NCBI RefSeq assembly: GCF_002368415.1
Contig: NZ_AP018290.1
Span: 5,097,614-5,161,613 of the forward strand
Direction: 5' to 3'
Length of the DNA stretch: 64,000 nt
Source of the DNA: Calothrix sp. NIES-4105
GTDB lineage: Bacteria; Cyanobacteriota; Cyanobacteriia; Cyanobacteriales; Nostocaceae
Part shown: one piece after another, positions 1 through 64,000 of the stretch
How the letters are laid out: each line of letters begins with the position of its first letter
Position numbering within the stretch: the stretch's first letter is position 1
Made by a program: the position numbers and the translations under genes
The notes under the pieces: model-generated
Database searches by the model: none
Seen by the model: only the letters and a program-made list of their open reading frames with translations
What the model was told of the DNA's origin: nothing

Positions 1-272
1 TAGCACGTTATCAGCTTGTGGCAGATTTTGAGCATCAAACCTGCTCCCATATCTAAACTACCTTTAATATCCTGAGTGTAAACCAAGCAATAGGTTCGTA
101 TCCGCCAAATATTTCTTGCAGTTTGAGCTTGCTCAAATTGTACTGACTGAGTAAGTGCGAACTGCTGCATCTACGGTTGCGCTCTTTTAAACCTATGTAA
201 TTCTATGCACAAGTGCTTAAAACCAACAATAGGGAGACTTTGAGCGCGGAGGTCTTTTGAATATGAGGGCTA

Positions 273-1651
273 TCAAGTAGCTGCACCGTACCACCCGTAG
301 GCGACGTTTGCCGTAGCTTGCGGTGCGCTCGTAGAGTTACTCCTTACCTGTTTTTTACCGCCAGAATACCATTTGTGACGATTAAAACCGCCAACAATGT
401 TTATCTTGCGTCCAAACCTTTTCCACGCATCCGGCTTCAAGCAATCCTCTGGTTTCTTAAAGAAAGTTGCATGGTACGCTGGGTTCGCTTTTCTGTTCTA
501 TTCTGCCCGCGCCTAGCTATCACCAATGCCGCAGCGCAACCAGAATTGAGACTATACATTGCCGTATACTTTGTAACCCCTATTACACTAGTATAACTGG
601 CATCGACTTTTAATAATTCAATTCCAAATTTGTTGCAACGCCTTTCAAGCATTTCGTTGAACTTTGAATAAGGCATATTTGAAAGCATCCTTGCATATTT
701 TGCACCCTTTTCTTTCATCGATGCTTTCTTTTTTTCAAAATCTAAATCTTCAATAACTATTGGTACTTGATAAAATTCTGCAAGTCTAACAAGCTCTGCA
801 CAAGCTTTACCAATTATATCTTCTGTTTGGTTAGAGCGTTTATCTTGAACGTTAATTTTAATCGAGCCATGACGTTTTAAATTTCCATGACGGTCTATCA
901 CTGCCCAGTCTACTGAAGCGGGATTAAAATCAATACCCAAAGCACCTTTTTCTAATGATGTAATATTCGGTTTTTTGGGCGCGTCAATTGTTGCATTCAA
1001 ATAATATTTACCAGAGCGGATGACAAAACGATAAGTTACAGGTTGCAAGCTTGCAGTGCGCGATTCTTTTCTAACATTACCTTTTTTATCTTTACGGGTT
1101 ACAGTTTTGATTACAGGTACAATAGCTGATTTTAACCAATCCAAACCATGAGGAAAATTTACACTCCTCATCACTACTTTTTCGCCGTACTTTTGTTTGA
1201 AACACGGAGATACAGTAATAGTCAAAGTTTGTGTTTCAATGTCATATCTGACAAGCTGATTACCAGTAGCAAAAGCTGCCGCACCTTCATAATATATGAT
1301 ATGCGACCGTGCAGAGCGCCAGTCACTAAGCCAATCTCTATGGTCAGCGTAACCGTTTTTTTCTAAACGGAACTGGGCACCAAATAATTTCTTTGTACCA
1401 AAAGCAACGTGATATTTACCTTGCTCGCGGTCAATTTTTAGCTTTATAATTACCGATTCCAGGTGCTGAATTTTATTACGCTTGAAATTAATTGACCGTT
1501 TGAAACGGTGGCAATACTGAATATTATTATTTTTTTCAGCTTTTTTTCGCTTGGCTTCAAGTTTTTTAATGCTGCGTTTTATACCTTGAATTGCTGAATA
1601 GTTATCATACACCTGCACCATATTTCTGGTAACTAACGCGCTCGTATCCAA
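273..1651 (-). pseudogene. TnpB/OrfB-like RuvC nuclease, frameshifted near the C-terminus
   Basis: The open frame gives 404 residues and ends at 437. It has an IS605 OrfB/TnpB-type RuvC fold: GIDFNPASVDWAVID carries the first catalytic Asp and VIEDLDFEK the Glu. The third motif reads SGCAAALVIARRG, without the usual Asp, as I recall for a TnpB-related cyanobacterial branch. One added base in the G run at 481-483 joins the frame to a family-typical tail (FFKKPEDCLKPDAWKRF, then INIVGGFNRHKWYS) that stops at 273, so I read a one-base deletion. No zinc-finger CxxC pairs and no TnpA partner are visible. The start is unclear: TTG at 1651 is used here, but the frame stays open upstream with family-like sequence. 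Confidence 0.8.
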
Positions 1652-2046
1652 CCATAATACTAGAAATACTTGGCTTTCAATTATGCCATGTGAATTACTC
1701 TCAAGAGGCGCTCCGGTAGGGTGATGAATCGTTTGAAGCTTTCAAAAAGGCTTTAACCATGACCGCAGGTGCTCGGATTGCAGGGTCGTAAATTAATTAT
1801 ACCGTTTATTTATTAGTTGTTTGTCACAAATAAATATGTTGTGGGCACTACTCGCTCAGACACCGCGTCAGAAATAGCAGTTTGCGTTGGTGTATATCAA
1901 GTAAATTGATACAGCACTTAAGCGCACGCATGGCATAAAGAGAAGCATTGCCAATTGCTCGTGGGAGTAAACGTACATTAACTGTAAACTATATGGCGAG
2001 TAAATTCCATCACAAAAATATGCGATGGCGTGCGTGGGGAGCTAAC
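1652..2046. other. Intergenic region between the TnpB relic and the GHL10 gene
   Basis: No convincing gene. An in-frame extension of the GHL10 gene begins at a TTG at 1948, but it lacks a ribosome site and its residues look non-coding. The segment contains no GGCGCC and probably includes the left part of the transposon relic plus the promoter of the downstream gene. Confidence 0.5.
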
Positions 2047-3528
2047 ATGTCATTCAATCTTCGGAAATTAGGAATGAGTTTTCAGTGGCGGTTGAAACTG
2101 AAGTCAGTTGTGCCAATTTTATTTTTACTGACGTTTATCGGGGTAATAGTATTGGATACTTTTGCTCCTGCGTTGGCGCAATTTCCGGCGCCGCAGCCAA
2201 TTCCACCAATACCACAGTTTCCTGGGCAGCAACCAGTTCCACAACCGCAATTTCCTCAACCCGTTCCATTACCAGTTCCATTACCTCAATCTCCACAGTT
2301 TCCACCTGCTGAAACTGACGGATTACCGCAACCTGTACCACAACCTGTACCACAACCTGTACCACAACCTGTACCACAACCTGTACCACAACCTGTACCG
2401 CAACCTGTACCGCAACCACAACCAGTTCCTCAACCTGTACGACGTGTTCAACGACCAGGACAGGAAATTCGTGGTGTGTGGATGACTAATAATGACCTTG
2501 ATATATTAAGGGACAGGACTAAAGTTGGCGAAGCTATGGACAAGCTGCGGCGGTTAAACTTTAATACGGTTTACCCTGTTGTTTGGAATTCGGGGTATGT
2601 GATGTACCCTAGTGCTGTTGCACAACGCGCGGAAATTCAGCCATTTGTATATAAAGGTACAGATGGTCATGATATTATTGCGGATGTAATCAATCAAGCA
2701 CATCGTCGCGGTTTACTAGCAATTCCCTGGTTTGAGTTTGGTTTCATGGCGCCTGAAACTTCAGAGTTAGCTTTAAATCATCCTGAATGGCTAACGCGAA
2801 AACGTGATGGAAGCCAAACAAGTATTAGCGCAGCAGGTGAGGTAGCATGGCTAAACCCCTTTCATCCCGAAGTTCAAAGATTTATTAGTGACCTGGTGTT
2901 AGAAATCGTGACTAAATACGATGCAGATGGTATTCAGTTCGATGACCACATGAGTTTACCGCGAGAATTTGGTTACGACAGATATACAGTATCTTTGTAC
3001 ACTCAAGAAACTGGCAATCCTCCTCCAGCTAATCATCAAGACCAAGCGTGGATGCGTTGGCGCGCGGATAAAATTACGGCTTTTATGTTGCAACTAAACC
3101 AAGCTGTCAAAGCACGCAAACCAAACGTTATTTTCTCAGTTTCTCCAAATTACTACGACTTCGCCTACAAATTCCAACTCCAAGACTGGTTAAACTGGGT
3201 ACGGTTAAATATTGTCGATGAATTAGTAATGCAAGTCTATCGTGACGATTTAAATTCATTTACTGCCAAACTTACCCGTCCAGAAATCTTAGAAACACAA
3301 CAACTAAATATACCAACGGGTATCGGTATTATGGCAGGTTTGCGAACGCGCCGAATACCAATACAGCAAATTAAGTCACAAGTCTTTGCCGCAAAGCAAC
3401 GCGGTTTAGGTGTTGCCTTTTTCTACTATGAAAGTTTATGGGATACTGGCCCCGAAGACCCTGGTCAACGACAACAAGGTTTTCAAGCAATTTTCCCATC
3501 TCCAGCACTGCGCGCGAGGGCTGATTAA
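2047..3528 (+). CDS. Secreted GHL10 (DUF187-type) glycosidase-like protein with Pro-rich linker
   Basis: The ATG at 2047 follows GGGGAG at 2037-2042, giving about 493 residues. A basic N-terminus and hydrophobic stretch (VVPILFLLTFIGVIVLDTFA) end in ALAQ, a likely signal peptidase site. A proline-rich linker (PQPV repeats, about residues 45-135) leads to a GHL10 domain that begins EIRGVWMTNNDLDIL and contains WNSGYVMYP, IPWFEFGF, ADGIQFDDH and FSVSPNYYDF. The D-D pair in GIQFDDH is a candidate for the catalytic acids of this TIM-barrel family. The role is probably cell-envelope or exopolysaccharide glycan hydrolysis; the substrate is unknown. A paralogue without signal peptide or linker lies at 48076-49212. 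Confidence 0.85.
   Translation: MSFNLRKLGMSFQWRLKLKSVVPILFLLTFIGVIVLDTFAPALAQFPAPQPIPPIPQFPGQQPVPQPQFPQPVPLPVPLPQSPQFPPAETDGLPQPVPQPVPQPVPQPVPQPVPQPVPQPVPQPQPVPQPVRRVQRPGQEIRGVWMTNNDLDILRDRTKVGEAMDKLRRLNFNTVYPVVWNSGYVMYPSAVAQRAEIQPFVYKGTDGHDIIADVINQAHRRGLLAIPWFEFGFMAPETSELALNHPEWLTRKRDGSQTSISAAGEVAWLNPFHPEVQRFISDLVLEIVTKYDADGIQFDDHMSLPREFGYDRYTVSLYTQETGNPPPANHQDQAWMRWRADKITAFMLQLNQAVKARKPNVIFSVSPNYYDFAYKFQLQDWLNWVRLNIVDELVMQVYRDDLNSFTAKLTRPEILETQQLNIPTGIGIMAGLRTRRIPIQQIKSQVFAAKQRGLGVAFFYYESLWDTGPEDPGQRQQGFQAIFPSPALRARAD
2329..2412 (+). repeat. 12-bp tandem repeat, seven units, encoding PQPV
   Basis: Seven consecutive units of CAACCTGTACCA (the last two end in CCG) encode QPVP repeats in the linker of the GHL10 protein. 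The near identity of the units suggests recent slippage, so length variation between strains is likely. Confidence 0.9.
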
Positions 3529-3571
3529 CAAATCTGCGAATAATCTTTTTGCTTACAATACAAAAGCACTA

Positions 3572-3598
3572 TAAAGACGTAGCAATGCTACGTCTTTA
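3572..3598. terminator. Palindrome between convergent genes, likely bidirectional terminator
   Basis: Arms TAAAGACGTAGCA and TGCTACGTCTTTA pair perfectly around one base. It lies 43 bases past the GHL10 stop and just beyond the 3' end of the convergent operon. Confidence 0.6.
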
Positions 3599-3614
3599 TG
3601 TTGTTTACGTAAAA

Positions 3615-3655
3615 TTCCTAGAGGATAAACCAGCTTTTAAAATATCCTCTAGGAA
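3615..3655. repeat. Inverted repeat TTCCTAGAGGATA / TATCCTCTAGGAA
   Basis: Thirteen-base arms separated by 15 bases, placed before the 3' end of the minus-strand operon. The right half (TATCCTCTAGGAAAAT) recurs at about 27908-27923, so this may be a dispersed element. It may help terminate the operon. Confidence 0.55.
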
Positions 3656-3687
3656 AATTGCTTACATGTGAACAATTATCATTCTTG

Positions 3688-4686
<999 letters not shown>

Positions 4687-4688
4687 AT

Positions 4689-5663
4689 TTACTTCCTCAA
4701 ATTAAAACGACGAATAAAGAAGCGACTGGGGACATTTTTTTCTTTTCCAGGTAAAAGACGATGACGAATACGTGACTCTGTAACCCAAACATCGTTACCT
4801 GCGACAGTTAGGTTAACTGGTGACTCCATATTTTCACCTATAGTCTCTACTAACCGAGGTGTATTTTTGGGTGAAACCACATCAATACTAAGTAGGCGCC
4901 CGTTACCACTCGTTACACTACCTTCAGTTACAAGTAGTTTGCCTGTTTGTGCAAATTGCATTCCATCAGGGTTTTCAAGTTTGCGTGTCAGAGATATCTT
5001 CTCAACCGCGACTCCTTGAGCTTGAGGTGTAACCTTGAAAAGTTCTCCACTAGAAAACATACTCACAATAATTACACCATCTTGCCTACGAGCAATTCCA
5101 GCAAGTCCTATTTGCTTCGAGTTGAACAGTGGATTTTCTGCCCAAACTTGTAATTGGCTTGCTCCAGGCGCCAGATAATAAATACGAGGACGCGAACTGT
5201 CAGTTAAATAAACGCCACCATTATTGTCAAGCGCGATATCATTCCCAAAACCATTATCAGGCATTTGAATGACACGCAATACTTTACCTGTACGAGTATC
5301 TATGGCAAAAATTCGATGTGGGCGCCGAATTATTTCACCTTTGGAGTTTTTAGTTCCCAGAAAGTCAGGAGAAGTTCCCCAAAGAATACCTCGCTGTTCA
5401 TCAAGCCGTAAGCTAGTAGCAGCAAATATTTCGCTACTTCCAGGGAAGAAAATTTTGCTTGCTTGAGAGTCAATACGTAGTATTTGACCGCTTGTTACAG
5501 AACCAACATATAAAGTACCTTTAGAAGTGCGTGCAATCCCGTTTGGGTACTGAAAATTAGGAGGCAATTCAATCGAAGCTTTAATATTAGAGCTTTGAGC
5601 GACCGATTCCACAGAAGTTAAAACAAATGCCGTTACTAGAAGAGTAGAAAAAAGATTATGCAT
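4689..5663 (-). CDS. Exported SMP-30/gluconolactonase-like beta-propeller protein
   Basis: 324 residues. The N-terminal hydrophobic segment ([20 protein letters not shown]) is a signal peptide, probably cleaved after VAQ or nearby. The rest has repeated blade patterns such as [52 protein letters not shown] and [17 protein letters not shown], typical of six-bladed SMP-30/NHL-type propellers. It may bind or hydrolyse a lactone or sugar in the periplasm, but catalytic residues cannot be assigned. It is the middle gene of the operon, 18 bases after the oxidoreductase and 2 bases before the reductase. Confidence 0.75.
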
Positions 5664-5681
5664 TATAATCTAAAATAGATT

Positions 5682-6710
5682 TCAGATGTGATTATCCGAT
5701 AGCTTAATTACAACTTTCCCAAAATGTTTACCATTCTCTAAATACTCGAATGCAGCTTGAGTTTGTTCAAAGGTAAAAACTTTATCTATTACAGGATGAA
5801 TATCATAACTTTCAATTGTATGATTCATCGCTGCGAAATCATGTGTGGAACCTACTTCCATTCCTTTAATCGTAGCTTGCTGATGTAGTAGTGCTAGTGT
5901 ATTGATATTAGTCTCAAACCCATCAAGTAAACCCACTACTGAAATATGTCCACCCATTCGCAATACATTAAGTGATTTTTGCAGGTTGCTACCACCAACA
6001 GTTTCGACGACTATATCTACACCTTTTCCATCTGTATATTTACGAATAATATTTTCCCACTCAGGTGTAGTTTTATAATTTATTGTCAAGTCGGCGCCTA
6101 ACTTTTGTGTTCTTTCAAGCTTTTCATTGCTGCTTGATCTAATAATGACTTTGGCGCCTAAAGCTTTTACAAATTGCAGTGCAAAAATTGACACTCCACC
6201 TGTACCATGTAGCAATACTGTATCACCTGCTTGAAGGTTGCCGTATTTGAGTGCATTCCACGCTGTTAAACCAGCAATAGGTAATGTGGATGCTTCTACA
6301 ACTGAGAGATTGTATGGTATTTTGATTAGCTGGTTCACCTGAAATATTTTATACTTGCTTAATTGCCCTGCAACATTACCTAACCCTTGACGAGTAGAGT
6401 AATTAGTAGCTTGGCTAGTAGGTTTACCACTTATCCAATCTGGTATAAAAGTTGTTGCTACTCTATCACCTGGTTGAAAAGCTGTAATATTGGCGCTAAC
6501 GCTTTCAATAATACCTGCTCCATCGCATACAGGTATATAAGGTAACTCCAGGCTAGGATTAAGTAAACCTTTGACTACTAACAAATCAACATAGTTAAGC
6601 GATACTGCTTCAATTTTGACTAATACCTCTCCGAGTTTCGGAACAGGAACAGTTTGTTCATTCACTTTCAGGTTACTGATACCAAAAGCATGTAGTTCTA
6701 CCGTCTTCAT
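5682..6710 (-). CDS. Zinc-independent MDR family oxidoreductase (quinone reductase-like)
   Basis: 342 residues of the medium-chain dehydrogenase/reductase superfamily. The N-terminal GroES-like domain has GEVLVKIEAVSLNYVDLLVV and PYIPVCDGAGIIESV. The nucleotide-binding domain has VLLHGTGGVSIFALQFVKAL, then VIIRSSSNEK, a pattern usual for NADPH. The zinc ligands of classical alcohol dehydrogenases are missing, so a quinone oxidoreductase or enoyl reductase role is more likely. It is first in the operon and its promoter region is shared with the divergent LysR gene, which probably controls it. Confidence 0.87.
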   Translation of the reverse strand: MKTVELHAFGISNLKVNEQTVPVPKLGEVLVKIEAVSLNYVDLLVVKGLLNPSLELPYIPVCDGAGIIESVSANITAFQPGDRVATTFIPDWISGKPTSQATNYSTRQGLGNVAGQLSKYKIFQVNQLIKIPYNLSVVEASTLPIAGLTAWNALKYGNLQAGDTVLLHGTGGVSIFALQFVKALGAKVIIRSSSNEKLERTQKLGADLTINYKTTPEWENIIRKYTDGKGVDIVVETVGGSNLQKSLNVLRMGGHISVVGLLDGFETNINTLALLHQQATIKGMEVGSTHDFAAMNHTIESYDIHPVIDKVFTFEQTQAAFEYLENGKHFGKVVIKLSDNHI

Positions 6711-6785
6711 ATAACTACCACTATCCTATAACCCTGATTATGCAAGCGTTAAATCATTATGTCCAAGACCTTTTTTGCACTAAAC

Positions 6786-6804
6786 TGATACCTAAAAGGT
6801 ATCA
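6786..6804. promoter_or_regulatory. LysR-type operator palindrome (T-N11-A)
   Basis: TGATACCT and AGGTATCA form a perfect inverted repeat around AAA. The ATACC/GGTAT core fits the T-N11-A recognition rule of LysR regulators. It sits in the 170-base gap between the divergent oxidoreductase operon and the LysR gene, about 76 bases before each start, where autoregulation plus operon control is expected. Confidence 0.7.
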
Positions 6805-6880
6805 CTTGGTTTATTGTAAGGGCGGATTTATGAGATAGTAAATTAGTTTTAGGATATTTGTAAACCTGCCCCTACTGCAT

Positions 6881-7756
6881 ATGGAACTCCGTCAACTTAA
6901 ATACTTTATTACGGTCGCTGAAGAATTGAACTTTCGACGCGCGGCAGAACGTTTATACATGGAGCAACCACCGCTAAGTCGTCAAATTAAACAGCTTGAA
7001 GATGAATTAGGAGTTGAATTATTTGAACGCAGTAAACGCGGTGTGTCGCTAACTGATGCAGGAACAGCGTTTTTGGACGAAGCACGTTTAACACTCGCAC
7101 AAGCTGAACGTGCAGCAACATCCGCGCGTAAAGCAGTAGAGAGGCGCCAGCAAAATATTACAATTGGATTTTCTATTTGTGCATTTAATCGGGTTCTGCC
7201 AGAAATAATTCAAGAATTCCGCAATAATTATCCCAATGCTAAGGTAACACTGACAGAAATGTCTTCCCAAGACCAAGTACGCGCGTTACTTGATGAAAAA
7301 ATTGATATTGGCTTTATTCATCCACCTGTTGAACTTCAGGAGATAGAGATACTAACCCTGTTATGTGAACCGTTAGTAGTTGCTCTTCCGTGTAACCACC
7401 CATTAACAGAACAAGAAACAATATCTTTTGCAGCGTTGGCAAAGGAACCATTTATAATTTGTCCTCAACACGTTAAACCTGATTTATACGCACAAATCAT
7501 CAGTGCATGTCAAAAAACAGGCTTTACACCGAATATAGTTCAAGAAGCTAGTCCACCAGAAGTAATGCTTAGTTTTGTAGAGTCAGGAATGGGAATTTCA
7601 CTCGTTGCAGCAGGCGCCGAAATACGACATAAAGTAAGTGTAGTTTACCGTCCGCTTGACGGGGCGCCGATGCTAGAAATTGCCGCAGTTTGGCGTAAAG
7701 GAGAGATTTCATTAAAGGTTTTGCAAGATTTTTTAGATGTAGTAAAGTCTTGGTAA
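6881..7756 (+). CDS. LysR family transcriptional regulator
   Basis: 291 residues, normal family length. The N-terminal winged helix reads MELRQLKYFITVAEELNFRR, with AAERLYMEQPPLSRQIKQLE as recognition region. The effector domain (about residues 90-290) contains ITIGFSICAFNRVLPEIIQE and the later ESGMGISLVAAG. It resembles BenM/CatM/AlsR-like members in its start. Divergent from the oxidoreductase operon with a palindrome between them, so it very likely activates that operon in response to an unknown small molecule, perhaps an aldehyde, quinone or aromatic compound (inference). Confidence 0.93.
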   Translation: MELRQLKYFITVAEELNFRRAAERLYMEQPPLSRQIKQLEDELGVELFERSKRGVSLTDAGTAFLDEARLTLAQAERAATSARKAVERRQQNITIGFSICAFNRVLPEIIQEFRNNYPNAKVTLTEMSSQDQVRALLDEKIDIGFIHPPVELQEIEILTLLCEPLVVALPCNHPLTEQETISFAALAKEPFIICPQHVKPDLYAQIISACQKTGFTPNIVQEASPPEVMLSFVESGMGISLVAAGAEIRHKVSVVYRPLDGAPMLEIAAVWRKGEISLKVLQDFLDVVKSW

Positions 7757-7963
7757 TAAGATAAAGCTTTTTATATAGGGGGCGGGCGCTCCGGGATGCC
7801 CGCTCCACAAGATGCTCTACAAAATACTGCACAAGATGGCTATATACGGTTAATACTACAAAAATTAGACGGTGTGTTTTCACTAATTAATTAATGGTTA
7901 TCTACACCAGATTTTTTGAAGCGTATCTGTCAATATATATTTATGAGGCAGAGGAAGCTATCA

Positions 7964-8266
7964 ATGAGAAAGAACTTTGTTACCCAGGTTTTGCAAAATG
8001 GAATTCGTAAAGCTTTACGTAATCCTAAATATCGTTGGGCTGCGGTTGTTGCAGCGTTGTTTTATTTCATCAGTCCGCTAGATATTGTGCCAGATGCTAT
8101 ACCCATTTTAGGACTGATTGATGATGGTGTAATTGCTAGCTTTTTAGTTGCGGAAGTATCCCAAATTGTTATGGAGCAACTTAAAAACCGCAAAAAGCAA
8201 GGTTATGCTGTTGATACTACTAGTGTAAATAATGTAATCGATGTTGAAGCTGTGACTGTAAATTAA
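7964..8266 (+). CDS. YkvA/DUF1232 small membrane protein
   Basis: The start is taken at 7964 because GAGGAA lies seven bases upstream; longer in-frame starts exist at 7943 and 7916. The 100-residue product contains the DUF1232 core NPKYRWAAVVAALFYFISPL followed by DIVPDAIPILGLIDDGVIA, one or two membrane segments with the conserved DxxPD. Function in this family is unknown. It precedes the helical protein at 8342 by 75 bases and may be cotranscribed. Confidence 0.85.
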   Translation: MRKNFVTQVLQNGIRKALRNPKYRWAAVVAALFYFISPLDIVPDAIPILGLIDDGVIASFLVAEVSQIVMEQLKNRKKQGYAVDTTSVNNVIDVEAVTVN

Positions 8267-8341
8267 ACAGCCAACTTAAATTTTAGTCATTATCTGTGTA
8301 TATCTTAATACGCATTATTAATTAAATAAGGAGAAATATCT

Positions 8342-9064
8342 ATGTCTACAATTAAAGAACGGATTGCTCAAGATTTATCACAAGTCAAAGAAACAGGTGG
8401 CGCCAGAACTAAAAGAATTCGTGAAATAGTTCAAGTTGCAGTGACTGATGCTGTAAATGAAATCAAAGATGGTTCTGGAGAAATTCGCAATATCGCTAAA
8501 GATGCCGTTACCGCAGTTATAGAAAATTTTAAGACCAAGGGTCAACAAGCTAAAGACGAAGCGATGGCTGCAATGGAAGGCGCCATTGCGGGGGTAAAAG
8601 ATAGCAATACTAAACAGCAAACAGCTAACCAAACTATTGGCGAACAACAAATATTAGAAGCTGTTGACGGCGCCCTTGTTGCAGTAGAAAGCAATCAACA
8701 AGCTCCTCGTAGTCGTATTATGTCTCTACTGTTAAAAGCTTTCAATGCTCTAAGAGGTAAATTATCTGTAAGCCTTCAAAAAGATTATGTTTCCCTCAAA
8801 GAACTATTGGCTAACTGGGACGGTAAACTAACAGAGCAATATGGCGACCGTTACACCCAAATTAAGCAACGCTGGGAAACTGCACAAACTTCATACAACG
8901 CCACAAAAACAAAAATGTCAAACGGCGAACCATCTCCTGTAGATGAATACCAAACAGAAGCAGAAGACAAAGCAGCCAAAGCAGGGGCAACAGTTGCTCA
9001 AACCGAACAAGTACTTAGAAAGCAACTCAAAACCATTCTACAATCTGCCGCTGCCAAACTGTAA
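8342..9064 (+). CDS. Alanine/lysine-rich helical protein, possibly DUF6781-like
   Basis: 240 residues behind an AAGGAG ribosome site at 8328-8333. The protein is almost wholly charged amphipathic helix rich in Ala, Lys, Glu and Gln (for example EIVQVAVTDAVNEIKDG, then IAKDAVTAVIENFKTKGQQ), with no signal peptide or membrane segment. The N-terminal half resembles DUF6781-type proteins as I remember them, and the composition also recalls LEA-like stress proteins. It could act in desiccation or membrane protection. Function is not recognised. Confidence 0.6.
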   Translation: MSTIKERIAQDLSQVKETGGARTKRIREIVQVAVTDAVNEIKDGSGEIRNIAKDAVTAVIENFKTKGQQAKDEAMAAMEGAIAGVKDSNTKQQTANQTIGEQQILEAVDGALVAVESNQQAPRSRIMSLLLKAFNALRGKLSVSLQKDYVSLKELLANWDGKLTEQYGDRYTQIKQRWETAQTSYNATKTKMSNGEPSPVDEYQTEAEDKAAKAGATVAQTEQVLRKQLKTILQSAAAKL

Positions 9065-9087
9065 ACATAGTGAAAATTAATAACTTT

Positions 9088-9118
9088 ATGGGATGGACTT
9101 TTCCAAGTTCGTCCCATT
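9088..9118 (+). terminator. Hairpin after the helical-protein gene
   Basis: ATGGGATGGACTT and AAGTTCGTCCCAT pair with two mismatches around a short loop, about 25 bases after the stop codon. No clear T run follows. Confidence 0.45.
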
Positions 9119-9359
9119 ATTCTATAACTTTGTCCCAAAGTCTCAAGTAATGTATTTACTTAGAGACTCAACATAATCAGTTTGTAAAGTGCGTAAGCCC
9201 TATTAGCTTTGTGTGGGCAAACAAACGTTTTAAGCCAACCGTCTCAAATGCATATCCTGATAAATGGTGCCTGATAGTAAAACCCTCTTCATTCGACAAT
9301 GATACCAACCAAATAAAGTAGTTTTTATAAACTATATAGTTTTAATGTATTAGTTAAAG

Positions 9360-9880
9360 TATTCCAAGAAATAAATCATCCCTTAGATTAGGCGCAACCG
9401 CTTGGTTACAGTATTTCTCATGACGCTCTTTACGTGCGCGTTGTTTTCTGTGAAGCGTTTGCTTACGACGAAGGTTATATGGCGCCAAAATCTCTTGCAG
9501 AAAGAGTTCAAAGTATAAACCTGTATCAAAATTACGCCCTTGTGAATACATTATTCCTATAAAACAACGCTTTTTTTGCGTTAACGCAGTTTGCCCGGAG
9601 GGCGATAAACACGTAATCTTAAAAAAAATAGTAATAATATTTACCTTTAAAAGTTTAGACCTGTTAGACTCTGATAGCGCTGCGATGCAAGAGTTATGTA
9701 AGCGGTTACGGCGCCTAAATAGTATTGAAAAGATAGATGATATCGAACGCTCTATACTGCAAGCAATCGGGAAAAGAACCAAAAAATGCACTCCTGATAT
9801 TCACATCTTATAATAGTCAAGCACAAAAGGCTAAATATAGAGGTGAGTTATATCGGTCAGATGAACCCGTGGGCGATTTG
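9360..9880. other. Degraded coding remnant(s), frames broken
   Basis: Several short stretches look protein-coding but in different frames. Plus strand: YDEGYMAPKSLAERVQSINL (about 9466-9525), LCKRLRRLNSIEKIDDIERS (about 9690-9750) and AKYRGELYRSDEPVGDLGLN (stop near 9890). A minus-strand reading frame with a Lys/Arg-rich tail (HRKQRARKERHEKY) also spans 9354-9791. I cannot decide which strand was coding and recognise no family. It directly precedes an interrupted antitoxin-like gene, so it may be a decayed partner gene. Confidence 0.35.
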
Positions 9881-9965
9881 GGCTTAAATTAATTTGATTT
9901 TTTGCAGCGTGACAGAATGCAAAATCGGAAAGGAATTATTGCTATCGATTAATGAGGTGGGAATC

Positions 9966-10484
9966 ATGATAAAGAATGAAAAAGAATATAATTATAGTAA
10001 AGAATGTGCAAATAAATTTGAATATTCTATATCCGTGATACAGCAGGATGAAGCTTGGAGGCAAAACAATCCTGAAAGCTGGCAATCTGATATTGATGTT
10101 AAAAAGTCTCATTTAATGGCTTTAAAAAAATAAATTGAGGAATATGAAAATTTAATAAATTGTGAAAATCAACAACCAATAAGAATAAAAGTAGAAAATT
10201 TGAATAAGCTACCAGACACCCTGATTAAAGCTCGCATTGCTGCAAAGATGAGTCAAAAAGAATTGGCTGATATAATTGGATTTGAAGAAGAAAAAATTAA
10301 AAACTATGAAGCAAAAAATTATAGATTTGCCAGTTTCAGTGGAATTATTGAAATTAGTACAGCTTTAGGTATTGAGTTTGATAATGCGTTTGTAAAAGTA
10401 GATTTTGATGAAATAGAAGAAGTTAAAAAAGTTGCTGGACAATGGCGTAGACGCAAGAAAGGCAAAGAGTTACAACCAAAGTAG
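9966..10484 (+). pseudogene. XRE/HigA-like antitoxin gene split by an in-frame stop
   Basis: The ATG at 9966 follows GAGGTGG with five bases spacing. The frame reads MIKNEKEYNYSKECANKFEY and stops at TAA 10131-10133 right after an A run. The same frame then continues without any shift as IEEYENLINCENQQPIRIKV and LNKLPDTLIKARIAAKMSQK, through a Cro/C1-type helix-turn-helix (AKMSQKELADIIGFEEEKIK) to the stop at 10484. The whole (about 172 residues) matches the layout of cyanobacterial XRE antitoxin-like proteins: N-terminal coiled helix, then HTH. A nonsense mutation is the simplest reading. A downstream restart at TTG 10200 would still give an HTH-only protein. Confidence 0.75.
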
Positions 10485-10622
10485 AAGTTCAGGTTTGAGA
10501 TAGGCGCCTTTCCTCAGATTACTGTTGATTTAAAGAAGATGAGAATCTTTGTTTGGCTTACCCGCAGGAATAAACATCTATTTTATTGTTAAATAACTGA
10601 TATTAACGATACAGAAGTACAA

Positions 10623-11104
10623 ATGTCTTTAAGCATTCAACAGTTAGATGAAATCAACGCGCGTGCTTGCGCTCTCTGGCATTATGAGGCGCGACTAAAC
10701 TTCTATAATTTCATCCCGATGAAATCGAACAAAACGTACAATACTTTCTTGACCCTCGAAACAACTTCTACGGTATATTTGAGAAGCAGGAATTTATTGG
10801 CTTTTGTAGTTTTGGAGAAGACGGGCAAGTTGATGGAGGTAATTACAGCGCGCTTGCTCTCGATATTGGAATGGGTATTCGTCCTGATTTGACAGGGCTT
10901 TTGTCGTGGGAATTATTACGTATCAGCAGTTTTAAATTTCGCTTTAAGAGAATTTAATGCTCCTCTGTTTCGGCTTGAGTTGCAGCGTTTAATCAGCGCG
11001 CGCTTCGGGTATGGAGTAAGGCAGGTTTTCGTCCTATTGATACTTTTGAACACCAGCCACAGGGTGAAACTTTTGTAATTTTAGTACGAGAAGCCCAAAC
11101 TTAG
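10623..11104 (+). pseudogene. GNAT acetyltransferase, multiple frameshifts
   Basis: Reading starts MSLSIQQLDEINARACALWH at 10623. The sequence then moves to another frame (HPDEIEQNVQYFLDPRNNFY, then GIFEKQEFIGFCSFGEDGQV and ALALDIGMGIRPDLTG, the acetyl-CoA-binding strand). It shifts again (VLNFALREFNAPLFRLEL) and ends RVWSKAGFRPIDTFEHQ, the typical GNAT C-terminus, stopping at 11104. At least three frame changes are needed, so this is a clear pseudogene. It is part of a run of decayed genes from 9.4 to 15.1 kb. Confidence 0.8.
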
Positions 11105-11227
11105 CAGGGCATTATTAAAAGTTATTGCTTGTATAAACGTGCTTAACTAGTGTTAGAATATACATTACAATAACTGAGCGAATAGCTATGTTATGAGCGG
11201 CTGTGTTCTACAAATATATTATTATCG

Positions 11228-12046
11228 ATGATTACAAAGCTGACATCTCAACAAGAAGAATCTATTATATCTTATCAGCAAAAATGGAGAGCGATTAGTT
11301 TATCTACAGAGCGTATAAATCGCGAGAGAGTATTGGGTGTACTAGAAGATGTATACAATTTTTACCCTGAAAGCTTTATAATGCCTGAAGTCACTTTTTT
11401 TGATAGTCCGTATGCTGCTTTTAGTGCTGAGTTAAGACTTACAACAGCTAACTTGAATGGTCTTAGTGATGATGAAATTATTAATCAAGTAGCTAGCTTA
11501 CAAACTATTAGTGGCGAAGGTCAACCAAGAACTGATTTATGGTGGGATTTACATGCGGAATTATATCCAAGCGGAATGAATCCTCAAATTAGTCTACAAA
11601 TCTGGGAAGTTTTAGATGAAAATCTTACGGATAAAGTAGGTCGTAAAATTCATGAGCAATTATGGAAAGTTTTATGGGATTGGCTTTGCGACAGGTTAAT
11701 TAGTGACTTGAAAGATTGCCCTGACGCTTTTGGTCGTTTTTACGATAACTTTATTTATCCTGATTCGGAATGGGCAACCTACGCTGGCTTATTCGACTAT
11801 TGCATCAATGAATTAGGTTGTAAGCATGAGCAGGAGCAATGGCGGGTTTACAGAGATTTATGTACTGAGTGTGGTTGGTGGTTTATACCAATGCCTGCAC
11901 ATTACGTAATTTGTGATAGACCTACAAAATTACTGCTTGACGATGACGGCAAACTCCATGCAGATGGAGAAACTGCAATTCAGTTTGCTGATGGTTTCGG
12001 TTTATATGCTCGACACGGTAAAGTTGATTCAATTTGTTTTCCCTAA
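11228..12046 (+). CDS. DUF6745-like protein, probably C-terminally truncated
   Basis: 272 residues. It begins MITKLTSQQEESIISYQQKW and contains EVTFFDSPYAAFSAE, features I associate with DUF6745 proteins that are scattered through cyanobacterial and actinobacterial genomes. Family members usually continue after the segment ADGFGLYARHG; here a stop follows 7 residues later, and the next 90 bases look like further broken sequence. It may be a truncated or decaying gene. No catalytic motif recognised. It lies between an acetyltransferase relic and a restriction-type remnant, in DNA without GGCGCC. Confidence 0.6.
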   Translation: MITKLTSQQEESIISYQQKWRAISLSTERINRERVLGVLEDVYNFYPESFIMPEVTFFDSPYAAFSAELRLTTANLNGLSDDEIINQVASLQTISGEGQPRTDLWWDLHAELYPSGMNPQISLQIWEVLDENLTDKVGRKIHEQLWKVLWDWLCDRLISDLKDCPDAFGRFYDNFIYPDSEWATYAGLFDYCINELGCKHEQEQWRVYRDLCTECGWWFIPMPAHYVICDRPTKLLLDDDGKLHADGETAIQFADGFGLYARHGKVDSICFP

Positions 12047-12155
12047 AGTTAATTTACCGTATCTTATTGTTAAACTTTGGGTAAGATATTTATGTGCGCG
12101 GTGCCTATTAAAGCGACTATCTGTACCGTACTTTCGTTAAGTGAAGCCCCATTAG

Positions 12156-13604
12156 CTACTTTTTAATCTGACGGTGTTGCTTATAATAGTCAAGAGCTTG
12201 TTCTAAACGTTCGACAATATCTATTGCATCTTGAATTTCTCGTCTGGGTGCAATCACGAGTTGAGCATGACTAAGGGGATTCATAATACAACTGCGGTAA
12301 AGTTCAACATGGAATACTAAATCTTCGTCAATATATTTTGGAGTGCCATCTGAGTTCTTAGCATTCTTGATGGGTTCCCAGAAGTCATTGGTGTCTAGCT
12401 CTTTTGGTTTTTCGCGATACCTGACAGCAATATTCAAGTTTTCGCAAAACCATTTAATTTTAACCTCAAAAGCAGTGCGTAAATAAATTGCAGCTGCTTT
12501 GTGGTCATTCGCTTGCAAATAAAATTTGGCTTTGTCAAGGTATGTTTTATTTTCAACTAGGATTGGCATTTCATAATCGCTACCATGCCCAACATAAAGT
12601 TCGATAGTTTTCCAAGAAGGAAAATGTCGCTTCAGGATGTCGTACCATTCTTTATCGTAAGTCATCAAGAAGATTTGGTAATCCAGAAATAAGTCTTTTA
12701 GAACGTCAATGATAGGTAAACGATTAGACATATCTAACCCAATCAACACGTCATCAAGAACTAACACTTTTAGCGCGCTACTGGGGTTGATTAACAAAGC
12801 AGCTAAGTAAATGGTAAGCGAGATTGCTGATAACTTAGCTTCATTAAGAAACTGATGAGCTAAAGGAAACTTAATGTTAAGGAAGTCAACGCGCAAAATA
12901 ACTTCATTACCTTTTAAACATTTGTTTTCTAAATCGTAAGTGACTCCCTGAAAGTCAAAATCGAGAAGGACAGGATAACCAAAGCGTTTGAGAATATTTG
13001 CTGCTTCGTTTTTGAGTTGATTTAGTATACTACTCAGACCATAATTAAAGTTATTAAGACTTTTTTCAAGCTCTTGTATTTTACGAGTATGTTTTCCACT
13101 GCGAGGTAGATTTTGCTTTATTTCTGCCCATTCTTCACTAAAACGTTTGCCTGTAAAAGTATTTATACTATTGCTGAGGATAGTTTTTGTTAATAGGTCA
13201 AACAAGTCTACTTCGCTATCCTTTATGCGAGGGAAATAAATTTCCAATAAAGATTTATAATCAAGAGTGCCCTTTGTTTTTGAAGCTTCAATGATAACTG
13301 GAGCATGTGTTTCGCGGGTAATATCTGACCATTCGTAAGTAGTTTCAGCGTCGCGTTCGCCAGCGCGCATAGAAATTTTAACATAGCCGCCATCAGCATC
13401 AGTTACAAAAAAATTGCGGTGCTGAGAAAATTGGATGTCTCGCAGATGAGAATCCATAAATAGTTCAATTGCTTTGAGCAGCGAAGATTTACCACTGCCA
13501 TTTTCACCATAAATAAGTAAATTTCTACATTTCTTGCCTAAGTCGATATTATGTTCCCCATAGAACGCTCGAAAGTTCTTTAGCTCGATTTTCGTAATTT
13601 TCAT
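12156..13604 (-). CDS. SMC/RecF-type ATPase with possible HEPN-like C-terminal domain
   Basis: 482 residues. The N-terminus MKITKIELKNFRAFYGEHNI plus Walker A YGENGSGKSS (about residue 35) is typical of ABC-type AAA_23/RecF-like ATPases. A short central helical part with no long coiled coil is followed by the signature region AKLSAISLTIYLAALL and Walker B KVLVLDDVLIGLD. The last 140 residues form a separate helical domain (YLRTAFEVKIKWFCENLN; then YRSCIMNPLSHAQLV) that resembles DUF4145/HEPN-type domains, possibly a nuclease or tRNase. The gene overlaps the restriction-type fragment by 56 bases and is probably cotranscribed with it. A defence role is likely (inference). Confidence 0.75.
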   Translation of the reverse strand: MKITKIELKNFRAFYGEHNIDLGKKCRNLLIYGENGSGKSSLLKAIELFMDSHLRDIQFSQHRNFFVTDADGGYVKISMRAGERDAETTYEWSDITRETHAPVIIEASKTKGTLDYKSLLEIYFPRIKDSEVDLFDLLTKTILSNSINTFTGKRFSEEWAEIKQNLPRSGKHTRKIQELEKSLNNFNYGLSSILNQLKNEAANILKRFGYPVLLDFDFQGVTYDLENKCLKGNEVILRVDFLNIKFPLAHQFLNEAKLSAISLTIYLAALLINPSSALKVLVLDDVLIGLDMSNRLPIIDVLKDLFLDYQIFLMTYDKEWYDILKRHFPSWKTIELYVGHGSDYEMPILVENKTYLDKAKFYLQANDHKAAAIYLRTAFEVKIKWFCENLNIAVRYREKPKELDTNDFWEPIKNAKNSDGTPKYIDEDLVFHVELYRSCIMNPLSHAQLVIAPRREIQDAIDIVERLEQALDYYKQHRQIKK

Positions 13605-14640
13605 CCAACCCTCTAATTGTACGTACCACAGGTACGCTATCCAAAAAGAATATATTTACACGAATTGGATGCTCCTTGTCAAATAATCGTCGAAAAACTC
13701 TGCGGAGCGCTTGCATTTTATCACTTTCATTTTTGTCTAAGCTTTGCAAGTTCTCATGTAGGAGATGACGCATAAATTCTTTATCCTGGGTATGGAGTTC
13801 GTTGGGTAAATACAACTCCATCACTACCGCATCTAGAATTTGCTCAAAATAACTTAGCATTAGTTTATCATCTGCTACTTCCATGAGCTTTTTGCCATGA
13901 CTGGGTATGTCTTTAAGTTGTTCTGAAAGGTATAGGATATAGCCAACTAGTGTTTCTATTGCTTTGCGTTCTGGTTCAGTAGCAGTGGGAATCGGAAGTT
14001 TCCCCAAAACATTGTGTGAAAAACGCAATGCTCCTCTTAAATAACTTGAACTATTCTTAAAATAATTCCATGCAATTGATGAGTTGAGTATTGCAATTAA
14101 AAATAAATCGTTTTTAGCAATAAAAGAAACTGTATTGATTGGATAATAATTTTTTGTATCAAAAGCAAAGCAAGATTCTCTTGCAATGTCAGGATAAATT
14201 ATTTTAGGCGTTTCAAAAGCTTGATAGTAGGAAAGTTCCTGTTGAATTTCGTACCACTGGTATTGTTTAGATTTTTTGCCTTTTGGACTTGAAGTACTTT
14301 GCTTTGATGTTAAGTCTTCTTTCCATTGCTCTAAGTGTTCCATAATAGCAGGGTATTGATTCATGTTGATTCCTCTTCTCGTAAAAATCAACCATCTATC
14401 ATTTTCTTGAATGCGCCACTTTTGCACATCCTTAACCACCACTAGAGGCTTGATGATTTCTGCACTTTTCGGCTCTTTGGCAACCAGTTCAGCACGTTTG
14501 GTTTCATTAATGACAAAAGCTTCATTGAAACCTGTTCTAATACCGGAATAAATTTTTCCTTTCACATATTCAGCCAAAGGCATTACCATAGTTTCCATAT
14601 CCGCCTCCAATACAATATCCTTAACAATAAAGCCAAACAT
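13549..14640 (-). pseudogene. TRD-containing fragment of a type IIG restriction-modification enzyme, N-terminus lost
   Basis: 363 residues matching only the TaqI-like specificity part and C-terminus of Eco57I-type fused enzymes: MPLAEYVKGKIYSGIRTGFN, EAFVINETKRAEL, WLIFTRRGINMNQYPAI, QWYEIQQELSYYQAFETPKI, then FIAKNDLFLIAILNSS and LPIPTATEPERKAIETLV. The methyltransferase motifs (FxGxG and NPPY) and nuclease PD-ExK expected upstream are not in the frame, and a stop lies just before the ATG. The remnant cannot modify DNA alone. It could still act as a recognition subunit for the overlapping ATPase gene, but loss by deletion is simpler. Confidence 0.75.
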
Positions 14641-14866
14641 TATTGCTAGCTGTTATTGGGTTGCCACTTTTCACCAACACTATCGCTGCTAACTTACTAG
14701 TGGGACTGCAAGCCCTGATGGATGAATTAAGCCGCTTATTTTTATGTTATCCAACCAATACGGGGTTATCAAGGAAGCTTAAAACAGATTCTGAAAATTA
14801 TAAGCGTTTACATTACTGGCGCCCATCATCAGCCTTATACTTACATATGGTTATTTGGTGATATAT
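14641..14866. other. Unassigned sequence between two nuclease remnants
   Basis: A plus-strand frame from 14643 to 14861 (beginning MLAVIGLPLFTNTIAANLLV) has no recognisable family and no ribosome site. I treat it as decayed or non-coding DNA. Confidence 0.4.
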
Positions 14867-15110
14867 ATGATAACAGGCGCCGCTCTACGTAAAACTGGTA
14901 ACGGTTATGAGTTATCGTGACTAATACGTACTTGAAGAATTTCCCGGTATAGGGACATGAATGTATGGAAACGCTTAGAAGAGCTATTTCAAGTAAAACC
15001 TATTGCACGGCAGCACAAGCGCTCTGGGTGAGTTCTGCGATATCTTAGCAGTAAACAATAAACAACTGTCAATACTTGAGCTCAAAAACACGCTCGGATA
15101 GGTATATCGT
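14867..15110 (+). pseudogene. NucS/RecB-like endonuclease (DUF91-type) remnant
   Basis: ATG at 14867 gives MITGAALRKTGNGYEL then a stop. From 14957 the frame MNVWKRLEELFQVKPIARQH continues and stops near 15029. A third frame reads GEFCDILAVNNKQLSILELK with the nuclease core D...E-L-K, and then RYIVQQ in yet another frame near 15098. Joined, these match the order ALRK...CDILA...ELKN-EDRYIVQQ of NucS-type (DUF91) endonuclease proteins. Frameshifts and stops make it non-functional. Confidence 0.65.
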
Positions 15111-15155
15111 CCAGCAGTACTGTTACGTTTCACTGTCAAAAGCCGCTAAGGCTGC

Positions 15156-15899
15156 TCATTTGTGTTCAAATTTCAAGAGTTTAGCAGCAATTGATTTACC
15201 AATATTATCAAAGCATTGATTGGTTACACCTCTGGACGTAGGATGTTTAGCTATCACAAAAACAGTTTGACTATTTGTGCCAATTAAAAAACCTTCTGAA
15301 GTTTCTAAAAAATCAACTTCTGCTATTTTTTTCCAAGAGTATTGATATGATACACCGTAAAAAACAACTGAAGAAGGTTTATACTCTCTGATCTTATAGC
15401 TAATATGCTTTATTCGCTGCTCAAGGCAATGATTTTCATAATTTTTTCTATTAGATAGAAAAGGGAGTTGAGAATGTTGGCTATATATCCATTGGTTAGT
15501 AGATGGTGACGGCAAAGAGAATAACTCTAATAAACAAGTTTCTTGATTTTTTCTTCCTAATTCGTTAATTTGATATTTACGAACATCTTCTCTATTAATA
15601 TTTTCTTTACCTTTGGCACTAAGTACAATGCGAACTAACTTATTCCAAGTTCCTTGTATTGGAGCATCTGGTTGAAAAAGCCTTCCTGCTCCTATCGCTA
15701 TATGATATTCTACAAGGTCATCTAATTCCTTTTCTCCTCTACTTGACCATATATTGATTCGGTTATAACTATCTTGAAAGTCTCCTCCCGCTTCTTCCAT
15801 ACCAATAAACCAATAATTTCCTTGATAATTACCATATCCATAAAATTTATCAACCCTTTTTTCTAGAATCTGATCATTAAAACAATTTTGATTATTCAT
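15156..15899 (-). CDS. Unknown protein, uracil-DNA-glycosylase-like fold suspected
   Basis: 247 residues, intact. Two segments recall the uracil-DNA-glycosylase superfamily: an early YWFIGMEEAGGDFQD, at the place of the first loop after a hydrophobic strand, and a late VFVIAKHPTSRGVTNQ, resembling the HPS-type loop that contacts DNA. VVFYG before it would be the central strand. The usual catalytic Asp or Asn cannot be placed. Low-GC, AT-rich codon use and lack of GGCGCC fit the surrounding accessory island. It is divergent from the gene at 15959. The function is not established. Confidence 0.5.
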   Translation of the reverse strand: MNNQNCFNDQILEKRVDKFYGYGNYQGNYWFIGMEEAGGDFQDSYNRINIWSSRGEKELDDLVEYHIAIGAGRLFQPDAPIQGTWNKLVRIVLSAKGKENINREDVRKYQINELGRKNQETCLLELFSLPSPSTNQWIYSQHSQLPFLSNRKNYENHCLEQRIKHISYKIREYKPSSVVFYGVSYQYSWKKIAEVDFLETSEGFLIGTNSQTVFVIAKHPTSRGVTNQCFDNIGKSIAAKLLKFEHK

Positions 15900-15958
15900 G
15901 TCTACGTGATTATACTTAAATTAATTAAACTTGACTAGTCAAAATTAATGAAGTATGA

Positions 15959-16759
15959 ATGAAATGTCAAGTTAAACCACAGAAAAGAATCAGGAGTAAA
16001 TATGAGTGTAAGCTGGGATTCTCTGCTGAAGTTGTTACAACAGAACCTGAAATAGTCAAAGAGTTAATTTTACAAATAGTAGATGAAGAAGATACAACGC
16101 CAGTCCATAGTCTAGAAATAAAAGGCACTTCTATTTTTTTCAATTCAGATGGATATGGCTGTTTTGGCTTAGAATCGGAAAATTACAATGATTCTCTTTT
16201 ATTTCAAAAACTATTTCAACGGTACACGGGAGCATTAATTTGTTTTGAATCTGTTAGACCATGTCAACAGCAAGGCTATTTATTCTCATCAACTTGGGTT
16301 AAACCAGAAGGTGAAGTTCATTGGAATGAAGATGAAAGTGATGAGGATGACATGAATGAAGAAGCTCAAAATTATTATAACTATTCTCGCGTATTATGGT
16401 TAGAAGGCGATGTTTCAGAATTTCCTTATGAGCGTGATTTTAATGCTGCTGATATCTGGTACATTACTTTTGATTCACTGGAAAATAATAAAGAAGTAAT
16501 GCCAAATCTCTATGCTGCTTATCTTAATGCAAAAGCAGATGGATTTGATGACTGGCCAATTAGCTGGAATGATAAAGAGAAAGTAATTAGTTATGAAATT
16601 GCCCAACAAATAGGAGAAATGTATAGTGATAATCAAGATGCTGTACTTGAAGATTGTTTAGAAAAAATATATAAGTGGAACTCTTATCCCATAGATATTG
16701 ATGGATATGATGAATTTGAACTTCCTAAAAATTTCCCTACTTTATTAATTCTACAATAA
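15959..16759 (+). CDS. Hypothetical acidic protein
   Basis: 266 residues, strongly acidic, with an Asp/Glu run (NEDESDEDDMNEEAQNYYN, about residues 123-142). No signal peptide, membrane segment or catalytic motif is visible and I recognise no family. The Trp/Tyr-rich, acidic character resembles immunity-type or DNA-mimic proteins of accessory islands, but that is only an impression. It starts 59 bases from the divergent 15156-15899 gene, so the two may form a pair. Confidence 0.6.
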   Translation: MKCQVKPQKRIRSKYECKLGFSAEVVTTEPEIVKELILQIVDEEDTTPVHSLEIKGTSIFFNSDGYGCFGLESENYNDSLLFQKLFQRYTGALICFESVRPCQQQGYLFSSTWVKPEGEVHWNEDESDEDDMNEEAQNYYNYSRVLWLEGDVSEFPYERDFNAADIWYITFDSLENNKEVMPNLYAAYLNAKADGFDDWPISWNDKEKVISYEIAQQIGEMYSDNQDAVLEDCLEKIYKWNSYPIDIDGYDEFELPKNFPTLLILQ

Positions 16760-17074
16760 ATATTCTATAGTGTAGGCGCCGACTTCAAAACATGTGTACT
16801 CTTGACTGTTACATTGACCTGTAGCAATTTGGCACCATTCATAAGATATTTCTAGTATTACATATCATTAGTTGTGGGAAGTTGGTACAAATTTTAAATC
16901 TCTTCTCTTCTCTCTGTGCCCGTCGAGTCTCTGTGGTAAAAAAATTATGTGTACTGCACATCACCAGACAGATGCTTGCGAATTTTCAAAATAATTCTAC
17001 AAGCTATTAGCAATAATATTGCGTAATAATATAACTGTTGGGTTCCTCTTCGTTCCACCCAACCTACGGTTGAT
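16760..17074. other. Intergenic region before hypA
   Basis: No gene seen. It contains a degenerate copy of the CTTTGTG-type dispersed repeat (about 16910-16945) and the hairpin-like GTTGGGTTCCTCTTCG / CCACCCAAC at 17038-17064, just before the hypA start, which may be a repeat or leader structure. Confidence 0.5.
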
Positions 17075-17416
17075 ATGCATGAGTTGAGTATTACTCAAAA
17101 TATTGTAGCGATTGTTTCTGAATATGCTGAAGGTAAGAAGGTACAGCGTGTTTTATTAGAAGTTGGTAAGCTATCGGCTATTTTACCTGATGCAATTAAA
17201 TTTTGTTTTGATATTTGCTCGCAGGGAACTGTTTTAGAAGGCGCCATGTTGCAAATTAGAGAAATCCCTGGTTTGGCAAGTTGTCGCAACTGCGGTACAC
17301 AAATTTTACTTGAAAAGCCTTTTGGTCGATGTACGTGTGGTTGTACTGAGTTAGATTTAATTGCTGGTGAAGAGTTAAAAATAAAAGAAATTGATATAGA
17401 GGAATTATGTGTGTAA
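17075..17416 (+). CDS. hypA: Hydrogenase nickel incorporation protein HypA
   Basis: 113 residues, full length. MHELSITQNIV with the conserved N-terminal Met-His-Glu nickel site is present. The zinc site is formed by CRNC (about residues 73-76) and CTCGC (about 89-93). HypA works with HypB to deliver nickel to [NiFe]-hydrogenase. It overlaps hypB by ten bases, so translation is probably coupled. No hydrogenase structural genes occur in this window. Confidence 0.95.
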   Translation: MHELSITQNIVAIVSEYAEGKKVQRVLLEVGKLSAILPDAIKFCFDICSQGTVLEGAMLQIREIPGLASCRNCGTQILLEKPFGRCTCGCTELDLIAGEELKIKEIDIEELCV

Positions 17417-18234
17417 CTTGTGGATGTTCGGATGATGGAGATGTAAAGGTTACTAATTTAGAAACGGGTCATGTTGCTATGATTAATTCACTCCTGACTG
17501 ATTATCATCATCATACACATGTCTTACCAGATGGCAGTGTAGTTACTCATACACACCATCATGATGAACCTGCTCATATTCATGCTCAAGTCCACAGCAC
17601 AACAATATCAGTAGAAACCGAAATTTTAGCAAAGAATAATTTACTTGCGGCTCAAAATCGCGGTTGGTTTAAAGGACGAAATATTTTAGCTTTAAATTTG
17701 ATGAGTTCACCAGGCGCCGGTAAAACAACTTTACTTACCCGCACTATCAAAGATTTAAAGGAAAAATTACCTATCAGTGTTATTGAAGGCGACCAAGAAA
17801 CAATTAATGATGCTCAAAAAATCCAAGATACTGGCTGCAAAGTTGTACAAATTAATACTGGGACAGGTTGTCATTTAGATGCAACAATGATTGATAAGGG
17901 TTTACAACAGCTTAACCCACCCCTAAATTCGGTTGTGATGATTGAAAATGTTGGTAATCTTGTTTGTCCGGCATTATTTGATTTGGGTGAGAATGCAAAA
18001 GTTGTAATTCTCTCTGTAACGGAAGGAGAAGATAAACCTATCAAATACCCTCACATGTTTCGTGCAAGTCAGGTAATGATTATCACTAAACTTGATTTGT
18101 TACCCTATGTACAGTTTGATGTACATAAATGTATTGAATACGCGCGTCAAGTAAATCCGCAAATTCAAGTTTTTGAAGTTTCAGCACAAACTGGTCAAGG
18201 TTTAGATGATTGGTATGATTGGTTACGCCAGTAA
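17407..18234 (+). CDS. hypB: Hydrogenase nickel incorporation GTPase HypB
   Basis: 275 residues. The N-terminal CVTCGC motif is a variant of the high-affinity nickel site; a His-rich stretch follows (YHHHTHVLPDG, THTHHHDEPAHIH), typical of nickel storage. The G domain contains the P-loop LMSSPGAGKTTLL, the DQET switch (EGDQETINDAQ), GTGCHLD and TKLDLLPY for guanine binding. It hydrolyses GTP while loading nickel into hydrogenase with HypA. The 3' end and its downstream hairpin are partly duplicated at 18823-18911. Confidence 0.96.
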   Translation: MCVTCGCSDDGDVKVTNLETGHVAMINSLLTDYHHHTHVLPDGSVVTHTHHHDEPAHIHAQVHSTTISVETEILAKNNLLAAQNRGWFKGRNILALNLMSSPGAGKTTLLTRTIKDLKEKLPISVIEGDQETINDAQKIQDTGCKVVQINTGTGCHLDATMIDKGLQQLNPPLNSVVMIENVGNLVCPALFDLGENAKVVILSVTEGEDKPIKYPHMFRASQVMIITKLDLLPYVQFDVHKCIEYARQVNPQIQVFEVSAQTGQGLDDWYDWLRQ

Positions 18235-18289
18235 TTGTAAGGTGGCTATGCCACACATACTTAATTTGATAAATGTAACGCTGATACTT

Positions 18290-18748
18290 TTATAAAACTG
18301 TAAGATAACTTTGCTCAGAATTCATAGGTAATAATCGCAACTTATGGTTTGTTAAATCTGGCTCAAGTCCTAAACGTTGCATTGGTAACACACCTAATAA
18401 AGCATATGGTACTTCTGTTAGCTCTAAGCAGTCAAAAGTACTTTGGCGCCCTTCAATGGATAATTCAGCATTTTGAAATATTCGTCCTTGTTGTAGCCCA
18501 GCAGTGGTTTGAATGCTTGCTTCACCTCGCTGTACTAAACCTAATTGAGTAATCACAGATGAGGGTAAACATAATAATGTTGCACCTGTATCCACTAAAA
18601 CGTTTGTTAATGTAACAGAACGGACTTCTTCTGGGGAAATAAAACCACGCTCGGCTAATATTTGATCTATTTGATTGGCTATGTTTAAGGTTATTATTAC
18701 TTGACCCATTTGTCTGTCTGAAAAATATGGTATCGATAGCTTTCTCAT
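18290..18748 (-). CDS. Retropepsin-like aspartic protease domain protein
   Basis: 152 residues consisting of a single retroviral-type aspartyl protease domain: NVLVDTGATLLCLPSSVI carries the catalytic D-T-G and YALLGVLPMQRLGLEP the family's typical L-G-x-x-x-M/L. Stand-alone proteins of this kind are frequent in cyanobacteria and act as dimers in other organisms; the substrate is unknown. No transposon genes are next to it, but a fragment of the neighbouring hypB tail lies on its far side, suggesting a local duplication or insertion. Confidence 0.82.
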   Translation of the reverse strand: MRKLSIPYFSDRQMGQVIITLNIANQIDQILAERGFISPEEVRSVTLTNVLVDTGATLLCLPSSVITQLGLVQRGEASIQTTAGLQQGRIFQNAELSIEGRQSTFDCLELTEVPYALLGVLPMQRLGLEPDLTNHKLRLLPMNSEQSYLTVL

Positions 18749-18822
18749 AATATCCTACCTTTAAGCATTTACTACTATAATATGTTAGGTTACGCACTCC
18801 GCTCCAACACTACTTACTTTTC

Positions 18823-18887
18823 ATCAAGTTTTTCAAGTTTCTGCACAAACAGGTCAAGGTTTTGATATTGGTATAGCTAGTTGTTTC
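18823..18887 (+). pseudogene. Fragment of the hypB 3' end
   Basis: The translated piece HQVFQVSAQTGQGFDIG matches the HypB C-terminus (QVFEVSAQTGQGLDDWY) and the DNA is clearly related base by base to about 18165-18225. Both copies are followed by an AAGGTGGC-type hairpin. It is a partial duplicate on the other side of the retropepsin gene. Confidence 0.75.
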
Positions 18888-18888
18888 A

Positions 18889-18911
18889 GTAAGGTGGCAT
18901 AGCCACCTTAC
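18889..18911. repeat. Palindrome GTAAGGTGGC / GCCACCTTAC
   Basis: Ten-base arms around ATA. A related single-arm form (TAAGGTGGCTATGCCAC) follows the hypB stop at 18238-18254, so it was copied along with the hypB tail or belongs to a dispersed hairpin family. Confidence 0.65.
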
Positions 18912-18960
18912 AAATAAGTAGTTTATGCCAGAAGTGTTGGTGCGCTCTCTATTCTTACCT

Positions 18961-18993
18961 CTTCCTTTGCGTCCTTTGTGCCTTTGTGGTTTA
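18961..18993. repeat. CTTTGTG-type dispersed intergenic repeat
   Basis: CCTTTGCGTCCTTTGTGCC then TTTGTGGTTTATT. It is one of at least six related copies in the window, all between genes (see 23075, 27979, 41122, 48050, 49235). Confidence 0.7.
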
Positions 18994-19008
18994 TTGTTCT
19001 TCCTGTAT

Positions 19009-19036
19009 GTAGAGACGCGATTAATCGCGTCTCTAC
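19009..19036. repeat. GTAGAGACGCG palindrome, likely terminator
   Basis: A 28-base perfect palindrome with arms GTAGAGACGCGATT / AATCGCGTCTCTAC, 50 bases past the 3' end of the aldehyde oxidoreductase operon. Relatives lie at 49204 and 57540, also at gene 3' ends. Confidence 0.75.
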
Positions 19037-19086
19037 GTGACGGGCGTGGTAAAAATACACGGTTTGCACAGGCGAGGACGCCTATG

Positions 19087-21204
19087 CTACAAGAGTAATT
19101 TATCTGGTGTTAATGGTAGACTTCGCAGGCGCCTACCTGTGGCATGATACACAGCGTTGGCTATTGCTGCAGAAACTCCTGTAATACCAATTTCTCCTAC
19201 TCCTCTAACTCCCGCAGGGTTAAAGTTAGTATCAGGTTCACCAACAAATATTACATCTATACGGGGAATATCCGCATGTGCTGCATAGTGATATGTTGCT
19301 AAGTCATATACAACGGGATAACCTATATTTGGGTCAAACTGACATTCTTCCATTAACGCATGGCTAATACCCATTATCACACCACCGCGTACTTGACTCG
19401 CTGCGGTTTTGGCGTTGATGACTTGTCCTATATCTATTACTGACAACCAACGAACTACACGCAACCTACCAATACTTTCATCAATCGCGACTTCACAAAA
19501 GTGGGCGCCCCATGATTGAAAGGCAAATTTCTTACTTTCTTCTCCTGGCTTAGATGATGCTGTAGCTTCAAATGCGGCGCCACCAGATTTTTCGAGTAGT
19601 GCAAATGCTTCTTGGGCTGTTTTGACTTCGGCTTGTTTAAGAACTTCTTGACATGCTGCCATTACAGCAGGCGCTATTGATGCGCTCATCATCGAACCAC
19701 CTGCCATACCTCCATCTGGAAGTCGTGAGTCACCAAGTTCAACACGAATTTTTTCTACTGGTATTTGTAGGGTTTCGGCGGCAACCATTGCTGCTACTGT
19801 ATAAGCACCTGTTCCCATATCATTACCAGCAGTTAAAACTTGTGCTGTACCATCTTTCAACAAGCGAACTTTGACTGAAGCTGCACCACGTAAACCTGGA
19901 AATGTTGATGCCGCCATTCCCCAGCCAATTAACTTTCCATCACGAGTCAAAGCACGCGGGGAAGTGGCTCGCTCTTTCCAACCAAACTTCTCAGAACCAA
20001 CTTTCAAACAGTCCGCAAAATGTTTGGCGCTGAAAGGAAGGTTTTTACGCTGATGAATTTTGGTTTCATTTTTAAGTCGCAACTCTACAGGGTCAATTTT
20101 TAAATTCCATGCGAGTTCATCCATCGCTGATTCTAACGCCCACATTCCCGGATTCTCACCCGGTCCCCGCATAAAAGTTGGTACTCCAACGTTCATCACC
20201 GCTAGTTCCTGCATTAAGCGCAGGTTGTCAGTTTTATACATTGCAGGAGTAACACTCGTACAACCTTCTGTAAATACATCTACAGGCGATGTCACTGATT
20301 TGACTTCATGGTCAATTGCAGTAATCGTACCATCCGTAGTAGCACCCAAACGAATTATTTGCTCGGTTTCGGAGCGATGTCCAACTAAAGCAGTCATCTG
20401 GCGCCGACTTAAAACAACTTTCAGCGGTCGTTTAATTTCTTTTGCTGCTGCTGCACAAAGAATAGCGTGCGACCAAGGAAAGGCTTTAGAACCAAAACCA
20501 CCACCTATATACGGACTAATTATTCGCACTTTTTCTGTTGGTACACCTAGTAATTCTGCGTAGGTACGTTGTGAACCTAAAACGAATTGACTATGCTCAT
20601 ATATAGTAACTCCATCGCCTTCAAGCCAATCTACAATGATGGCATGAGGTTCCATTGGAGCATGAAGCTCGGTAGATGTTTGATAAGTTTCAACAACTTT
20701 TGCGGTTGCGTTTGCCATCCCCTTACTAATATCACCCGTCGAAAACTTCATTTCCTCGCCAAAACTTGGTGGCGCCTCTTTGAAGTTTGCAATACTAGCA
20801 TCAATTACAAGTGGTTGAGGACTATAATCAACCAGTACACGCGAAGCTGCATCGCGCGCACGCTCAAAAGTATCAGCAATTACAAGCCCAATAATTTGCC
20901 CTGCATAATGAACTTGATTATCAGATAAAGGCAAACGTGCTTCATAAATCTTTGATTTGGCAAAGTTATTTGTAGGCTTAAATATTTTGGGTGCATTTAA
21001 GTGCGTGAATACCGCAATAACTCCAGGTGCCTTAGTAGCCTCACTAATATCAATACGCTGAATTTCTCCACTGGCAATAGTTGATGTAACAACATATCCA
21101 TGAACTAAATTAGGCAGTTGATGTTCTGCTGAATAAGTTGCGGCGCCAGTAACTTTTGCTATACCATCTTTACGACTAACCGATTTCCCTATAACTTGAC
21201 TCAT
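19087..21204 (-). CDS. Molybdenum aldehyde oxidoreductase, molybdopterin (large) subunit, PaoC-like
   Basis: 705 residues. A xanthine-oxidase-family large subunit with VTGAATYSAEHQLPNLVHGY at the start, the Moco-site loop SPYIGGGFGSKAFPWSH, FMRGPGENPGMWALESAMDE, and the C-terminal GVRGVGEIGITG holding the catalytic Glu. The length fits the three-subunit PaoABC/YagTSR type. It probably oxidises aldehydes. It is last in the operon and its start overlaps the FAD subunit stop by 4 bases (ATGA), consistent with coupling and stoichiometric assembly. Confidence 0.93.
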   Translation of the reverse strand: MSQVIGKSVSRKDGIAKVTGAATYSAEHQLPNLVHGYVVTSTIASGEIQRIDISEATKAPGVIAVFTHLNAPKIFKPTNNFAKSKIYEARLPLSDNQVHYAGQIIGLVIADTFERARDAASRVLVDYSPQPLVIDASIANFKEAPPSFGEEMKFSTGDISKGMANATAKVVETYQTSTELHAPMEPHAIIVDWLEGDGVTIYEHSQFVLGSQRTYAELLGVPTEKVRIISPYIGGGFGSKAFPWSHAILCAAAAKEIKRPLKVVLSRRQMTALVGHRSETEQIIRLGATTDGTITAIDHEVKSVTSPVDVFTEGCTSVTPAMYKTDNLRLMQELAVMNVGVPTFMRGPGENPGMWALESAMDELAWNLKIDPVELRLKNETKIHQRKNLPFSAKHFADCLKVGSEKFGWKERATSPRALTRDGKLIGWGMAASTFPGLRGAASVKVRLLKDGTAQVLTAGNDMGTGAYTVAAMVAAETLQIPVEKIRVELGDSRLPDGGMAGGSMMSASIAPAVMAACQEVLKQAEVKTAQEAFALLEKSGGAAFEATASSKPGEESKKFAFQSWGAHFCEVAIDESIGRLRVVRWLSVIDIGQVINAKTAASQVRGGVIMGISHALMEECQFDPNIGYPVVYDLATYHYAAHADIPRIDVIFVGEPDTNFNPAGVRGVGEIGITGVSAAIANAVYHATGRRLRSLPLTPDKLLL

Positions 21205-22181
21205 GCTATCCCACCTCCATTAGCTGATACCATTAATGCGCGACGAATAGCACGTTTGCTCATTTCCACTTTGAACTTGTTATGTTCTAACGGTTGAGCG
21301 TTGCGAAGTGCTAAGTCGGCAGCTTGTTGAAATAACGTTTCATCAACAGCCTTACCAACCAAAAACTGCTCTGCTTCTTGTGTACGCCAAGGTTTGTGTG
21401 CAACACCACCTAATGCAATTCGAGCGTTACGAATCTTATTATTATCAATATCAAGAATGGCAGCTACTGAAATAAGCGCGAAACTATAAGAAGCGCGGTC
21501 ACGCAATTTCAAATACACTCCCGATTTCGCATTTATATTTGCAGGTAATATTACAGCAGTAATAATTTCCCCCTCCTCAAGTACAGTATCACGTTCAGGT
21601 CGATTACCTGGTAAACGATGAAACTCACTAAAAGGAATTTGGCGCCGACCTTCTGTTCCTTCAACTTCAACAACTGCATCCAAAGCTGCTAATGCGACAC
21701 ACATATCCGAAGGATTTACAGCTACACATTTATCGCTTGCTCCAAAAATTGCGTGCATCCGATTTATTCCCGTTGCTGCCGGACATCCACTTCCAGGCTG
21801 TCTTTTATTACAACCAAACGCAGTGTCATAATAATAAGGGCAACGAGTACGCTGCATCAAATTTCCACCAACAGTTGCAACGTTACGAATTTGCTGCGAT
21901 GCTCCTGCTAATATTGCCCGTGACAATATTGGATAGTTTTGTCGCACTTGTGGATAGTCTGCTACTTGGGTATTAGTAACCAAGGCGCCTAACCGTAACC
22001 CGTTTTCAGTGCTTTCAATCTTTTTTAAATCAAGACGAGAAATATCAATAACTTGCGTCGGTTGGTCAAGAAAAACCTTCATCCGGTCAACTAAATTTGT
22101 GCCACCAGCAATAAGTATTGCTTGCGTTGTACCAACAGTATCTTCTATTGTAGTTGCCCGTGTGTAGTTAAAATTCTTCAT
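21201..22181 (-). CDS. Aldehyde oxidoreductase FAD subunit with extra Cys cluster, PaoB-like
   Basis: 326 residues. FAD-binding motifs ILIAGGTNLVDRMK and QIRNVATVGGNLMQRTRCPY are present. The insertion TRCPYYYDTAFGCNKRQPGS, GCPAATGINR and ASDKCVAVNP supplies the Cys residues that in E. coli PaoB hold an additional [4Fe-4S] cluster, a mark of this subfamily. It passes electrons from the Moco subunit toward the acceptor. Overlaps both neighbours by 4 bases. Confidence 0.92.
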   Translation of the reverse strand: MKNFNYTRATTIEDTVGTTQAILIAGGTNLVDRMKVFLDQPTQVIDISRLDLKKIESTENGLRLGALVTNTQVADYPQVRQNYPILSRAILAGASQQIRNVATVGGNLMQRTRCPYYYDTAFGCNKRQPGSGCPAATGINRMHAIFGASDKCVAVNPSDMCVALAALDAVVEVEGTEGRRQIPFSEFHRLPGNRPERDTVLEEGEIITAVILPANINAKSGVYLKLRDRASYSFALISVAAILDIDNNKIRNARIALGGVAHKPWRTQEAEQFLVGKAVDETLFQQAADLALRNAQPLEHNKFKVEMSKRAIRRALMVSANGGGIA

Positions 22182-22885
22182 GCTAATCCTTCTTGTCCTT
22201 GCACCATTACTAACGCTGCTGGTTCTGGTGGCACCTGTCCTGCTACTTGCTGTATTGCCGCGACAATACCGTTATAAGCACTACAGCGACATAAATTACC
22301 ACTCATTCGTTCACGAATTTCTAATTCTGAAAGATTTACTAATTGCGACACATTTTGAAAATCTTCTGAAACTACACTCGCACAACCTTGCTTAACTTCA
22401 TCAATTAATGCTGCCGCTGCACAAATTTGACCTGGAGTGCAATAACCACATTGAAAACCATCATTTTCAATAAATGCCAACTGCATCGGGTGAAGGTCAT
22501 CACCTTGAGTCAAACCTTCAATTGTTGTAATTTCTTTACCTTCCTGCATTACAGCCAGCGATAAACACGAATAAACGCGCTGCCCATCAATTATGACAGT
22601 GCAGGCGCCGCATTGTCCGTGGTCGCAACCTTTTTTACTACCTGTTAGCTGTAACCGTTCACGTAAGGCATCAAGTAAAGTCACGCGAGGCTCTATCGCG
22701 AGTGTATACTTTTCACCATTAATATTAAGGTCAACAGTGATTTCTCCGACTTCTACTTTCACGCTCTGTTTGTCTTGAGTAGCTCTAACTGGTGATGCAA
22801 GAGCTACGGCGCCAACTGTGGCTGCAACCTGCGTTTTTAATCCTTGCTGTAAAGCGTTATTAGGTCTATCATCGTTGTTACTCAT
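22178..22885 (-). CDS. Aldehyde oxidoreductase 2Fe-2S subunit, PaoA-like
   Basis: 235 residues. Two [2Fe-2S] domains: GCDHGQCGACTVIIDGQRVY, and GFQCGYCTPGQI plus SGNLCRCSAYNGI. The N-terminal 40 residues (NALQQGLKTQVAATVGAVAL, then ASPVRA) look like a Tat-type hydrophobic leader, but the twin arginine seen in E. coli PaoA is absent. Export may therefore be lost or different, and the complex could be cytoplasmic. First gene of the operon. Confidence 0.93.
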   Translation of the reverse strand: MSNNDDRPNNALQQGLKTQVAATVGAVALASPVRATQDKQSVKVEVGEITVDLNINGEKYTLAIEPRVTLLDALRERLQLTGSKKGCDHGQCGACTVIIDGQRVYSCLSLAVMQEGKEITTIEGLTQGDDLHPMQLAFIENDGFQCGYCTPGQICAAAALIDEVKQGCASVVSEDFQNVSQLVNLSELEIRERMSGNLCRCSAYNGIVAAIQQVAGQVPPEPAALVMVQGQEGLA

Positions 22886-23355
22886 GAATTACCCCACTGT
22901 CTTTGTAAGTTTAATATGCTAAATATGTCGCAGGATAGATGTTTGAAAAATCATTTTAGCGCTAACAGTAGCAATAACTCCCTTGTTTGTTGTCTAATAC
23001 AAATATAGATGATTGCATCAAGAAATACTATTTTATCTAATGCTAGCTTTGATTATAACCAATATTCTGATTTCTTTCCTTTGTGCCCTTTGTGTACTTT
23101 GTGGTTCGTTAAATAAATATGATTTTTTACGAATATTAAGGACTATTATATAGATTTAATGGTTAATAATTAATCATTTAGATAAAATATGATTTTTATA
23201 TCATAATATTTTTTTTATTAAATAACAAACCAGAAAAAAGGCAAAATTAAAAAAATACTATACATAGATTTGCAACTTATTAAAAAAGTCCGTAATCTGA
23301 TTTAACAAAATGATTTAGGATTACTATATTAATCCTTTTGTATTCTGATTTTTCT
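22886..23355. other. Intergenic region between divergent operons
   Basis: Very AT-rich, with runs such as ATATTTTTTTTATTAAATAA near 23205. It holds the promoters of the aldehyde oxidoreductase operon and of the acetyltransferase, and a CTTTGTG-type repeat at about 23075-23113. No gene seen. Confidence 0.6.
23075..23113. repeat. CTTTGTG-type dispersed repeat
   Basis: TTTCCTTTGTGCCCTTTGTG then TACTTTGTGGTTCGTT. It belongs to the same family as the copies at 18961, 27979, 41122, 48050 and 49235. Confidence 0.7.
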
Positions 23356-23910
23356 ATGATTCGCCTTGCAACTGCTGATGATGCTGCTTCAATTCAAGCA
23401 ATATACGCTCCGTTTTGCCTATCATCACCAATAACATTTGAGACAGAGGCACCTACTATTGAACAGATGCAACAGCGAATAACCAAACTTCTTCTTCAAT
23501 ATCCTTGGTTGGTGTATTGTTCTAATAATGAAGTTTTAGGTTATGCTTATGCGGCGCCTCACCATGAACGTGTAGCTTATCAATGGTCAGTAAATGTGAG
23601 TGTTTATATACATGAACGCGCGCGACGTATGGGAATTGGAAAAAGTTTATATACTACTTTATTTGAAGTCTTAAAACTTCAAGGCTATTACAACGCATAC
23701 GCAGGTGTAACACAACCTAATATACCAAGTATGTGCCTGCATGAATCATTAGGTTTTCAGCACGTTGGTACTTATAAAAATGCTGGATATAAATGTGGTG
23801 AATGGCATGATGTTACTTGGTTAGGACTCATACTACAACAAACGGCGCCTAACCCTAAACCGCCTAGTAGTATTAAAGAATTTCAAAATACTGATTTGCA
23901 ACGGATATAA
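23356..23910 (+). CDS. GNAT N-acetyltransferase, phosphinothricin acetyltransferase-like
   Basis: The ATG at 23356 is preferred over the TTG at 23338, giving 184 residues. MIRLATADDAASIQAIYAPF and SPITFETEAPTIEQMQQRI are the family's usual start; acetyl-CoA binding is in RARRMGIGKSLY; ESLGFQHVGTYKNAGYKCGE, then WHDVTWL, completes the fold. Pat-like enzymes acetylate small amines such as methionine sulfoximine or phosphinothricin; the native substrate is unknown. A 17-base inverted repeat overlaps its stop codon. Confidence 0.9.
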   Translation: MIRLATADDAASIQAIYAPFCLSSPITFETEAPTIEQMQQRITKLLLQYPWLVYCSNNEVLGYAYAAPHHERVAYQWSVNVSVYIHERARRMGIGKSLYTTLFEVLKLQGYYNAYAGVTQPNIPSMCLHESLGFQHVGTYKNAGYKCGEWHDVTWLGLILQQTAPNPKPPSSIKEFQNTDLQRI

Positions 23911-23983
23911 CGGATGTAACGGATGAGTTGTTCGTAACGAACAAATTTTTGCTTTTTAAAATTACCCATCCGTTACATCCGTT
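23909..23983. terminator. Bidirectional hairpin between convergent genes
   Basis: AACGGATGTAACGGATG at 23909-23925 pairs perfectly with CATCCGTTACATCCGTT at 23967-23983. Short AACGGAT units repeat inside each arm (seven-base period). It lies between the acetyltransferase stop and the sir stop, a likely shared terminator. Confidence 0.7.
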
Positions 23984-23993
23984 GCCAGCAGGA

Positions 23994-25808
23994 TTACTTT
24001 TTCTTTTTAGATTTGGTTTTTACGCTAACTTCTTCAACTCCAGGTTGATAGCTCTCACTGAAAGAACGAATAGCATCAAAACCAACGCGCGCACAAAAAT
24101 CTCCAAAGGTTTCACTCTTCTTGCGCGACTTTTTGAAGAATACAAAAATTGGTTCGAGGAAAGTCTCTAGGTCATCAACGTGCATTTTTTCGGTGTACGG
24201 TTGTGCTAGTCGAGTTTGATTTCGACATCCACCAAGCCAAACTTGATATGATAAAGGCGCACTTCCGACAAATCCTAATTCTGCCATATAAGGACGCGCG
24301 CATCCGTTCGGACACCCAGTCATTCTAGTAACAAAATGCTCATCCGGCAACCCGACTTTATCAAGTAATGCTCGTATCCGTTGTAAAAATGAAGGTATCG
24401 CGCGTTCAGACTCAGTTACTGCTAAACCACATGTGGGCAAAGCAGGACATGCCATAGAGAATCTTTCTAGCGAGTCAATTTTCATAGGGTCAGTAACTAC
24501 ACCATAACCATTAAGAATTGCTTCGATGTCTTTTTTGTTTTCTGGTGTAATGTTACATAACAACGCATTCTGATGTGGTGTTAGGTGTATTGGTAAGTTG
24601 TATTTCTCAACAATTTCCCGCAATGCTGTTTTGAGCTTGAAGTCACCTTCGTCTTTAACGCGCCCATTGTCGATGGAAATACCTAAGAATAAATTACCAT
24701 CCCCTTGCTCGTGCCAGCCGAGAAAGTCATGATATCTAAATTTGATTAGTTTTTTAAAAGGTTCGACGGCTTTACCGAAGTATTCTTCGACTTTCGCGCG
24801 GAACTTGTCAACGCCCCAATCATTTATTAAATACTTTAATCGAGCATGGCGCCTGTCGGTTCTATCACCATAATCGCGCTGTGTGGCAACAATTGCTTTT
24901 ACCAAGTCGTAAACGTCTTCTTTATTGACGTAACAAATAGGGTCTGCGATACGCGCGAAGGTTTCTTCTTTGTTGTGAGTTCGTCCTAAACCCCCACCAG
25001 CAAATACATCAAACCCTTTAAGCTCTCCTTTTTTATTGGTTATCACAACCAAAGTCAAATCTTGACTATATAAATCAATTGAATTATCTCCTGGTACTGT
25101 CACGCTCACTTTAAACTTACGTGGCATATAGTACGTACCATAGATAGGTTCTGGGTTGTCATGAACAACAGTACCCGTACCATTTTTTTGACGTGCTGCT
25201 ACGACTTCTGGGTTTTCTTCAGCACTGATAGCTTTTTCACCATCTAACCAAATTTCATAATAAGCTCCTGTTTGTGGTGTTAGTAGTTGGGCTATATTTT
25301 CGGCATATTCCCAAGCGTACTGATATTCAGGTCTATTTTTAAAAGGAGCAGGTGGCGCCATCACATTGCGGTTCACGTCTCCACAGGCGCCTAGGGTTGA
25401 ACCCATGCTTTGAACTATAGCAGCAATTGACGGCTTTAAATTTTTCTTTAAAATCCCATGCAGTTGAAACCCTTGGCGAGTCGTAGCACGTATTGTATGA
25501 TTACCGTATTCGTCAGCTAGTTTATCTAAAGTCAAGTACAACTGGGGTGGTACAAAACCACCAGGGTTACGTGTCCGCAGCATCATTTGATAATCTTTAT
25601 CTTGACCTTTGGCACGGTTATCACGATTATCTTGCTGGTACGAACCATGAAATTTCAAAATTTGTACAGCATCTTCACTGAAGTGATTTGTATCTTGAAG
25701 TAACTCAGTAGCGACTGGTTCACGTAAAAAGTTACTACGCTCTTTGAGTCCTTCGACTTTAGAAGGTTTGCGAGTTTCAACGGCGGGAGGAGGAGCAGAT
25801 TGTACCAT
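23994..25808 (-). CDS. sir: Ferredoxin-dependent sulfite reductase
   Basis: 604 residues with a lysine-rich tail ending KTKSKKKK. Sulfite/nitrite reductase repeats are seen ([40 protein letters not shown]). The siroheme/[4Fe-4S] Cys residues lie in [20 protein letters not shown] and [30 protein letters not shown] is the substrate arginine region. The enzyme reduces sulfite to sulfide in assimilation. Lysine tails are reported for plastid sulfite reductases that bind DNA; whether this applies here is open. Confidence 0.94.
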
Positions 25809-26107
25809 TTCTGTAAATTAAAGTGTTCTTATTCAGTCATCACTACACGCCGAAAGACGGTAAAATTTAGCACCCATTCGGCTTTCTTGGACGGTAATCC
25901 GGTCGGGATTAAGTTGAATTATTTATATTCTACCACGTCAAAATGCCGACTTTGCTAGTGATGTAACACTAAGACAAACCCGGCAATAATACTTATTAGT
26001 TGTTTGGAAATAGTTAATGAATTATTAGTGATAGTTAATAGGCAGGGCAGCAAACAGTAAACTTTGGATGAGCTATTAACTATTAGTTATTGGAGAAGAG
26101 CAAATTT

Positions 26108-26644
26108 TTATCTAAAGCGGTAGCCCAAACCTCCGTTGATACTAACAGCGGAAGCGGGGCTATTCTGATAAGCGTTAACACCAACAGTCGCATTGCTATA
26201 GATCATAAAATTCTTTGCTACTTCTGATTCAACACCAGCTACAACAGCAACACCATCTTTGTTGCCACTAGGAGTTGGTTTGCCGTCTTTTTCAACAAAA
26301 CTATAACCACCACCAACATAGACGTTAGTACCTTTTGCGATAGGTACATCCACAGTTAAGTGAGGGATAATTGCGCTTGTTTGGTCGCTGAAGTTAATAG
26401 TACCACGCGCGGATACTGGTAAATTCCCCAAGGGAACACGACCGGTGATATTACCACCAAAAGTTGCTGCATCTCCATTTTGACCACCGTTGGTGACACC
26501 AGCAGCAACACCAACACCGATATAGGCTGCGTCAGTACCTTTTTTAGGCGCCGCATTCGCAGAACCAGCAGACATAAACATGGGAGCAATTGCTAAAGCG
26601 GACAATGCAGAAATTGTCACAAAAGACTTCATCACACCTTTCAT
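26108..26644 (-). CDS. Exported outer-membrane beta-barrel-like protein
   Basis: 178 residues. A signal peptide (SFVTISALSALAIAPMFMSA, then GSANAAP) is followed by alternating strands typical of small barrels: AAYIGVGVAAGVTN, NITGRVPLGNLPVSARGTI, VYVGGGYSFVEKDG, and a C-terminal INGGLGYRFR that ends in an aromatic-x-Arg strand. It is likely a porin-like or OmpA-fold surface protein. No enzymatic motif. Single gene, upstream region AT-rich. Confidence 0.7.
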   Translation of the reverse strand: MKGVMKSFVTISALSALAIAPMFMSAGSANAAPKKGTDAAYIGVGVAAGVTNGGQNGDAATFGGNITGRVPLGNLPVSARGTINFSDQTSAIIPHLTVDVPIAKGTNVYVGGGYSFVEKDGKPTPSGNKDGVAVVAGVESEVAKNFMIYSNATVGVNAYQNSPASAVSINGGLGYRFR

Positions 26645-26908
26645 ATTTTTAACCTAATTTGTAAGTATCGCTTTATATTCAAGGTCGAAAAAAATACTAA
26701 AAGGTTCCAGTTGTTTTTTAGCCTTTTTAAAGTAGAAGTTGTTATTTATAAACAGTTTTTTCAGCAAATTAAATGACAAAAACATTACTATTACAGTCTT
26801 TTAACGAAAACACAGGATAATTAAATGTTTTAGATGACACTTTTATATCTGTCACACTTTCGGGAACAAATTAAGTTAGAAATAATACGCAGTAGTTGTG
26901 GGGCGAAA

Positions 26909-27853
26909 ATGCTAGAAACAAATAAAGTTTTATCTGGTTTAATGGGTGTGTGTGTCGGTGATGCCCTAGGAGTACCTGTCGAATTTACAAGTCGCGTCGA
27001 AAGAACCGCATTGCCAGTAACATCAATGCAGGGTTATGGGACATGGGATCAACCACCTGGTACTTGGTCGGATGATAGTTCACTGACTTTTTGCTTGGCA
27101 GAAAGTTTATGTAATGGGTTTTCACTTCATGCTATAGCCAAGTCGTTTTGGCATTGGTACCACGAAAGTTATTGGACTGCTAGAGGGGAGGTGTTTGACG
27201 TTGGAAATACTACGTTTATGGCAATTGTAAATTGGAAGCAAGGCGCCTCACCCGTAGACGCAGGAGGTAAAACTGAGAACAGTAATGGTAATGGTTCGCT
27301 CATGCGAATTTTACCAATAGCTTATTTACATAAGGAATTAGAATTTTCTGAATTAATCAAACGAGTACATCAAGTATCATGTATTACCCATGCTCATCCA
27401 AGGTCACAAATGGCGTGCGGGATATATATTAGTATTGCAGTTGCTTTACTTGCAGGCGCCGACAAAAATGCAGCTTACCAAGAAGGTTTGTCCAAAGTTC
27501 AGGATATTTATAGCACTGCTGAATATAATATGGAGATGCAGCATTTTCAGCGAGTCTTTAATGGCGCCATTAATAAACTACCAGTAGAGCAAATTAGTTC
27601 GGATGGGTATGTAGTTGATACGCTCGAAGCATCACTATGGTGCCTTTTAAATAGTTCTTCTTATGCTGAAGCTGTACTTAAAGCTGTTAATTTAGGATTT
27701 GATACTGATACTACTGCAGCTGTTACAGGTGAGTTGGCAGGTATTTTTTATGGTTTTGATAATATACCCAATGATTGGCTAGAACAAATCGCGCGTAAAG
27801 ATGACATTATTGATTTAGTAAATCGATTTATAAAAGCATTAGATTATAAATAA
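26909..27853 (+). CDS. ADP-ribosylglycohydrolase family protein
   Basis: The ATG at 26909 gives 314 residues starting MLETNKVLSGLMGVCVGDAL; an in-frame ATG at 26834 would add 25 unlikely residues. The Mg-binding motifs of the DraG/ARH family are present: GTWSDDSSLTFCLAE, NGNGSLMRILPIAYL, and GFDTDTTAAVTGELAGI with the Asp-x-Asp-Thr. It removes ADP-ribose from proteins or small molecules. In cyanobacteria the nitrogenase target of DraG is not established, so the substrate is open. Confidence 0.92.
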   Translation: MLETNKVLSGLMGVCVGDALGVPVEFTSRVERTALPVTSMQGYGTWDQPPGTWSDDSSLTFCLAESLCNGFSLHAIAKSFWHWYHESYWTARGEVFDVGNTTFMAIVNWKQGASPVDAGGKTENSNGNGSLMRILPIAYLHKELEFSELIKRVHQVSCITHAHPRSQMACGIYISIAVALLAGADKNAAYQEGLSKVQDIYSTAEYNMEMQHFQRVFNGAINKLPVEQISSDGYVVDTLEASLWCLLNSSSYAEAVLKAVNLGFDTDTTAAVTGELAGIFYGFDNIPNDWLEQIARKDDIIDLVNRFIKALDYK

Positions 27854-27930
27854 GGTTTGTCTCTTGTGGGCGCCAAAATTCCGCTTAGGATAAGTCACAT
27901 AGAAATATATCCTCTAGGAAAATCTTTATA

Positions 27931-28051
27931 ACTAGTGGTCTATGTCATAAGTTTTGGGATGTTCACTTCTTAAAAATTCTTTCTTTGTGTCCTTTGTGTC
28001 TTTGTGGTTCATTCCTCCAACACCCCAAAATTAATGACACAGACTACTAGT
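27931..28051. repeat. ACTAGT-bounded palindromic element, copy A
   Basis: Starts ACTAGTGGTCTATGTCATAA and ends with the related inverse AATGACACAGACTACTAGT. The inner stem GTTTTGGGATGTT / AACACCCCAAAA is specific to this copy. The loop holds a CTTTGTG-type repeat (27979-28012). It shares its final ACTAGT with copy B. Confidence 0.75.
27979..28012. repeat. CTTTGTG-type dispersed repeat
   Basis: CTTTCTTTGTGTCCTTTGTG then TCTTTGTGGTTCATT, nested in the palindromic element at 27931. Confidence 0.7.
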
Positions 28052-28236
28052 GCTTCATGTCATAAGTTTTGGCTGGTTGGCGCCTGTCGTTACGGTATGG
28101 TAGGGTGTGTGACGCTACGAAAAAACTCCACTCAAGACTATTAGACTATTAGCGTCACGCACCACCATGACTCTCCCTTTGTGTCGAGAGTGGTTTATTG
28201 CTCCAACCAGCCAAAATTAATGACATAAACCACTAG
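28046..28236. repeat. ACTAGT-bounded palindromic element, copy B
   Basis: Starts ACTAGTGCTTCATGTCATAA and ends AATGACATAAACCACTAG. The inner stem GGCTGGTTGG / CCAACCAGCC differs from that of copy A but is perfectly paired. The central part includes TTAGACTATTAGCGTCACGC and no gene. The next copy is at 57136. Confidence 0.75.
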
Positions 28237-28247
28237 AAAGCTACAAG

Positions 28248-28565
28248 TTAATTAACTTTGGTATTTTCGGAAATCCAGTTTAAATAAGGCTGTGAACCTG
28301 TGAGAATGGGAAGGGCGATAATTTCGGGCACTTCGTAGGAGTGTAATTCACGAATTTTGGTTTCTAGTGTTTCAAATAGGCGCCTGTCGGTTTTGATAAA
28401 CAACTGAAATTCAGGTTCGTTGTAAACTTGCTCTTTCCATGTATAAATTGATTGAATAGGGAATATGTTGACGCAAGCAGCAAGTTTTGATTCTACAAGT
28501 GCTTTGGCTATAGTTTCTGCTTCTTGATGTGAACTCGCTGTGACAATGACTACACAGTAATCCAT
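28248..28565 (-). CDS. cutA: Divalent-cation tolerance protein CutA
   Basis: 105 residues, normal length. CVVIVTASSHQEAETIAKAL, ACVNIFPIQSIYTWKEQV, LFIKTDRRLFETLETKIREL and VPEIIALPI are all CutA1 signatures. CutA1 forms very stable trimers and binds divalent metals; its physiological role is debated. Stands alone, with its 3' end 11 bases from the palindromic element. Confidence 0.95.
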   Translation of the reverse strand: MDYCVVIVTASSHQEAETIAKALVESKLAACVNIFPIQSIYTWKEQVYNEPEFQLFIKTDRRLFETLETKIRELHSYEVPEIIALPILTGSQPYLNWISENTKVN

Positions 28566-28726
28566 AAATATATTTATAGTTTCTATAACTGGCGCCTTTA
28601 TTATAAGTAATTAGACAAACAATGAGGGCACAGTTTAATGGTGCCCTCAAGGTAGCGAACGTTAGTAATGTAGTTCATTTTTCATAGTCCATCTCGCGTT
28701 CTTGAGTACTGACTAATGATTTATAA

Positions 28727-29761
28727 CTACACGGGAGATAATGAATAAACCTGACCGTCGATTAACAAGCGGGTTATGCCTTTAGCTTGCAATTGATAGC
28801 GGGCTTTATGTAACATTCGGCTGTCGGGAACTTTAATCACGCGGTCGCGTTTGGTCGAAAACCGTTTGGCAACTCTGTGATTATCAAATATAGGTAGGGT
28901 ACGCTGTTGGGTTTCTGGGTTGGGTATTTGCCCTAAGTCACCGAAGTCGCGCAATGGACGAGTAATTAGTTCCGCTGCACGGTCGATGACGAGATAACAA
29001 GTTCTAGGTAAACTAGCTGCACTGAGTGGCAAAACTCGAACTAAGCTATCACCACGACGAGTTACCAACGGTCTTGGCGCCTCCCACTCTTCATCGTCTT
29101 CATCGTCTTCATCATCAAGGTCGTCTAAATCATCTAAATCGTCCCCTTGATCATCAAGCAACTCCTCGCCAAACATTTCAGCAAATGTGTTTTGCGTTGC
29201 TTCTAACTGCATCGCTGTTGTATCACTACGTATATCCTCTTGAATATCCTCCTGAAATTCTGAATTTGTATAAGAAGGAGCAGTTGATGATTTTGTTTCC
29301 AGTAGTTCTAACTGTTTTGGAGCAGGTCGAACAGCTAAAGGCGCCTCTTCTTCTGCCGAAGAGCGTTTTTTACGCACTCGCCGAACTCCAACTTCGTTTT
29401 TATCCTCTGCTAGTACAGGCATCTCCACCACTGGTTGAGATTCTTGTGGCTCTGGAGGTACAAGCTTAGTCTTACTCCGAACCGATGGTTCTTCAACTTC
29501 TACTGGTTCAGAGATAACCGACTGAGGATTAAACGCTGGAATGTTGTCGTAACTTACCGTAGCTCTTCCTTCTGGTGTGCGCGCGGCTCGCTTAAGCGAA
29601 ACAAGATATTCATACTCATCTTCAGGCAAAGTACTTTTTAGCAAACGACTAATTGTTGAGTTGCTTACGTCGTACTTCTCCGCTAAGGTTGAAGTTGTTT
29701 CAGCACTTTCGCGATAGCACTTAAGTATCTCTTGTTTGTCTGACTCTGTTAGTTTTCTCAC
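28727..29761 (-). CDS. Helix-turn-helix protein with acidic central region, cyanobacterial
   Basis: 344 residues. The N-terminus MRKLTESDKQEILKCYRESA continues as EKYDVSNSTISRLLKSTLPE, a homeodomain-like HTH similar to those of transposases and CRP-type DNA binders. A disordered acidic centre (DDLDDLDDLDDEDDEDDEEW, about residues 205-225) is followed by a conserved C-terminal domain (SLPRTCYLVIDRAAELITRP; then RLLIDGQVYSLSPV). Likely a conserved cyanobacterial transcription factor or nucleoid protein; function not known. It follows the membrane protein gene by 15 bases, so an operon is likely. Confidence 0.7.
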   Translation of the reverse strand: MRKLTESDKQEILKCYRESAETTSTLAEKYDVSNSTISRLLKSTLPEDEYEYLVSLKRAARTPEGRATVSYDNIPAFNPQSVISEPVEVEEPSVRSKTKLVPPEPQESQPVVEMPVLAEDKNEVGVRRVRKKRSSAEEEAPLAVRPAPKQLELLETKSSTAPSYTNSEFQEDIQEDIRSDTTAMQLEATQNTFAEMFGEELLDDQGDDLDDLDDLDDEDDEDDEEWEAPRPLVTRRGDSLVRVLPLSAASLPRTCYLVIDRAAELITRPLRDFGDLGQIPNPETQQRTLPIFDNHRVAKRFSTKRDRVIKVPDSRMLHKARYQLQAKGITRLLIDGQVYSLSPV

Positions 29762-29776
29762 GGTAGATACCTTTGT

Positions 29777-30655
29777 TTAAGTTCGTTTTTTTGAACGTTC
29801 GCGACGTGAACGATTGAGAGATGCGTCATATTCTAGGACAGCACCCATACCAAACAACACTCCACTCCACACATAAAACACTTCTAGTATCCCTCCACTT
29901 TGATAATTATCAATCCACGTGGTAGCGTATTTTTGCCACATATCTGCGATATAAAGCGAAAATGCTGCGGCCGCAATCATTCGCCAAGATAAAGAAACAC
30001 GTCCACCCCAAAATGCTAGCAGTAAAGTAGTCGCAATGATTAATAGCAGCACGTCACAGATTACATAAAACCAGTTTAATAGCGGTGCAATTTGGATTGC
30101 CCACTGCTCAACTTTTTCTTTTTCTGCACCCGGCGCCTGATTTGATATTAACCAAGCAAGCGCACTACCACATATAGCAATCGCCGCTATAATAGTCCAC
30201 TGCATTGGCTCAAGTTTGATTCGTCTAGAAGCTACTGCTAAAACCATCGCGCAACCCACGACTAAATAGGTAATCACAAAGAATATATCGCCAATTGAAG
30301 GGAATGGTTCTTGCTTTAAGACGATTTCTGTGTAGCCAAAGAATACTCCTCCTAAAAAGTAAGAAAGCATACCTATGCCCATCAATAGCCAAACATTCCG
30401 GTTGCTAACTATCTGCTGGCTGCGCCAATTTCTTAAGCATAGAACACCTGCACCAAGATAAGCCACTGCTTCAAAAATATTTGTACCTATTATGTACCAA
30501 TCCGTGCGCTTCATACTCCCGTCTGTATCTGGAACTTCAGTACTAAATAACAGAAAGTACAAAAGCGTTAACACACCCCAACCTAAACTAGCTAATACGA
30601 TATTCTGGGTTGAAAACAGCGTCGAACGATACGAATTTTTGTAAGTGTTACTCAT
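29777..30655 (-). CDS. Conserved membrane protein, about eight TM segments
   Basis: 292 residues with hydrophobic helices near residues 15-42, 54-75, 84-108, 119-143, 152-172, 186-215, 221-240 and 253-273. The tail is basic (NRSRRERSKKRT), placing the C-terminus in the cytoplasm by the positive-inside rule. I recognise no specific family. It is probably cotranscribed with the HTH gene downstream. Confidence 0.7.
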   Translation of the reverse strand: MSNTYKNSYRSTLFSTQNIVLASLGWGVLTLLYFLLFSTEVPDTDGSMKRTDWYIIGTNIFEAVAYLGAGVLCLRNWRSQQIVSNRNVWLLMGIGMLSYFLGGVFFGYTEIVLKQEPFPSIGDIFFVITYLVVGCAMVLAVASRRIKLEPMQWTIIAAIAICGSALAWLISNQAPGAEKEKVEQWAIQIAPLLNWFYVICDVLLLIIATTLLLAFWGGRVSLSWRMIAAAAFSLYIADMWQKYATTWIDNYQSGGILEVFYVWSGVLFGMGAVLEYDASLNRSRRERSKKRT

Positions 30656-30789
30656 ATAGTATAAATGCTCTAAATAAATTGTAGTCTTTTGACTTCCTGT
30701 TGAGAAAGCAAGTCTTAAAGTAAAACAGGGCTAAGAGCTACAATATACTCGCTTTTATCAGACTTCAGCCTAAGTAAAACTACTAAATA

Positions 30790-31449
30790 CTACTGCCAAG
30801 TTTTATTGACGGGCGATTGCGAAAGCCAGTTTATGAAAAACGAACGGTCATTTTCTGACATGTCTTGTAACTTATCAACAATAGGATGAGCAAAGTTAGT
30901 GTTTCCAAAGTAAACTTTACCTAACCGATACAGTTCTTGTAAAAAGGTAACTATGTGATTTTCCTGCCAGGTTGGTAGTTGAGCGGCGCTTACAGGATCG
31001 ACGCTTAGTAAGTATTTTAAAGATTCAGGTGAAGATACCTGGGGATATTGCTTTTGTCTACACACGGATGCCATATCTTTTTCAAACAGTACGGCTTGTC
31101 GAATACCAAGAAGTTCTTTAATGTCAATATATACAGACTGGAGTAACAAAATACTAGCTACGAGCAAAGTTCCTGTTTTTGTTGAATCTTCAGTCTCTGT
31201 GCTTAATTGGTCTAGGCGAACTTTTCCCCAAACGCTGTAACGGTCGGTTTCTTCAAGAAGTACACAAGCTTTACCCCTATTATCTGTAAGCTCGCGCCAC
31301 AATGCTTTGGCTTCTTCTTCTTGATTTGCTCTAAATACACTAATCAACCGAAAAGTTTGCCCCTGATAATAAAGGATGGGCACCTGTTGGTCCCGCTTCG
31401 GGTGCTGAATGGTTGATATTTCAACATCCTGCCGCTTTAAAATGAACAT
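30790..31449 (-). CDS. Conserved cyanobacterial protein (Npun_F0813-like)
   Basis: The ATG at 31449 is chosen because the conserved part starts MFILKRQDVEISTIQHPKRD; a longer frame to 31596 looks non-coding. The 220-residue product has YYQGQTFRLISVFRANQEEE and DNRGKACVLLEETDRYSVWG and no membrane segments. I recall this as the Npun_F0813 family, of unknown function and restricted to cyanobacteria. Single gene. Confidence 0.65.
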   Translation of the reverse strand: MFILKRQDVEISTIQHPKRDQQVPILYYQGQTFRLISVFRANQEEEAKALWRELTDNRGKACVLLEETDRYSVWGKVRLDQLSTETEDSTKTGTLLVASILLLQSVYIDIKELLGIRQAVLFEKDMASVCRQKQYPQVSSPESLKYLLSVDPVSAAQLPTWQENHIVTFLQELYRLGKVYFGNTNFAHPIVDKLQDMSENDRSFFINWLSQSPVNKTWQ

Positions 31450-31757
31450 GACAAACGCTTCACTACTCCTGACAGGGGCATTGTTAGTTTTTGAAAATAA
31501 ACAGCATAGTGGCAAGTGGGCGCCAATTGCGTTTACTTTGTATCCTGTATACCAATATACTCGATACAAGGACCGCATAATTTTACTTTTATTCAACTTG
31601 ACATTCTAATATATCTACTGCGGCGCCTCATTGATGCTATGCTGTGGTTGTATGAGTAATAATGTAGTTTACACCTGAGATTTTAGTTTTGGCTAAAATT
31701 CGTAAGGAAGTATTGCTTTTTTTACGAAATTTATGTAACATATTGGTGTTGTAAGCT

Positions 31758-31831
31758 GGGCGCGTAACTCAGCTGGATAGAGTAACGGATTTCTAATCCG
31801 TCTGTCGCAGGTTCAAGCCCTGCCGCGCTCG
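31758..31831 (+). tRNA. tRNA-Arg (anticodon UCU)
   Basis: Acceptor arms GGGCGCG and CGCGCTC pair with one G-U. The D arm is CTCAGCTGGATAGAG. The anticodon stem ACGGA/TCCGT encloses TTTCTAA with TCT as anticodon. The T arm is GCAGGTTCAAGCCCTGC. The discriminator base is G and CCA is not encoded. Confidence 0.95.
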
Positions 31832-31863
31832 TATTAAATGATTTGTAAAGTTTGTCCTACGAC

Positions 31864-31889
31864 TAGGCGCCTAAAATTTCAGGCGCCTA
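31864..31889. terminator. Inverted repeat TAGGCGCCT / AGGCGCCTA after the tRNA
   Basis: Nine-base arms flank AAAATTTC, 33 bases after the tRNA. Each arm contains GGCGCC. No T run follows, so the terminator reading is tentative. Confidence 0.4.
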
Positions 31890-31939
31890 CGAATGTTTGT
31901 GTCCTTTAATATAAAATTAGAGATACTGAAAACGGAGTA

Positions 31940-32350
31940 ATGGTAATGGTTCGGTTAATTGTAATAGCTGTGATGGTAGTGTTACTAAGCGGATGTAACA
32001 ATAACCCACTCACACCGACAAACGGGTTGGTAAAGAAAGCGATTGCGATTCAACTTGAGCAAACTCAACAACAGCTTAGTAAGCAGTTAGATTTGAACGT
32101 GAAAGGATTTGATATCAAGCATCTAGCAATTAAACAGCTAAAATCTCAGACAGTTAACACCTTACCTGCTTATGAAGTTAAAGGAACTTACGATTTATCT
32201 TTGAAACTAAGCAAGCGTCAACTGACTCAACCCAAAAAACCTTTTGAGGTTTATATGCAGCTACAGAAAGAAGGAAAAACATGGCGCCTGCTCCAACAGC
32301 AGAAGAATAGTGAAGGTGAAACAGCTTGGTACAGTTATTTAATTCAGTAA
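31940..32350 (+). CDS. Small lipoprotein
   Basis: 136 residues. A short hydrophobic N-terminus ends in a lipobox (VVLLSGCNNNP), so it is probably lipid-anchored at Cys19 or so. The rest has KGTYDLSLKLSKRQLTQPKK and KEGKTWRLLQQQKN and reads like a small alpha/beta domain. The start could also be the ATG two codons later. Function not recognised. Confidence 0.75.
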   Translation: MVMVRLIVIAVMVVLLSGCNNNPLTPTNGLVKKAIAIQLEQTQQQLSKQLDLNVKGFDIKHLAIKQLKSQTVNTLPAYEVKGTYDLSLKLSKRQLTQPKKPFEVYMQLQKEGKTWRLLQQQKNSEGETAWYSYLIQ

Positions 32351-32611
32351 TACCAAAGATAGTATTTAAAACGCCATCGTAAAAAAGCCTTAGTTTGAAG
32401 TATTGGAACAATTATAAGATACCTACGTCTTGATTAGTTGGCTTTATAATACAATTACTTTAGATGTGATTCAATTGATAGTTACGAGTCAAGCTAATCA
32501 GTAGATACATTCTTTAGATATATCTCACAAGACAGGTTGTAAGCACGCTAGAAACTTTCCTCAGTAACTCCACGTCGATAACTTTAACTAAAGAACTTGA
32601 GGAAACTTGAA

Positions 32612-33301
32612 ATGAAAAGTCTTCGCCGCTGGAATAGCAGTGCTGCTGCCATGATGGCAATGGCAATTACTACAAGTACTGTTGCTCCAATATTTATAAT
32701 GTCACCCGCTAATGCTCAGTACAGAATTGGACAACCAAGAAATGGTAGTAACTATTATAGTGATATAACAATTAGTTCCGGAGCAAGAATTCCAACTACG
32801 TATGAAAAAGATAAAATCCTTGTTTCTAAAGACGAAACTGTTGATGTCACGCTTATAGTACCTAGTAATATTACTGATAGCCGAGGAAATGTATTAATTC
32901 CTCGTGACAGTAAAATCAGAGGTAAAATCCAACCAGCTAATAGTTACTCCCAAAAAGGCGCCCAATTCGTCGCGCGTGAAATAGAGTATCCTTCTGGTCG
33001 CAGGCAAAATATAGACGCAGTATCCAACATCGTTACTCGTACAGAGAAAATCTCAAAAGGTTCCAGTACAGGTCAGATTCTCACAGACGCAGCATATGGT
33101 GCAGGCGCCGGCACTCTGATTGGATTGATTACAGGTGATAAGAAAGTCGGAGTTGGTGAGGTATTAGCTGGTGGTGGTGCAGGCGCCTTAGCAAGCATCT
33201 TACTACGCCGTAACAGCGCAGAATTAATATCGATAGACCCAGAGAGAGACTTGACTTTAAGACTTACTTCTCCGTTGACTGTATCCCCAAATAACAGATA
33301 A
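32612..33301 (+). CDS. Exported glycine-zipper protein, paralogue of the next gene
   Basis: The ATG at 32612 follows GAGGAAAC; 229 residues. The signal peptide ends MSPANAQY. The mature part has a TTYEKDKILVSKDETVDVTL domain, RGNVLIPRDSKIRGKIQP, and a glycine-rich helix pair (AAYGAGAGTLIGLITGDKKV; VLAGGGAGALASILLRRN) typical of glycine-zipper membrane segments. The same domain pair forms the C-terminal half of the SLH protein at 33790. It is probably attached to the outer membrane or cell wall. Confidence 0.75.
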   Translation: MKSLRRWNSSAAAMMAMAITTSTVAPIFIMSPANAQYRIGQPRNGSNYYSDITISSGARIPTTYEKDKILVSKDETVDVTLIVPSNITDSRGNVLIPRDSKIRGKIQPANSYSQKGAQFVAREIEYPSGRRQNIDAVSNIVTRTEKISKGSSTGQILTDAAYGAGAGTLIGLITGDKKVGVGEVLAGGGAGALASILLRRNSAELISIDPERDLTLRLTSPLTVSPNNR

Positions 33302-33789
33302 CACAGTACATGTGACTTTTAACATCCTACATTTATAGCGGTTGTACTCAGCAGAGGCAACCGCTTAATTATTGACACAAGCTCAAAAATTTTTATCGCT
33401 ACAATGCAACTATTTTTTTTATACTGCGTCATTCAAAACATCAGGCAAAAGAATTCTACTTTTTATCTGAATCGCTATAGCTAGTTCAAACTAACGGTTT
33501 TATTGATATTAGATTTTGACAACTAGTTTATAGAAAAAGACTCAAATTAATAGTAATTACCAAATCGTTTTTAATTATGACCCATTTTTTAAAGTGAAAT
33601 GCAATTTGCATCAGCTTATTAAAATGGTCAGTTTTCATGCCTTTAATAAACGGATTTGGTATTGATTATTTGACTAAATTCATCATTATTAATACTGAAT
33701 CTCTAGTCAAAATTGGAACTTTAAAAATCAAACAAACGTCCAAATAATTAACAAGTAAAAAGCAAAAAGTGTTGGGGAGAAATAAAAAA
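33302..33789. other. Intergenic region between the two paralogues
   Basis: Very AT-rich, no gene seen. It begins with a possible hairpin GCGGTTGTACTCAGCAG / GGCAACCGCTT near 33338-33365, which could end the upstream transcript. Confidence 0.5.
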
Positions 33790-35049
33790 ATGGCACACAG
33801 AAATCGTTTTTCATCTGGTTTGGCTGCATTCATGGCTATCGGTATCACCGCAGGTACAATCGCGCCAATGGTCGCGCCGACACCATCATATGCTCAAACA
33901 GCAACTACATTTACTGATGTGCAGTCTGATTATTGGGCATCGCAATTTATTCAACAACTAGCACAACGTGGTGTTATCGCAGGATTCCCCGATGGTTCAT
34001 TCCGTCCACAAGCTCCTGTAACGCGCGCTCAGTTCGCAGCGATGCTTAACAAAGCTTTCCAGAAAAATGCAGTACGTCAGGGTATCAGATTTTCAGATGT
34101 ACGCAGCGATTACTGGGCTTTAAATGCAATTCAACAAGCTTACACCACAGGCTTTTTGTCAGGGTATCCTAACAGCCGTTTTGCTCCAGAAGAGCAAATT
34201 CCTCGCCAACAAGTATTAGTTTCATTAGCTAACGGTCTGGAATTTAGTCCTCAAGGTAATGTAGAAAGTATACTACAAGCCTTTAACGATTCTACAAATA
34301 TCGCTTCATATGCTCGCTCACCAATTGCAGCGGCAACAGAAAATCGAATTGTAGTTAATTATCCTAATCTTAAATTCCTTAATCCTGAACAAGTAGCAAC
34401 CCGCGCGCAAGTTGCAGCATTTATTTATCAAGCATTAGTTAGTACCAATCAAGTTGCTGCAATCAACTCACCATATATAGTAGCGCTCAATAACAACAGT
34501 GGTGAACAACCTCCAGTAGCTGTTGTAATTCCACAAGGTACTGCAATTCCAGTTAAATACGATAAGGCAGAGAAAATCCTTGTAACTCCTGACGAAACCG
34601 CACCTCTAACTCTAACTGTTGCTCAAAACGTAGTCACCGATAGAGGTGCAGTAGTTATTCCCGCAGGCAGCCAAGTTATTGGTCAACTTAAACCTGTTAA
34701 AGGTCAAAAAGGTTCGCAATTTATAGCAGACAAGTTAGTAACAACTAATGGTACTGAATACAAACTTAGTGCCCAATCTGAAATAATCACTAAAACCCAA
34801 AGAATCGAAAAGGGTAGCCGTGTTGGTTCCGCACTTAAAAATGCAGCATTAGGTGCTGGCGCCGCTGCTGCAGTCTCTGCCGTAACAGGTGACCGCGCGA
34901 TTGCAACAGAAGAAGTTCTCGGCGGTGCGGCGATTGGTGGTTTAATTGGCGCCTTCTTCGGTAGAAAGAGCGTTGACTTGATTGTCATCGACCCTGACAC
35001 CGATTTACAAATGACTATCGGTCAAAACTTGCAGATTTCTCTAAGATAA
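33790..35049 (+). CDS. SLH-domain surface protein with glycine-zipper C-terminus
   Basis: 419 residues from ATG 33790, after TTGGGGAGAAATAAAAAA. The signal peptide ends at PSYAQTA. Three S-layer homology domains follow: FTDVQSDYWASQFIQQLAQR, FSDVRSDYWALNAIQQAYTT, and a weaker third (about residues 155-215). The C-terminal half (IPVKYDKAEKILVTPDETAP; GSRVGSALKNAALGAGAAAA) repeats the architecture of the preceding gene. SLH domains bind peptidoglycan-linked polymers, so it probably links the outer membrane to the wall. Its last 110 bases are tandemly duplicated downstream. Confidence 0.85.
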   Translation: MAHRNRFSSGLAAFMAIGITAGTIAPMVAPTPSYAQTATTFTDVQSDYWASQFIQQLAQRGVIAGFPDGSFRPQAPVTRAQFAAMLNKAFQKNAVRQGIRFSDVRSDYWALNAIQQAYTTGFLSGYPNSRFAPEEQIPRQQVLVSLANGLEFSPQGNVESILQAFNDSTNIASYARSPIAAATENRIVVNYPNLKFLNPEQVATRAQVAAFIYQALVSTNQVAAINSPYIVALNNNSGEQPPVAVVIPQGTAIPVKYDKAEKILVTPDETAPLTLTVAQNVVTDRGAVVIPAGSQVIGQLKPVKGQKGSQFIADKLVTTNGTEYKLSAQSEIITKTQRIEKGSRVGSALKNAALGAGAAAAVSAVTGDRAIATEEVLGGAAIGGLIGAFFGRKSVDLIVIDPDTDLQMTIGQNLQISLR

Positions 35050-35109
35050 ATAGTATACAAGTACGGTGGGCAATGCCCACCCTACAAAGCAACTGGCAAC
35101 CACACAATA
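34941..35109. repeat. Tandem duplication, copy A (gene 3' end)
   Basis: Starts TTTAATTGGCGCCTTCTTCG inside the SLH gene, runs past its stop codon and ends in CAACTGGCAACCACACAATA. Compared with copy B it has 18 extra bases that include the hairpin GGTGGGCAATGCCCACC at 35065-35081. Confidence 0.92.
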
Positions 35110-35260
35110 TTTAATTGGCGCCTTCTTCGGTAGAAAGAGCGTTGACTTGATTGTCATCGACCCTGACACCGATTTACAAATGACTATCGGTCAAAACTTG
35201 CAGATTTCTCTAAGATAAATAGTATATAAGTACTATGAAGCAACTGGCAACCACACAATA
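35110..35260. repeat. Tandem duplication, copy B
   Basis: A 151-base near-identical copy of the SLH gene 3' end. Its last 28 bases are also the 3' end of the convergent histidine kinase gene, so the duplicated unit joined the tails of both genes. Confidence 0.92.
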
Positions 35261-36591
35261 AAAGTCGTTCCGGGCATATGTTCCGACTTAATCACTGAAT
35301 CAATAGCAGGGCTGAAAACTTCAATTTCACCCTGCATTTGCTCTATTAACTGTTCAGCAATTGCAATACCTAATCCAGTACCGGGAATATCTGTTTGTGC
35401 TTGTACACCTCGGTAATGACGTTCACCAATATGGTTTAAATCTTGTTGTGGAATACCAGGGCCAGTGTCACTAATTGCAATTCCTTGCATATTCGCTTTT
35501 CGCTTTCCCACGGACACCAAAACTTTTCCCCCGTAAGGAGTATATTTCAACGCATTATCGATAATATTGCTTAAAACTTCGCGCAATGCTTTACTGTTAG
35601 CTCGCATACTAGGCAATTGACTTGGTATATCACTAATTAGTTGCAAACCTCGCTCACTCGCAATTGCGTTTGCAGAATCCAATAGCGGTAACAGTATATC
35701 TGTAACATTGCAGTCAGTTTCAACTTCATCTGAACCAGGTAGCAACAACGCCCTTTTTACCGATTTTGAAGTCGGCGCCTCAGCTAATGCTTGCTTGTTT
35801 GATGAAAGCAATGGCGCAAATTCTTCAGCTCTTAAATCAATCACCTCATCAAATTTCTGAAGCAATTCTTGTAAACGCTCGCTTTCACGTACAATCGATG
35901 TAGCAACCTCGCGGTTTTTATCTCCAGGTTGCAATCGCTTCATTAATAATTTACCAAAAGTTCGTAATGCAGTAAGCGGGTTGCGAAATTGATGTAGTAA
36001 GCTGTCAAGCAAGTCTTGCTGCTTTTCTTGAATCATTTGAGACGAATGTAACTGAGAATGCAACCACGCTCGTTTTTGGTCTAAAATACAAGCAATTGCT
36101 AAGGTTTGTACAACTCGCTTAATTTCGCTTCTTTCTTGTTCATTCCACATTAGCCCAGCAGAGCGTGTTGTCACCAATAGCCCTAACATCATATTTTCGT
36201 GAATCAACGGCAAAACCAACTGATTATCACTCAAAACAAATTCTTGATTGAAACCACTTGAGTCAGTCGAATTTTCATCATTGCTAGTTGCAGATAAATA
36301 TGACCTTGCTGACAATTTGTTATCTGTCGTCGGTAAGAAAATTGTAGTTACATTATTTCTTAGTACTAAAGAACTAATATTCTTTAAACTTTCTTGACTC
36401 GTATCTGCTTGTTTGAGTGCAGCTGTTTCTGGGTAAATCACGACAGGAACTAATTTTGCCTCTTTAACCTGGGCTTCGGCTAGTTCTTGGGTAAGATATA
36501 GAACACTTAAAGAAGCTCCCAGCCCTTGGGCTAACAGCGCCATTTGCTCTCTGACTAGAGCAATAAACTCCGAACTGGCAGACATCAACAT
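35233..36591 (-). CDS. GAF-domain sensor histidine kinase
   Basis: The ATG at 36591 gives 452 residues (a further ATG lies at 36585). An N-terminal GAF-like part (residues 1-160) senses an unknown signal. The H-box is DSLLHQFRNPLTALRTFGKL. The catalytic domain has N-box NIIDNALKYTPYGGKV, G1 ISDTGPGIPQ and G2 GTGLGIAIAEQL. No membrane segment, so cytoplasmic. No response regulator is adjacent. The 3' end lies inside the tandem duplication shared with the SLH gene. Confidence 0.9.
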   Translation of the reverse strand: MLMSASSEFIALVREQMALLAQGLGASLSVLYLTQELAEAQVKEAKLVPVVIYPETAALKQADTSQESLKNISSLVLRNNVTTIFLPTTDNKLSARSYLSATSNDENSTDSSGFNQEFVLSDNQLVLPLIHENMMLGLLVTTRSAGLMWNEQERSEIKRVVQTLAIACILDQKRAWLHSQLHSSQMIQEKQQDLLDSLLHQFRNPLTALRTFGKLLMKRLQPGDKNREVATSIVRESERLQELLQKFDEVIDLRAEEFAPLLSSNKQALAEAPTSKSVKRALLLPGSDEVETDCNVTDILLPLLDSANAIASERGLQLISDIPSQLPSMRANSKALREVLSNIIDNALKYTPYGGKVLVSVGKRKANMQGIAISDTGPGIPQQDLNHIGERHYRGVQAQTDIPGTGLGIAIAEQLIEQMQGEIEVFSPAIDSVIKSEHMPGTTFIVWLPVAS

Positions 36592-36934
36592 ATGGAACAA
36601 GAGGCTTGGTGATTGGCGACAAGCGAGAAAGGTACTTAACAATATTAACGTTAGTAACGCTGCTTACGCTCTTGATTGACATGATGTTAACTGACTTCTT
36701 CTTGAAGCGAGCGTTTCATCGAATTCGATGTTACACTTATAGCCACTCTTTATTTATCTACCTTCAAAGGTATTATTCAAGTAACGACACCAGCAAAAAA
36801 ATTTAGTGGTATGTTCCAGATAGTTGTATCATTTATTTAAAAACAGTTGATTTTTTAAACTAGAACTTTTATAATTACGACGGATTTTGTAGCTATAACT
36901 ACAATCTTTTTGCTTAAAAGAGGAGGAATTTAGC
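36592..36934. other. Intergenic region before the DUF3155 gene
   Basis: Divergent promoter region of the histidine kinase and the DUF3155 gene. No gene or clear structure seen except the strong ribosome site just before 36935. Confidence 0.5.
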
Positions 36935-37252
36935 TTGGCAAGGAGACGCAAGCGGAAGAGCCGTAGGCGCCAGGAAGGACGGCGAATTCTTGAGCACGTG
37001 CCTCAATATAGCATCGACAGCGGTGAGGAAAAACCTGTAACGGCAGCCAGAAGGTTTATTCAAACTGAAGGTATCCTGCCACCTGCTTTGTTACTCGTAA
37101 AGCGTAACGAACATACGACAGACCGATACTTTTGGGCTGAGAAGGGTTTATTCGGTGCTCAGTACGTTGAAGAGAATCATTTTCTATTTCCTAGCCTAAG
37201 AACATTGGAGCCTTCTTCAGGGCAGGAGGTACTAGCCATCGCAGGTAGATGA
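36935..37252 (+). CDS. DUF3155 protein, TTG start
   Basis: 105 residues. The very basic start (MARRRKRKSRRRQEGRRILE) and the core LPPALLLVKRNEHTTDRYFW, AEKGLFGAQYVEENHFLFPS are typical of the cyanobacterial DUF3155 family. The start codon is TTG with a perfect GAGGAGG ribosome site eight bases upstream, an unusual pairing that suggests translation control. Function unknown; the basic end may bind nucleic acid. Confidence 0.9.
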   Translation: MARRRKRKSRRRQEGRRILEHVPQYSIDSGEEKPVTAARRFIQTEGILPPALLLVKRNEHTTDRYFWAEKGLFGAQYVEENHFLFPSLRTLEPSSGQEVLAIAGR

Positions 37253-37393
37253 AACAGCATACTTAATGTCAAGGACTGTTGATAATATTTGGTCATTGAC
37301 AATAATTAACTGGCAAAAAGGCGACAAGGATTTAAAAATTAATTTTTTCTTAATTATGTGGCTCTTTGCCAGCCATGTTAATCCACCAGGCAC

Positions 37394-37430
37394 CTGTTCT
37401 AGAGGCAAGATAGCTTGTCTTCTAGAACAG
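37394..37430 (+). terminator. Strong hairpin CTGTTCTAGA / TCTAGAACAG
   Basis: The arms extend inward through partial pairing (GGCAAG with CTTGTC), giving a long stem about 140 bases after the DUF3155 stop. No T run follows directly, so it may instead be a repeat or RNA structure. Confidence 0.5.
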
Positions 37431-37539
37431 ATTAATTATTTGTGTGAGGAGTAAAACTACTAAAAATAAGCTCCAGAATTCTCATAGGCGCGACCGTGTG
37501 ATTGCTCAGTGCCTACCCAGTACAAAACGCAATATTCAT

Positions 37540-38067
37540 TTAAATATCTTCTAACTGTAGTGCTTGCCGTAATTCGATCAGTTCATCACGATGGGCAACT
37601 ACAGTTATTCGGCTTGGGAAAGTTTCATTGTTAGAGGTTTGTTCAACCTTCAATGAAACTTTCTCAAGTCTTCCAGCTTTTCTCCAATAAAATAATCCAC
37701 TTAAAGGCGACAGAATCAGCAACCCCAAGCTTAGAGTACCGAGGTTCGGAAAAAGCTGCGACAAAACCAAGGCAAGGCATAATAGTCCAACAGTAGATAG
37801 AAGCGTTAAAAACACTGCTAAAAACAGGCTAGGTCGGACAAAACCTTCAAAAGTGACTTGGTTTTGGCCTGGGTCTACCGCTGCCACTCGGTAAGACCGC
37901 GCTCGGAAATACTCCTTCAACTGCGGCAAAAGTGTTGCTTCTTGTTGCTTTGAAATAAGTTGTGCTGTTTCGGTACGGTCTTTAGTCGAGGCACGGATGA
38001 AAAAGAATTGCCCAACTAGTAAAAGTATCGTTAGCATCAACGTCGATGGCAGAATTGCACTATCCAT
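37540..38067 (-). CDS. Cofactor assembly of complex C subunit B (CCB-type) membrane protein
   Basis: 175 residues. An N-terminal membrane segment (LPSTLMLTILLLVGQFFFIR) and two central ones (PSLFLAVFLTLLSTVGLLCL; LGTLSLGLLILSPLSGLFYW) frame a soluble domain with RASTKDRTETAQLISKQQEA. This fits the CCB2/CCB4-like proteins needed for covalent heme ci insertion into cytochrome b6. The upstream PadR gene is in the same direction, 55 bases away. Confidence 0.75.
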   Translation of the reverse strand: MDSAILPSTLMLTILLLVGQFFFIRASTKDRTETAQLISKQQEATLLPQLKEYFRARSYRVAAVDPGQNQVTFEGFVRPSLFLAVFLTLLSTVGLLCLALVLSQLFPNLGTLSLGLLILSPLSGLFYWRKAGRLEKVSLKVEQTSNNETFPSRITVVAHRDELIELRQALQLEDI

Positions 38068-38122
38068 AACAAGCAGTCAAGTTTAGATTAGAGACGATTT
38101 ATTCATTATCAATTATTCGTCA

Positions 38123-38470
38123 TTAAGTCCTCTGCTTGATATACTCCTGCCATAACTTAGCTAACTTTCGCGCGTGTTCCTGCCATTCCGGAGAAATTTG
38201 GTACATCCGCCTAGGACGACCCCGCCCTTCGAGCTTTTTCCAGTAACCAGTCACAGCCTTTTCGTCTTCCAAGAATTTGATTGCACTATAAAGTACAGTA
38301 TCCGAAAGGCGATAAGTCGGGTGTTCGTTTTCTAGTTTTTGGATTAACTCAGTACCGTAAGATTCTCCCTCGTTAAGCAAAACTGACAAAATGTAGCAGA
38401 CCGCGAGTTCTTGGCACAAGTAAGTTGGCGGAGGATTCTCAAAAAACTGATATATATCCTCGAGTTTCAT
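38123..38470 (-). CDS. PadR-family transcriptional regulator
   Basis: 115 residues, a compact PadR winged helix: ELAVCYILSVLLNEGESYGT, ELIQKLENEHPTYRLSDTVL, YSAIKFLEDEKAVTGYWKKL, then EGRGRPRRMYQISPEWQEH, the wing with the family GR-P-R-x-Y pattern. The cyanobacterial clock gene pex also encodes a PadR protein, but identity cannot be shown here. It may control itself and the CCB gene. Confidence 0.9.
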   Translation of the reverse strand: MKLEDIYQFFENPPPTYLCQELAVCYILSVLLNEGESYGTELIQKLENEHPTYRLSDTVLYSAIKFLEDEKAVTGYWKKLEGRGRPRRMYQISPEWQEHARKLAKLWQEYIKQRT

Positions 38471-38549
38471 GGTTGGTGAATGGCTATATAAATGCCTGAG
38501 GGTTAAGCATACGATTTCTTAGTCAGTATATAGTGCTACCCCCTGATTA

Positions 38550-38850
38550 TGTAAGTATATAACGTTACTTAGGGTAAAATGCCACTAAGCTTTCGTTACA
38601 AACAACTCCCATGCTGACTATTCATGGGATGGGAGATACAGTCCTTTAGGCTCTGTAAAACAAAGCCTTTATTCAACAAAAGCATCTAGTGTGGTGAGGA
38701 GCGATCCGAGTAACAGCAGCTGCTGCCTTTGTGTTAAGTGATGCTAGGTCGATTAGGACTGCTTAAGCATAAAATGCCACTCAAGATATTTTAAAGGTAA
38801 AATGCTATATTTTTCGTAAAACTTAACAAACACTTTTTATAACAGTGATT
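38550..38850. ncRNA. Possible structured RNA region in a 570-base gap
   Basis: The gap between PadR and DUF3611 genes holds several pairings: CTCCCATG / CATGGGATGGGAG (38606-38634), AGGCT / AGCCT (38648-38670) and AGCAGCTGCT (38718-38727). The block TAAAATGCCACT appears twice (38574, 38770) and GTAAAATGCTA once more. No frame is convincing. It could encode a small RNA or be a long leader of the DUF3611 gene; this is tentative. Confidence 0.3.
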
Positions 38851-39042
38851 ACCGCGCGGCAAAAGTGTTAAAAAATCACTAGTTAGTAGTCTTGGTACAA
38901 AAGATTTATACAATTCTACACATTTTTATGACTGTATAATATTGAAACATTGTATTTAAGCCATCTAGAAAGAATTTTTATAATGTGATATGTGATAGTA
39001 GACTTAGTAACCGCGCTCCTCCAGGTAGCGCTCGTTTCAGCT

Positions 39043-39609
39043 ATGACAGAAAAATCCGATTCTCAACTGCGAGCAATTGCAAAACTTTTTCGTCTCACGG
39101 GTTGGATTACCTTTTGGGCCCAGTTAGTTCTAGGTGTGATTTCTGGTGGGATTTTACTGTTTGCCAGCATCAGTCCAAGAACAGGAAATGCAGCTCCTAA
39201 CGCTGGAGCAGGACTAGGTGTCTTTTTTGCGATTAGTGGACTTGTTGCTTTAGGTGTAGGTCTTTTTATTGCCTTTCGATACATTCAGATTGGTAGACAA
39301 CTTGACTCTACAAACGTAAACAACCGTCCTCGTAAATTAGAAACAGTTCAAGTTGTGCGTTTAGGTTTAATTGTACACTTGGTGGGAATTTTACTAACTC
39401 TTGTCGGCGCCCAGGCAATTGTGGGTATATTACTAACCAAGGCTCTGACATTACCGCAATTTACCGGTGGTGTCTACACACAGCTTGACCCTAGTCGAGT
39501 CATACAACCACTAGATATTTTTGTCGTGCAAGCTAACACTAATACCGTTTCCGCACATTTTGCTGGGCTGATTGGGTCAATCTGGTTACTTAATCGAATT
39601 ACTAAGTAA
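39043..39609 (+). CDS. DUF3611 membrane protein
   Basis: The ATG at 39043 gives 188 residues; a longer frame from 38992 adds an unlikely start. Four hydrophobic helices: WITFWAQLVLGVISGGILLF, GLGVFFAISGLVALGVGLFI, GLIVHLVGILLTLVGAQAIV and a C-terminal one. LFRLTGWITFWAQLVLGVIS is the family hallmark. The family occurs in cyanobacteria and chloroplasts (thylakoid or envelope membranes); the role is unknown. Confidence 0.85.
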   Translation: MTEKSDSQLRAIAKLFRLTGWITFWAQLVLGVISGGILLFASISPRTGNAAPNAGAGLGVFFAISGLVALGVGLFIAFRYIQIGRQLDSTNVNNRPRKLETVQVVRLGLIVHLVGILLTLVGAQAIVGILLTKALTLPQFTGGVYTQLDPSRVIQPLDIFVVQANTNTVSAHFAGLIGSIWLLNRITK

Positions 39610-39748
39610 GGCACCAATCAAAATCAATGCCAGTTATAGTAGCTGTATATTATACTCTATTTACGTTATATTAAATCAAAATTAATATATGCTGGTTTGT
39701 TGGCAATACGATATTAGTTATTTATATAGTTAGAGCTAGAGAAAATGA

Positions 39749-41029
39749 ATGCTAGATATTAAGCAAATACGGGAAAATCCAGAATTCGTACAGCAGCGTT
39801 TGAACACGCGCGGCGGTAAGTTTGATATTCAACCAATACTAGAATTAGATAAAGAGCAGCGCTCCATCGAAGCAACCCGAAATCAGCTTCAAGCACGTGG
39901 AAACGAGATTGCTGCTTTGATCCCACAGAAAATTAAAGCTGGTTCAGACCCTAAATCCTCAGAAATTGCCACGTTAAAGGAAGAAGGCAAATTAGTTAAG
40001 GAAAAAATTAGTTCACTTGAACCCCAAGAAAAAGATATCAAAGACCGAATTCAAGAATTTGTACTCGCGCTGCCAAATTTGCCCAGCGAGTCTACACCTA
40101 TTGGCAAAAATGAAGACGAGAATGTAGAAGTTAGAAAATGGGGTTCTGAGTATATAGCTGAAAATAAAAGTATTATTCCACACTGGGAAATTGCTGAGAA
40201 GTTAGGAATTATGAACGTTGAGCGCGCGGTAAAAGTCGCTCAAAGTCGGTTCGTTACTCTGATCGGAGCAGGTGCTGCGCTTGAACGAGCATTGATTCAA
40301 TTTATGCTCAACACGCAAATAGGCGCCGGGTATATAGAAGTAATTCCGCCAATTTTAGTCAACACCGAATCACTAACAGCAACAGGACAATTACCAAAAT
40401 TTGCCGAAGAAAGCTTCAAGTGTGCAGCAGACGACTTATGGCTCATACCCACAGCCGAAGTACCCGTTACAAACCTTTATAGAGGCGAAATCTTAGCAGC
40501 AGAAGATTTACCTATATATCACTGCGCTTATACCCCCTGTTTTCGACGCGAAGCAGGAAGCTATGGACGTGATATGCGAGGCTTAATTCGCTTACATCAA
40601 TTTAATAAAGTTGAACTTGTTAAATTTGTCAATCCAAGCACCTCCTTTGATGAACTAGAAAAATTAGTAGGCAATGCTGAAGCTATATTACAAGCATTGA
40701 AATTACCTTACCGTGTTATAGAGTTATGCACGGGTGATTTAGGCTTTGGTGCGGCAAAAACCTATGATTTAGAAGTTTGGCTACCCTCGTCTGAAAAATA
40801 CCGCGAAATTTCAAGCTGTTCCAACTTCGTTGACTTCCAAGCAAGACGTGGAGACATTCGCTTTAAAGAAGCTGGAAAAAAAGGAACCCAATATGTCCAC
40901 ACACTCAATGGTTCAGGTCTAGCCATTGGCAGAACAATGGCAGCTATATTAGAAAACTACCAACAACCTGACGGAACTGTACGGATTCCCGAAATTTTAC
41001 AACCAATCCTTGGACGTGAAGTGCTTTAA
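39749..41029 (+). CDS. serS: Seryl-tRNA synthetase
   Basis: 426 residues, full length. The N-terminal antiparallel coiled-coil arm that holds the tRNA long variable arm spans about residues 25-110 ([20 protein letters not shown] start). Class II motifs: [26 protein letters not shown], motif 2 [20 protein letters not shown] and motif 3 [19 protein letters not shown]. It charges tRNA-Ser in the cytoplasm. Monocistronic by spacing. Confidence 0.97.
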
Positions 41030-41385
41030 TTTCGACGAATTGTAGCACGGGCATCTTGCCTGTGCAGCCACAATGTAATTATTTTTACTAAGTAATTACA
41101 AAGCTAAATAAGGAAGAACAATGAACCACAAAGACACAAAGGACACAAAGAAAGAGTCATTAAGAGAGAAGAGTAAATATTATTACTACTGAGGTACAGA
41201 GAGTGGAGATTTGATTAATCGTTTCTGCACAGAGATATTCTCGGCGCCTACCCAAAAATTCACGCTTGGTTAAAGTATTATTTACCCCTTTCCACCCTAA
41301 TTAATACATTCTGTAGAGGTTAGAGCTTGTGACTCGCTTTAGAATGGAAACATAGCGTCCCAAAAGTTTAATTAAAGTTCACTCT
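41030..41385. other. Intergenic region before rseP
   Basis: Contains a CTTTGTG-type repeat in inverse orientation (41122-41155) and one GGCGCC at about 41242. The promoter of rseP-nth is expected here. No gene seen. Confidence 0.55.
41122..41155. repeat. CTTTGTG-type dispersed repeat, inverse orientation
   Basis: TGAACCACAAAGACACAAAG then GACACAAAGAAAGAG, the reverse complement of the copy at 27979. Confidence 0.75.
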
Positions 41386-42453
41386 ATGTCATTTTTAGCG
41401 GCAATCGCAGTCTTAGCTGTTTTAATCCTGGTTCATGAACTAGGTCATTTTATTGCAGCAAGGTCACAAGGCATTCATGTTAATCGCTTTTCGCTAGGCT
41501 TTGGTCCAATTATCTGGAAATACCAAGGCCCGGAAACCGAGTATGCTGTTCGTGCTTTCCCATTAGGTGGTTTCGTCGGGTTTCCAGATGATGACCCAGA
41601 TAGCGATATCCCTCCCGATGACCCAAATTTACTGCGTAACCGTCCAATTTTAGACCGGGCGATTGTTATCAGTGCGGGTGTAATCGCCAATTTAATATTT
41701 GCTTACTTATTGCTAGTTTTACAGTTTGGAATTGTTGGAGTCCCAGAAGGTTTTCAGTTTCAACCTGGTGTAATAGTCCAGCCAGCAGAAGAAACCTCTA
41801 TTTCCTACCAAGCAGGTATAAGAGATGGCGACGTTATTCTCGCTGTTAACAATGAGCAAATTCCTGCCTCTAAGGATTCATTGTTGGTACTCAAACAACA
41901 AATTCAAAATCGTGCTAACCAAGAATTGGATATCAAAGTTCAGCGCGAACAACAGCAACTCAACTTTAAACTCACTCCTAAAGCTGATAAAGATGGTAAC
42001 GGGATAATTGGCATCAAACTTATCTCACCCAACGGTAAACCCATCTATCGCCATTCTGGAAATATCGTTGAAATTCTTAGTATCGCCGCTAATCGGTATC
42101 AGCAGATATTTTTTGGCATCGTTCAAGGTTTTGGGCAGCTAATCACTAAATTTGGTGAAACTGCTGGACAAGTGGCAGGGCCAGTCAAAATTGTGAAGAT
42201 GGGCGCCAATATTGCCCAAAACGATGCAGGTAATTTATTCACGTTTGCTGCACTTATCAGCGTTAACTTGGCTATTATCAACATTTTGCCCTTACCAGCA
42301 CTAGATGGCGGACAGCTAGCATTCTTATTAATCGAAGGTCTACGCGGTAAACCTTTACCCACCCGTATTCAAGATGGTGTTATGCAAACAGGTTTAATGC
42401 TACTTTTGGGATTAGGCATTTTCTTAATTGTCAAAGAAGCATTATTTCAGTGA
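41386..42453 (+). CDS. rseP: RIP metalloprotease RseP (site-2 protease)
   Basis: 355 residues. Zinc-binding HELGH in LILVHELGHFIAARS within the first membrane helix; a PDZ domain at about residues 130-200 (SYQAGIRDGDVILAVNNEQI); the third zinc ligand region NILPLPALDGGQLAFLL; four membrane helices. It cleaves membrane-bound anti-sigma factors or signal peptide remnants. Its stop overlaps the start of nth by 4 bases. Confidence 0.95.
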   Translation: MSFLAAIAVLAVLILVHELGHFIAARSQGIHVNRFSLGFGPIIWKYQGPETEYAVRAFPLGGFVGFPDDDPDSDIPPDDPNLLRNRPILDRAIVISAGVIANLIFAYLLLVLQFGIVGVPEGFQFQPGVIVQPAEETSISYQAGIRDGDVILAVNNEQIPASKDSLLVLKQQIQNRANQELDIKVQREQQQLNFKLTPKADKDGNGIIGIKLISPNGKPIYRHSGNIVEILSIAANRYQQIFFGIVQGFGQLITKFGETAGQVAGPVKIVKMGANIAQNDAGNLFTFAALISVNLAIINILPLPALDGGQLAFLLIEGLRGKPLPTRIQDGVMQTGLMLLLGLGIFLIVKEALFQ

Positions 42454-43118
42454 ACATCACTCGCAATCGGTCATCTAAAAAACAACGGGCACTTGAAGTT
42501 CTCGTCCGCTTAAATCGTTTATACCCAGACGCAACCTGTTCTTTAAACTACTCAACTCCTGTACAACTGCTGGTAGCCACAATTCTATCAGCACAATGTA
42601 CGGACGAACGTGTGAATAAAGTTACACCTGCTTTATTTGCGCGTTTCCCAGATGCCCAAAGCATGGCAGGCGCCGACCTAGCAGAAATCGAAGACTTAGT
42701 TAGAACCACAGGCTTTTTCCGTAACAAAGCAAAAAACATCCAAGGCGCCTGTCGAATGATAGTTAACGACTTTAACTCACAAGTGCCCGCGCGGATGGAT
42801 GATTTATTAAAACTTCCTGGAGTTGCAAGAAAAACGGCAAACGTTGTTTTGGCACACGCATTTGGAATAAATGCGGGAGTAACAGTTGACACTCATGTAA
42901 GTCGCCTTAGCCACCGTCTTGGCTTTACACAGCATGAAGACCCTATCCGTATCGAACGCGACTTAATGAAATTATTACCGCAACAAGACTGGGAAAACTG
43001 GTCAATACGGTTAATTTATCATGGACGAGCAGTTTGTAAAGCCAGAAAACCAGCTTGTGAAGTATGTGAACTGGCGCCTTTATGTCCTACAGGGAAGAAA
43101 GTGAGTCGTGCTGAGTGA
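42450..43118 (+). CDS. nth: Endonuclease III
   Basis: 222 residues from a GTG that overlaps the rseP stop. The helix-hairpin-helix LLKLPGVARKTANVVLAHAF carries the catalytic Lys and VTVDTHVSRLSHRLG the Asp. Four Cys near the C-terminus (CKARKPACEVCELAPLC) bind [4Fe-4S]. It excises oxidised pyrimidines and nicks the abasic site. The last seven residues (KVSRAE region) are encoded by a GTGAGTCGTGCTGAG repeat, so the original C-terminus may have been altered by repeat insertion. Confidence 0.96.
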   Translation: MNITRNRSSKKQRALEVLVRLNRLYPDATCSLNYSTPVQLLVATILSAQCTDERVNKVTPALFARFPDAQSMAGADLAEIEDLVRTTGFFRNKAKNIQGACRMIVNDFNSQVPARMDDLLKLPGVARKTANVVLAHAFGINAGVTVDTHVSRLSHRLGFTQHEDPIRIERDLMKLLPQQDWENWSIRLIYHGRAVCKARKPACEVCELAPLCPTGKKVSRAE

Positions 43119-43264
43119 GTCGTGCTGAGGAGCGGAGGAGCGGAGGCGCGTCGGGGCGGGTTTATCTATATGCTGCGTTCAGAACGAAAATTTAGGTGAA
43201 CCCGCCCGTACAGGAGGCGCGGAGTTATAATTTGATTTTGATTTAACCACTCAGCACGACTCAC
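43101..43264. repeat. Inverted repeat GTGAGTCGTGCTGAGT / ACTCAGCACGACTCAC
   Basis: The left arm (with a second partial copy at 43115-43129) overlaps the nth stop codon; the right arm is 133 bases away, before rpsN. The inner part has GGAGCGGAGGCGCG-type repeats and a partly complementary segment (GGGCGGGTT / AACCCGCCC at 43155 and 43198), making a large stem-loop between nth and rpsN. Confidence 0.8.
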
Positions 43265-43321
43265 TTTACACGAGCGCACTATAATAGGGGATGCTGGCTA
43301 AAAATTTATCTTAAGACTGTA

Positions 43322-43624
43322 ATGGCAAAGAAGAGCATGGTTGAGCGCGAGAAGAAACGCGCGAAAATGGTTGAGAAATACGCAGCAAAGCGTGAAGCTT
43401 TACTTGATGAGTTCAGAACAACCGAAAACCCACTACAAAAGTTGGAAATTCACCGCAAAATTCAACAATTACCTCGTAACAGCGCACCAACCCGTCAACA
43501 TAACCGTTGCTGGGTAACCGGGCGCCCCAGAGGATACTACCGCGATTTTGGTCTTTCCCGTAACGTTTTACGTGAATGGGCACACCAAGGTTTACTACCA
43601 GGTGTTGTTAAATCAAGCTGGTAA
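43322..43624 (+). CDS. rpsN: 30S ribosomal protein S14
   Basis: 100 residues, the long form without zinc-binding CxxC pairs. [20 protein letters not shown] start; [19 protein letters not shown]-type core (here [19 protein letters not shown]) and [18 protein letters not shown] end. It binds 16S rRNA in the small-subunit head. It stands apart from the main ribosomal operon, as usual in cyanobacteria. Confidence 0.98.
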
Positions 43625-43631
43625 AAGAAAG

Positions 43632-43767
43632 TAAAAAGTGCTGAGTGCTGAGTGCTGAGTGCTGAGTAATAACTTAGTAACTTAGTTACTCAGAACTCCT
43701 AACTCCTAACTCCTAATTCCTAACTCCGCTCCTCATCACTCAGCACTCAGCACTTTACACTCATCAC
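43632..43767. repeat. Short tandemly repeated heptamers (STRR type) forming a stem
   Basis: Four GTGCTGA units (43638-43665), a run of CTCCTAA-type units (about 43696-43726), then CTCAGCA units at the end that are complementary to the first block. Heptamer tandem repeats of this kind are known from heterocystous cyanobacteria. The block fills the gap between rpsN and the convergent gene, and could act as terminator. Confidence 0.85.
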
Positions 43768-43769
43768 TG

Positions 43770-44102
43770 CTATTGTCCGCAACACTTGTTATCAATACCT
43801 AAACTTTCGAGGAGAATGTCGCTAACTGCATTCGCAATAGCAAACTCTCCATAGAAACTTTTAGAAAAATCAAACGCCTGCATCTCGGTTACAATTGCTA
43901 AAACTAGAGAACCGAGGTCATTTTCTCCTTCCATACGCTGACGTACAAATATTTGCGCCGCGCGTTCAGCAATTTGTTGGTTCACCGCTTCAGGAATAAA
44001 CTGATTATCAAGCCATTCATGTAAATTTTGTTGTAGCCAACGACCCTCCTGTACAGGGTCAGTAGCTGGTAGTAAAGTTATGGCCCCAATTGGTTCTGTC
44101 AT
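43770..44102 (-). CDS. Conserved cyanobacterial hypothetical protein
   Basis: 110 residues with MTEPIGAITLLPATDPVQEG, HEWLDNQFIPEAVNQQIAER and AAQIFVRQRMEGENDLGSLV. No signal peptide or membrane segment; ends KCCGQ. I know it only as a conserved cyanobacterial family of unknown function. Divergent from aat with 18 bases between the start codons, so the two share a promoter region or one promoter lies within the other gene. Confidence 0.7.
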   Translation of the reverse strand: MTEPIGAITLLPATDPVQEGRWLQQNLHEWLDNQFIPEAVNQQIAERAAQIFVRQRMEGENDLGSLVLAIVTEMQAFDFSKSFYGEFAIANAVSDILLESLGIDNKCCGQ

Positions 44103-44120
44103 AAAGTTTTATTTATTTTT

Positions 44121-44696
44121 ATGCAATATGACGTTGCTAGCATTATTCAAAGCTACGCTCAAGGTTATTTTCTCATGGCTGATGATTACAATAACTTGGG
44201 CTGGTATCAAAGTCGCGACCGTACCCTCATTCCTCTTGACTCACGCTTCGATTATCCAAAATCGCTACGTCGCGTTTTAAATAAAAATATTTTTCAAGTT
44301 GAAATTGACCGTGACTTCCCAGCAGTAGTAAATGGCTGTGCCAACCGTGAAACAACTTGGATTTCTGACGAGTTGAAAGAAATATACTTAGAACTAAATC
44401 AAGCAGGTTGGGCGCATAGTTTTGAAACATGGCTTGGTGATGAACTTGCTGGTGGCATTTTAGCAATTGTTATTAAAGGCGCCTTCATTGGGGAGTCAAT
44501 GTTTTTCAATATCCCTGATGGTTCCAAAGTCGCAATGGTTAAGCTTGTTGAACATTTGCGACAACGAGAATTTGTATTCTTCGATGCCCAAATGATGAAT
44601 CCACATTTAGAAAGATTTGGCGCCTATCGAATTGCAGATAAAGATTACCGAAAGTTGCTTCAAAAAGCGCTGCAAGCAAATTGTTCATTTTTGTAA
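44121..44696 (+). CDS. aat: Leucyl/phenylalanyl-tRNA-protein transferase
   Basis: 191 residues. YAQGYFLMADDYNNLGWYQS at the start and LGDELAGGILAIVIKGAFIG, ESMFF then FDAQMMNPHLERFGAYRI are Aat signatures. It adds Leu or Phe to proteins with N-terminal Arg or Lys for ClpS/ClpAP degradation. No clear ribosome site precedes the ATG. Slightly shorter than proteobacterial Aat, as common in cyanobacteria. Confidence 0.92.
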   Translation: MQYDVASIIQSYAQGYFLMADDYNNLGWYQSRDRTLIPLDSRFDYPKSLRRVLNKNIFQVEIDRDFPAVVNGCANRETTWISDELKEIYLELNQAGWAHSFETWLGDELAGGILAIVIKGAFIGESMFFNIPDGSKVAMVKLVEHLRQREFVFFDAQMMNPHLERFGAYRIADKDYRKLLQKALQANCSFL

Positions 44697-44863
44697 ATAT
44701 TAATTTTTGTTATATTTACATAAAGATTAAAAAAAATTAATAATTCAAAATAAATTTTAATAAATTAAGAATATCTTTAAAAAAGATTACACTCTCTAAA
44801 AGATGTTGAGAAAGTGTTATCCTACGCTATGTTTATACTGTCCTAACTCTGCCGTAAATTTAC

Positions 44864-46225
44864 ATGGCTCAAGAATATCGCCGTGCGAAGCTCAGAGGTA
44901 AATCCTTTAAAGGCAAAGACCTTAGTGGCGCCGATTTCTCTTACTCGAATATCCGAGGTGTAGACTTTAGTAATGCTAATTTAGAAGGTGCAAACTTTAG
45001 TCATGCTAAATGTGGATTACAAAAACGCTGGATAATTGTCTTAGTATTTAGCGCATTACTACTTTCGGCTTTATCTGGTTTACTTTCAGCAATAGGCGGC
45101 TCATTAGTAGGAATTTTATTACTCGATACCAACCGCGAAAATCTTTATGTTGGGATTGTTAGTTCATCAGTATTGATGCTCTTCTTTCTGATAACTCTTT
45201 ACCGAGGAGTTAGCGCAGCATTTGGGTTTATGGCATTATCAGTGACTTGCGCTGGACTTGCAGCAGTCGGATGGGCTGGAGTTGTGGCTGTAACATGGGC
45301 AGGTGGTACTGCACATGGTGGGGCAATGGAGTTAGCGCAAGTTGTAGCAGTTATAGTTACAGGTAGCGTAGCTGTTGTTGCCACTATTCTTGGTACTGTT
45401 ACAATTGCAGGCGCCGTAACACTTGCAGGCGCCGTAGCTGGTTTAATAGCAGTCACTGGAGTTATTTCGATTGCAGCAGTACTTTCTGGGATAATGACTG
45501 TAATGGCAGCAAGAGTAAACCCACTTGCTGGAGCAGTAACCGTTGTAGTTGCTGTAATTGTAATTTTATTATCGGCTTATGTAGGGTGTTGTGCCTTATT
45601 TGAAGACGAAAAACAAAGTGCAATTCGTAATTTGGTTTTATCTACTGTTACTCGATACGGTACCAATTTTCAAGACTCTAACTTGACCGACACTGACTTT
45701 ACGCGCGCTTCAGTTAAAAACGCCAATTTTCTCAAAGCAAATTTAACACGTACCTGTTGGTTTGAAGTTCAAAAGCTCAATCTTGCTGTTATTGGTAAAA
45801 GTTATCTTGCAAATCACACAATTAGAAAATTAGTAGTACATAAAAACTTGCATAATCAAAACTTTGACGGTTGGGACTTACAAGGAATAAACTTACGTGC
45901 AGCAAATTTGATTGATGCCAGCTTAGTTGGAACCAAACTCAGTAATAGCGATTTGCGGAATGCCAATTTAATGAGAGCAAATTTAATGCGTTCCCAAATT
46001 GATAATACTGACTTTCGCACCGCAATTCTTACAGGCGCCTATATTGATAACTGGGGTATAACTCCTCAAACCCAACTTGATGCTGTAGAGTGCGAATATA
46101 TATTCATGCGCGTACCAACAAAAGATAATCCTAACCCTCGGCGCCTACCTGCTAATTGGGATGAGAATTTTAAACCTGGAGAGTTTGCAAAATTCTTTAG
46201 TCCGTTATCTAGAACCCTCAATTAA
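44864..46225 (+). CDS. Membrane protein with flanking pentapeptide repeats
   Basis: 453 residues. N-terminal pentapeptide repeats (LSGADFSYSNIRGVDFSNAN, LEGANFSHA; residues 20-50) are followed by five to seven membrane helices (about 56-245; many small Ala/Val/Gly residues) and C-terminal repeats (TDFTRASVKNANFLKANL; NLMRANLMRSQIDNTDFRTA). The right-handed beta-helix parts probably face one side of the membrane. Function of such proteins is unknown. Monocistronic. Confidence 0.85.
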   Translation: MAQEYRRAKLRGKSFKGKDLSGADFSYSNIRGVDFSNANLEGANFSHAKCGLQKRWIIVLVFSALLLSALSGLLSAIGGSLVGILLLDTNRENLYVGIVSSSVLMLFFLITLYRGVSAAFGFMALSVTCAGLAAVGWAGVVAVTWAGGTAHGGAMELAQVVAVIVTGSVAVVATILGTVTIAGAVTLAGAVAGLIAVTGVISIAAVLSGIMTVMAARVNPLAGAVTVVVAVIVILLSAYVGCCALFEDEKQSAIRNLVLSTVTRYGTNFQDSNLTDTDFTRASVKNANFLKANLTRTCWFEVQKLNLAVIGKSYLANHTIRKLVVHKNLHNQNFDGWDLQGINLRAANLIDASLVGTKLSNSDLRNANLMRANLMRSQIDNTDFRTAILTGAYIDNWGITPQTQLDAVECEYIFMRVPTKDNPNPRRLPANWDENFKPGEFAKFFSPLSRTLN

Positions 46226-46231
46226 TTGTAG

Positions 46232-46248
46232 GGTGGGCACTGCCCACC
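46232..46248. repeat. GGTGGGCACTGCCCACC hairpin
   Basis: Seven-base arms around ACT or similar, located between the convergent pentapeptide genes. The same hairpin type is inserted at 35065-35081. Likely a dispersed repeat that can serve as terminator. Confidence 0.65.
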
Positions 46249-46275
46249 ATACTATATACGATTAAAGATTAAAGA

Positions 46276-46731
46276 TTAATCCCAATCAGGAATTGCTGCA
46301 TCTTCACCACCAATACCAATACCAGTACCATAGATATCGGCATCACTGATATCCATATCGTTCATTGATGCTTGATAAACGTTAGCATTGTGAATTGTTG
46401 CTTTGCTGAAGTTAACTTTATCAAGGTCAGCTTGTTTAAAATTAACATTTGTAACAAAAGCCGAAGTTAAATTGGCGCCTTCAAGATTAGCTCCTGTTAA
46501 ATCAGCACCTTCTAAGTTAGCTTTACTTAAATCAGCACCTTTTAGATTCGCACCGCGTAGATCAGCACCGATTAAATGGGCACCTGTTAACTTAACTCCA
46601 GATAAATTACATTTAATGCATTCACCAGTTTGCAATAGCTGCTGTACCTGGTTTGTATTCTGAGCCTTAACTGTGCTAGCAATAAATAGGGGAGTTGCTA
46701 GAACCACAGCCGCTAATAATCTAATTTTCAT
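46276..46731 (-). CDS. Exported pentapeptide-repeat protein
   Basis: 151 residues. A signal peptide (LLAAVVLATPLFIASTVKAQ) and a short helix with CIKCNLSG precede about 14 pentapeptides (LTGAHLIGADLRGANLKGAD, then LSKANLEGADLTGANLEGAN). It ends GGEDAAIPDWD. Likely a periplasmic beta-helix; related small proteins are abundant in cyanobacteria and have no assigned role. Confidence 0.88.
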   Translation of the reverse strand: MKIRLLAAVVLATPLFIASTVKAQNTNQVQQLLQTGECIKCNLSGVKLTGAHLIGADLRGANLKGADLSKANLEGADLTGANLEGANLTSAFVTNVNFKQADLDKVNFSKATIHNANVYQASMNDMDISDADIYGTGIGIGGEDAAIPDWD

Positions 46732-47097
46732 AATTAATCCCCCTTAAACAGCAATAATTGCTTTCACTAAATTCCTCACGGGTTCATTATCGCACCTTTT
46801 TGTTTTTTGGTCATTAGTTCAGTTTTCAAACTGTGCGTATTTTTTTAATCAGAGAATCTCATATTTTAGTTATCTACTCAATTAAAATTTAGTCTGGATA
46901 AAGATTTCAGCCTTTTTTATTACTTTAATAAAGCTGGCTTTCATAAATGTTTAATATTCTTTACAATATATTGATAATCTCGATGATTATTATTTGTTTG
47001 TAATAGAGTCAAACCAGTATTTATACTCTAATTTAATCAGAGTTGGGTGGGTTATAATCAAAAACCCTCCCACGTTATAGTTTGATATCTTAAGCGA
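46732..47097. other. Intergenic, AT-rich
   Basis: No gene or strong repeat seen. It carries the promoter of the pentapeptide gene and the 3' flank of the hydrolase gene (GTTGGGTGGGTTATAATC near 47042). Confidence 0.5.
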
Positions 47098-47958
47098 TTA
47101 AGAATGACCAACACCTAGAAAATCACGCATATACTGATTTACCAATTGCGGTTGTTCTTGCTGTACCCAGTGGCTACAATTGGGAATATACTTAATTTGA
47201 AAATCTCTGACATACGCTTCGGTACCATAAGTTAATTCTTTACCTAGCGCGGTATCCTTTTCACCCCATATCATTAGTGTCGGTACTTCTAACACACGGT
47301 AACTCTGGGTAAAAAATTTTGGTTGAAGAGCATTGCGGTAGTAATTAATAGCGGCAGTCAAGGCGCCGCGTTTAGCGAAAGCGTCTTTATAAGCTTCGAT
47401 ATCTGCCTGTGTAATAGCACTTTTATCGACTGCCATACCTTTGAATGCTGTTTCAAGTGCTTGGTAATCATTAGACTGAATTAGCAATTCTGGTAAAACA
47501 GGTATTTGGAAGAAAAATATATACGAACTACGCAGTAGTTGTTGAGGAGTGCGGAACCCTTCAGCAAATTTCGCAGGGTGTGGAAGGTTGAGTATTATTA
47601 GCTTATCTAACATGGATGGATGTTTATAAGCAAAATTCCATCCGATGATGCCACCCCAGTCATGTCCAACCAGTACACATTTGCTGTATCCTAATCCCTT
47701 AATTACGCCTTCGACATCTTTTACCAGTTCATCCATCGTATAGGCAGATTGAGATGAAGGTTTATCACTATCGTTATAACCGCGTAAGTCTAGTGCAACA
47801 ACTTTATAATATTGGGCAAATTCAGGTATCTGATGGCGCCAAGAGTACCAAAACTCTGGAAAACCATGTAGCATCACCATTAAGGGTCCATCCCCTTGGG
47901 TAACATAGTGAAGTCTCACACCATTAGTAATAATATATTCGTGGCGCCAATTATTCAT
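47098..47958 (-). CDS. Alpha/beta hydrolase, epoxide hydrolase-like
   Basis: 286 residues. The oxyanion-hole motif LHGFPEFWYSWRHQIPEF is that of soluble epoxide hydrolases and haloalkane dehalogenases. The nucleophile Asp is in VGHDWGGIIGWNFA; the charge-relay acid is probably in WGEKDTALG, and the His in PNCSHWVQQEQP. Tyr residues in the cap (SYIFFFQIPVLPEL) fit an epoxide hydrolase. The substrate is unknown. Single gene. Confidence 0.88.
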   Translation of the reverse strand: MNNWRHEYIITNGVRLHYVTQGDGPLMVMLHGFPEFWYSWRHQIPEFAQYYKVVALDLRGYNDSDKPSSQSAYTMDELVKDVEGVIKGLGYSKCVLVGHDWGGIIGWNFAYKHPSMLDKLIILNLPHPAKFAEGFRTPQQLLRSSYIFFFQIPVLPELLIQSNDYQALETAFKGMAVDKSAITQADIEAYKDAFAKRGALTAAINYYRNALQPKFFTQSYRVLEVPTLMIWGEKDTALGKELTYGTEAYVRDFQIKYIPNCSHWVQQEQPQLVNQYMRDFLGVGHS

Positions 47959-48049
47959 GTCTTTATCCCTTGTAACTAGTTATTAGCTATTTTTTCTGCT
48001 TTTACACCTTAAATCTTACTGCTGTGGGTTGATTTAAGATTTGTATTAC

Positions 48050-48075
48050 CACAAAGACACAAAGGACACAAAGGA
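48050..48075 (+). repeat. CTTTGTG-type repeat (inverse) supplying a ribosome site
   Basis: ACCACAAAGACACAAAGGAC then ACAAAGGA directly touches the ATG of the GHL10 gene; the AAAGGA at its end lies immediately before the start codon. Another AAAGGA sits nine bases further up at a better distance. Confidence 0.7.
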
Positions 48076-49212
48076 ATGGCAAGTACGGAAATACGTGGAG
48101 TATGGTTAACGACTACTGATAGTACTGTCCTTAACTCGCGAGATAATATAGTTGAGGCGATGGAATTTCTTGCTGACACTGGTTTTAATGTAGTTTTTCC
48201 TGTGGTATGGAATAAAGCAGCTACTCAATACCCAAGTCAAGTTATGCAAGAAACGTTTGGTATTGAAATTAGTCCGCAGTGTATAGGACGTGACCCTTTA
48301 GCTGAAGTTGTAGAAGCCGCGCGTCAAGTAGGCTTAAAAGTGATACCTTGGTTTGAGTATGGATTTGCGAGTTCGTATAATCTCAATGGTGGAATGCTTC
48401 TTGCAAAAAAACCCCAATGGACAGCACGAGATATACAAGGAAACTTATTAAAGAAAAACGGTTTTGAGTGGTTGAATGCTCTTGACTCTCATGTACAAGA
48501 ATTTATGTCCAACCTAATTCTCGAAGTAGTTCATAACTATCATATTGATGGTATTCAGGGTGATGACCGTTTACCAGCATTTCCCTGTGAGGGGGGGTAT
48601 GATACTGCAACACAACAACGTTACCACTCCACATTTGGGAAAAACCCACCATCTAACCCCAAAGATACACAGTGGTTACAATGGCGCGCGGATATTTTAA
48701 CTCAATTTTGGGCATTACTCTATCATAAAATCAAAGCAAGAAACCATAATTTGATTGTTGCCGTCTCACCCAATATACATGATTGGGCATTCAAAGAATA
48801 TTTACAAGATACTCCAGCTTGGTTACAGCAGCAGATAGTCGATATTATCAACCCACAAATTTATCGACGTGACTTCAATAGCTATAAATCTATACTAGAT
48901 ACAACAAGCCAACAATTCAAAGGCGCCTTACCAAGAATTGCACCAGGTATCCTCATCAAGCTAGGCTCCTATATAATCAGTCCAGACCTGTTAATCCAAA
49001 CAATGGAGTACAACCGTTCTCAAGGTATAAATGGAGAAGTACTATTTTTCTATGAAGGGTTACGCGCGGATAATAACCGACTTGCCAAAGTCTTAAAAAA
49101 ACACCTTTATAATAAATCAGCAACATTCCCAACCATATCCGACCTAACCACCCCCACCCCAAACACCAACATCACGTGGTGGCAAAAACTACAAAAAATA
49201 TTTGAGACGTGA
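48076..49212 (+). CDS. GHL10 (DUF187-type) glycosidase-like protein, no signal peptide
   Basis: 378 residues made up almost wholly of the GHL10 domain: EIRGVWLTTTDSTVLNSRDN, FPVVWNKAATQYPSQVM, IPWFEYGFASS, DGIQGDDRLPAFPCEGG and VAVSPNIHDWAFKEYLQD. It is paralogous to the secreted protein at 2047 but lacks signal peptide and Pro-rich linker, so it probably acts in the cytoplasm. The G-D-D in GIQGDDR replaces F-D-D of the paralogue. The stop codon lies within a 22-base palindrome. Confidence 0.85.
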   Translation: MASTEIRGVWLTTTDSTVLNSRDNIVEAMEFLADTGFNVVFPVVWNKAATQYPSQVMQETFGIEISPQCIGRDPLAEVVEAARQVGLKVIPWFEYGFASSYNLNGGMLLAKKPQWTARDIQGNLLKKNGFEWLNALDSHVQEFMSNLILEVVHNYHIDGIQGDDRLPAFPCEGGYDTATQQRYHSTFGKNPPSNPKDTQWLQWRADILTQFWALLYHKIKARNHNLIVAVSPNIHDWAFKEYLQDTPAWLQQQIVDIINPQIYRRDFNSYKSILDTTSQQFKGALPRIAPGILIKLGSYIISPDLLIQTMEYNRSQGINGEVLFFYEGLRADNNRLAKVLKKHLYNKSATFPTISDLTTPTPNTNITWWQKLQKIFET

Positions 49213-49225
49213 CATGTCACGTCTC
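49204..49225. repeat. GAGACGTGACA / TGTCACGTCTC palindrome
   Basis: Perfect, and it overlaps the TGA of the GHL10 gene. It is a relative of the GAGACGCG palindromes at 19009 and 57540. Confidence 0.75.
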
Positions 49226-49234
49226 TACATCTCT

Positions 49235-49268
49235 TCCTTTGTGTCCTTTGTGTCCTTTGTGGTTCATA
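49235..49268. repeat. CTTTGTG-type dispersed repeat
   Basis: TTCCTTTGTGTCCTTTGTGT then CCTTTGTGGTTCAT, just before the DUF2358 gene. Confidence 0.75.
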
Positions 49269-49275
49269 CATCAAA

Positions 49276-49683
49276 ATGCAACAAATAATAGAAACATTAA
49301 ACAAAGACCTACCTAAATTGTTTGAAAAAGACATAACCTACGACATCTACACCCAAGACATCCTATTCCAAGACCCAGTAAACAAATTCAAAAGTAAACC
49401 TAATTACCGTATAGTTTACTGGACACTGCGATTCCACGCGCGCTTATTTTTCACCGATATTCACTTCGACCTACACAACATCGCACCATCCGACGAAAAA
49501 ACCATCATCGCAAACTGGACAGTACGCGGAACCGTGCGTCTACCCTGGAAACCCAAATTATACTTCAACGGTTACTCAACATACAAACTTAATCAAAATG
49601 GCTTAATATACGAACATGTGGATACATGGGATAGAAAGCCAAGTGAGATTTTAAAGCAATTTTTCCAAAAACCTACTTCTTGA
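49276..49683 (+). CDS. DUF2358 protein
   Basis: 135 residues with LFEKDITYDIYTQDILFQDP, YRIVYWTLRFHARLFFTDIH and ANWTVRGTVRLPWKPKLYFN, then YEHVDTWDRKPSEILKQFF. This is the NTF2-like DUF2358 family found in cyanobacteria and plants, function unknown. The 3' end overlaps the convergent kinase gene by 11 bases. Confidence 0.88.
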   Translation: MQQIIETLNKDLPKLFEKDITYDIYTQDILFQDPVNKFKSKPNYRIVYWTLRFHARLFFTDIHFDLHNIAPSDEKTIIANWTVRGTVRLPWKPKLYFNGYSTYKLNQNGLIYEHVDTWDRKPSEILKQFFQKPTS

Positions 49684-50953
49684 GTGTAAATATAAAACTA
49701 GTTCCAACACCAATCTCAGATTCAACCCAAATTTTACCATCATGTAATTCAACAATCTTCTTAACTAACGCTAGCCCAACACCTGTACTATCAGAATCTT
49801 GTAAACTAGTTAATTTTTGAAAAAGTTGAAAAATTTTCTCAAAATGTTGTGGTTCTATTCCGATACCATTGTCAGCCACACTAAACCTGTAATATTCTTG
49901 TTCATCGACACAAGTAATCTTAACCAAACCTTCTGGCTTATCTATAAATTTTATTGCATTACTGATAAGATTTTGAAAAAGCTGTCCAATCCTGGTTTTA
50001 TCGCAATTAATAGTTGGTAATTGATTAGAAATCTCTATTTTAATATTTTCGGGTATATTTAAAACCTCAATTAACTCTGATACGACTTGATTTAAATCTA
50101 CATGTTTCTTTTCAACTTTCGCGCGTCCGACTCGTGAATATTGTAAAATATCGTCAATTAATTTATGTAGTCGTTTAACTCGACTAATCATTAAATTAAC
50201 CATTTTTTTGCCTTCTTCGTCAAACTCTTCACCATAGTCAGCTAATAACCATTCCGATAGTGAAGTAATGCCTCGTAACGGTGCCTTTAAATCGTGCGAT
50301 ACTACATAAGCAAAATCGTTTAACTCTTGATTTGCGCTTCTAAGCTCCTTTAAAATACCCACCATTTTATCCTGCGACTGCTGACGCTCTTTGATTTCTT
50401 GCTGAAGCTGTGCGTTTGCTGACTCCCACTCACCAGTACGAGTTTGGACAATTTCTTCTAAATGGTCTTTGTATTTACGTAACTCGGACTCTACACGCTT
50501 ACGTTCTATAATTTCAATCATCAAAGCTTGGTTAGCAGTTTCAAGCTGTGCAGGACTTGGCAGAGCTAAAGCTTTTGGAACTAAAGGTATCAAAGTTAAA
50601 GCTGTATAAAACGATATTAATGCTGTAACTGCTTTTAAGGCGCCTGCGAACCAGTAGTCAGGATGCCATAATGTCCATACCTCGACAATATGAGTTGTAC
50701 CACACGAAATAATAAAGGCGCCGAACAGTAAAAAAATACTTTTAAACGGAATATCCACACGCTTGCGGATAAAATACACAAGCGTTAGGGGTATTGAATA
50801 GTAAGAAAGCGCAATTAATACATCTGATAGTATATGCAGCGATACTAATTCCGGTTTCCATAGGTAACAATGCCCATGCGGGATAAAATTACCTGAGTAG
50901 AAAAAATTCTGCAAGCTTTGTAAGTCCACGTTAGTATCTCCACCTTTTAACAT
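49673..50953 (-). CDS. Sensor kinase with ethylene-receptor-like membrane domain
   Basis: 426 residues. Three membrane helices (about residues 37-60, 70-90, 103-125) form an ETR1-type domain; the Cu(I) ligands of the ethylene receptor, Cys and His four residues later, are present in SCGTTHIVEVWTLWHPDYW. A coiled coil (about 135-205) leads to the H-box NDFAYVVSHDLKAPLRGITS, N-box NLISNAIKFIDKP, G1 VADNGIGIEP and G2 STGVGLALVKKIVELH. Synechocystis has a related ethylene/light receptor (SynEtr1). No phytochrome-like GAF lies between. A lipoprotein gene lies 47 bases upstream in the same orientation. Confidence 0.9.
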   Translation of the reverse strand: MLKGGDTNVDLQSLQNFFYSGNFIPHGHCYLWKPELVSLHILSDVLIALSYYSIPLTLVYFIRKRVDIPFKSIFLLFGAFIISCGTTHIVEVWTLWHPDYWFAGALKAVTALISFYTALTLIPLVPKALALPSPAQLETANQALMIEIIERKRVESELRKYKDHLEEIVQTRTGEWESANAQLQQEIKERQQSQDKMVGILKELRSANQELNDFAYVVSHDLKAPLRGITSLSEWLLADYGEEFDEEGKKMVNLMISRVKRLHKLIDDILQYSRVGRAKVEKKHVDLNQVVSELIEVLNIPENIKIEISNQLPTINCDKTRIGQLFQNLISNAIKFIDKPEGLVKITCVDEQEYYRFSVADNGIGIEPQHFEKIFQLFQKLTSLQDSDSTGVGLALVKKIVELHDGKIWVESEIGVGTSFIFTLKK

Positions 50954-51000
50954 GGGAATACACCGTTAAATAACTAAAGCAAATCTACCTTTGGAAATAA

Positions 51001-51813
51001 TTATTTCACATCTAGCCAAAAATCAGCCGTGTCAAGCTTGCCATTGCGGTTAAACTGTAGCCAAAGCTTATAAGTTCCTTTAGTTGGGAAACTCGATATA
51101 AAACTAACTTGACCGTCGGGTGAGTTATAAAGTGGAGTTGCTGGTATATAGTCTGCACTTTTAAGAGGTGATGAACTGCGGACTATAAATAAACGTGCTT
51201 TCTCGTTCGTCTTTTGATTTGGATACGGTCGTAAGTCTTTTACTGGTTGATTATTTTTCGTATCCTGCAAGTTAAAACTTAAGTTTACCTGTTGTCCTGA
51301 TTGGAAATTTGAGTTACGCACCGACAGTAATACTAAAGTATTATTTACGGTTTTTGTATTGCTAAATTTTTCAAGTTCGGTAGGTAAAGGAACATTGCCA
51401 GGAATCTTGATTTTTTGTATTGTCACTTGTTTATTTGACCCAGCCGAGTAATCGCTGAATACAGTATAGTTCCCAGGCGCCGGGAAATCGGGATTAATTT
51501 CAAACTTGCCTGCTTTATATATTGGTGTTTCGTGCTGAAAATACCGCAAGTCATCGCTAACTACTACCAAATGCATTTGTTTATTGGATGAGTCGTCTGT
51601 AGTAGGAGTTTTTGGCTGATCTTGAACCTTAACAGCTAAAGGTACTGCCTTGGTTGATTTTACTTCTTTAACTTGCTCTGGTGTAGGGGTTGATGTTGGT
51701 AACGTTTGATTATTGCTTGTACTGTCTTGCGTTAAAACCTTCTGTGATGATGAACAACCCTGAGTCAGTAACAATATCCCTAATATACTAATAATTCCTA
51801 AAACTGAATTCAT
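51001..51813 (-). CDS. Lipoprotein with repeated beta-domains
   Basis: 270 residues. Lipobox ILLLTQGCSSSQ, so it is lipid-anchored. Two similar beta modules end in FPAPGNYTVFSDYSAGSNKQ and FPTKGTYKLWLQFNRNGKLD, then TADFWLDVK, resembling Ig-like domains seen in copper-related or efflux-associated lipoproteins. The tract PTSTPTPEQ is a linker. Orientation and spacing suggest cotranscription with the ethylene-receptor-like kinase, so it may bind the kinase's metal or ligand; this is inference. Confidence 0.7.
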   Translation of the reverse strand: MNSVLGIISILGILLLTQGCSSSQKVLTQDSTSNNQTLPTSTPTPEQVKEVKSTKAVPLAVKVQDQPKTPTTDDSSNKQMHLVVVSDDLRYFQHETPIYKAGKFEINPDFPAPGNYTVFSDYSAGSNKQVTIQKIKIPGNVPLPTELEKFSNTKTVNNTLVLLSVRNSNFQSGQQVNLSFNLQDTKNNQPVKDLRPYPNQKTNEKARLFIVRSSSPLKSADYIPATPLYNSPDGQVSFISSFPTKGTYKLWLQFNRNGKLDTADFWLDVK

Positions 51814-52013
51814 AATTAATTACTTATGCCGTATGTCTAAAATAGAACATGCAACATCATTACACACGAATCTTAAAATCGTCACCTATTTACTTAGTTA
51901 AGGTCGCACGCTTTTGTTACTGAGACATCCAATAGTGTAAAATGTATCAAATATAAGGAGACATTTTCATAGATTTGTAGCACAATTTTACCTAACGTGT
52001 ATCGTTTGTCTTT

Positions 52014-52859
52014 ATGGATATCTCAACCAGTTTAGATGAACTTAACTTAAAATTAAGCTCTGTCTTGGGAGATTTACCGCTTTGGGATATAAGTTTAGAA
52101 CTTAGCGGTCTAGGCAATAGCTTAATTGAATTATTTGACAAAGAACCTTTAATGCCTGGGGTAGTCTTGACTAAAAATCATGACTATATTGGTATGATTT
52201 CAAGGCGCCGTTTTTTTGAGTTTATGAGTCGTCCCTATAGTTTAGGCTTATTTAACGAACGCGCAATTGACAATTTGTACGAATTTCTGAAATCAGATAT
52301 TTTGGTAATGGGCGCCGATATCACTATCGTTGAAGCAACACAACAAGCACTGTCCAGAAATCCTCAATTTGTTTATGAACCTATTGTTGTTGCTGGTGTT
52401 GCTGGAAATCAACTGCTTGATATTCAACAGCTACTTCTAGCAAATTCAAAAATACATACGCTAACACTTTTACAACTTGAAGAAGCGACTAACCAAGCTC
52501 AACTAGCTGAAACTAACTTACACGAAAGTAAACAAAGGCATTTGGAATTATTACAAAAGGAAAGAGCTATTGCATTAGAAGAAGTATTTTTGAATGTTCA
52601 ACGCGAAATAACGAGTCCAGCAAAACTTATTGTTGGCAACTTAGTTCACGCAAGTCGCTGTATTCAACAATTAATTCAAATAATAAGTCTTTATCAGAAG
52701 TATTATCCACAACCCGTAGAAGAAATTCAAACTGTAGCCCAGAAGATAAAATTCAACTCGTTAAGTACCGAACTTCCCCAGTTATTAAACACTATCAAAG
52801 TACACGTTAAAAAAATTCAAACATTTAGTGACTCTCTGAGTGGAAAGAAACGCTCGTAG
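52014..52859 (+). CDS. Degenerate histidine-kinase-like protein with CBS-like N-terminus
   Basis: 281 residues. The N-terminal part (EPLMPGVVLTKNHDYIGMIS, RRRFFEFMSRPYSLGLFN) resembles CBS-type sensor modules of cyanobacterial kinases. A coiled coil (165-205) leads to a dimerisation-like domain REITSPAKLIVGNLVHASRC, which in active relatives reads HEINNPVNFIYGNLxHA. The phospho-accepting His is replaced by Arg and the ATPase domain is missing. It ends naturally at SLSGKKRS. It could regulate a true kinase or be a vestige. Confidence 0.7.
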   Translation: MDISTSLDELNLKLSSVLGDLPLWDISLELSGLGNSLIELFDKEPLMPGVVLTKNHDYIGMISRRRFFEFMSRPYSLGLFNERAIDNLYEFLKSDILVMGADITIVEATQQALSRNPQFVYEPIVVAGVAGNQLLDIQQLLLANSKIHTLTLLQLEEATNQAQLAETNLHESKQRHLELLQKERAIALEEVFLNVQREITSPAKLIVGNLVHASRCIQQLIQIISLYQKYYPQPVEEIQTVAQKIKFNSLSTELPQLLNTIKVHVKKIQTFSDSLSGKKRS

Positions 52860-52908
52860 TCACAAACGCAAAGAGCGTTTCCCCCCAGCAAAAAGAATTT
52901 ATTAAATT

Positions 52909-53142
52909 TTACGCTGCAACTTCTTCAGTTTGGCAATCAAATACAAGCATGAAATTAGCATCAGGAGTTACCCGAAGTAATAGCTGCATGTGTCCATCTG
53001 CATCTGATCGACTACGGAACCGTGCGACTATTTCACGCTTCATATCTGGAAGCATACGAGCTATTGCCCAAGAGTTGAGCCGCTTTTTATAACTTACAGG
53101 TTGGTTTTGCTCGGAATAGCTGGTGCGAGTGTCTTGTGCCAT
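52909..53142 (-). CDS. Conserved small protein
   Basis: The start is taken at the ATG 53142 (MAQDTRTSYSEQ), 77 residues. VSYKKRLNSWAIARMLPDMK, then REIVARFRSRSDADGHMQLL, is soluble with a basic middle. I know only that proteins with such sequence are widespread in cyanobacteria. Function is not recognised. Confidence 0.65.
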   Translation of the reverse strand: MAQDTRTSYSEQNQPVSYKKRLNSWAIARMLPDMKREIVARFRSRSDADGHMQLLLRVTPDANFMLVFDCQTEEVAA

Positions 53143-53340
53143 GATGATATTACACAGATTTATTTGGTCAACTTTGTCAGCAAGTCCCATATACATGTGA
53201 GGATTGCTGACGTTTTTTTATCTAAGCTGTCACTTGAATAGCACACCAAAAATTGAACGTCAATGATTTTGGGAAACAATTCTTAAAAATCGTTTCCCAG
53301 AGCCGAAATTAAGTTTTTGCCAAATGTATACGTCTACACA

Positions 53341-53392
53341 TCCTCCTCCCCTCCCCTCCCCCCTCCGCTCCCCTCCCCTCCCCCCCCCCCTC
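53341..53392 (+). repeat. Polypyrimidine C/T tract
   Basis: A 52-base run with only C and T except one G (units like CCCCTCCCCT, ending in twelve C). It lies in the gap between two minus-strand genes. The minus strand is all purine with G runs, so it could form G-quadruplex or triplex DNA. Confidence 0.9.
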
Positions 53393-53429
53393 GTTATAAA
53401 GTACTTTAGTACTTTAAAAAACTTATAAA

Positions 53430-53774
53430 CTATTTACTAAACAACATATCAAACTCCGCTTGCAAAGCTTGAATCTCCGCAACTCTGGTAACGATTAAAT
53501 TGTCCTTACCCGCATCAACCAAACGCGACTTCCAATAGCAAATACTTTCAGAGTTATTCATCCAAAAATCAATAACAGTTTTAACCACTTCGTCCATTTC
53601 CCAAGATTCTTTGGTGGGCACAGATTCCACCGTTTCAATAAACGCATCAAGCGTACAAGTCGGCGCCCCCAAATACTCTATACCTTTAGGTTGTGCTTCT
53701 ATCAAAGATTTCTGTTGATGATTAAAAAAGTGTAAAACTGGAGATACTCCAACGATATTAAAAGCATATTTCAT
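53430..53774 (-). CDS. Hypothetical protein
   Basis: 114 residues: MKYAFNIVGVSPVLHFFNHQ, then KGIEYLGAPTCTLDAFIETV and DEVVKTVIDFWMNNSESICY. Soluble, alpha/beta. No family recognised. Its coding looks genuine because of an even codon pattern and a GGAGGA ribosome site before the start (reverse complement of TCCTCC at 53780). Confidence 0.6.
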   Translation of the reverse strand: MKYAFNIVGVSPVLHFFNHQQKSLIEAQPKGIEYLGAPTCTLDAFIETVESVPTKESWEMDEVVKTVIDFWMNNSESICYWKSRLVDAGKDNLIVTRVAEIQALQAEFDMLFSK

Positions 53775-54094
53775 CTGAATGTCCTCCCAGTAATTTATTT
53801 AAACAAGTTAATTTGAACGAAATTTTGCGATTAGTCAATCAAAAATTACTTACCTAAAGAAATAAGTAATTAGACATAGATATTTACTGCTACTGACTCT
53901 AAAATTGCTGAAACCAATCTAGTTTTAACTAGCAGTCAATCACTGCGAGTGAATCACGATTAGTAGATAGAAAATTAGCAGTTAGTAGAAGTGAGTGCTA
54001 ATAGTTATTGGTGCCTTTATCTTAAATTATTAGATATTTTCAATAAATGCAAATTGCTATATAATAATTTTAATAATTTGTTTATATTGCAAGC

Positions 54095-54988
54095 GTGACA
54101 AACTACCAGGGTGAGATTGCAGCGTTGGTTGCAGCAGTGTTGTGGGCTTTCGCGTCGGTTGTGTATGGACGTGTCGGCGCCCATATCCCACCACTGCACT
54201 TAAATTTAATCAAGGGAATAATTGCAATTATTCTGCTTTTGATTACAATAGCCGCCACAGGAGAACTCTCTTTAGTAATAGCTCCTATACCCTTATGCTT
54301 ACTTTTGTTGAGTGGGGTAATTGGTATTGGACTAGGAGATACTGCATTTCTGGCAGGAATAAACGCTTTGGGTGCGCGTCGGTTATTGCTTCTCGAAACG
54401 CTGGCGCCACCAATGACAGCTGTATTTGCCTTAATATTTTTGCAGGAACGATTAAATGCAAATGCTTGGTGCGGTGTACTTTTAACCATCTTGGGAGTTG
54501 CTTGGGTAATTAGCGAACGTACCGAAAAGGAAATTACTTCTCATTTATCCTTACGCGGAGTCGTTTTAGGGTTACTTGCTGCAGTCGCCAATGCCCTTGG
54601 CGCCGTTCTTTCACGTGCAGCACTCGCAAACACAAATATTAACCCCTTGGTCGCAGCTTTACTACGCTTAAGCGCAGCTACATTTTTCTTATTGCCTTTA
54701 ACTGCATGGCAGCCAAAGTTCAAGACTTCCATACTTAGTTACTCCAAACAACCGCGTGTAGTCGCCGCTACCTGCTTTGCTGCATTTTGCGGAACTTATT
54801 TAGGCATTTGGCTACAACAGACAGCAATTAAACTGGCGCCAGTAGGAATTGCGTCAACATTATTACAAACAAGTCCGATATTTATATTACCGCTAGCTTT
54901 GTTGACAGGTGAAAAGGTAAGTTTAAGAGCAACCGCAGGAGTTGTAGTTGCAATCGCTGGAATTGCATTATTGTTCTATTTTAGATAA
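54095..54988 (+). CDS. DMT/EamA family transporter
   Basis: 297 residues from a GTG start. Ten membrane helices in two EamA halves: GEIAALVAAVLWAFASVVYG and LRGVVLGLLAAVANALGAVL begin each; LLETLAPPMTAVFALIFLQE and ASTLLQTSPIFILPLALLTG, then GEKVSLRATAGVVVAIAGIA, are the conserved motifs. It probably exports an amino acid or metabolite. Not linked to neighbours. Confidence 0.92.
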   Translation: MTNYQGEIAALVAAVLWAFASVVYGRVGAHIPPLHLNLIKGIIAIILLLITIAATGELSLVIAPIPLCLLLLSGVIGIGLGDTAFLAGINALGARRLLLLETLAPPMTAVFALIFLQERLNANAWCGVLLTILGVAWVISERTEKEITSHLSLRGVVLGLLAAVANALGAVLSRAALANTNINPLVAALLRLSAATFFLLPLTAWQPKFKTSILSYSKQPRVVAATCFAAFCGTYLGIWLQQTAIKLAPVGIASTLLQTSPIFILPLALLTGEKVSLRATAGVVVAIAGIALLFYFR

Positions 54989-55012
54989 CTTTATTTTATC
55001 CAAGCACTTTTA

Positions 55013-55939
55013 TTACTTGACATGATAGTCCTGCCACAGCAAGCTTTTTAGCTGATGTTTAGTAATTTTTTTTGAAAGCGAGAGCAAATATTCTTGTGGA
55101 AGTGAATAATGATTAAAAAACGGATATTTAGGTAAGCGTGACGTGTAATCAAAGAAAAGTGCCAACCTATCTGATGCGACTGGTATCTTGCCACGATGAA
55201 AAATACTGCCTGTTGCAGCAAATATAACTGTACCAACAACACCCAAACAAGATTTACAATCCGATAAAGATGCCGTATGTTGCATCACAGAGTCTTGAAT
55301 ATAACCTTGTTTGTACTTAAGTGTTTGCACTAGTTTTTGTGTCACAGCCATAGGGATATACTGAAACGGACCTTGTTGTTCATTAACATCATGTAAGTAG
55401 ATTATTGCTTTAAGTACCTGTCGGTCTTCAGTATCCATATGCCATAAACGAGACTTTCGCTGCACATTATTAGCTATGTCTCTACGTAAATAAGCTCCAT
55501 GATATGCAACTGGAAGACCGAAATAAGTTTCTGCAATATTGAGTATGCGTCTTTCTAGTCCCCAAAGAAAAATCTCTGGATACTCCATCATCTGCTCATT
55601 TGTAGCATGAACTACATATTCATTCCTTTTCACAGCACATGGAATTAGTGGCATTATTTTTTTTGTTGCTGCGAGCATATTTGACGAGGAAGCAATTACT
55701 AATTCTTCCAATGAAGTAATCGCCACTCCTTCGTTTTTCAGAGCTTCTACTAACTTTAAGTCCACAGGAGATAGTATAGGCAGGTTAATAAGATGTTGTT
55801 GTAAAGCTTCCTGATAGACACATTCACCGCGTTTTTGTATCGAAGGTATAGTGTGTATATGTTTCAGAACTTGGTTATGGATTTTTTTGATCAAGTTCAC
55901 AGTTTTTATTTCTAATTGGCTAATTTTAAGCTTTTTCAT
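55013..55939 (-). CDS. Putative 2-oxoglutarate/Fe(II) dioxygenase (phytanoyl-CoA type)
   Basis: 308 residues. SRLWHMDTEDRQVLKAIIYL supplies His-x-Asp, then VNEQQGPFQYIP; the distal His and Arg are in GSIFHRGKIPVASDRLALFF, followed by DYTSR. This order and spacing fit the double-stranded beta-helix of PhyH-like dioxygenases. The N-terminal 100 residues are helical and have no match I know. The substrate is unknown; such enzymes often tailor natural products. AT-rich surroundings lack GGCGCC. Confidence 0.75.
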   Translation of the reverse strand: MKKLKISQLEIKTVNLIKKIHNQVLKHIHTIPSIQKRGECVYQEALQQHLINLPILSPVDLKLVEALKNEGVAITSLEELVIASSSNMLAATKKIMPLIPCAVKRNEYVVHATNEQMMEYPEIFLWGLERRILNIAETYFGLPVAYHGAYLRRDIANNVQRKSRLWHMDTEDRQVLKAIIYLHDVNEQQGPFQYIPMAVTQKLVQTLKYKQGYIQDSVMQHTASLSDCKSCLGVVGTVIFAATGSIFHRGKIPVASDRLALFFDYTSRLPKYPFFNHYSLPQEYLLSLSKKITKHQLKSLLWQDYHVK

Positions 55940-56269
55940 TGTAAGTAGTCTTATTAAATTTTTCCTAATCCTTAATAATTACTTTACTTAATACTTCATC
56001 ATTTCTTCATTACATTTACTGAACAAGTATATTGCTTTATACAATCTATATATTTTATTAACAAAATATACTAACTAATTATTTTTTCATACAAAAGTAT
56101 TATCAATTTGTTTTTTTAAACATTGTGTATAAAATAGAACTAATAATTTGATGCATCCTGCACGCTTAGATGTCGATTGGATAGTAATATTTTTAATTAT
56201 TGGAAAAATGGTCTTACTTGCTGTAGAACTATGTGTTGTAGTGATAATTACATTAAGGAGTGACTAGGT
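55940..56269. other. Divergent intergenic region, very AT-rich
   Basis: No gene seen. It holds the promoters of the dioxygenase and nuclease-like genes; the ribosome site TAAGGAG lies at 56254-56260 before the start at 56270. Confidence 0.55.
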
Positions 56270-57133
56270 ATGCCACTGATTTTAATTCAGGGTAAGTATA
56301 AAGTACTATCAACAGCCCCAGATGGTGACTCAATCCGTTTTTATCCCAATAATCCAGAATTGTGGAAAAAATTATCTACAAAAGTGCGCCCAAATAATTT
56401 TGGTGGCGCCCAGTTACGGTTAGATGCAATAGACGCACTAGAAACTCATTTTTCGCCGAGGGGGGGCATAGGAGTGCAGCATCAACCATTAAAGTATGCT
56501 CATGGTGCAGCGTCCGAACTGCTAAGTTATTTAGGATTTAAGGATATAACGCGCGGTAAGAGTGAGAAAATAACCTCGATTACGCCAGACGAAGTGCCAG
56601 GTTTCATATTGACTAGGTTTGCAGATACCTATGGTCGGGCTGTTGCGTTTGTATTTAAGGGAGAAATAAAACAAGAAGATGGTAGTGAGGTATTTTTAGA
56701 CAAATCACTATTACACAAGAGTGCAAATTACCATTTATTAAGTGAAGGACTTGCTTACCCGACTTTTTACTCAAAGTTGTATCCTGATGTCCGAAAAGAG
56801 TTGACTATAGCTACCGAAAAGGCACGTAAAGAATCAAAAGCTTTATGGAGTGAAGATAAAACTAATACAGGTTTTTCTGTAGAGAGCTTAAAAACTATTA
56901 CCGATGATGTAGTAATTTTACCTAAACTTTTCCGGCGCCTGTTAAGTTATCTAGCGATTAACGATGATAGTGTAGCGCTTGATGGATTTTCTAAATATTT
57001 AGATTCAAACGATGACAAAATTATAATCCTGCCTGACGGTCACGTCACAGGCTTTGATTTCGTCGTTAAAGTAGAAGGGCAGAAAATTAAGATGACACAG
57101 CAACCTGAAGATATTGTGTTTATTGAAAAATAA
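56270..57133 (+). CDS. Staphylococcal-nuclease-like (SNase/TNase) protein
   Basis: 287 residues, preceded by AAGGAG. The N-terminal half has the SNase OB-fold pattern: VLSTAPDGDSIRFYPN (D-G-D-S for the calcium site), AQLRLDAIDALETHF (R-L-x-x-I-D), TRFADTYGRAVAFVF (Y-G-R) and NYHLLSEGLAYPTFY. The catalytic Arg-Glu-Arg order is thus largely kept. The C-terminal 90 residues (TDDVVILPKLFRRLLSYLAI; IIILPDGHVTGFDFVVKVEG) are an extra domain. No signal peptide, so intracellular unless exported otherwise. Confidence 0.78.
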   Translation: MPLILIQGKYKVLSTAPDGDSIRFYPNNPELWKKLSTKVRPNNFGGAQLRLDAIDALETHFSPRGGIGVQHQPLKYAHGAASELLSYLGFKDITRGKSEKITSITPDEVPGFILTRFADTYGRAVAFVFKGEIKQEDGSEVFLDKSLLHKSANYHLLSEGLAYPTFYSKLYPDVRKELTIATEKARKESKALWSEDKTNTGFSVESLKTITDDVVILPKLFRRLLSYLAINDDSVALDGFSKYLDSNDDKIIILPDGHVTGFDFVVKVEGQKIKMTQQPEDIVFIEK

Positions 57134-57135
57134 AG

Positions 57136-57267
57136 CTAGTGCTTCATGTCATAAATAATGATGAGTTGGGTACGTAGTTGGGCTTTAGCCCTCTAGAAAT
57201 GTCAATACCTTTTTACGCTCTTTGCGCTACTACGTACCTATTAAAATCAATGACATAGAGTACTACT
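57136..57267. repeat. ACTAGT-type palindromic element, copy C
   Basis: Starts CTAGTGCTTCATGTCATAA and ends AATGACATAGAGTACTACT. The inner stem GGGTACGTAGT / ACTACGTACC is specific to this copy. It is related to the elements at 27931 and 28046. A further hairpin ACTACTGGTT / AACCAGTAGT follows at 57261-57285. Confidence 0.7.
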
Positions 57268-57539
57268 GGTTCGCTTAACCAGTAGTACCACTTCTACTGG
57301 CACCGATAGTCCATGTCAGTTACATCCGTTTATCATCTATTGCCAGCGAATGCTAAGTTATAACTTAAACGTCAACTTGAATTTATGGGCGCCTGTAATT
57401 TAAGTATTTAGATATTTAACTATCTAGAACTTAATAAATATCGGCGCCTGTTATAGTTATAAATATTCAACTTAGAAGCGTGTAATAAATCACCTATTAA
57501 ATGGGAAATAAGTAATAATCCCTAATTCCTAAAACCTTG

Positions 57540-57568
57540 GTAGAGACGCGATTAAATCGCGTCTCTAC
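57540..57568. repeat. GTAGAGACGCG palindrome at a gene 3' end
   Basis: Arms GTAGAGACGCGATT / AATCGCGTCTCTAC with one central A. Two more GCGTCTC pieces follow (57570-57591), up to the stop of the kinase gene. Likely terminator; same family as 19009. Confidence 0.75.
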
Positions 57569-57591
57569 TTGCGTCTCAACTTGCGTCTCTA

Positions 57592-59358
57592 CTAATTGTC
57601 AGCAGAAGGACTATCTGTAGCTGTAGAACTACGTTCTTGCGACTGTTGAGTTGGGACAACAACATCCGAACGTTCAGATGATTTGGGTGCAGGTACAGTT
57701 GGCACTACTACAGAACCAGATGAATTTGACGGTGTGCTTTGCGATTTATTATTATTTGGTGATGTTTTAGCACGAGAATCACGCACTGTTCGTAATCTAT
57801 CTACTAGAGATGGACTTGGTGGGCTTGATGATGTACTTGAGTTAGAACCATTTGCACCACTGGAATTATTAGTGTTAGTGCCAGTACTTTCAGTGTTAGT
57901 ACGTTTTGGTGTGCTGTCGCTATCCGCAGCGCTGCCACTACTATTGTTGTTATTGTTGTTATAGTTTCTACGTCTTGTTGTAGTTGTATTGTTATCAGAA
58001 TTATCTGAGTTATCAGTTGAGCGATTTCTCGAATTTCTATTATTTGTGTTGGAATTATTATCGTCGTTATAAACACGGCGCCGTCTGCGTCGTACTGGAG
58101 TTGAGACAGGCGCCTCATCACGATTTGATGCCTTTTCTGAATTTGATGCTGCTTCGCTACTGGGGGATGGAGTTATTGGAGTTGGAGTTAAAGTTGGTGT
58201 GGTTGTATTAGATGCGGGGAAAATACCGCTTGATTGTTCTACTATCGGCTGTTGTGCCTTGTTACTCGCAGAATTTGAGGCAATCCGTATAGCACTAAAA
58301 CCTGCCGCAGCAGCTAGCATTGCAACCCCTGTACCGATAAATACTTTTGGCTTCAGTATTTTATCAGCAATAGCTTTAATAGCTTTGTCTTTATCTTGTT
58401 TTTCTTGTTTTTCTTGTAGTAATGGTTCTTGTGTGCCTAATTGCGTTACTGCAACAGAATTTAGATCAATATTAGATGGCTGTTGACTTGACAAATCTAT
58501 TGTTTGTACTGCATAAGTTGGCACGGGTTGCGGATAAGGACTACCAGTTGATGTAGGCAGTAAATTTAACCATTCAGCAACACTCGTCGGTCGAAATCTA
58601 GCATCAACAGCCATACCACGCATTATAGCTTGGTTAACAGCAGCACTTAGATGCGGTTGCAGTTCGCGTGGAGAAGGCATTTTCTCACGGTCACGTAATA
58701 ATGCTGGCATCGGAACAGTTGCCGTCAGCAATGTGTAAAGCGTTGCTGCTAACCCATAAACATCCGTTGCAGGTGTGCGGGCAGCTTGCGATAAATATTG
58801 TTCGATTGGAGAATATCCCTCAGAAACCATCCCCGTATGCGTTTGCCTCACTCCGCTATTAAATTCGCGCGCGATGCCAAAGTCAATAAGCACTACAGAT
58901 TGAGTACTGGAGCGAAGAATAATATTATCGGGCTTGATATCGCGGTGTAACAACCCGTTTTGATGGACTACTTCTAAAGCTGCCCCAACTTGGCGAATAT
59001 AATGAATAGCAGTTGCCTCATTTAAAGGAACTCCTGGAATTACATAAGCTTCTCCCAATGTTTCACCAGGAATATACTCCATCACCATGTATGGCAATGC
59101 CTCCTCGACAAAAAAGTCGCTAACCCGGACAATATTAGGGTGAACACAAGTTGCTAACCGTCGAGCTTCATCTTGGAATTGCTTCTCGAATTTAGCAAAA
59201 TCAGGATGCTGTCGCAGCTTTTCATTCAGGGTTTTAATCACCACCACCTGGTGAAGGTAATGATGAGTCGCTTTAAAGGTTATCCCAAAGCCACCCCGAC
59301 CAATCTCGTGATCAAGAGTATATTTGCCACCCTGCAAGGTTGTACCAGCAACTACCAT
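57592..59358 (-). CDS. Serine/threonine protein kinase with TM and low-complexity tail
   Basis: 588 residues. Hanks-type kinase domain (residues 10-270): [17 protein letters not shown] with the ATP Lys, [36 protein letters not shown] and [15 protein letters not shown] membrane helix (about 340-358, [19 protein letters not shown]) separates it from a Ser/Asn/Thr-rich tail of 200 residues, probably extracytoplasmic. Such kinases regulate stress or differentiation responses in filamentous cyanobacteria; the target is unknown. Confidence 0.93.
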
Positions 59359-59641
59359 AGCGATTTTAGATTTGAGGTTTGCTTTTTGAATTCGTCAGTT
59401 GTTAGATTTATTTGATTGTAGATGACCCACAGCTATTCACCTTGTTCTTAAGTACGAAATTTCAAATCCGTAACTCAAGACAAAAGCACACGCACCCTAA
59501 TTATGATCTTTTAATTAGGAAAATAGGGATCAAAAAGTAACAATATAGCACGATTTAATTTTTTTTACTGACTACACCCAAACAATCACCCTAAAACGCT
59601 TTCACTAAATTGATTTAGTAACACGCATTTAAATCTAGATT

Positions 59642-60778
59642 TCAAACTAAACGCTGCCTCAACCATAACGCAAGCAATGGAAGCGCTAATTTATACCCTT
59701 GCTCGGCGCCATAAATTAAGCCCTTATGCTGTAGCCCAACTAATGCGCCTTGAAGACTACCACCGCGAGATAAACCATGTTTTTGAATATACTCACGGCT
59801 TTGTGGTTTTTCCGTAGGGTCGCAAGCTAATGCTTCGAGTAAGTGAACCTGGTTAGGAGGTAGAAGCATTAGCAATGATTCAAAGGTGATAGATAAATCT
59901 TTGAGTAATCCTTGGATGGCATCATGCACTGCTTTCTCGGTAACTAATCCATCTGGGCGCCGCACGGATTGAATGCGACGAATCAATGCCATCGCATCAC
60001 CAATATGTCCTTGTACGGCATCTAAAAATAACTGCAGCGCTTTAGAGCGTGAGTCAAAGGTTAACCCTTGAGCATGTAAAATCTCTCTCGCCCAAACTGC
60101 AATTACATCTCTAACCAGAGGCGCCAACCTTAAGGTTTCTAAGGGGTAATCGCTCTCTTCGGCGTGAGTACTACCCTCAGCAATTGTTGCAACTAATACA
60201 TAGCTAACGTAAGTTTGAGCTTTGATCTCGCGTCGCAGTGTTGCTTCCCATAAACCGTTTTTATCCCACGACCGAATATGAGGAAAAGTATGCAAAATCA
60301 AAACAACACGCTTTTCGTCAGCCGATGCGATTTGTTGCGGTAATTTGACCAGCAGTTCAAACGCTTGCCACAACTGCCTTGAGTTTAAACCACGTGTGAG
60401 CGAAAGCTTACATGAAGTTTCCAAAGCATCGAATCTAAAATACTCTCTCGCTGTTTCATTAACCCAACTTTTAATTTGTGAGAAGTGAAAATTTTGACTC
60501 ACTGCTTCCGCAAGCAATTGCAAGAAACGTTCACCATCAGTCGCGCGGATGCAGTCGATTTCTAAAACAATCGCTCCTACTTCCTTCGCTGCTGAACGCA
60601 CTAAGGTACGGCGCCCGCTACCAGGCACCCCCGCAATCAATAAATCACCGTCCTGTGCCAAAACCTCAACAATGCGTTGAAATTCAGCCGAACGTCCAAT
60701 AAGTTCTAATCGAACAGACAAATTCAAATACACGCGCTTTCTGCCTTCAACCCAAGCTGTATCGCAAAGCATACTCAC
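59642..60778 (-). CDS. P-loop ATPase (STAND/ORC-like), Walker A with Arg for Lys
   Basis: 378 residues. LELIGRSAEFQRIVEVLAQD then LLIAGVPGSGRRTLVRSAAK: the P-loop has G-S-G-R-R-T where G-K-T/S is normal. The Walker B-like segment is RVVLILHTFPHI, with no acidic pair. A C-terminal winged-helix-like part (LLEALACDPTEKPQSREYIQ; LSRGGSLQGALVGLQHKGLI) resembles archaeal ATPase/ORC1 proteins. Loss of both Walker residues suggests a nucleotide-binding but non-hydrolysing regulator. Its 3' end lies 284 bases upstream of the kinase start; cotranscription is uncertain. Confidence 0.75.
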   Translation of the reverse strand: MSMLCDTAWVEGRKRVYLNLSVRLELIGRSAEFQRIVEVLAQDGDLLIAGVPGSGRRTLVRSAAKEVGAIVLEIDCIRATDGERFLQLLAEAVSQNFHFSQIKSWVNETAREYFRFDALETSCKLSLTRGLNSRQLWQAFELLVKLPQQIASADEKRVVLILHTFPHIRSWDKNGLWEATLRREIKAQTYVSYVLVATIAEGSTHAEESDYPLETLRLAPLVRDVIAVWAREILHAQGLTFDSRSKALQLFLDAVQGHIGDAMALIRRIQSVRRPDGLVTEKAVHDAIQGLLKDLSITFESLLMLLPPNQVHLLEALACDPTEKPQSREYIQKHGLSRGGSLQGALVGLQHKGLIYGAEQGYKLALPLLALWLRQRLV

Positions 60779-61100
60779 TCCACTAGTTTATCGGCAACAA
60801 CCATTGGTAAAATTTATGCAAATTATTCAAAATCAAAGGTGTTATATCTAAATCAGCACTTATAGTTAGTGCTAATCATTATTTAACACATATTTTAAGA
60901 TTATTTGTAAATTAATTCCCAGGTAATTAAGTTACATTTGCTTTCGGAGTACGGAGTGCAATTTAAATATAAACAAATCATTAAGAAAATTTATGCTAAG
61001 TATCGAAAAAAAACAAGTGTTGGTTCGTAGCTAGCACTAAAAAAACGTGTTAAAAAGTATTTAACACAGATTTTTAAGGATAGCTCAAAGGAAAATAATC
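60779..61100. other. Divergent intergenic region with operator-like palindrome
   Basis: Between the P-loop ATPase gene and the P-type ATPase gene. AT-rich, no gene. It includes the palindrome at 61047-61067 and the pairing AGCAC / GTGCT at about 60855-60873. Confidence 0.6.
61047..61067. promoter_or_regulatory. Palindrome GTGTTAAA / TTTAACAC before the P-type ATPase
   Basis: Eight-base arms around AAGTA, 33 bases before the start codon. A half-site TTTAACACA recurs at 60882-60890. It may be a repressor operator for the ATPase gene. Confidence 0.45.
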
Positions 61101-63848
61101 ATGGTGCAGGTAGTATCTGCGGTCGGACTGCCCTCTGGACAGCCTAAAGTTTGGCATTCAATGGAGGTAGAGGAAGCACTATCACTCCTAAAGACTACTT
61201 CCGATGGAGGTTTAAGCCATTTTGATATTAAGCAGCGTGTTGAGAAGTACGGCGCCAACGAGTTAAAGGCAAAAAAAGGTAAGCCAGTATGGTTAAAATT
61301 TTTACAACAATATAACCAGCCATTACTAATTGTCTTACTGTGTGCGGGGTTATTAAAAGCGTTGTCAGGAAGTTATGTAAATGCGGGAGTGATTTGGGGT
61401 GTTACGACAACCAATGCGTTCATTAGCTTTATCCAAGAATCGAAGGCAGAAGGTGCAATTGAGGCACTTGCGAACGCAATTACTACCGAGACCACGGTTA
61501 TCCGCGATGGGCAGAAAGTTCGTATTCCTTCACGTGAGTTAGTACCTGGAGATGTAGTTGTACTAATTTCTGGTGATAAAGTTCCTGCTGACTTACGCTT
61601 AGTACAAGCTAAAAATCTTCAAGTTGACGAGTCAGGTTTAACTGGTGAATCTGTAGCTGTTGAGAAGCATGTCGATATCCTAAACCCAGAAACACCTCTT
61701 GCCGAGCGTCGAAACATGGCATATGCGGGTGGTTTTGTGACGTTTGGGCAAGCTGTAGGTGTTGTTGTCGCAACAGGAAATGAGACAGAAACCGGGAAAA
61801 TTTCCCAGTTAATGGATAAACACACAAACCTGACAACACCGCTAACTCGTAAGTTCGATAAATTTAGCCATAATTGGCTGCGTGTGGTTTTAGCGTTAGC
61901 GACATTAACATTTGTTGTTGGACTTAGCACCAAGGGTTTCCAAGATGCTCTTGAAGCTGCTGTTGCTCTAACTGTCGGCGCCATTCCTGAAGGTTTACCC
62001 GCAGTAATGACGGTAACTCTAGCAATCGGTGTTTCCCGAATGGCTCGGCGACATGCAATTGTTCGGAAGTTGCCAGCTGTAGAAACTTTGGGTAGTGCAA
62101 CTGTTATTTGCTCTGATAAAACGGGCACTTTGACTGAAAATCAGATGACTGTCCAAGGAATTTATGCGAGTGGGCATCAATATGCTTTGACAGGAGTAGG
62201 ATATGCACCATCCGGCGAGATTCTGCGTGATGAAAGACCAGTTAATCTAAATAGTGATAAAGGTTTACAAGAAACTTTATTGGCTGGAATACTTTGTAAC
62301 GATTCTCAACTTGAATATAAAGATGATAGATGGGTAGTAATGGGCGACCCTACCGAAGGCGCCTTAATAGCTTCGGCGAACAAAGCTGGATTTAATCAGG
62401 CTTCCCTGACTCGTCAGATGCCTCGAATTGACACAATTCCTTTCGAGTCAGACTATCAATACATGGCGACGTTACACAGTACACCAGCAGGCAAAATAAT
62501 TTACGTCAAAGGCTCGGTTGAATCAATATTGAAGCGCTGTAGCGGAATGCTCAACAGCGAAGGTCAAAAGCGTCCGATGGATTGTGTAGAGACATTAAAC
62601 CAAACTAGTATCGAGCGCGAAGTAAATATCATGGCACGCCAGGGTTTGCGTGTACTAGCACTAGCGAAAAAGAATGTACCTGATAGCCAAAACACTGTAG
62701 ACCACCATGATATTGAGAAGGGACTAGTTTTCCTTGGTTTGCAAGGGATGATTGACCCACCGCGCGAAAGTGCTATTAAAGCTGTACATGCTTGTCAACA
62801 AGCAGGTATTCAGGTCAAGATGATAACGGGAGACCATGCTGTAACTGCACAAGCAATTGCTCGACGCATGGGCATGGGTAAAAACGGTTCGGTACTCGCA
62901 TTTACTGGCGCCGAGTTATCCAAGATGGATAAAACAGAACTGGCGCAGGTGGCAGAGGAAGGTGTAGTATTTGCCCGTGTGGCGCCAGAGCAAAAGCTGC
63001 GTTTAGTTGAAGCATTACAGTCAAAAGGCGAAGTTGTAGCAATGACGGGTGATGGTGTGAATGACGCACCTGCATTGAAACAAGCTGATATCGGTATTGC
63101 AATGGGTGGTGCAGGTACAGAAGTAGCAAAAGAAGCATCAGACATGTTGCTTACCGATGATAACTTTGCCTCAATTGAAGCAGCAATTGAGGAAGGACGG
63201 TCAGTTTATAAAAACCTTCTCAAAGCGATTTGCTTCATTCTCCCTGTAAATGGTGGGGAGTCGATGACAGTATTACTTAGTACCTTGTTAGCAAGAGACT
63301 TACCTATCCTGTCTTTACAAATATTGTGGCTGAACATATTAAACTCCATCACAATGACTGTACCTTTGGCATTTGAACCCAAGGCAGCAAACGTGATGAA
63401 GCAGGCGCCGAGAAATCCAAACGAGCCAATTCTTTCAGGCAGCCGAATTAAGCGAATTCTACTAATATCCCTGTTCAACTGGATTGTAATATTTGGTGTA
63501 TTTGAATACTTCCGCGCGACAACAGGTAATTTGGCTTTAGCACGGACAATGGCTATTAACTCACTCATTGCCGGACGGATTTTCTACATGCTCAGTATCA
63601 GCCAATTAATTCCTAATTTAATCGCCAAGATGGACGGAACCATCGAAGAAAACGTAGATATTCCCGCAATTGGATTTGGAATCATTGGAGCAATATTACT
63701 ACAAATCGTCTTCGCCCATGTGCCATTAATTAACCAAGTCTTTGAAACGGCGCCTCTCAGTTTCCAACAATGGTTATTATGCTTAGGAATTGGTTCACCA
63801 ATGATTTTATGGGCAGCCCTAGCTAACAAGATTGACCCTCCAAATTAA
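61101..63848 (+). CDS. P-type calcium/cation-transporting ATPase (P2-type, PacL-like)
   Basis: 915 residues. Cation-ATPase N-terminal domain (WHSMEVEEALSLLKTTSDGG), actuator TGES (LTGESVAVEK), membrane site PEGLPAVMTVTLAIG, phosphorylation site SDKTGTLTENQMTV, MTGDGVNDAPALKQADIGIA hinge and ten membrane helices. PEGLPA is typical of Ca2+-type (P2A) pumps and PMR1-like Mn pumps. It probably exports Ca2+ or Mn2+. A ribosome site AAAGGA lies ten bases upstream and a palindrome before it. No GATC seen in the whole gene. Confidence 0.95.
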   Translation: MVQVVSAVGLPSGQPKVWHSMEVEEALSLLKTTSDGGLSHFDIKQRVEKYGANELKAKKGKPVWLKFLQQYNQPLLIVLLCAGLLKALSGSYVNAGVIWGVTTTNAFISFIQESKAEGAIEALANAITTETTVIRDGQKVRIPSRELVPGDVVVLISGDKVPADLRLVQAKNLQVDESGLTGESVAVEKHVDILNPETPLAERRNMAYAGGFVTFGQAVGVVVATGNETETGKISQLMDKHTNLTTPLTRKFDKFSHNWLRVVLALATLTFVVGLSTKGFQDALEAAVALTVGAIPEGLPAVMTVTLAIGVSRMARRHAIVRKLPAVETLGSATVICSDKTGTLTENQMTVQGIYASGHQYALTGVGYAPSGEILRDERPVNLNSDKGLQETLLAGILCNDSQLEYKDDRWVVMGDPTEGALIASANKAGFNQASLTRQMPRIDTIPFESDYQYMATLHSTPAGKIIYVKGSVESILKRCSGMLNSEGQKRPMDCVETLNQTSIEREVNIMARQGLRVLALAKKNVPDSQNTVDHHDIEKGLVFLGLQGMIDPPRESAIKAVHACQQAGIQVKMITGDHAVTAQAIARRMGMGKNGSVLAFTGAELSKMDKTELAQVAEEGVVFARVAPEQKLRLVEALQSKGEVVAMTGDGVNDAPALKQADIGIAMGGAGTEVAKEASDMLLTDDNFASIEAAIEEGRSVYKNLLKAICFILPVNGGESMTVLLSTLLARDLPILSLQILWLNILNSITMTVPLAFEPKAANVMKQAPRNPNEPILSGSRIKRILLISLFNWIVIFGVFEYFRATTGNLALARTMAINSLIAGRIFYMLSISQLIPNLIAKMDGTIEENVDIPAIGFGIIGAILLQIVFAHVPLINQVFETAPLSFQQWLLCLGIGSPMILWAALANKIDPPN

Positions 63849-63873
63849 ATCACTTCTCATATTTTGCCTCTAG

Positions 63874-63904
63874 AAACCCGACTTATGTAAGTAGTCGGGT
63901 TTTT
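63874..63904 (+). terminator. Rho-independent terminator of the P-type ATPase
   Basis: AAACCCGACT and AGTCGGGTTTTT form a strong GC stem with a T run, 25 bases after the stop codon. Confidence 0.85.
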
Positions 63905-64000
63905 AATGCTTGATGTTATTCTTCATTCAAAATCATGCTTATCCTTGTCTTTATCTTTATTTTTTAGCCCCAGTATCAAAGGTGTCACAGCCGTAATCAA

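Follow-up and report, generated by a model that had tools for sequence, protein, structure and literature searches.

The palindrome GGCGCC is overrepresented in all seven genomes examined of the genus to which the analysed DNA belongs, a group of filamentous cyanobacteria (7,475-20,380 copies per genome, 1.15-1.71 per kb, about one in 600 to 900 bases). Among these genomes the trait is genus-wide and not sporadic. Between the main branches of the genus it is conserved at orthologous sites, also where codon positions are synonymous, although this conservation is weak or absent in comparisons with Calothrix PCC 7103. An earlier note on this DNA, made from its letters alone, had proposed a comparison with published HIP variants; as an alternate HIP, GGCGCC turns out to be already known in kind from PCC 7103, where Elhai's 2015 paper (PMC4390886) reports it, together with its presence in 19 kb of Calothrix D253. 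Among the papers listed by a literature search, no other treats GGCGCC as a HIP. As far as the literature covered reaches, the new elements are the persistence of the word across a genus, its conservation at orthologous sites and a signature of wear.

The window, i.e., the whole stretch of 64,000 bases that was analysed (GC 0.393), contains 111 copies of GGCGCC by direct count, one per 577 bases, the first at 2187 and the last at 63749. The earlier note had estimated about 110 copies, one per roughly 580 bases, against about 4 expected at 40% GC; both figures are borne out, and base composition gives an expectation of 3.7. Markov models of order 1 or 2 predict 5.8 copies, order 3 predicts 16.5 and order 4 predicts 59, the higher-order expectations being trained on words which GGCGCC itself inflates. 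The count in the window exceeds the expectation at every order from 0 to 4 (111 vs 3.7-59). In 100 dinucleotide-preserving shuffles of the window the mean was 5.53 (sd 2.50) and the maximum 15.

Composition or codon use, with Gly-Ala written as GGC GCC, has next to no chance of explaining this abundance. Within ORFs of at least 100 amino acids, which were picked by length without annotation and make up 80% of the window, 51 of the 97 coding copies do read as in-frame Gly-Ala. The other 46 lie in the remaining frames, however, and 14 of the 111 copies lie outside such ORFs, in line with the earlier claim that the word occurs both in and between genes. Hexamers of G and C such as GCCGGC (1), GGGCCC (1) and CCGCGG (0) hardly occur, and 210 relatives lack the excess. 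The hexamer, frame and relatives' counts together refute the explanation. Among seven other GC-only palindromes five number 0 or 1 in the window; CGCGCG is in excess with 43 copies, and GCGCGC, with 19, is slightly in excess of low-order models.

The intervals between copies in the window fit random placement (KS p = 0.80). The longest stretch free of the word (Table 1) contains two ORFs of known type, one resembling SMC/AAA ATPases and the other carrying a TaqI_C specificity domain. This stretch is perhaps a recent arrival; gaps of its size are compatible with random placement over 223 kb.

Table 1. Coordinates of the features discussed; positions are those of the window unless a genome and contig are given.
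Feature	Coordinates	Remarks
Dispersed GGCGCC palindromes	1..64000	111 copies, within and between ORFs
Longest GGCGCC-free stretch of the window	10509..14817	4.3 kb, GC 0.370, no GATC
Query for locating the corresponding region in the other six genus genomes	39500..59400	surroundings are one of the two loci scored for conservation and loss
M2, candidate GRCGYC m5C methyltransferase	G000:C1:10505801-10506793	outside the window; homology

The whole genome (G000; 12.04 Mb, 8 contigs) contains 18,131 copies of GGCGCC (1,506 per Mb) and only 7 of the reversed word. No flank consensus was found around 3,214 copies from the seven genomes, counted without five methyltransferase loci lying inside other stretches. 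A dispersed repeat family is thereby rejected, and the earlier reading of GGCGCC as a genome-wide word stands. HIP1 (GCGATCGC) is absent from the window as an exact match, again as the note had it, and with at most one mismatch it occurs 17 times versus 10.98 +/- 3.06 in shuffles. Nor does the genome hold a normal HIP1 density elsewhere: the 125 copies, vs 75 of the reversed word, are near background. Among the first 50 HIP1 places listed, 17 fall in C1:379-384 kb and 867-913 kb, regions which may be imported DNA. GATC numbers 201 vs 1,095 expected (0.18 of expectation). In PCC 7103 too, according to PMC4390886, GATC is depressed and HIP1 nearly absent, and a GATC endonuclease is the likely cause of the HIP1 loss. 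The same source describes alternate HIPs as overrepresented GC-rich palindromes at about 500-2500 per Mb where HIP1 is low or absent, and GGCGCC has each of these properties here.

In the family the word is confined to the genus. The other 210 of 217 family genomes contain 0-1,053 copies, at most 0.111 per kb. HIP1 counts range over 31-163 within the genus and over 30-8,803 in the remaining family genomes. Four family genomes outside the genus have fewer than 1,000 copies of HIP1, namely G182 (30), G194 (535), G191 (574) and G184 (990), and they show no gain of GGCGCC, with 15, 326, 1 and 3 copies respectively. In a phylum sample of 386 genomes, 343 of them outside the family, high GGCGCC counts outside the family were compared by eye and mostly accompany high counts of the reversed word. 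One apparent exception is G422 (2,493 vs 38 reversed). G288 is also rich in GGCGCC, which is put down to its composition (GC 0.54-0.57 in three stretches). PMC4390886 describes alternate HIPs as sporadic and not clade-wise.

A candidate writer of the word was sought among C5-methyltransferase family matches, of which there are 17 in the window's genome and 89 in the genus; 83 of the 89 were examined and six short weak ones were left out. Three groups are common to all seven genomes: M2, M11 and M12 (in G062 M12 is a fragment). M2 has full-length relatives in the six other genomes at 80-90% identity, and in six genomes it lies at one syntenic locus, flanked by what we take to be an SLH-like repeat gene and a gene resembling RuBisCO-like proteins. 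In G062 the syntenic copy is broken by contig ends and a full copy is found elsewhere. By sequence M2 is a C5-methyltransferase (HaeIII, HhaI). NCBIfam names no specificity for it, the best match being the dcm superfamily. It shares 54.5% identity with an annotated HindV methylase. Relatives of M2 on E. coli and Morganella plasmids adjoin the HindVP endonuclease, and one of these is annotated as a HindV methylase. The recognition site of HindV is GRCGYC, in agreement with Elhai's prediction. By homology and by the neighbours of its relatives, M2 is of the HindV type, a putative GRCGYC C5-methyltransferase. In PCC 7103 two GRCGYC methyltransferases were predicted and no recognisable GGCGCC-specific methyltransferase was reported in the available text of PMC4390886.

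The cognate endonuclease went unmatched in the genomes of the genus: HindVP (PF09519) was found in none of the seven, and in 43 of the 217 family genomes, some of these matches being partial or interrupted. Outside the genus 50 family genomes contain a near-full-length M2-type gene, a count which omits genomes with partial M2-type matches only (G019, G066, G097, G105, G124, G163, G185). HindVP matches, sometimes partial, accompany the gene in 37 of them (median 5 copies of GGCGCC) and are lacking in 13 (median 94, range 2-277), all of which keep HIP1 at at least 0.33 per kb. Within the family the GGCGCC excess is seen only where HIP1 is gone and M2 is solitary, but this is one clade and one event. 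A scan of named genomes covered the best 80 M2 relatives among the matches listed. In 50 of these the locus contains HindVP, with 10 GGCGCC in 801 kb. Another 25 loci outside the genus have no HindVP nearby and contain 7 copies in 439 kb, whereas the five loci belonging to the genus contain 204 in 105 kb. In 7 of these 25 HindVP-less loci HIP1 too is scarce or absent, so a solitary M2 in the absence of HIP1 does not everywhere suffice for the accumulation of GGCGCC. This insufficiency, together with that of M2 without HindVP in the 13 family genomes, was counted against the explanation preferred below, as was the presumed range of M2, which is wider than the word GGCGCC.

Conservation was assessed on two syntenic loci aligned across the genus. 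From the window's genome to Calothrix PCC 7716 (G065), 120 of 146 GGCGCC (82%) are intact vs 31,808 of 78,693 hexamers of all kinds (40%); in the reverse direction the figure is 120 of 174. The control CGCGCG, also an overrepresented and CpG-rich palindrome, was kept at 20/65 and 20/28 in the opposite directions between the same two genomes. Across the deepest branch, from G000 to the MAG C42_A2020_038 (G063), the excess is smaller (28/65 vs 0.31). Among the close pairs, those with PCC 7103 (G061) have none for the word as a whole (100/141 vs 0.68 and 98/139 vs 0.70), which also counts against the preferred explanation. For in-frame copies at which Gly-Ala is kept between G000 and PCC 7716, conservation of the final C in GGC GCC is 53/56, vs 67/132 for GCC at other places; for the C of GGC it is 51/56 vs 64/139. 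From PCC 7716 to PCC 7103 the last C is better kept (62/66 vs 111/146) and the advantage of the inner C is lower (54/66 vs 94/138). Between G062 and the MAG FI2-JRJ7 (G064) the difference is small (25/27 vs 63/72).

On the tips leading to the five closest genomes, GGCGCC was lost at 75 of 452 tip-sites, 69 times by one change; the ancestral state was taken as the agreement of at least two other genomes among the five, with outgroups not required. Inner-CpG transitions affect 54 of 452 GGCGCC tip-sites; at CpGs outside the word the figure is 297 of 7,084. The odds ratio is 3.1 (p = 7e-11, for tip-sites which are not fully independent). Changes other than this transition are fewer than at other CpGs (21/452 vs 665/7,084). 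Taken singly, only G061 and G062 show a significant inner-C excess. Together these two have 38 transitions in 191 tip-sites vs 16 in 261 for the other three tips, but the grouping is post hoc, and a test for interaction with the overall CpG rate gave a weak result (z = 2.35, p = 0.019). The ratio of GGTGCC plus GGCACC to GGCGCC is 0.26 and 0.24 in G061 and G062 and 0.11-0.15 in G000, Dulcicalothrix desertica PCC 7102 (G060), G064 and G065; in G063 it is also 0.26. For these reasons no claim of faster wear in G061 and G062 is made. Gain or loss of HhH-GPD proteins was rejected as a cause of differences between lineages, each of the seven genomes having two.

The products of this wear are visible in the word counts. 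Eight of the nine classes of words one change away from GGCGCC occur at 0.31-0.58 of their density in outgroups (2,038 kb from the genus vs 536 kb from outgroups), and the only enriched class, 2.54-fold, is GGTGCC/GGCACC, the deamination product. As for the flanks, the five methyltransferase loci contained in other stretches were excluded from these counts and from the ratios above. Both this enrichment and the inner-C transitions are as methylation of the form GG(m5C)GCC would leave them. The stem 'deaminat' is absent from the accessible text of PMC4390886. Of the two bases suggested for the word in the earlier note, a methyltransferase fits, given a putative HindV-type enzyme without its endonuclease in all seven genomes and the C-to-T signature; no such repair system turned up among the candidates searched, Vsr and the HhH-GPD proteins. 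Vsr performs very-short-patch repair at Dcm sites, and such repair could turn GGTGCC into GGCGCC after deamination of m5C. Losses are mostly from inner C to T, so the lesion seems to exist, but Vsr (PF03852) was found in none of the seven genus genomes and GGTGCC/GGCACC is enriched, not depleted. This explanation is largely refuted and very improbable.

Could GGCGCC instead be selected as a protein-binding or chromosome-organising site, the methyltransferase being incidental? The fact that synonymous positions are conserved from one main branch to another would agree with this, as would the density of 1.2-3.5 per kb on the smaller contigs, one of them an annotated plasmid (seven stretches, two overlapping). 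The m5C-like signature at the inner C and the presence of M2 in all seven genomes argue against such a site, which we regard as rather improbable.

A stronger rival is Elhai's neutral ratchet, in which mismatch repair guided by G-m5C retains mutations that create GmC and GGCGCC is a functionless by-product which accumulates until repair saturates. The model, as set out in PMC4390886, names GRCGYC methylation and requires a methylated inner C; the methylated base was there said not to be known for any GRCGYC enzyme. The wear signature agrees with that requirement. One-off neighbours below outgroup levels also favour the ratchet, as do the 13 of 13 family genomes with M2 and HIP1 but no HindVP, which did not gain GGCGCC. 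The depletion is moderate: for 67 control words two changes away the 5th, 25th and 50th percentiles are 0.37, 0.61 and 0.80 of outgroup density, with one of the eight classes below the 5th and all below the 25th, and this moderation was counted against the preferred explanation.

Other observations fit the ratchet less well. Neighbours outside GRCGYC are nearly as scarce as those within it, GACGCC/GGCGTC being the scarcest. Spacing more even than chance was not found in five genomes, and saturation per 1 kb might predict evenness. The candidates searched for, Vsr and HhH-GPD proteins, yielded no repair component for the model. Recent gains are few: ten of 13 apparent ones were dropped, as they need at least two changes within flanks only 67-80% identical. 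The three credible gains come from 121 one-off tip-sites, a further 16 of which turned into other words. This rate (0.025) is not low compared with 13 control words (0.002-0.034 per one-off site). On recent branches the balance is one of net wear of GGCGCC, a point that also counts against the preferred explanation. The ratchet is on the whole somewhat unlikely, yet it is a close second.

The reading we tentatively prefer, without giving it a full even chance, is that of an alternate HIP with a solitary HindV-type writer, in which selection for the methylated word would be the main force of maintenance. In the ancestor of the Calothrix/Dulcicalothrix group HIP1 would have been lost through GATC restriction, as suggested by the low GATC count and by Elhai's proposal for PCC 7103. 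The HindV-type methyltransferase would have remained as a solitary enzyme, its gene being present and HindVP absent in all seven genomes. By homology and the C-to-T signature, it would methylate the inner cytosine, and the methylated GGCGCC may then have spread to a density of about 1.5 per kb and assumed the task of methylated HIP1 sites, being maintained at orthologous places while its inner C wears to T. The present data fit both selection and repair biased toward the word; we lean to selection because neighbours outside GRCGYC are nearly as scarce as those within and recent gains are few. A bolder generalisation, possible but held with more reserve, is that one HIP word can stand in for another: any GC palindrome that is dense and cytosine-methylated would do, a solitary restriction-derived methyltransferase wrote the replacement once HIP1 had been destroyed, and selection kept it genome-wide, as the genus spread, against methylation-driven decay.

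A paper later than Elhai's reportedly deals with selection for HIP1. As to the purpose of HIP1, a genus with a swapped word, one candidate writer and a balance between wear and conservation that can be measured makes the question of whether the word or the methyl mark matters testable in Calothrix PCC 7103, PCC 7716 and Dulcicalothrix desertica PCC 7102. The genus-wide presence of GGCGCC also weakens an argument in PMC4390886 by which HIP1 would have a special function, namely the failure of alternate HIPs to persist at clade level.

Among known systems, HindV restriction-modification supplies the methylase that M2 resembles and the HindVP gene that M2 relatives adjoin, but here HindVP is absent and GGCGCC is abundant rather than avoided, with the other GRCGYC words scarce. 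In the Dcm/Vsr system of enterobacteria an m5C deamination hot spot lies within the methylated word. A hot spot of the same type appears to lie inside GGCGCC, but without Vsr, and the T product accumulates. HIP1 is likewise a dense, genome-wide, GC-rich palindrome and is tied to solitary methyltransferases in PMC4390886; it is a different word. The closest parallel is the alternate HIP of PCC 7103, which is of the same genus and, in PMC4390886, shares the word, the near absence of HIP1, the depressed GATC and the predicted GRCGYC methyltransferases. Compared with that report, the present analysis extends to all seven genomes of the genus and adds the conservation of orthologous sites, the wear of the inner C and the absence of HindVP.

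Besides GGCGCC, a second word specific to the group, CGCGCG/GCGCGC, was observed, both in 464 kb of the Calothrix sp. NIES-4105 genome that contain the window and across the genus. CGCGCG occurs 984 times in 2,038 kb from the seven genomes of the genus, against 11 times in 536 kb from the outgroups, and the density of CGCGCG/GCGCGC is highest in the genome of Calothrix sp. NIES-4105 (G000). A flank consensus was sought for the copies in the same 2,038 kb of the seven genomes and none was found. The G000 sites are not conserved in its congener G065: at aligned positions, CGCGCG of G000 is intact there at 20 of 65 sites, while in the reverse direction 20 of 28 G065 sites are present in G000.

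Other short words are missing or scarce in part of G000. In 464 kb, window included, TGCGCA, GCATGC, GTGCAC, and CCATGG were never observed (expected: 109, 103, 79, and 60, respectively), GATC stands at 0.18 of expectation and GGCC at 0.10. The absent hexamers and the scarcity of GATC and GGCC look as if restriction, past or present, had acted on this genome. The longest stretch of the window without GGCGCC contains an SMC/AAA-like ORF and a second ORF, in which a TaqI_C specificity domain is recognised.

Largest gap between GGCGCC copies in the window
Feature	Position in window
Longest stretch without GGCGCC	10509-14817

A C5-methyltransferase distinct from M2 (the HindV-type candidate GGCGCC writer) was also noted. 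This enzyme, M1 (L001 in G000), is perhaps the CGATCG enzyme. It is full-length in G000, G060, and G062; its relatives in G061, G064, and G065 are shortened or interrupted, and among the C5-methyltransferase matches retrieved from G063 there was no M1. Contigs C2 (L097) and C3 (L098) of G000, plasmid-like in size (395 and 366 kb), carry their own M2 paralogues with ~61% identity to M2. GGCGCC density is 1.17 per kb on C2 and 3.50 per kb on C3 (12 kb read of each).

In G194, a genome of the same family outside the genus, HIP1 is reduced to 535. GATC is nearly gone (4 observed vs 215 expected in 80 kb, L176-L179), and no word replacing HIP1 was found within these 80 kb. As for the HIP1 copies of G000, 17 of the first 50 listed places fall in C1:379-384 kb and C1:867-913 kb, two regions that were perhaps imported from HIP1-bearing cyanobacteria.
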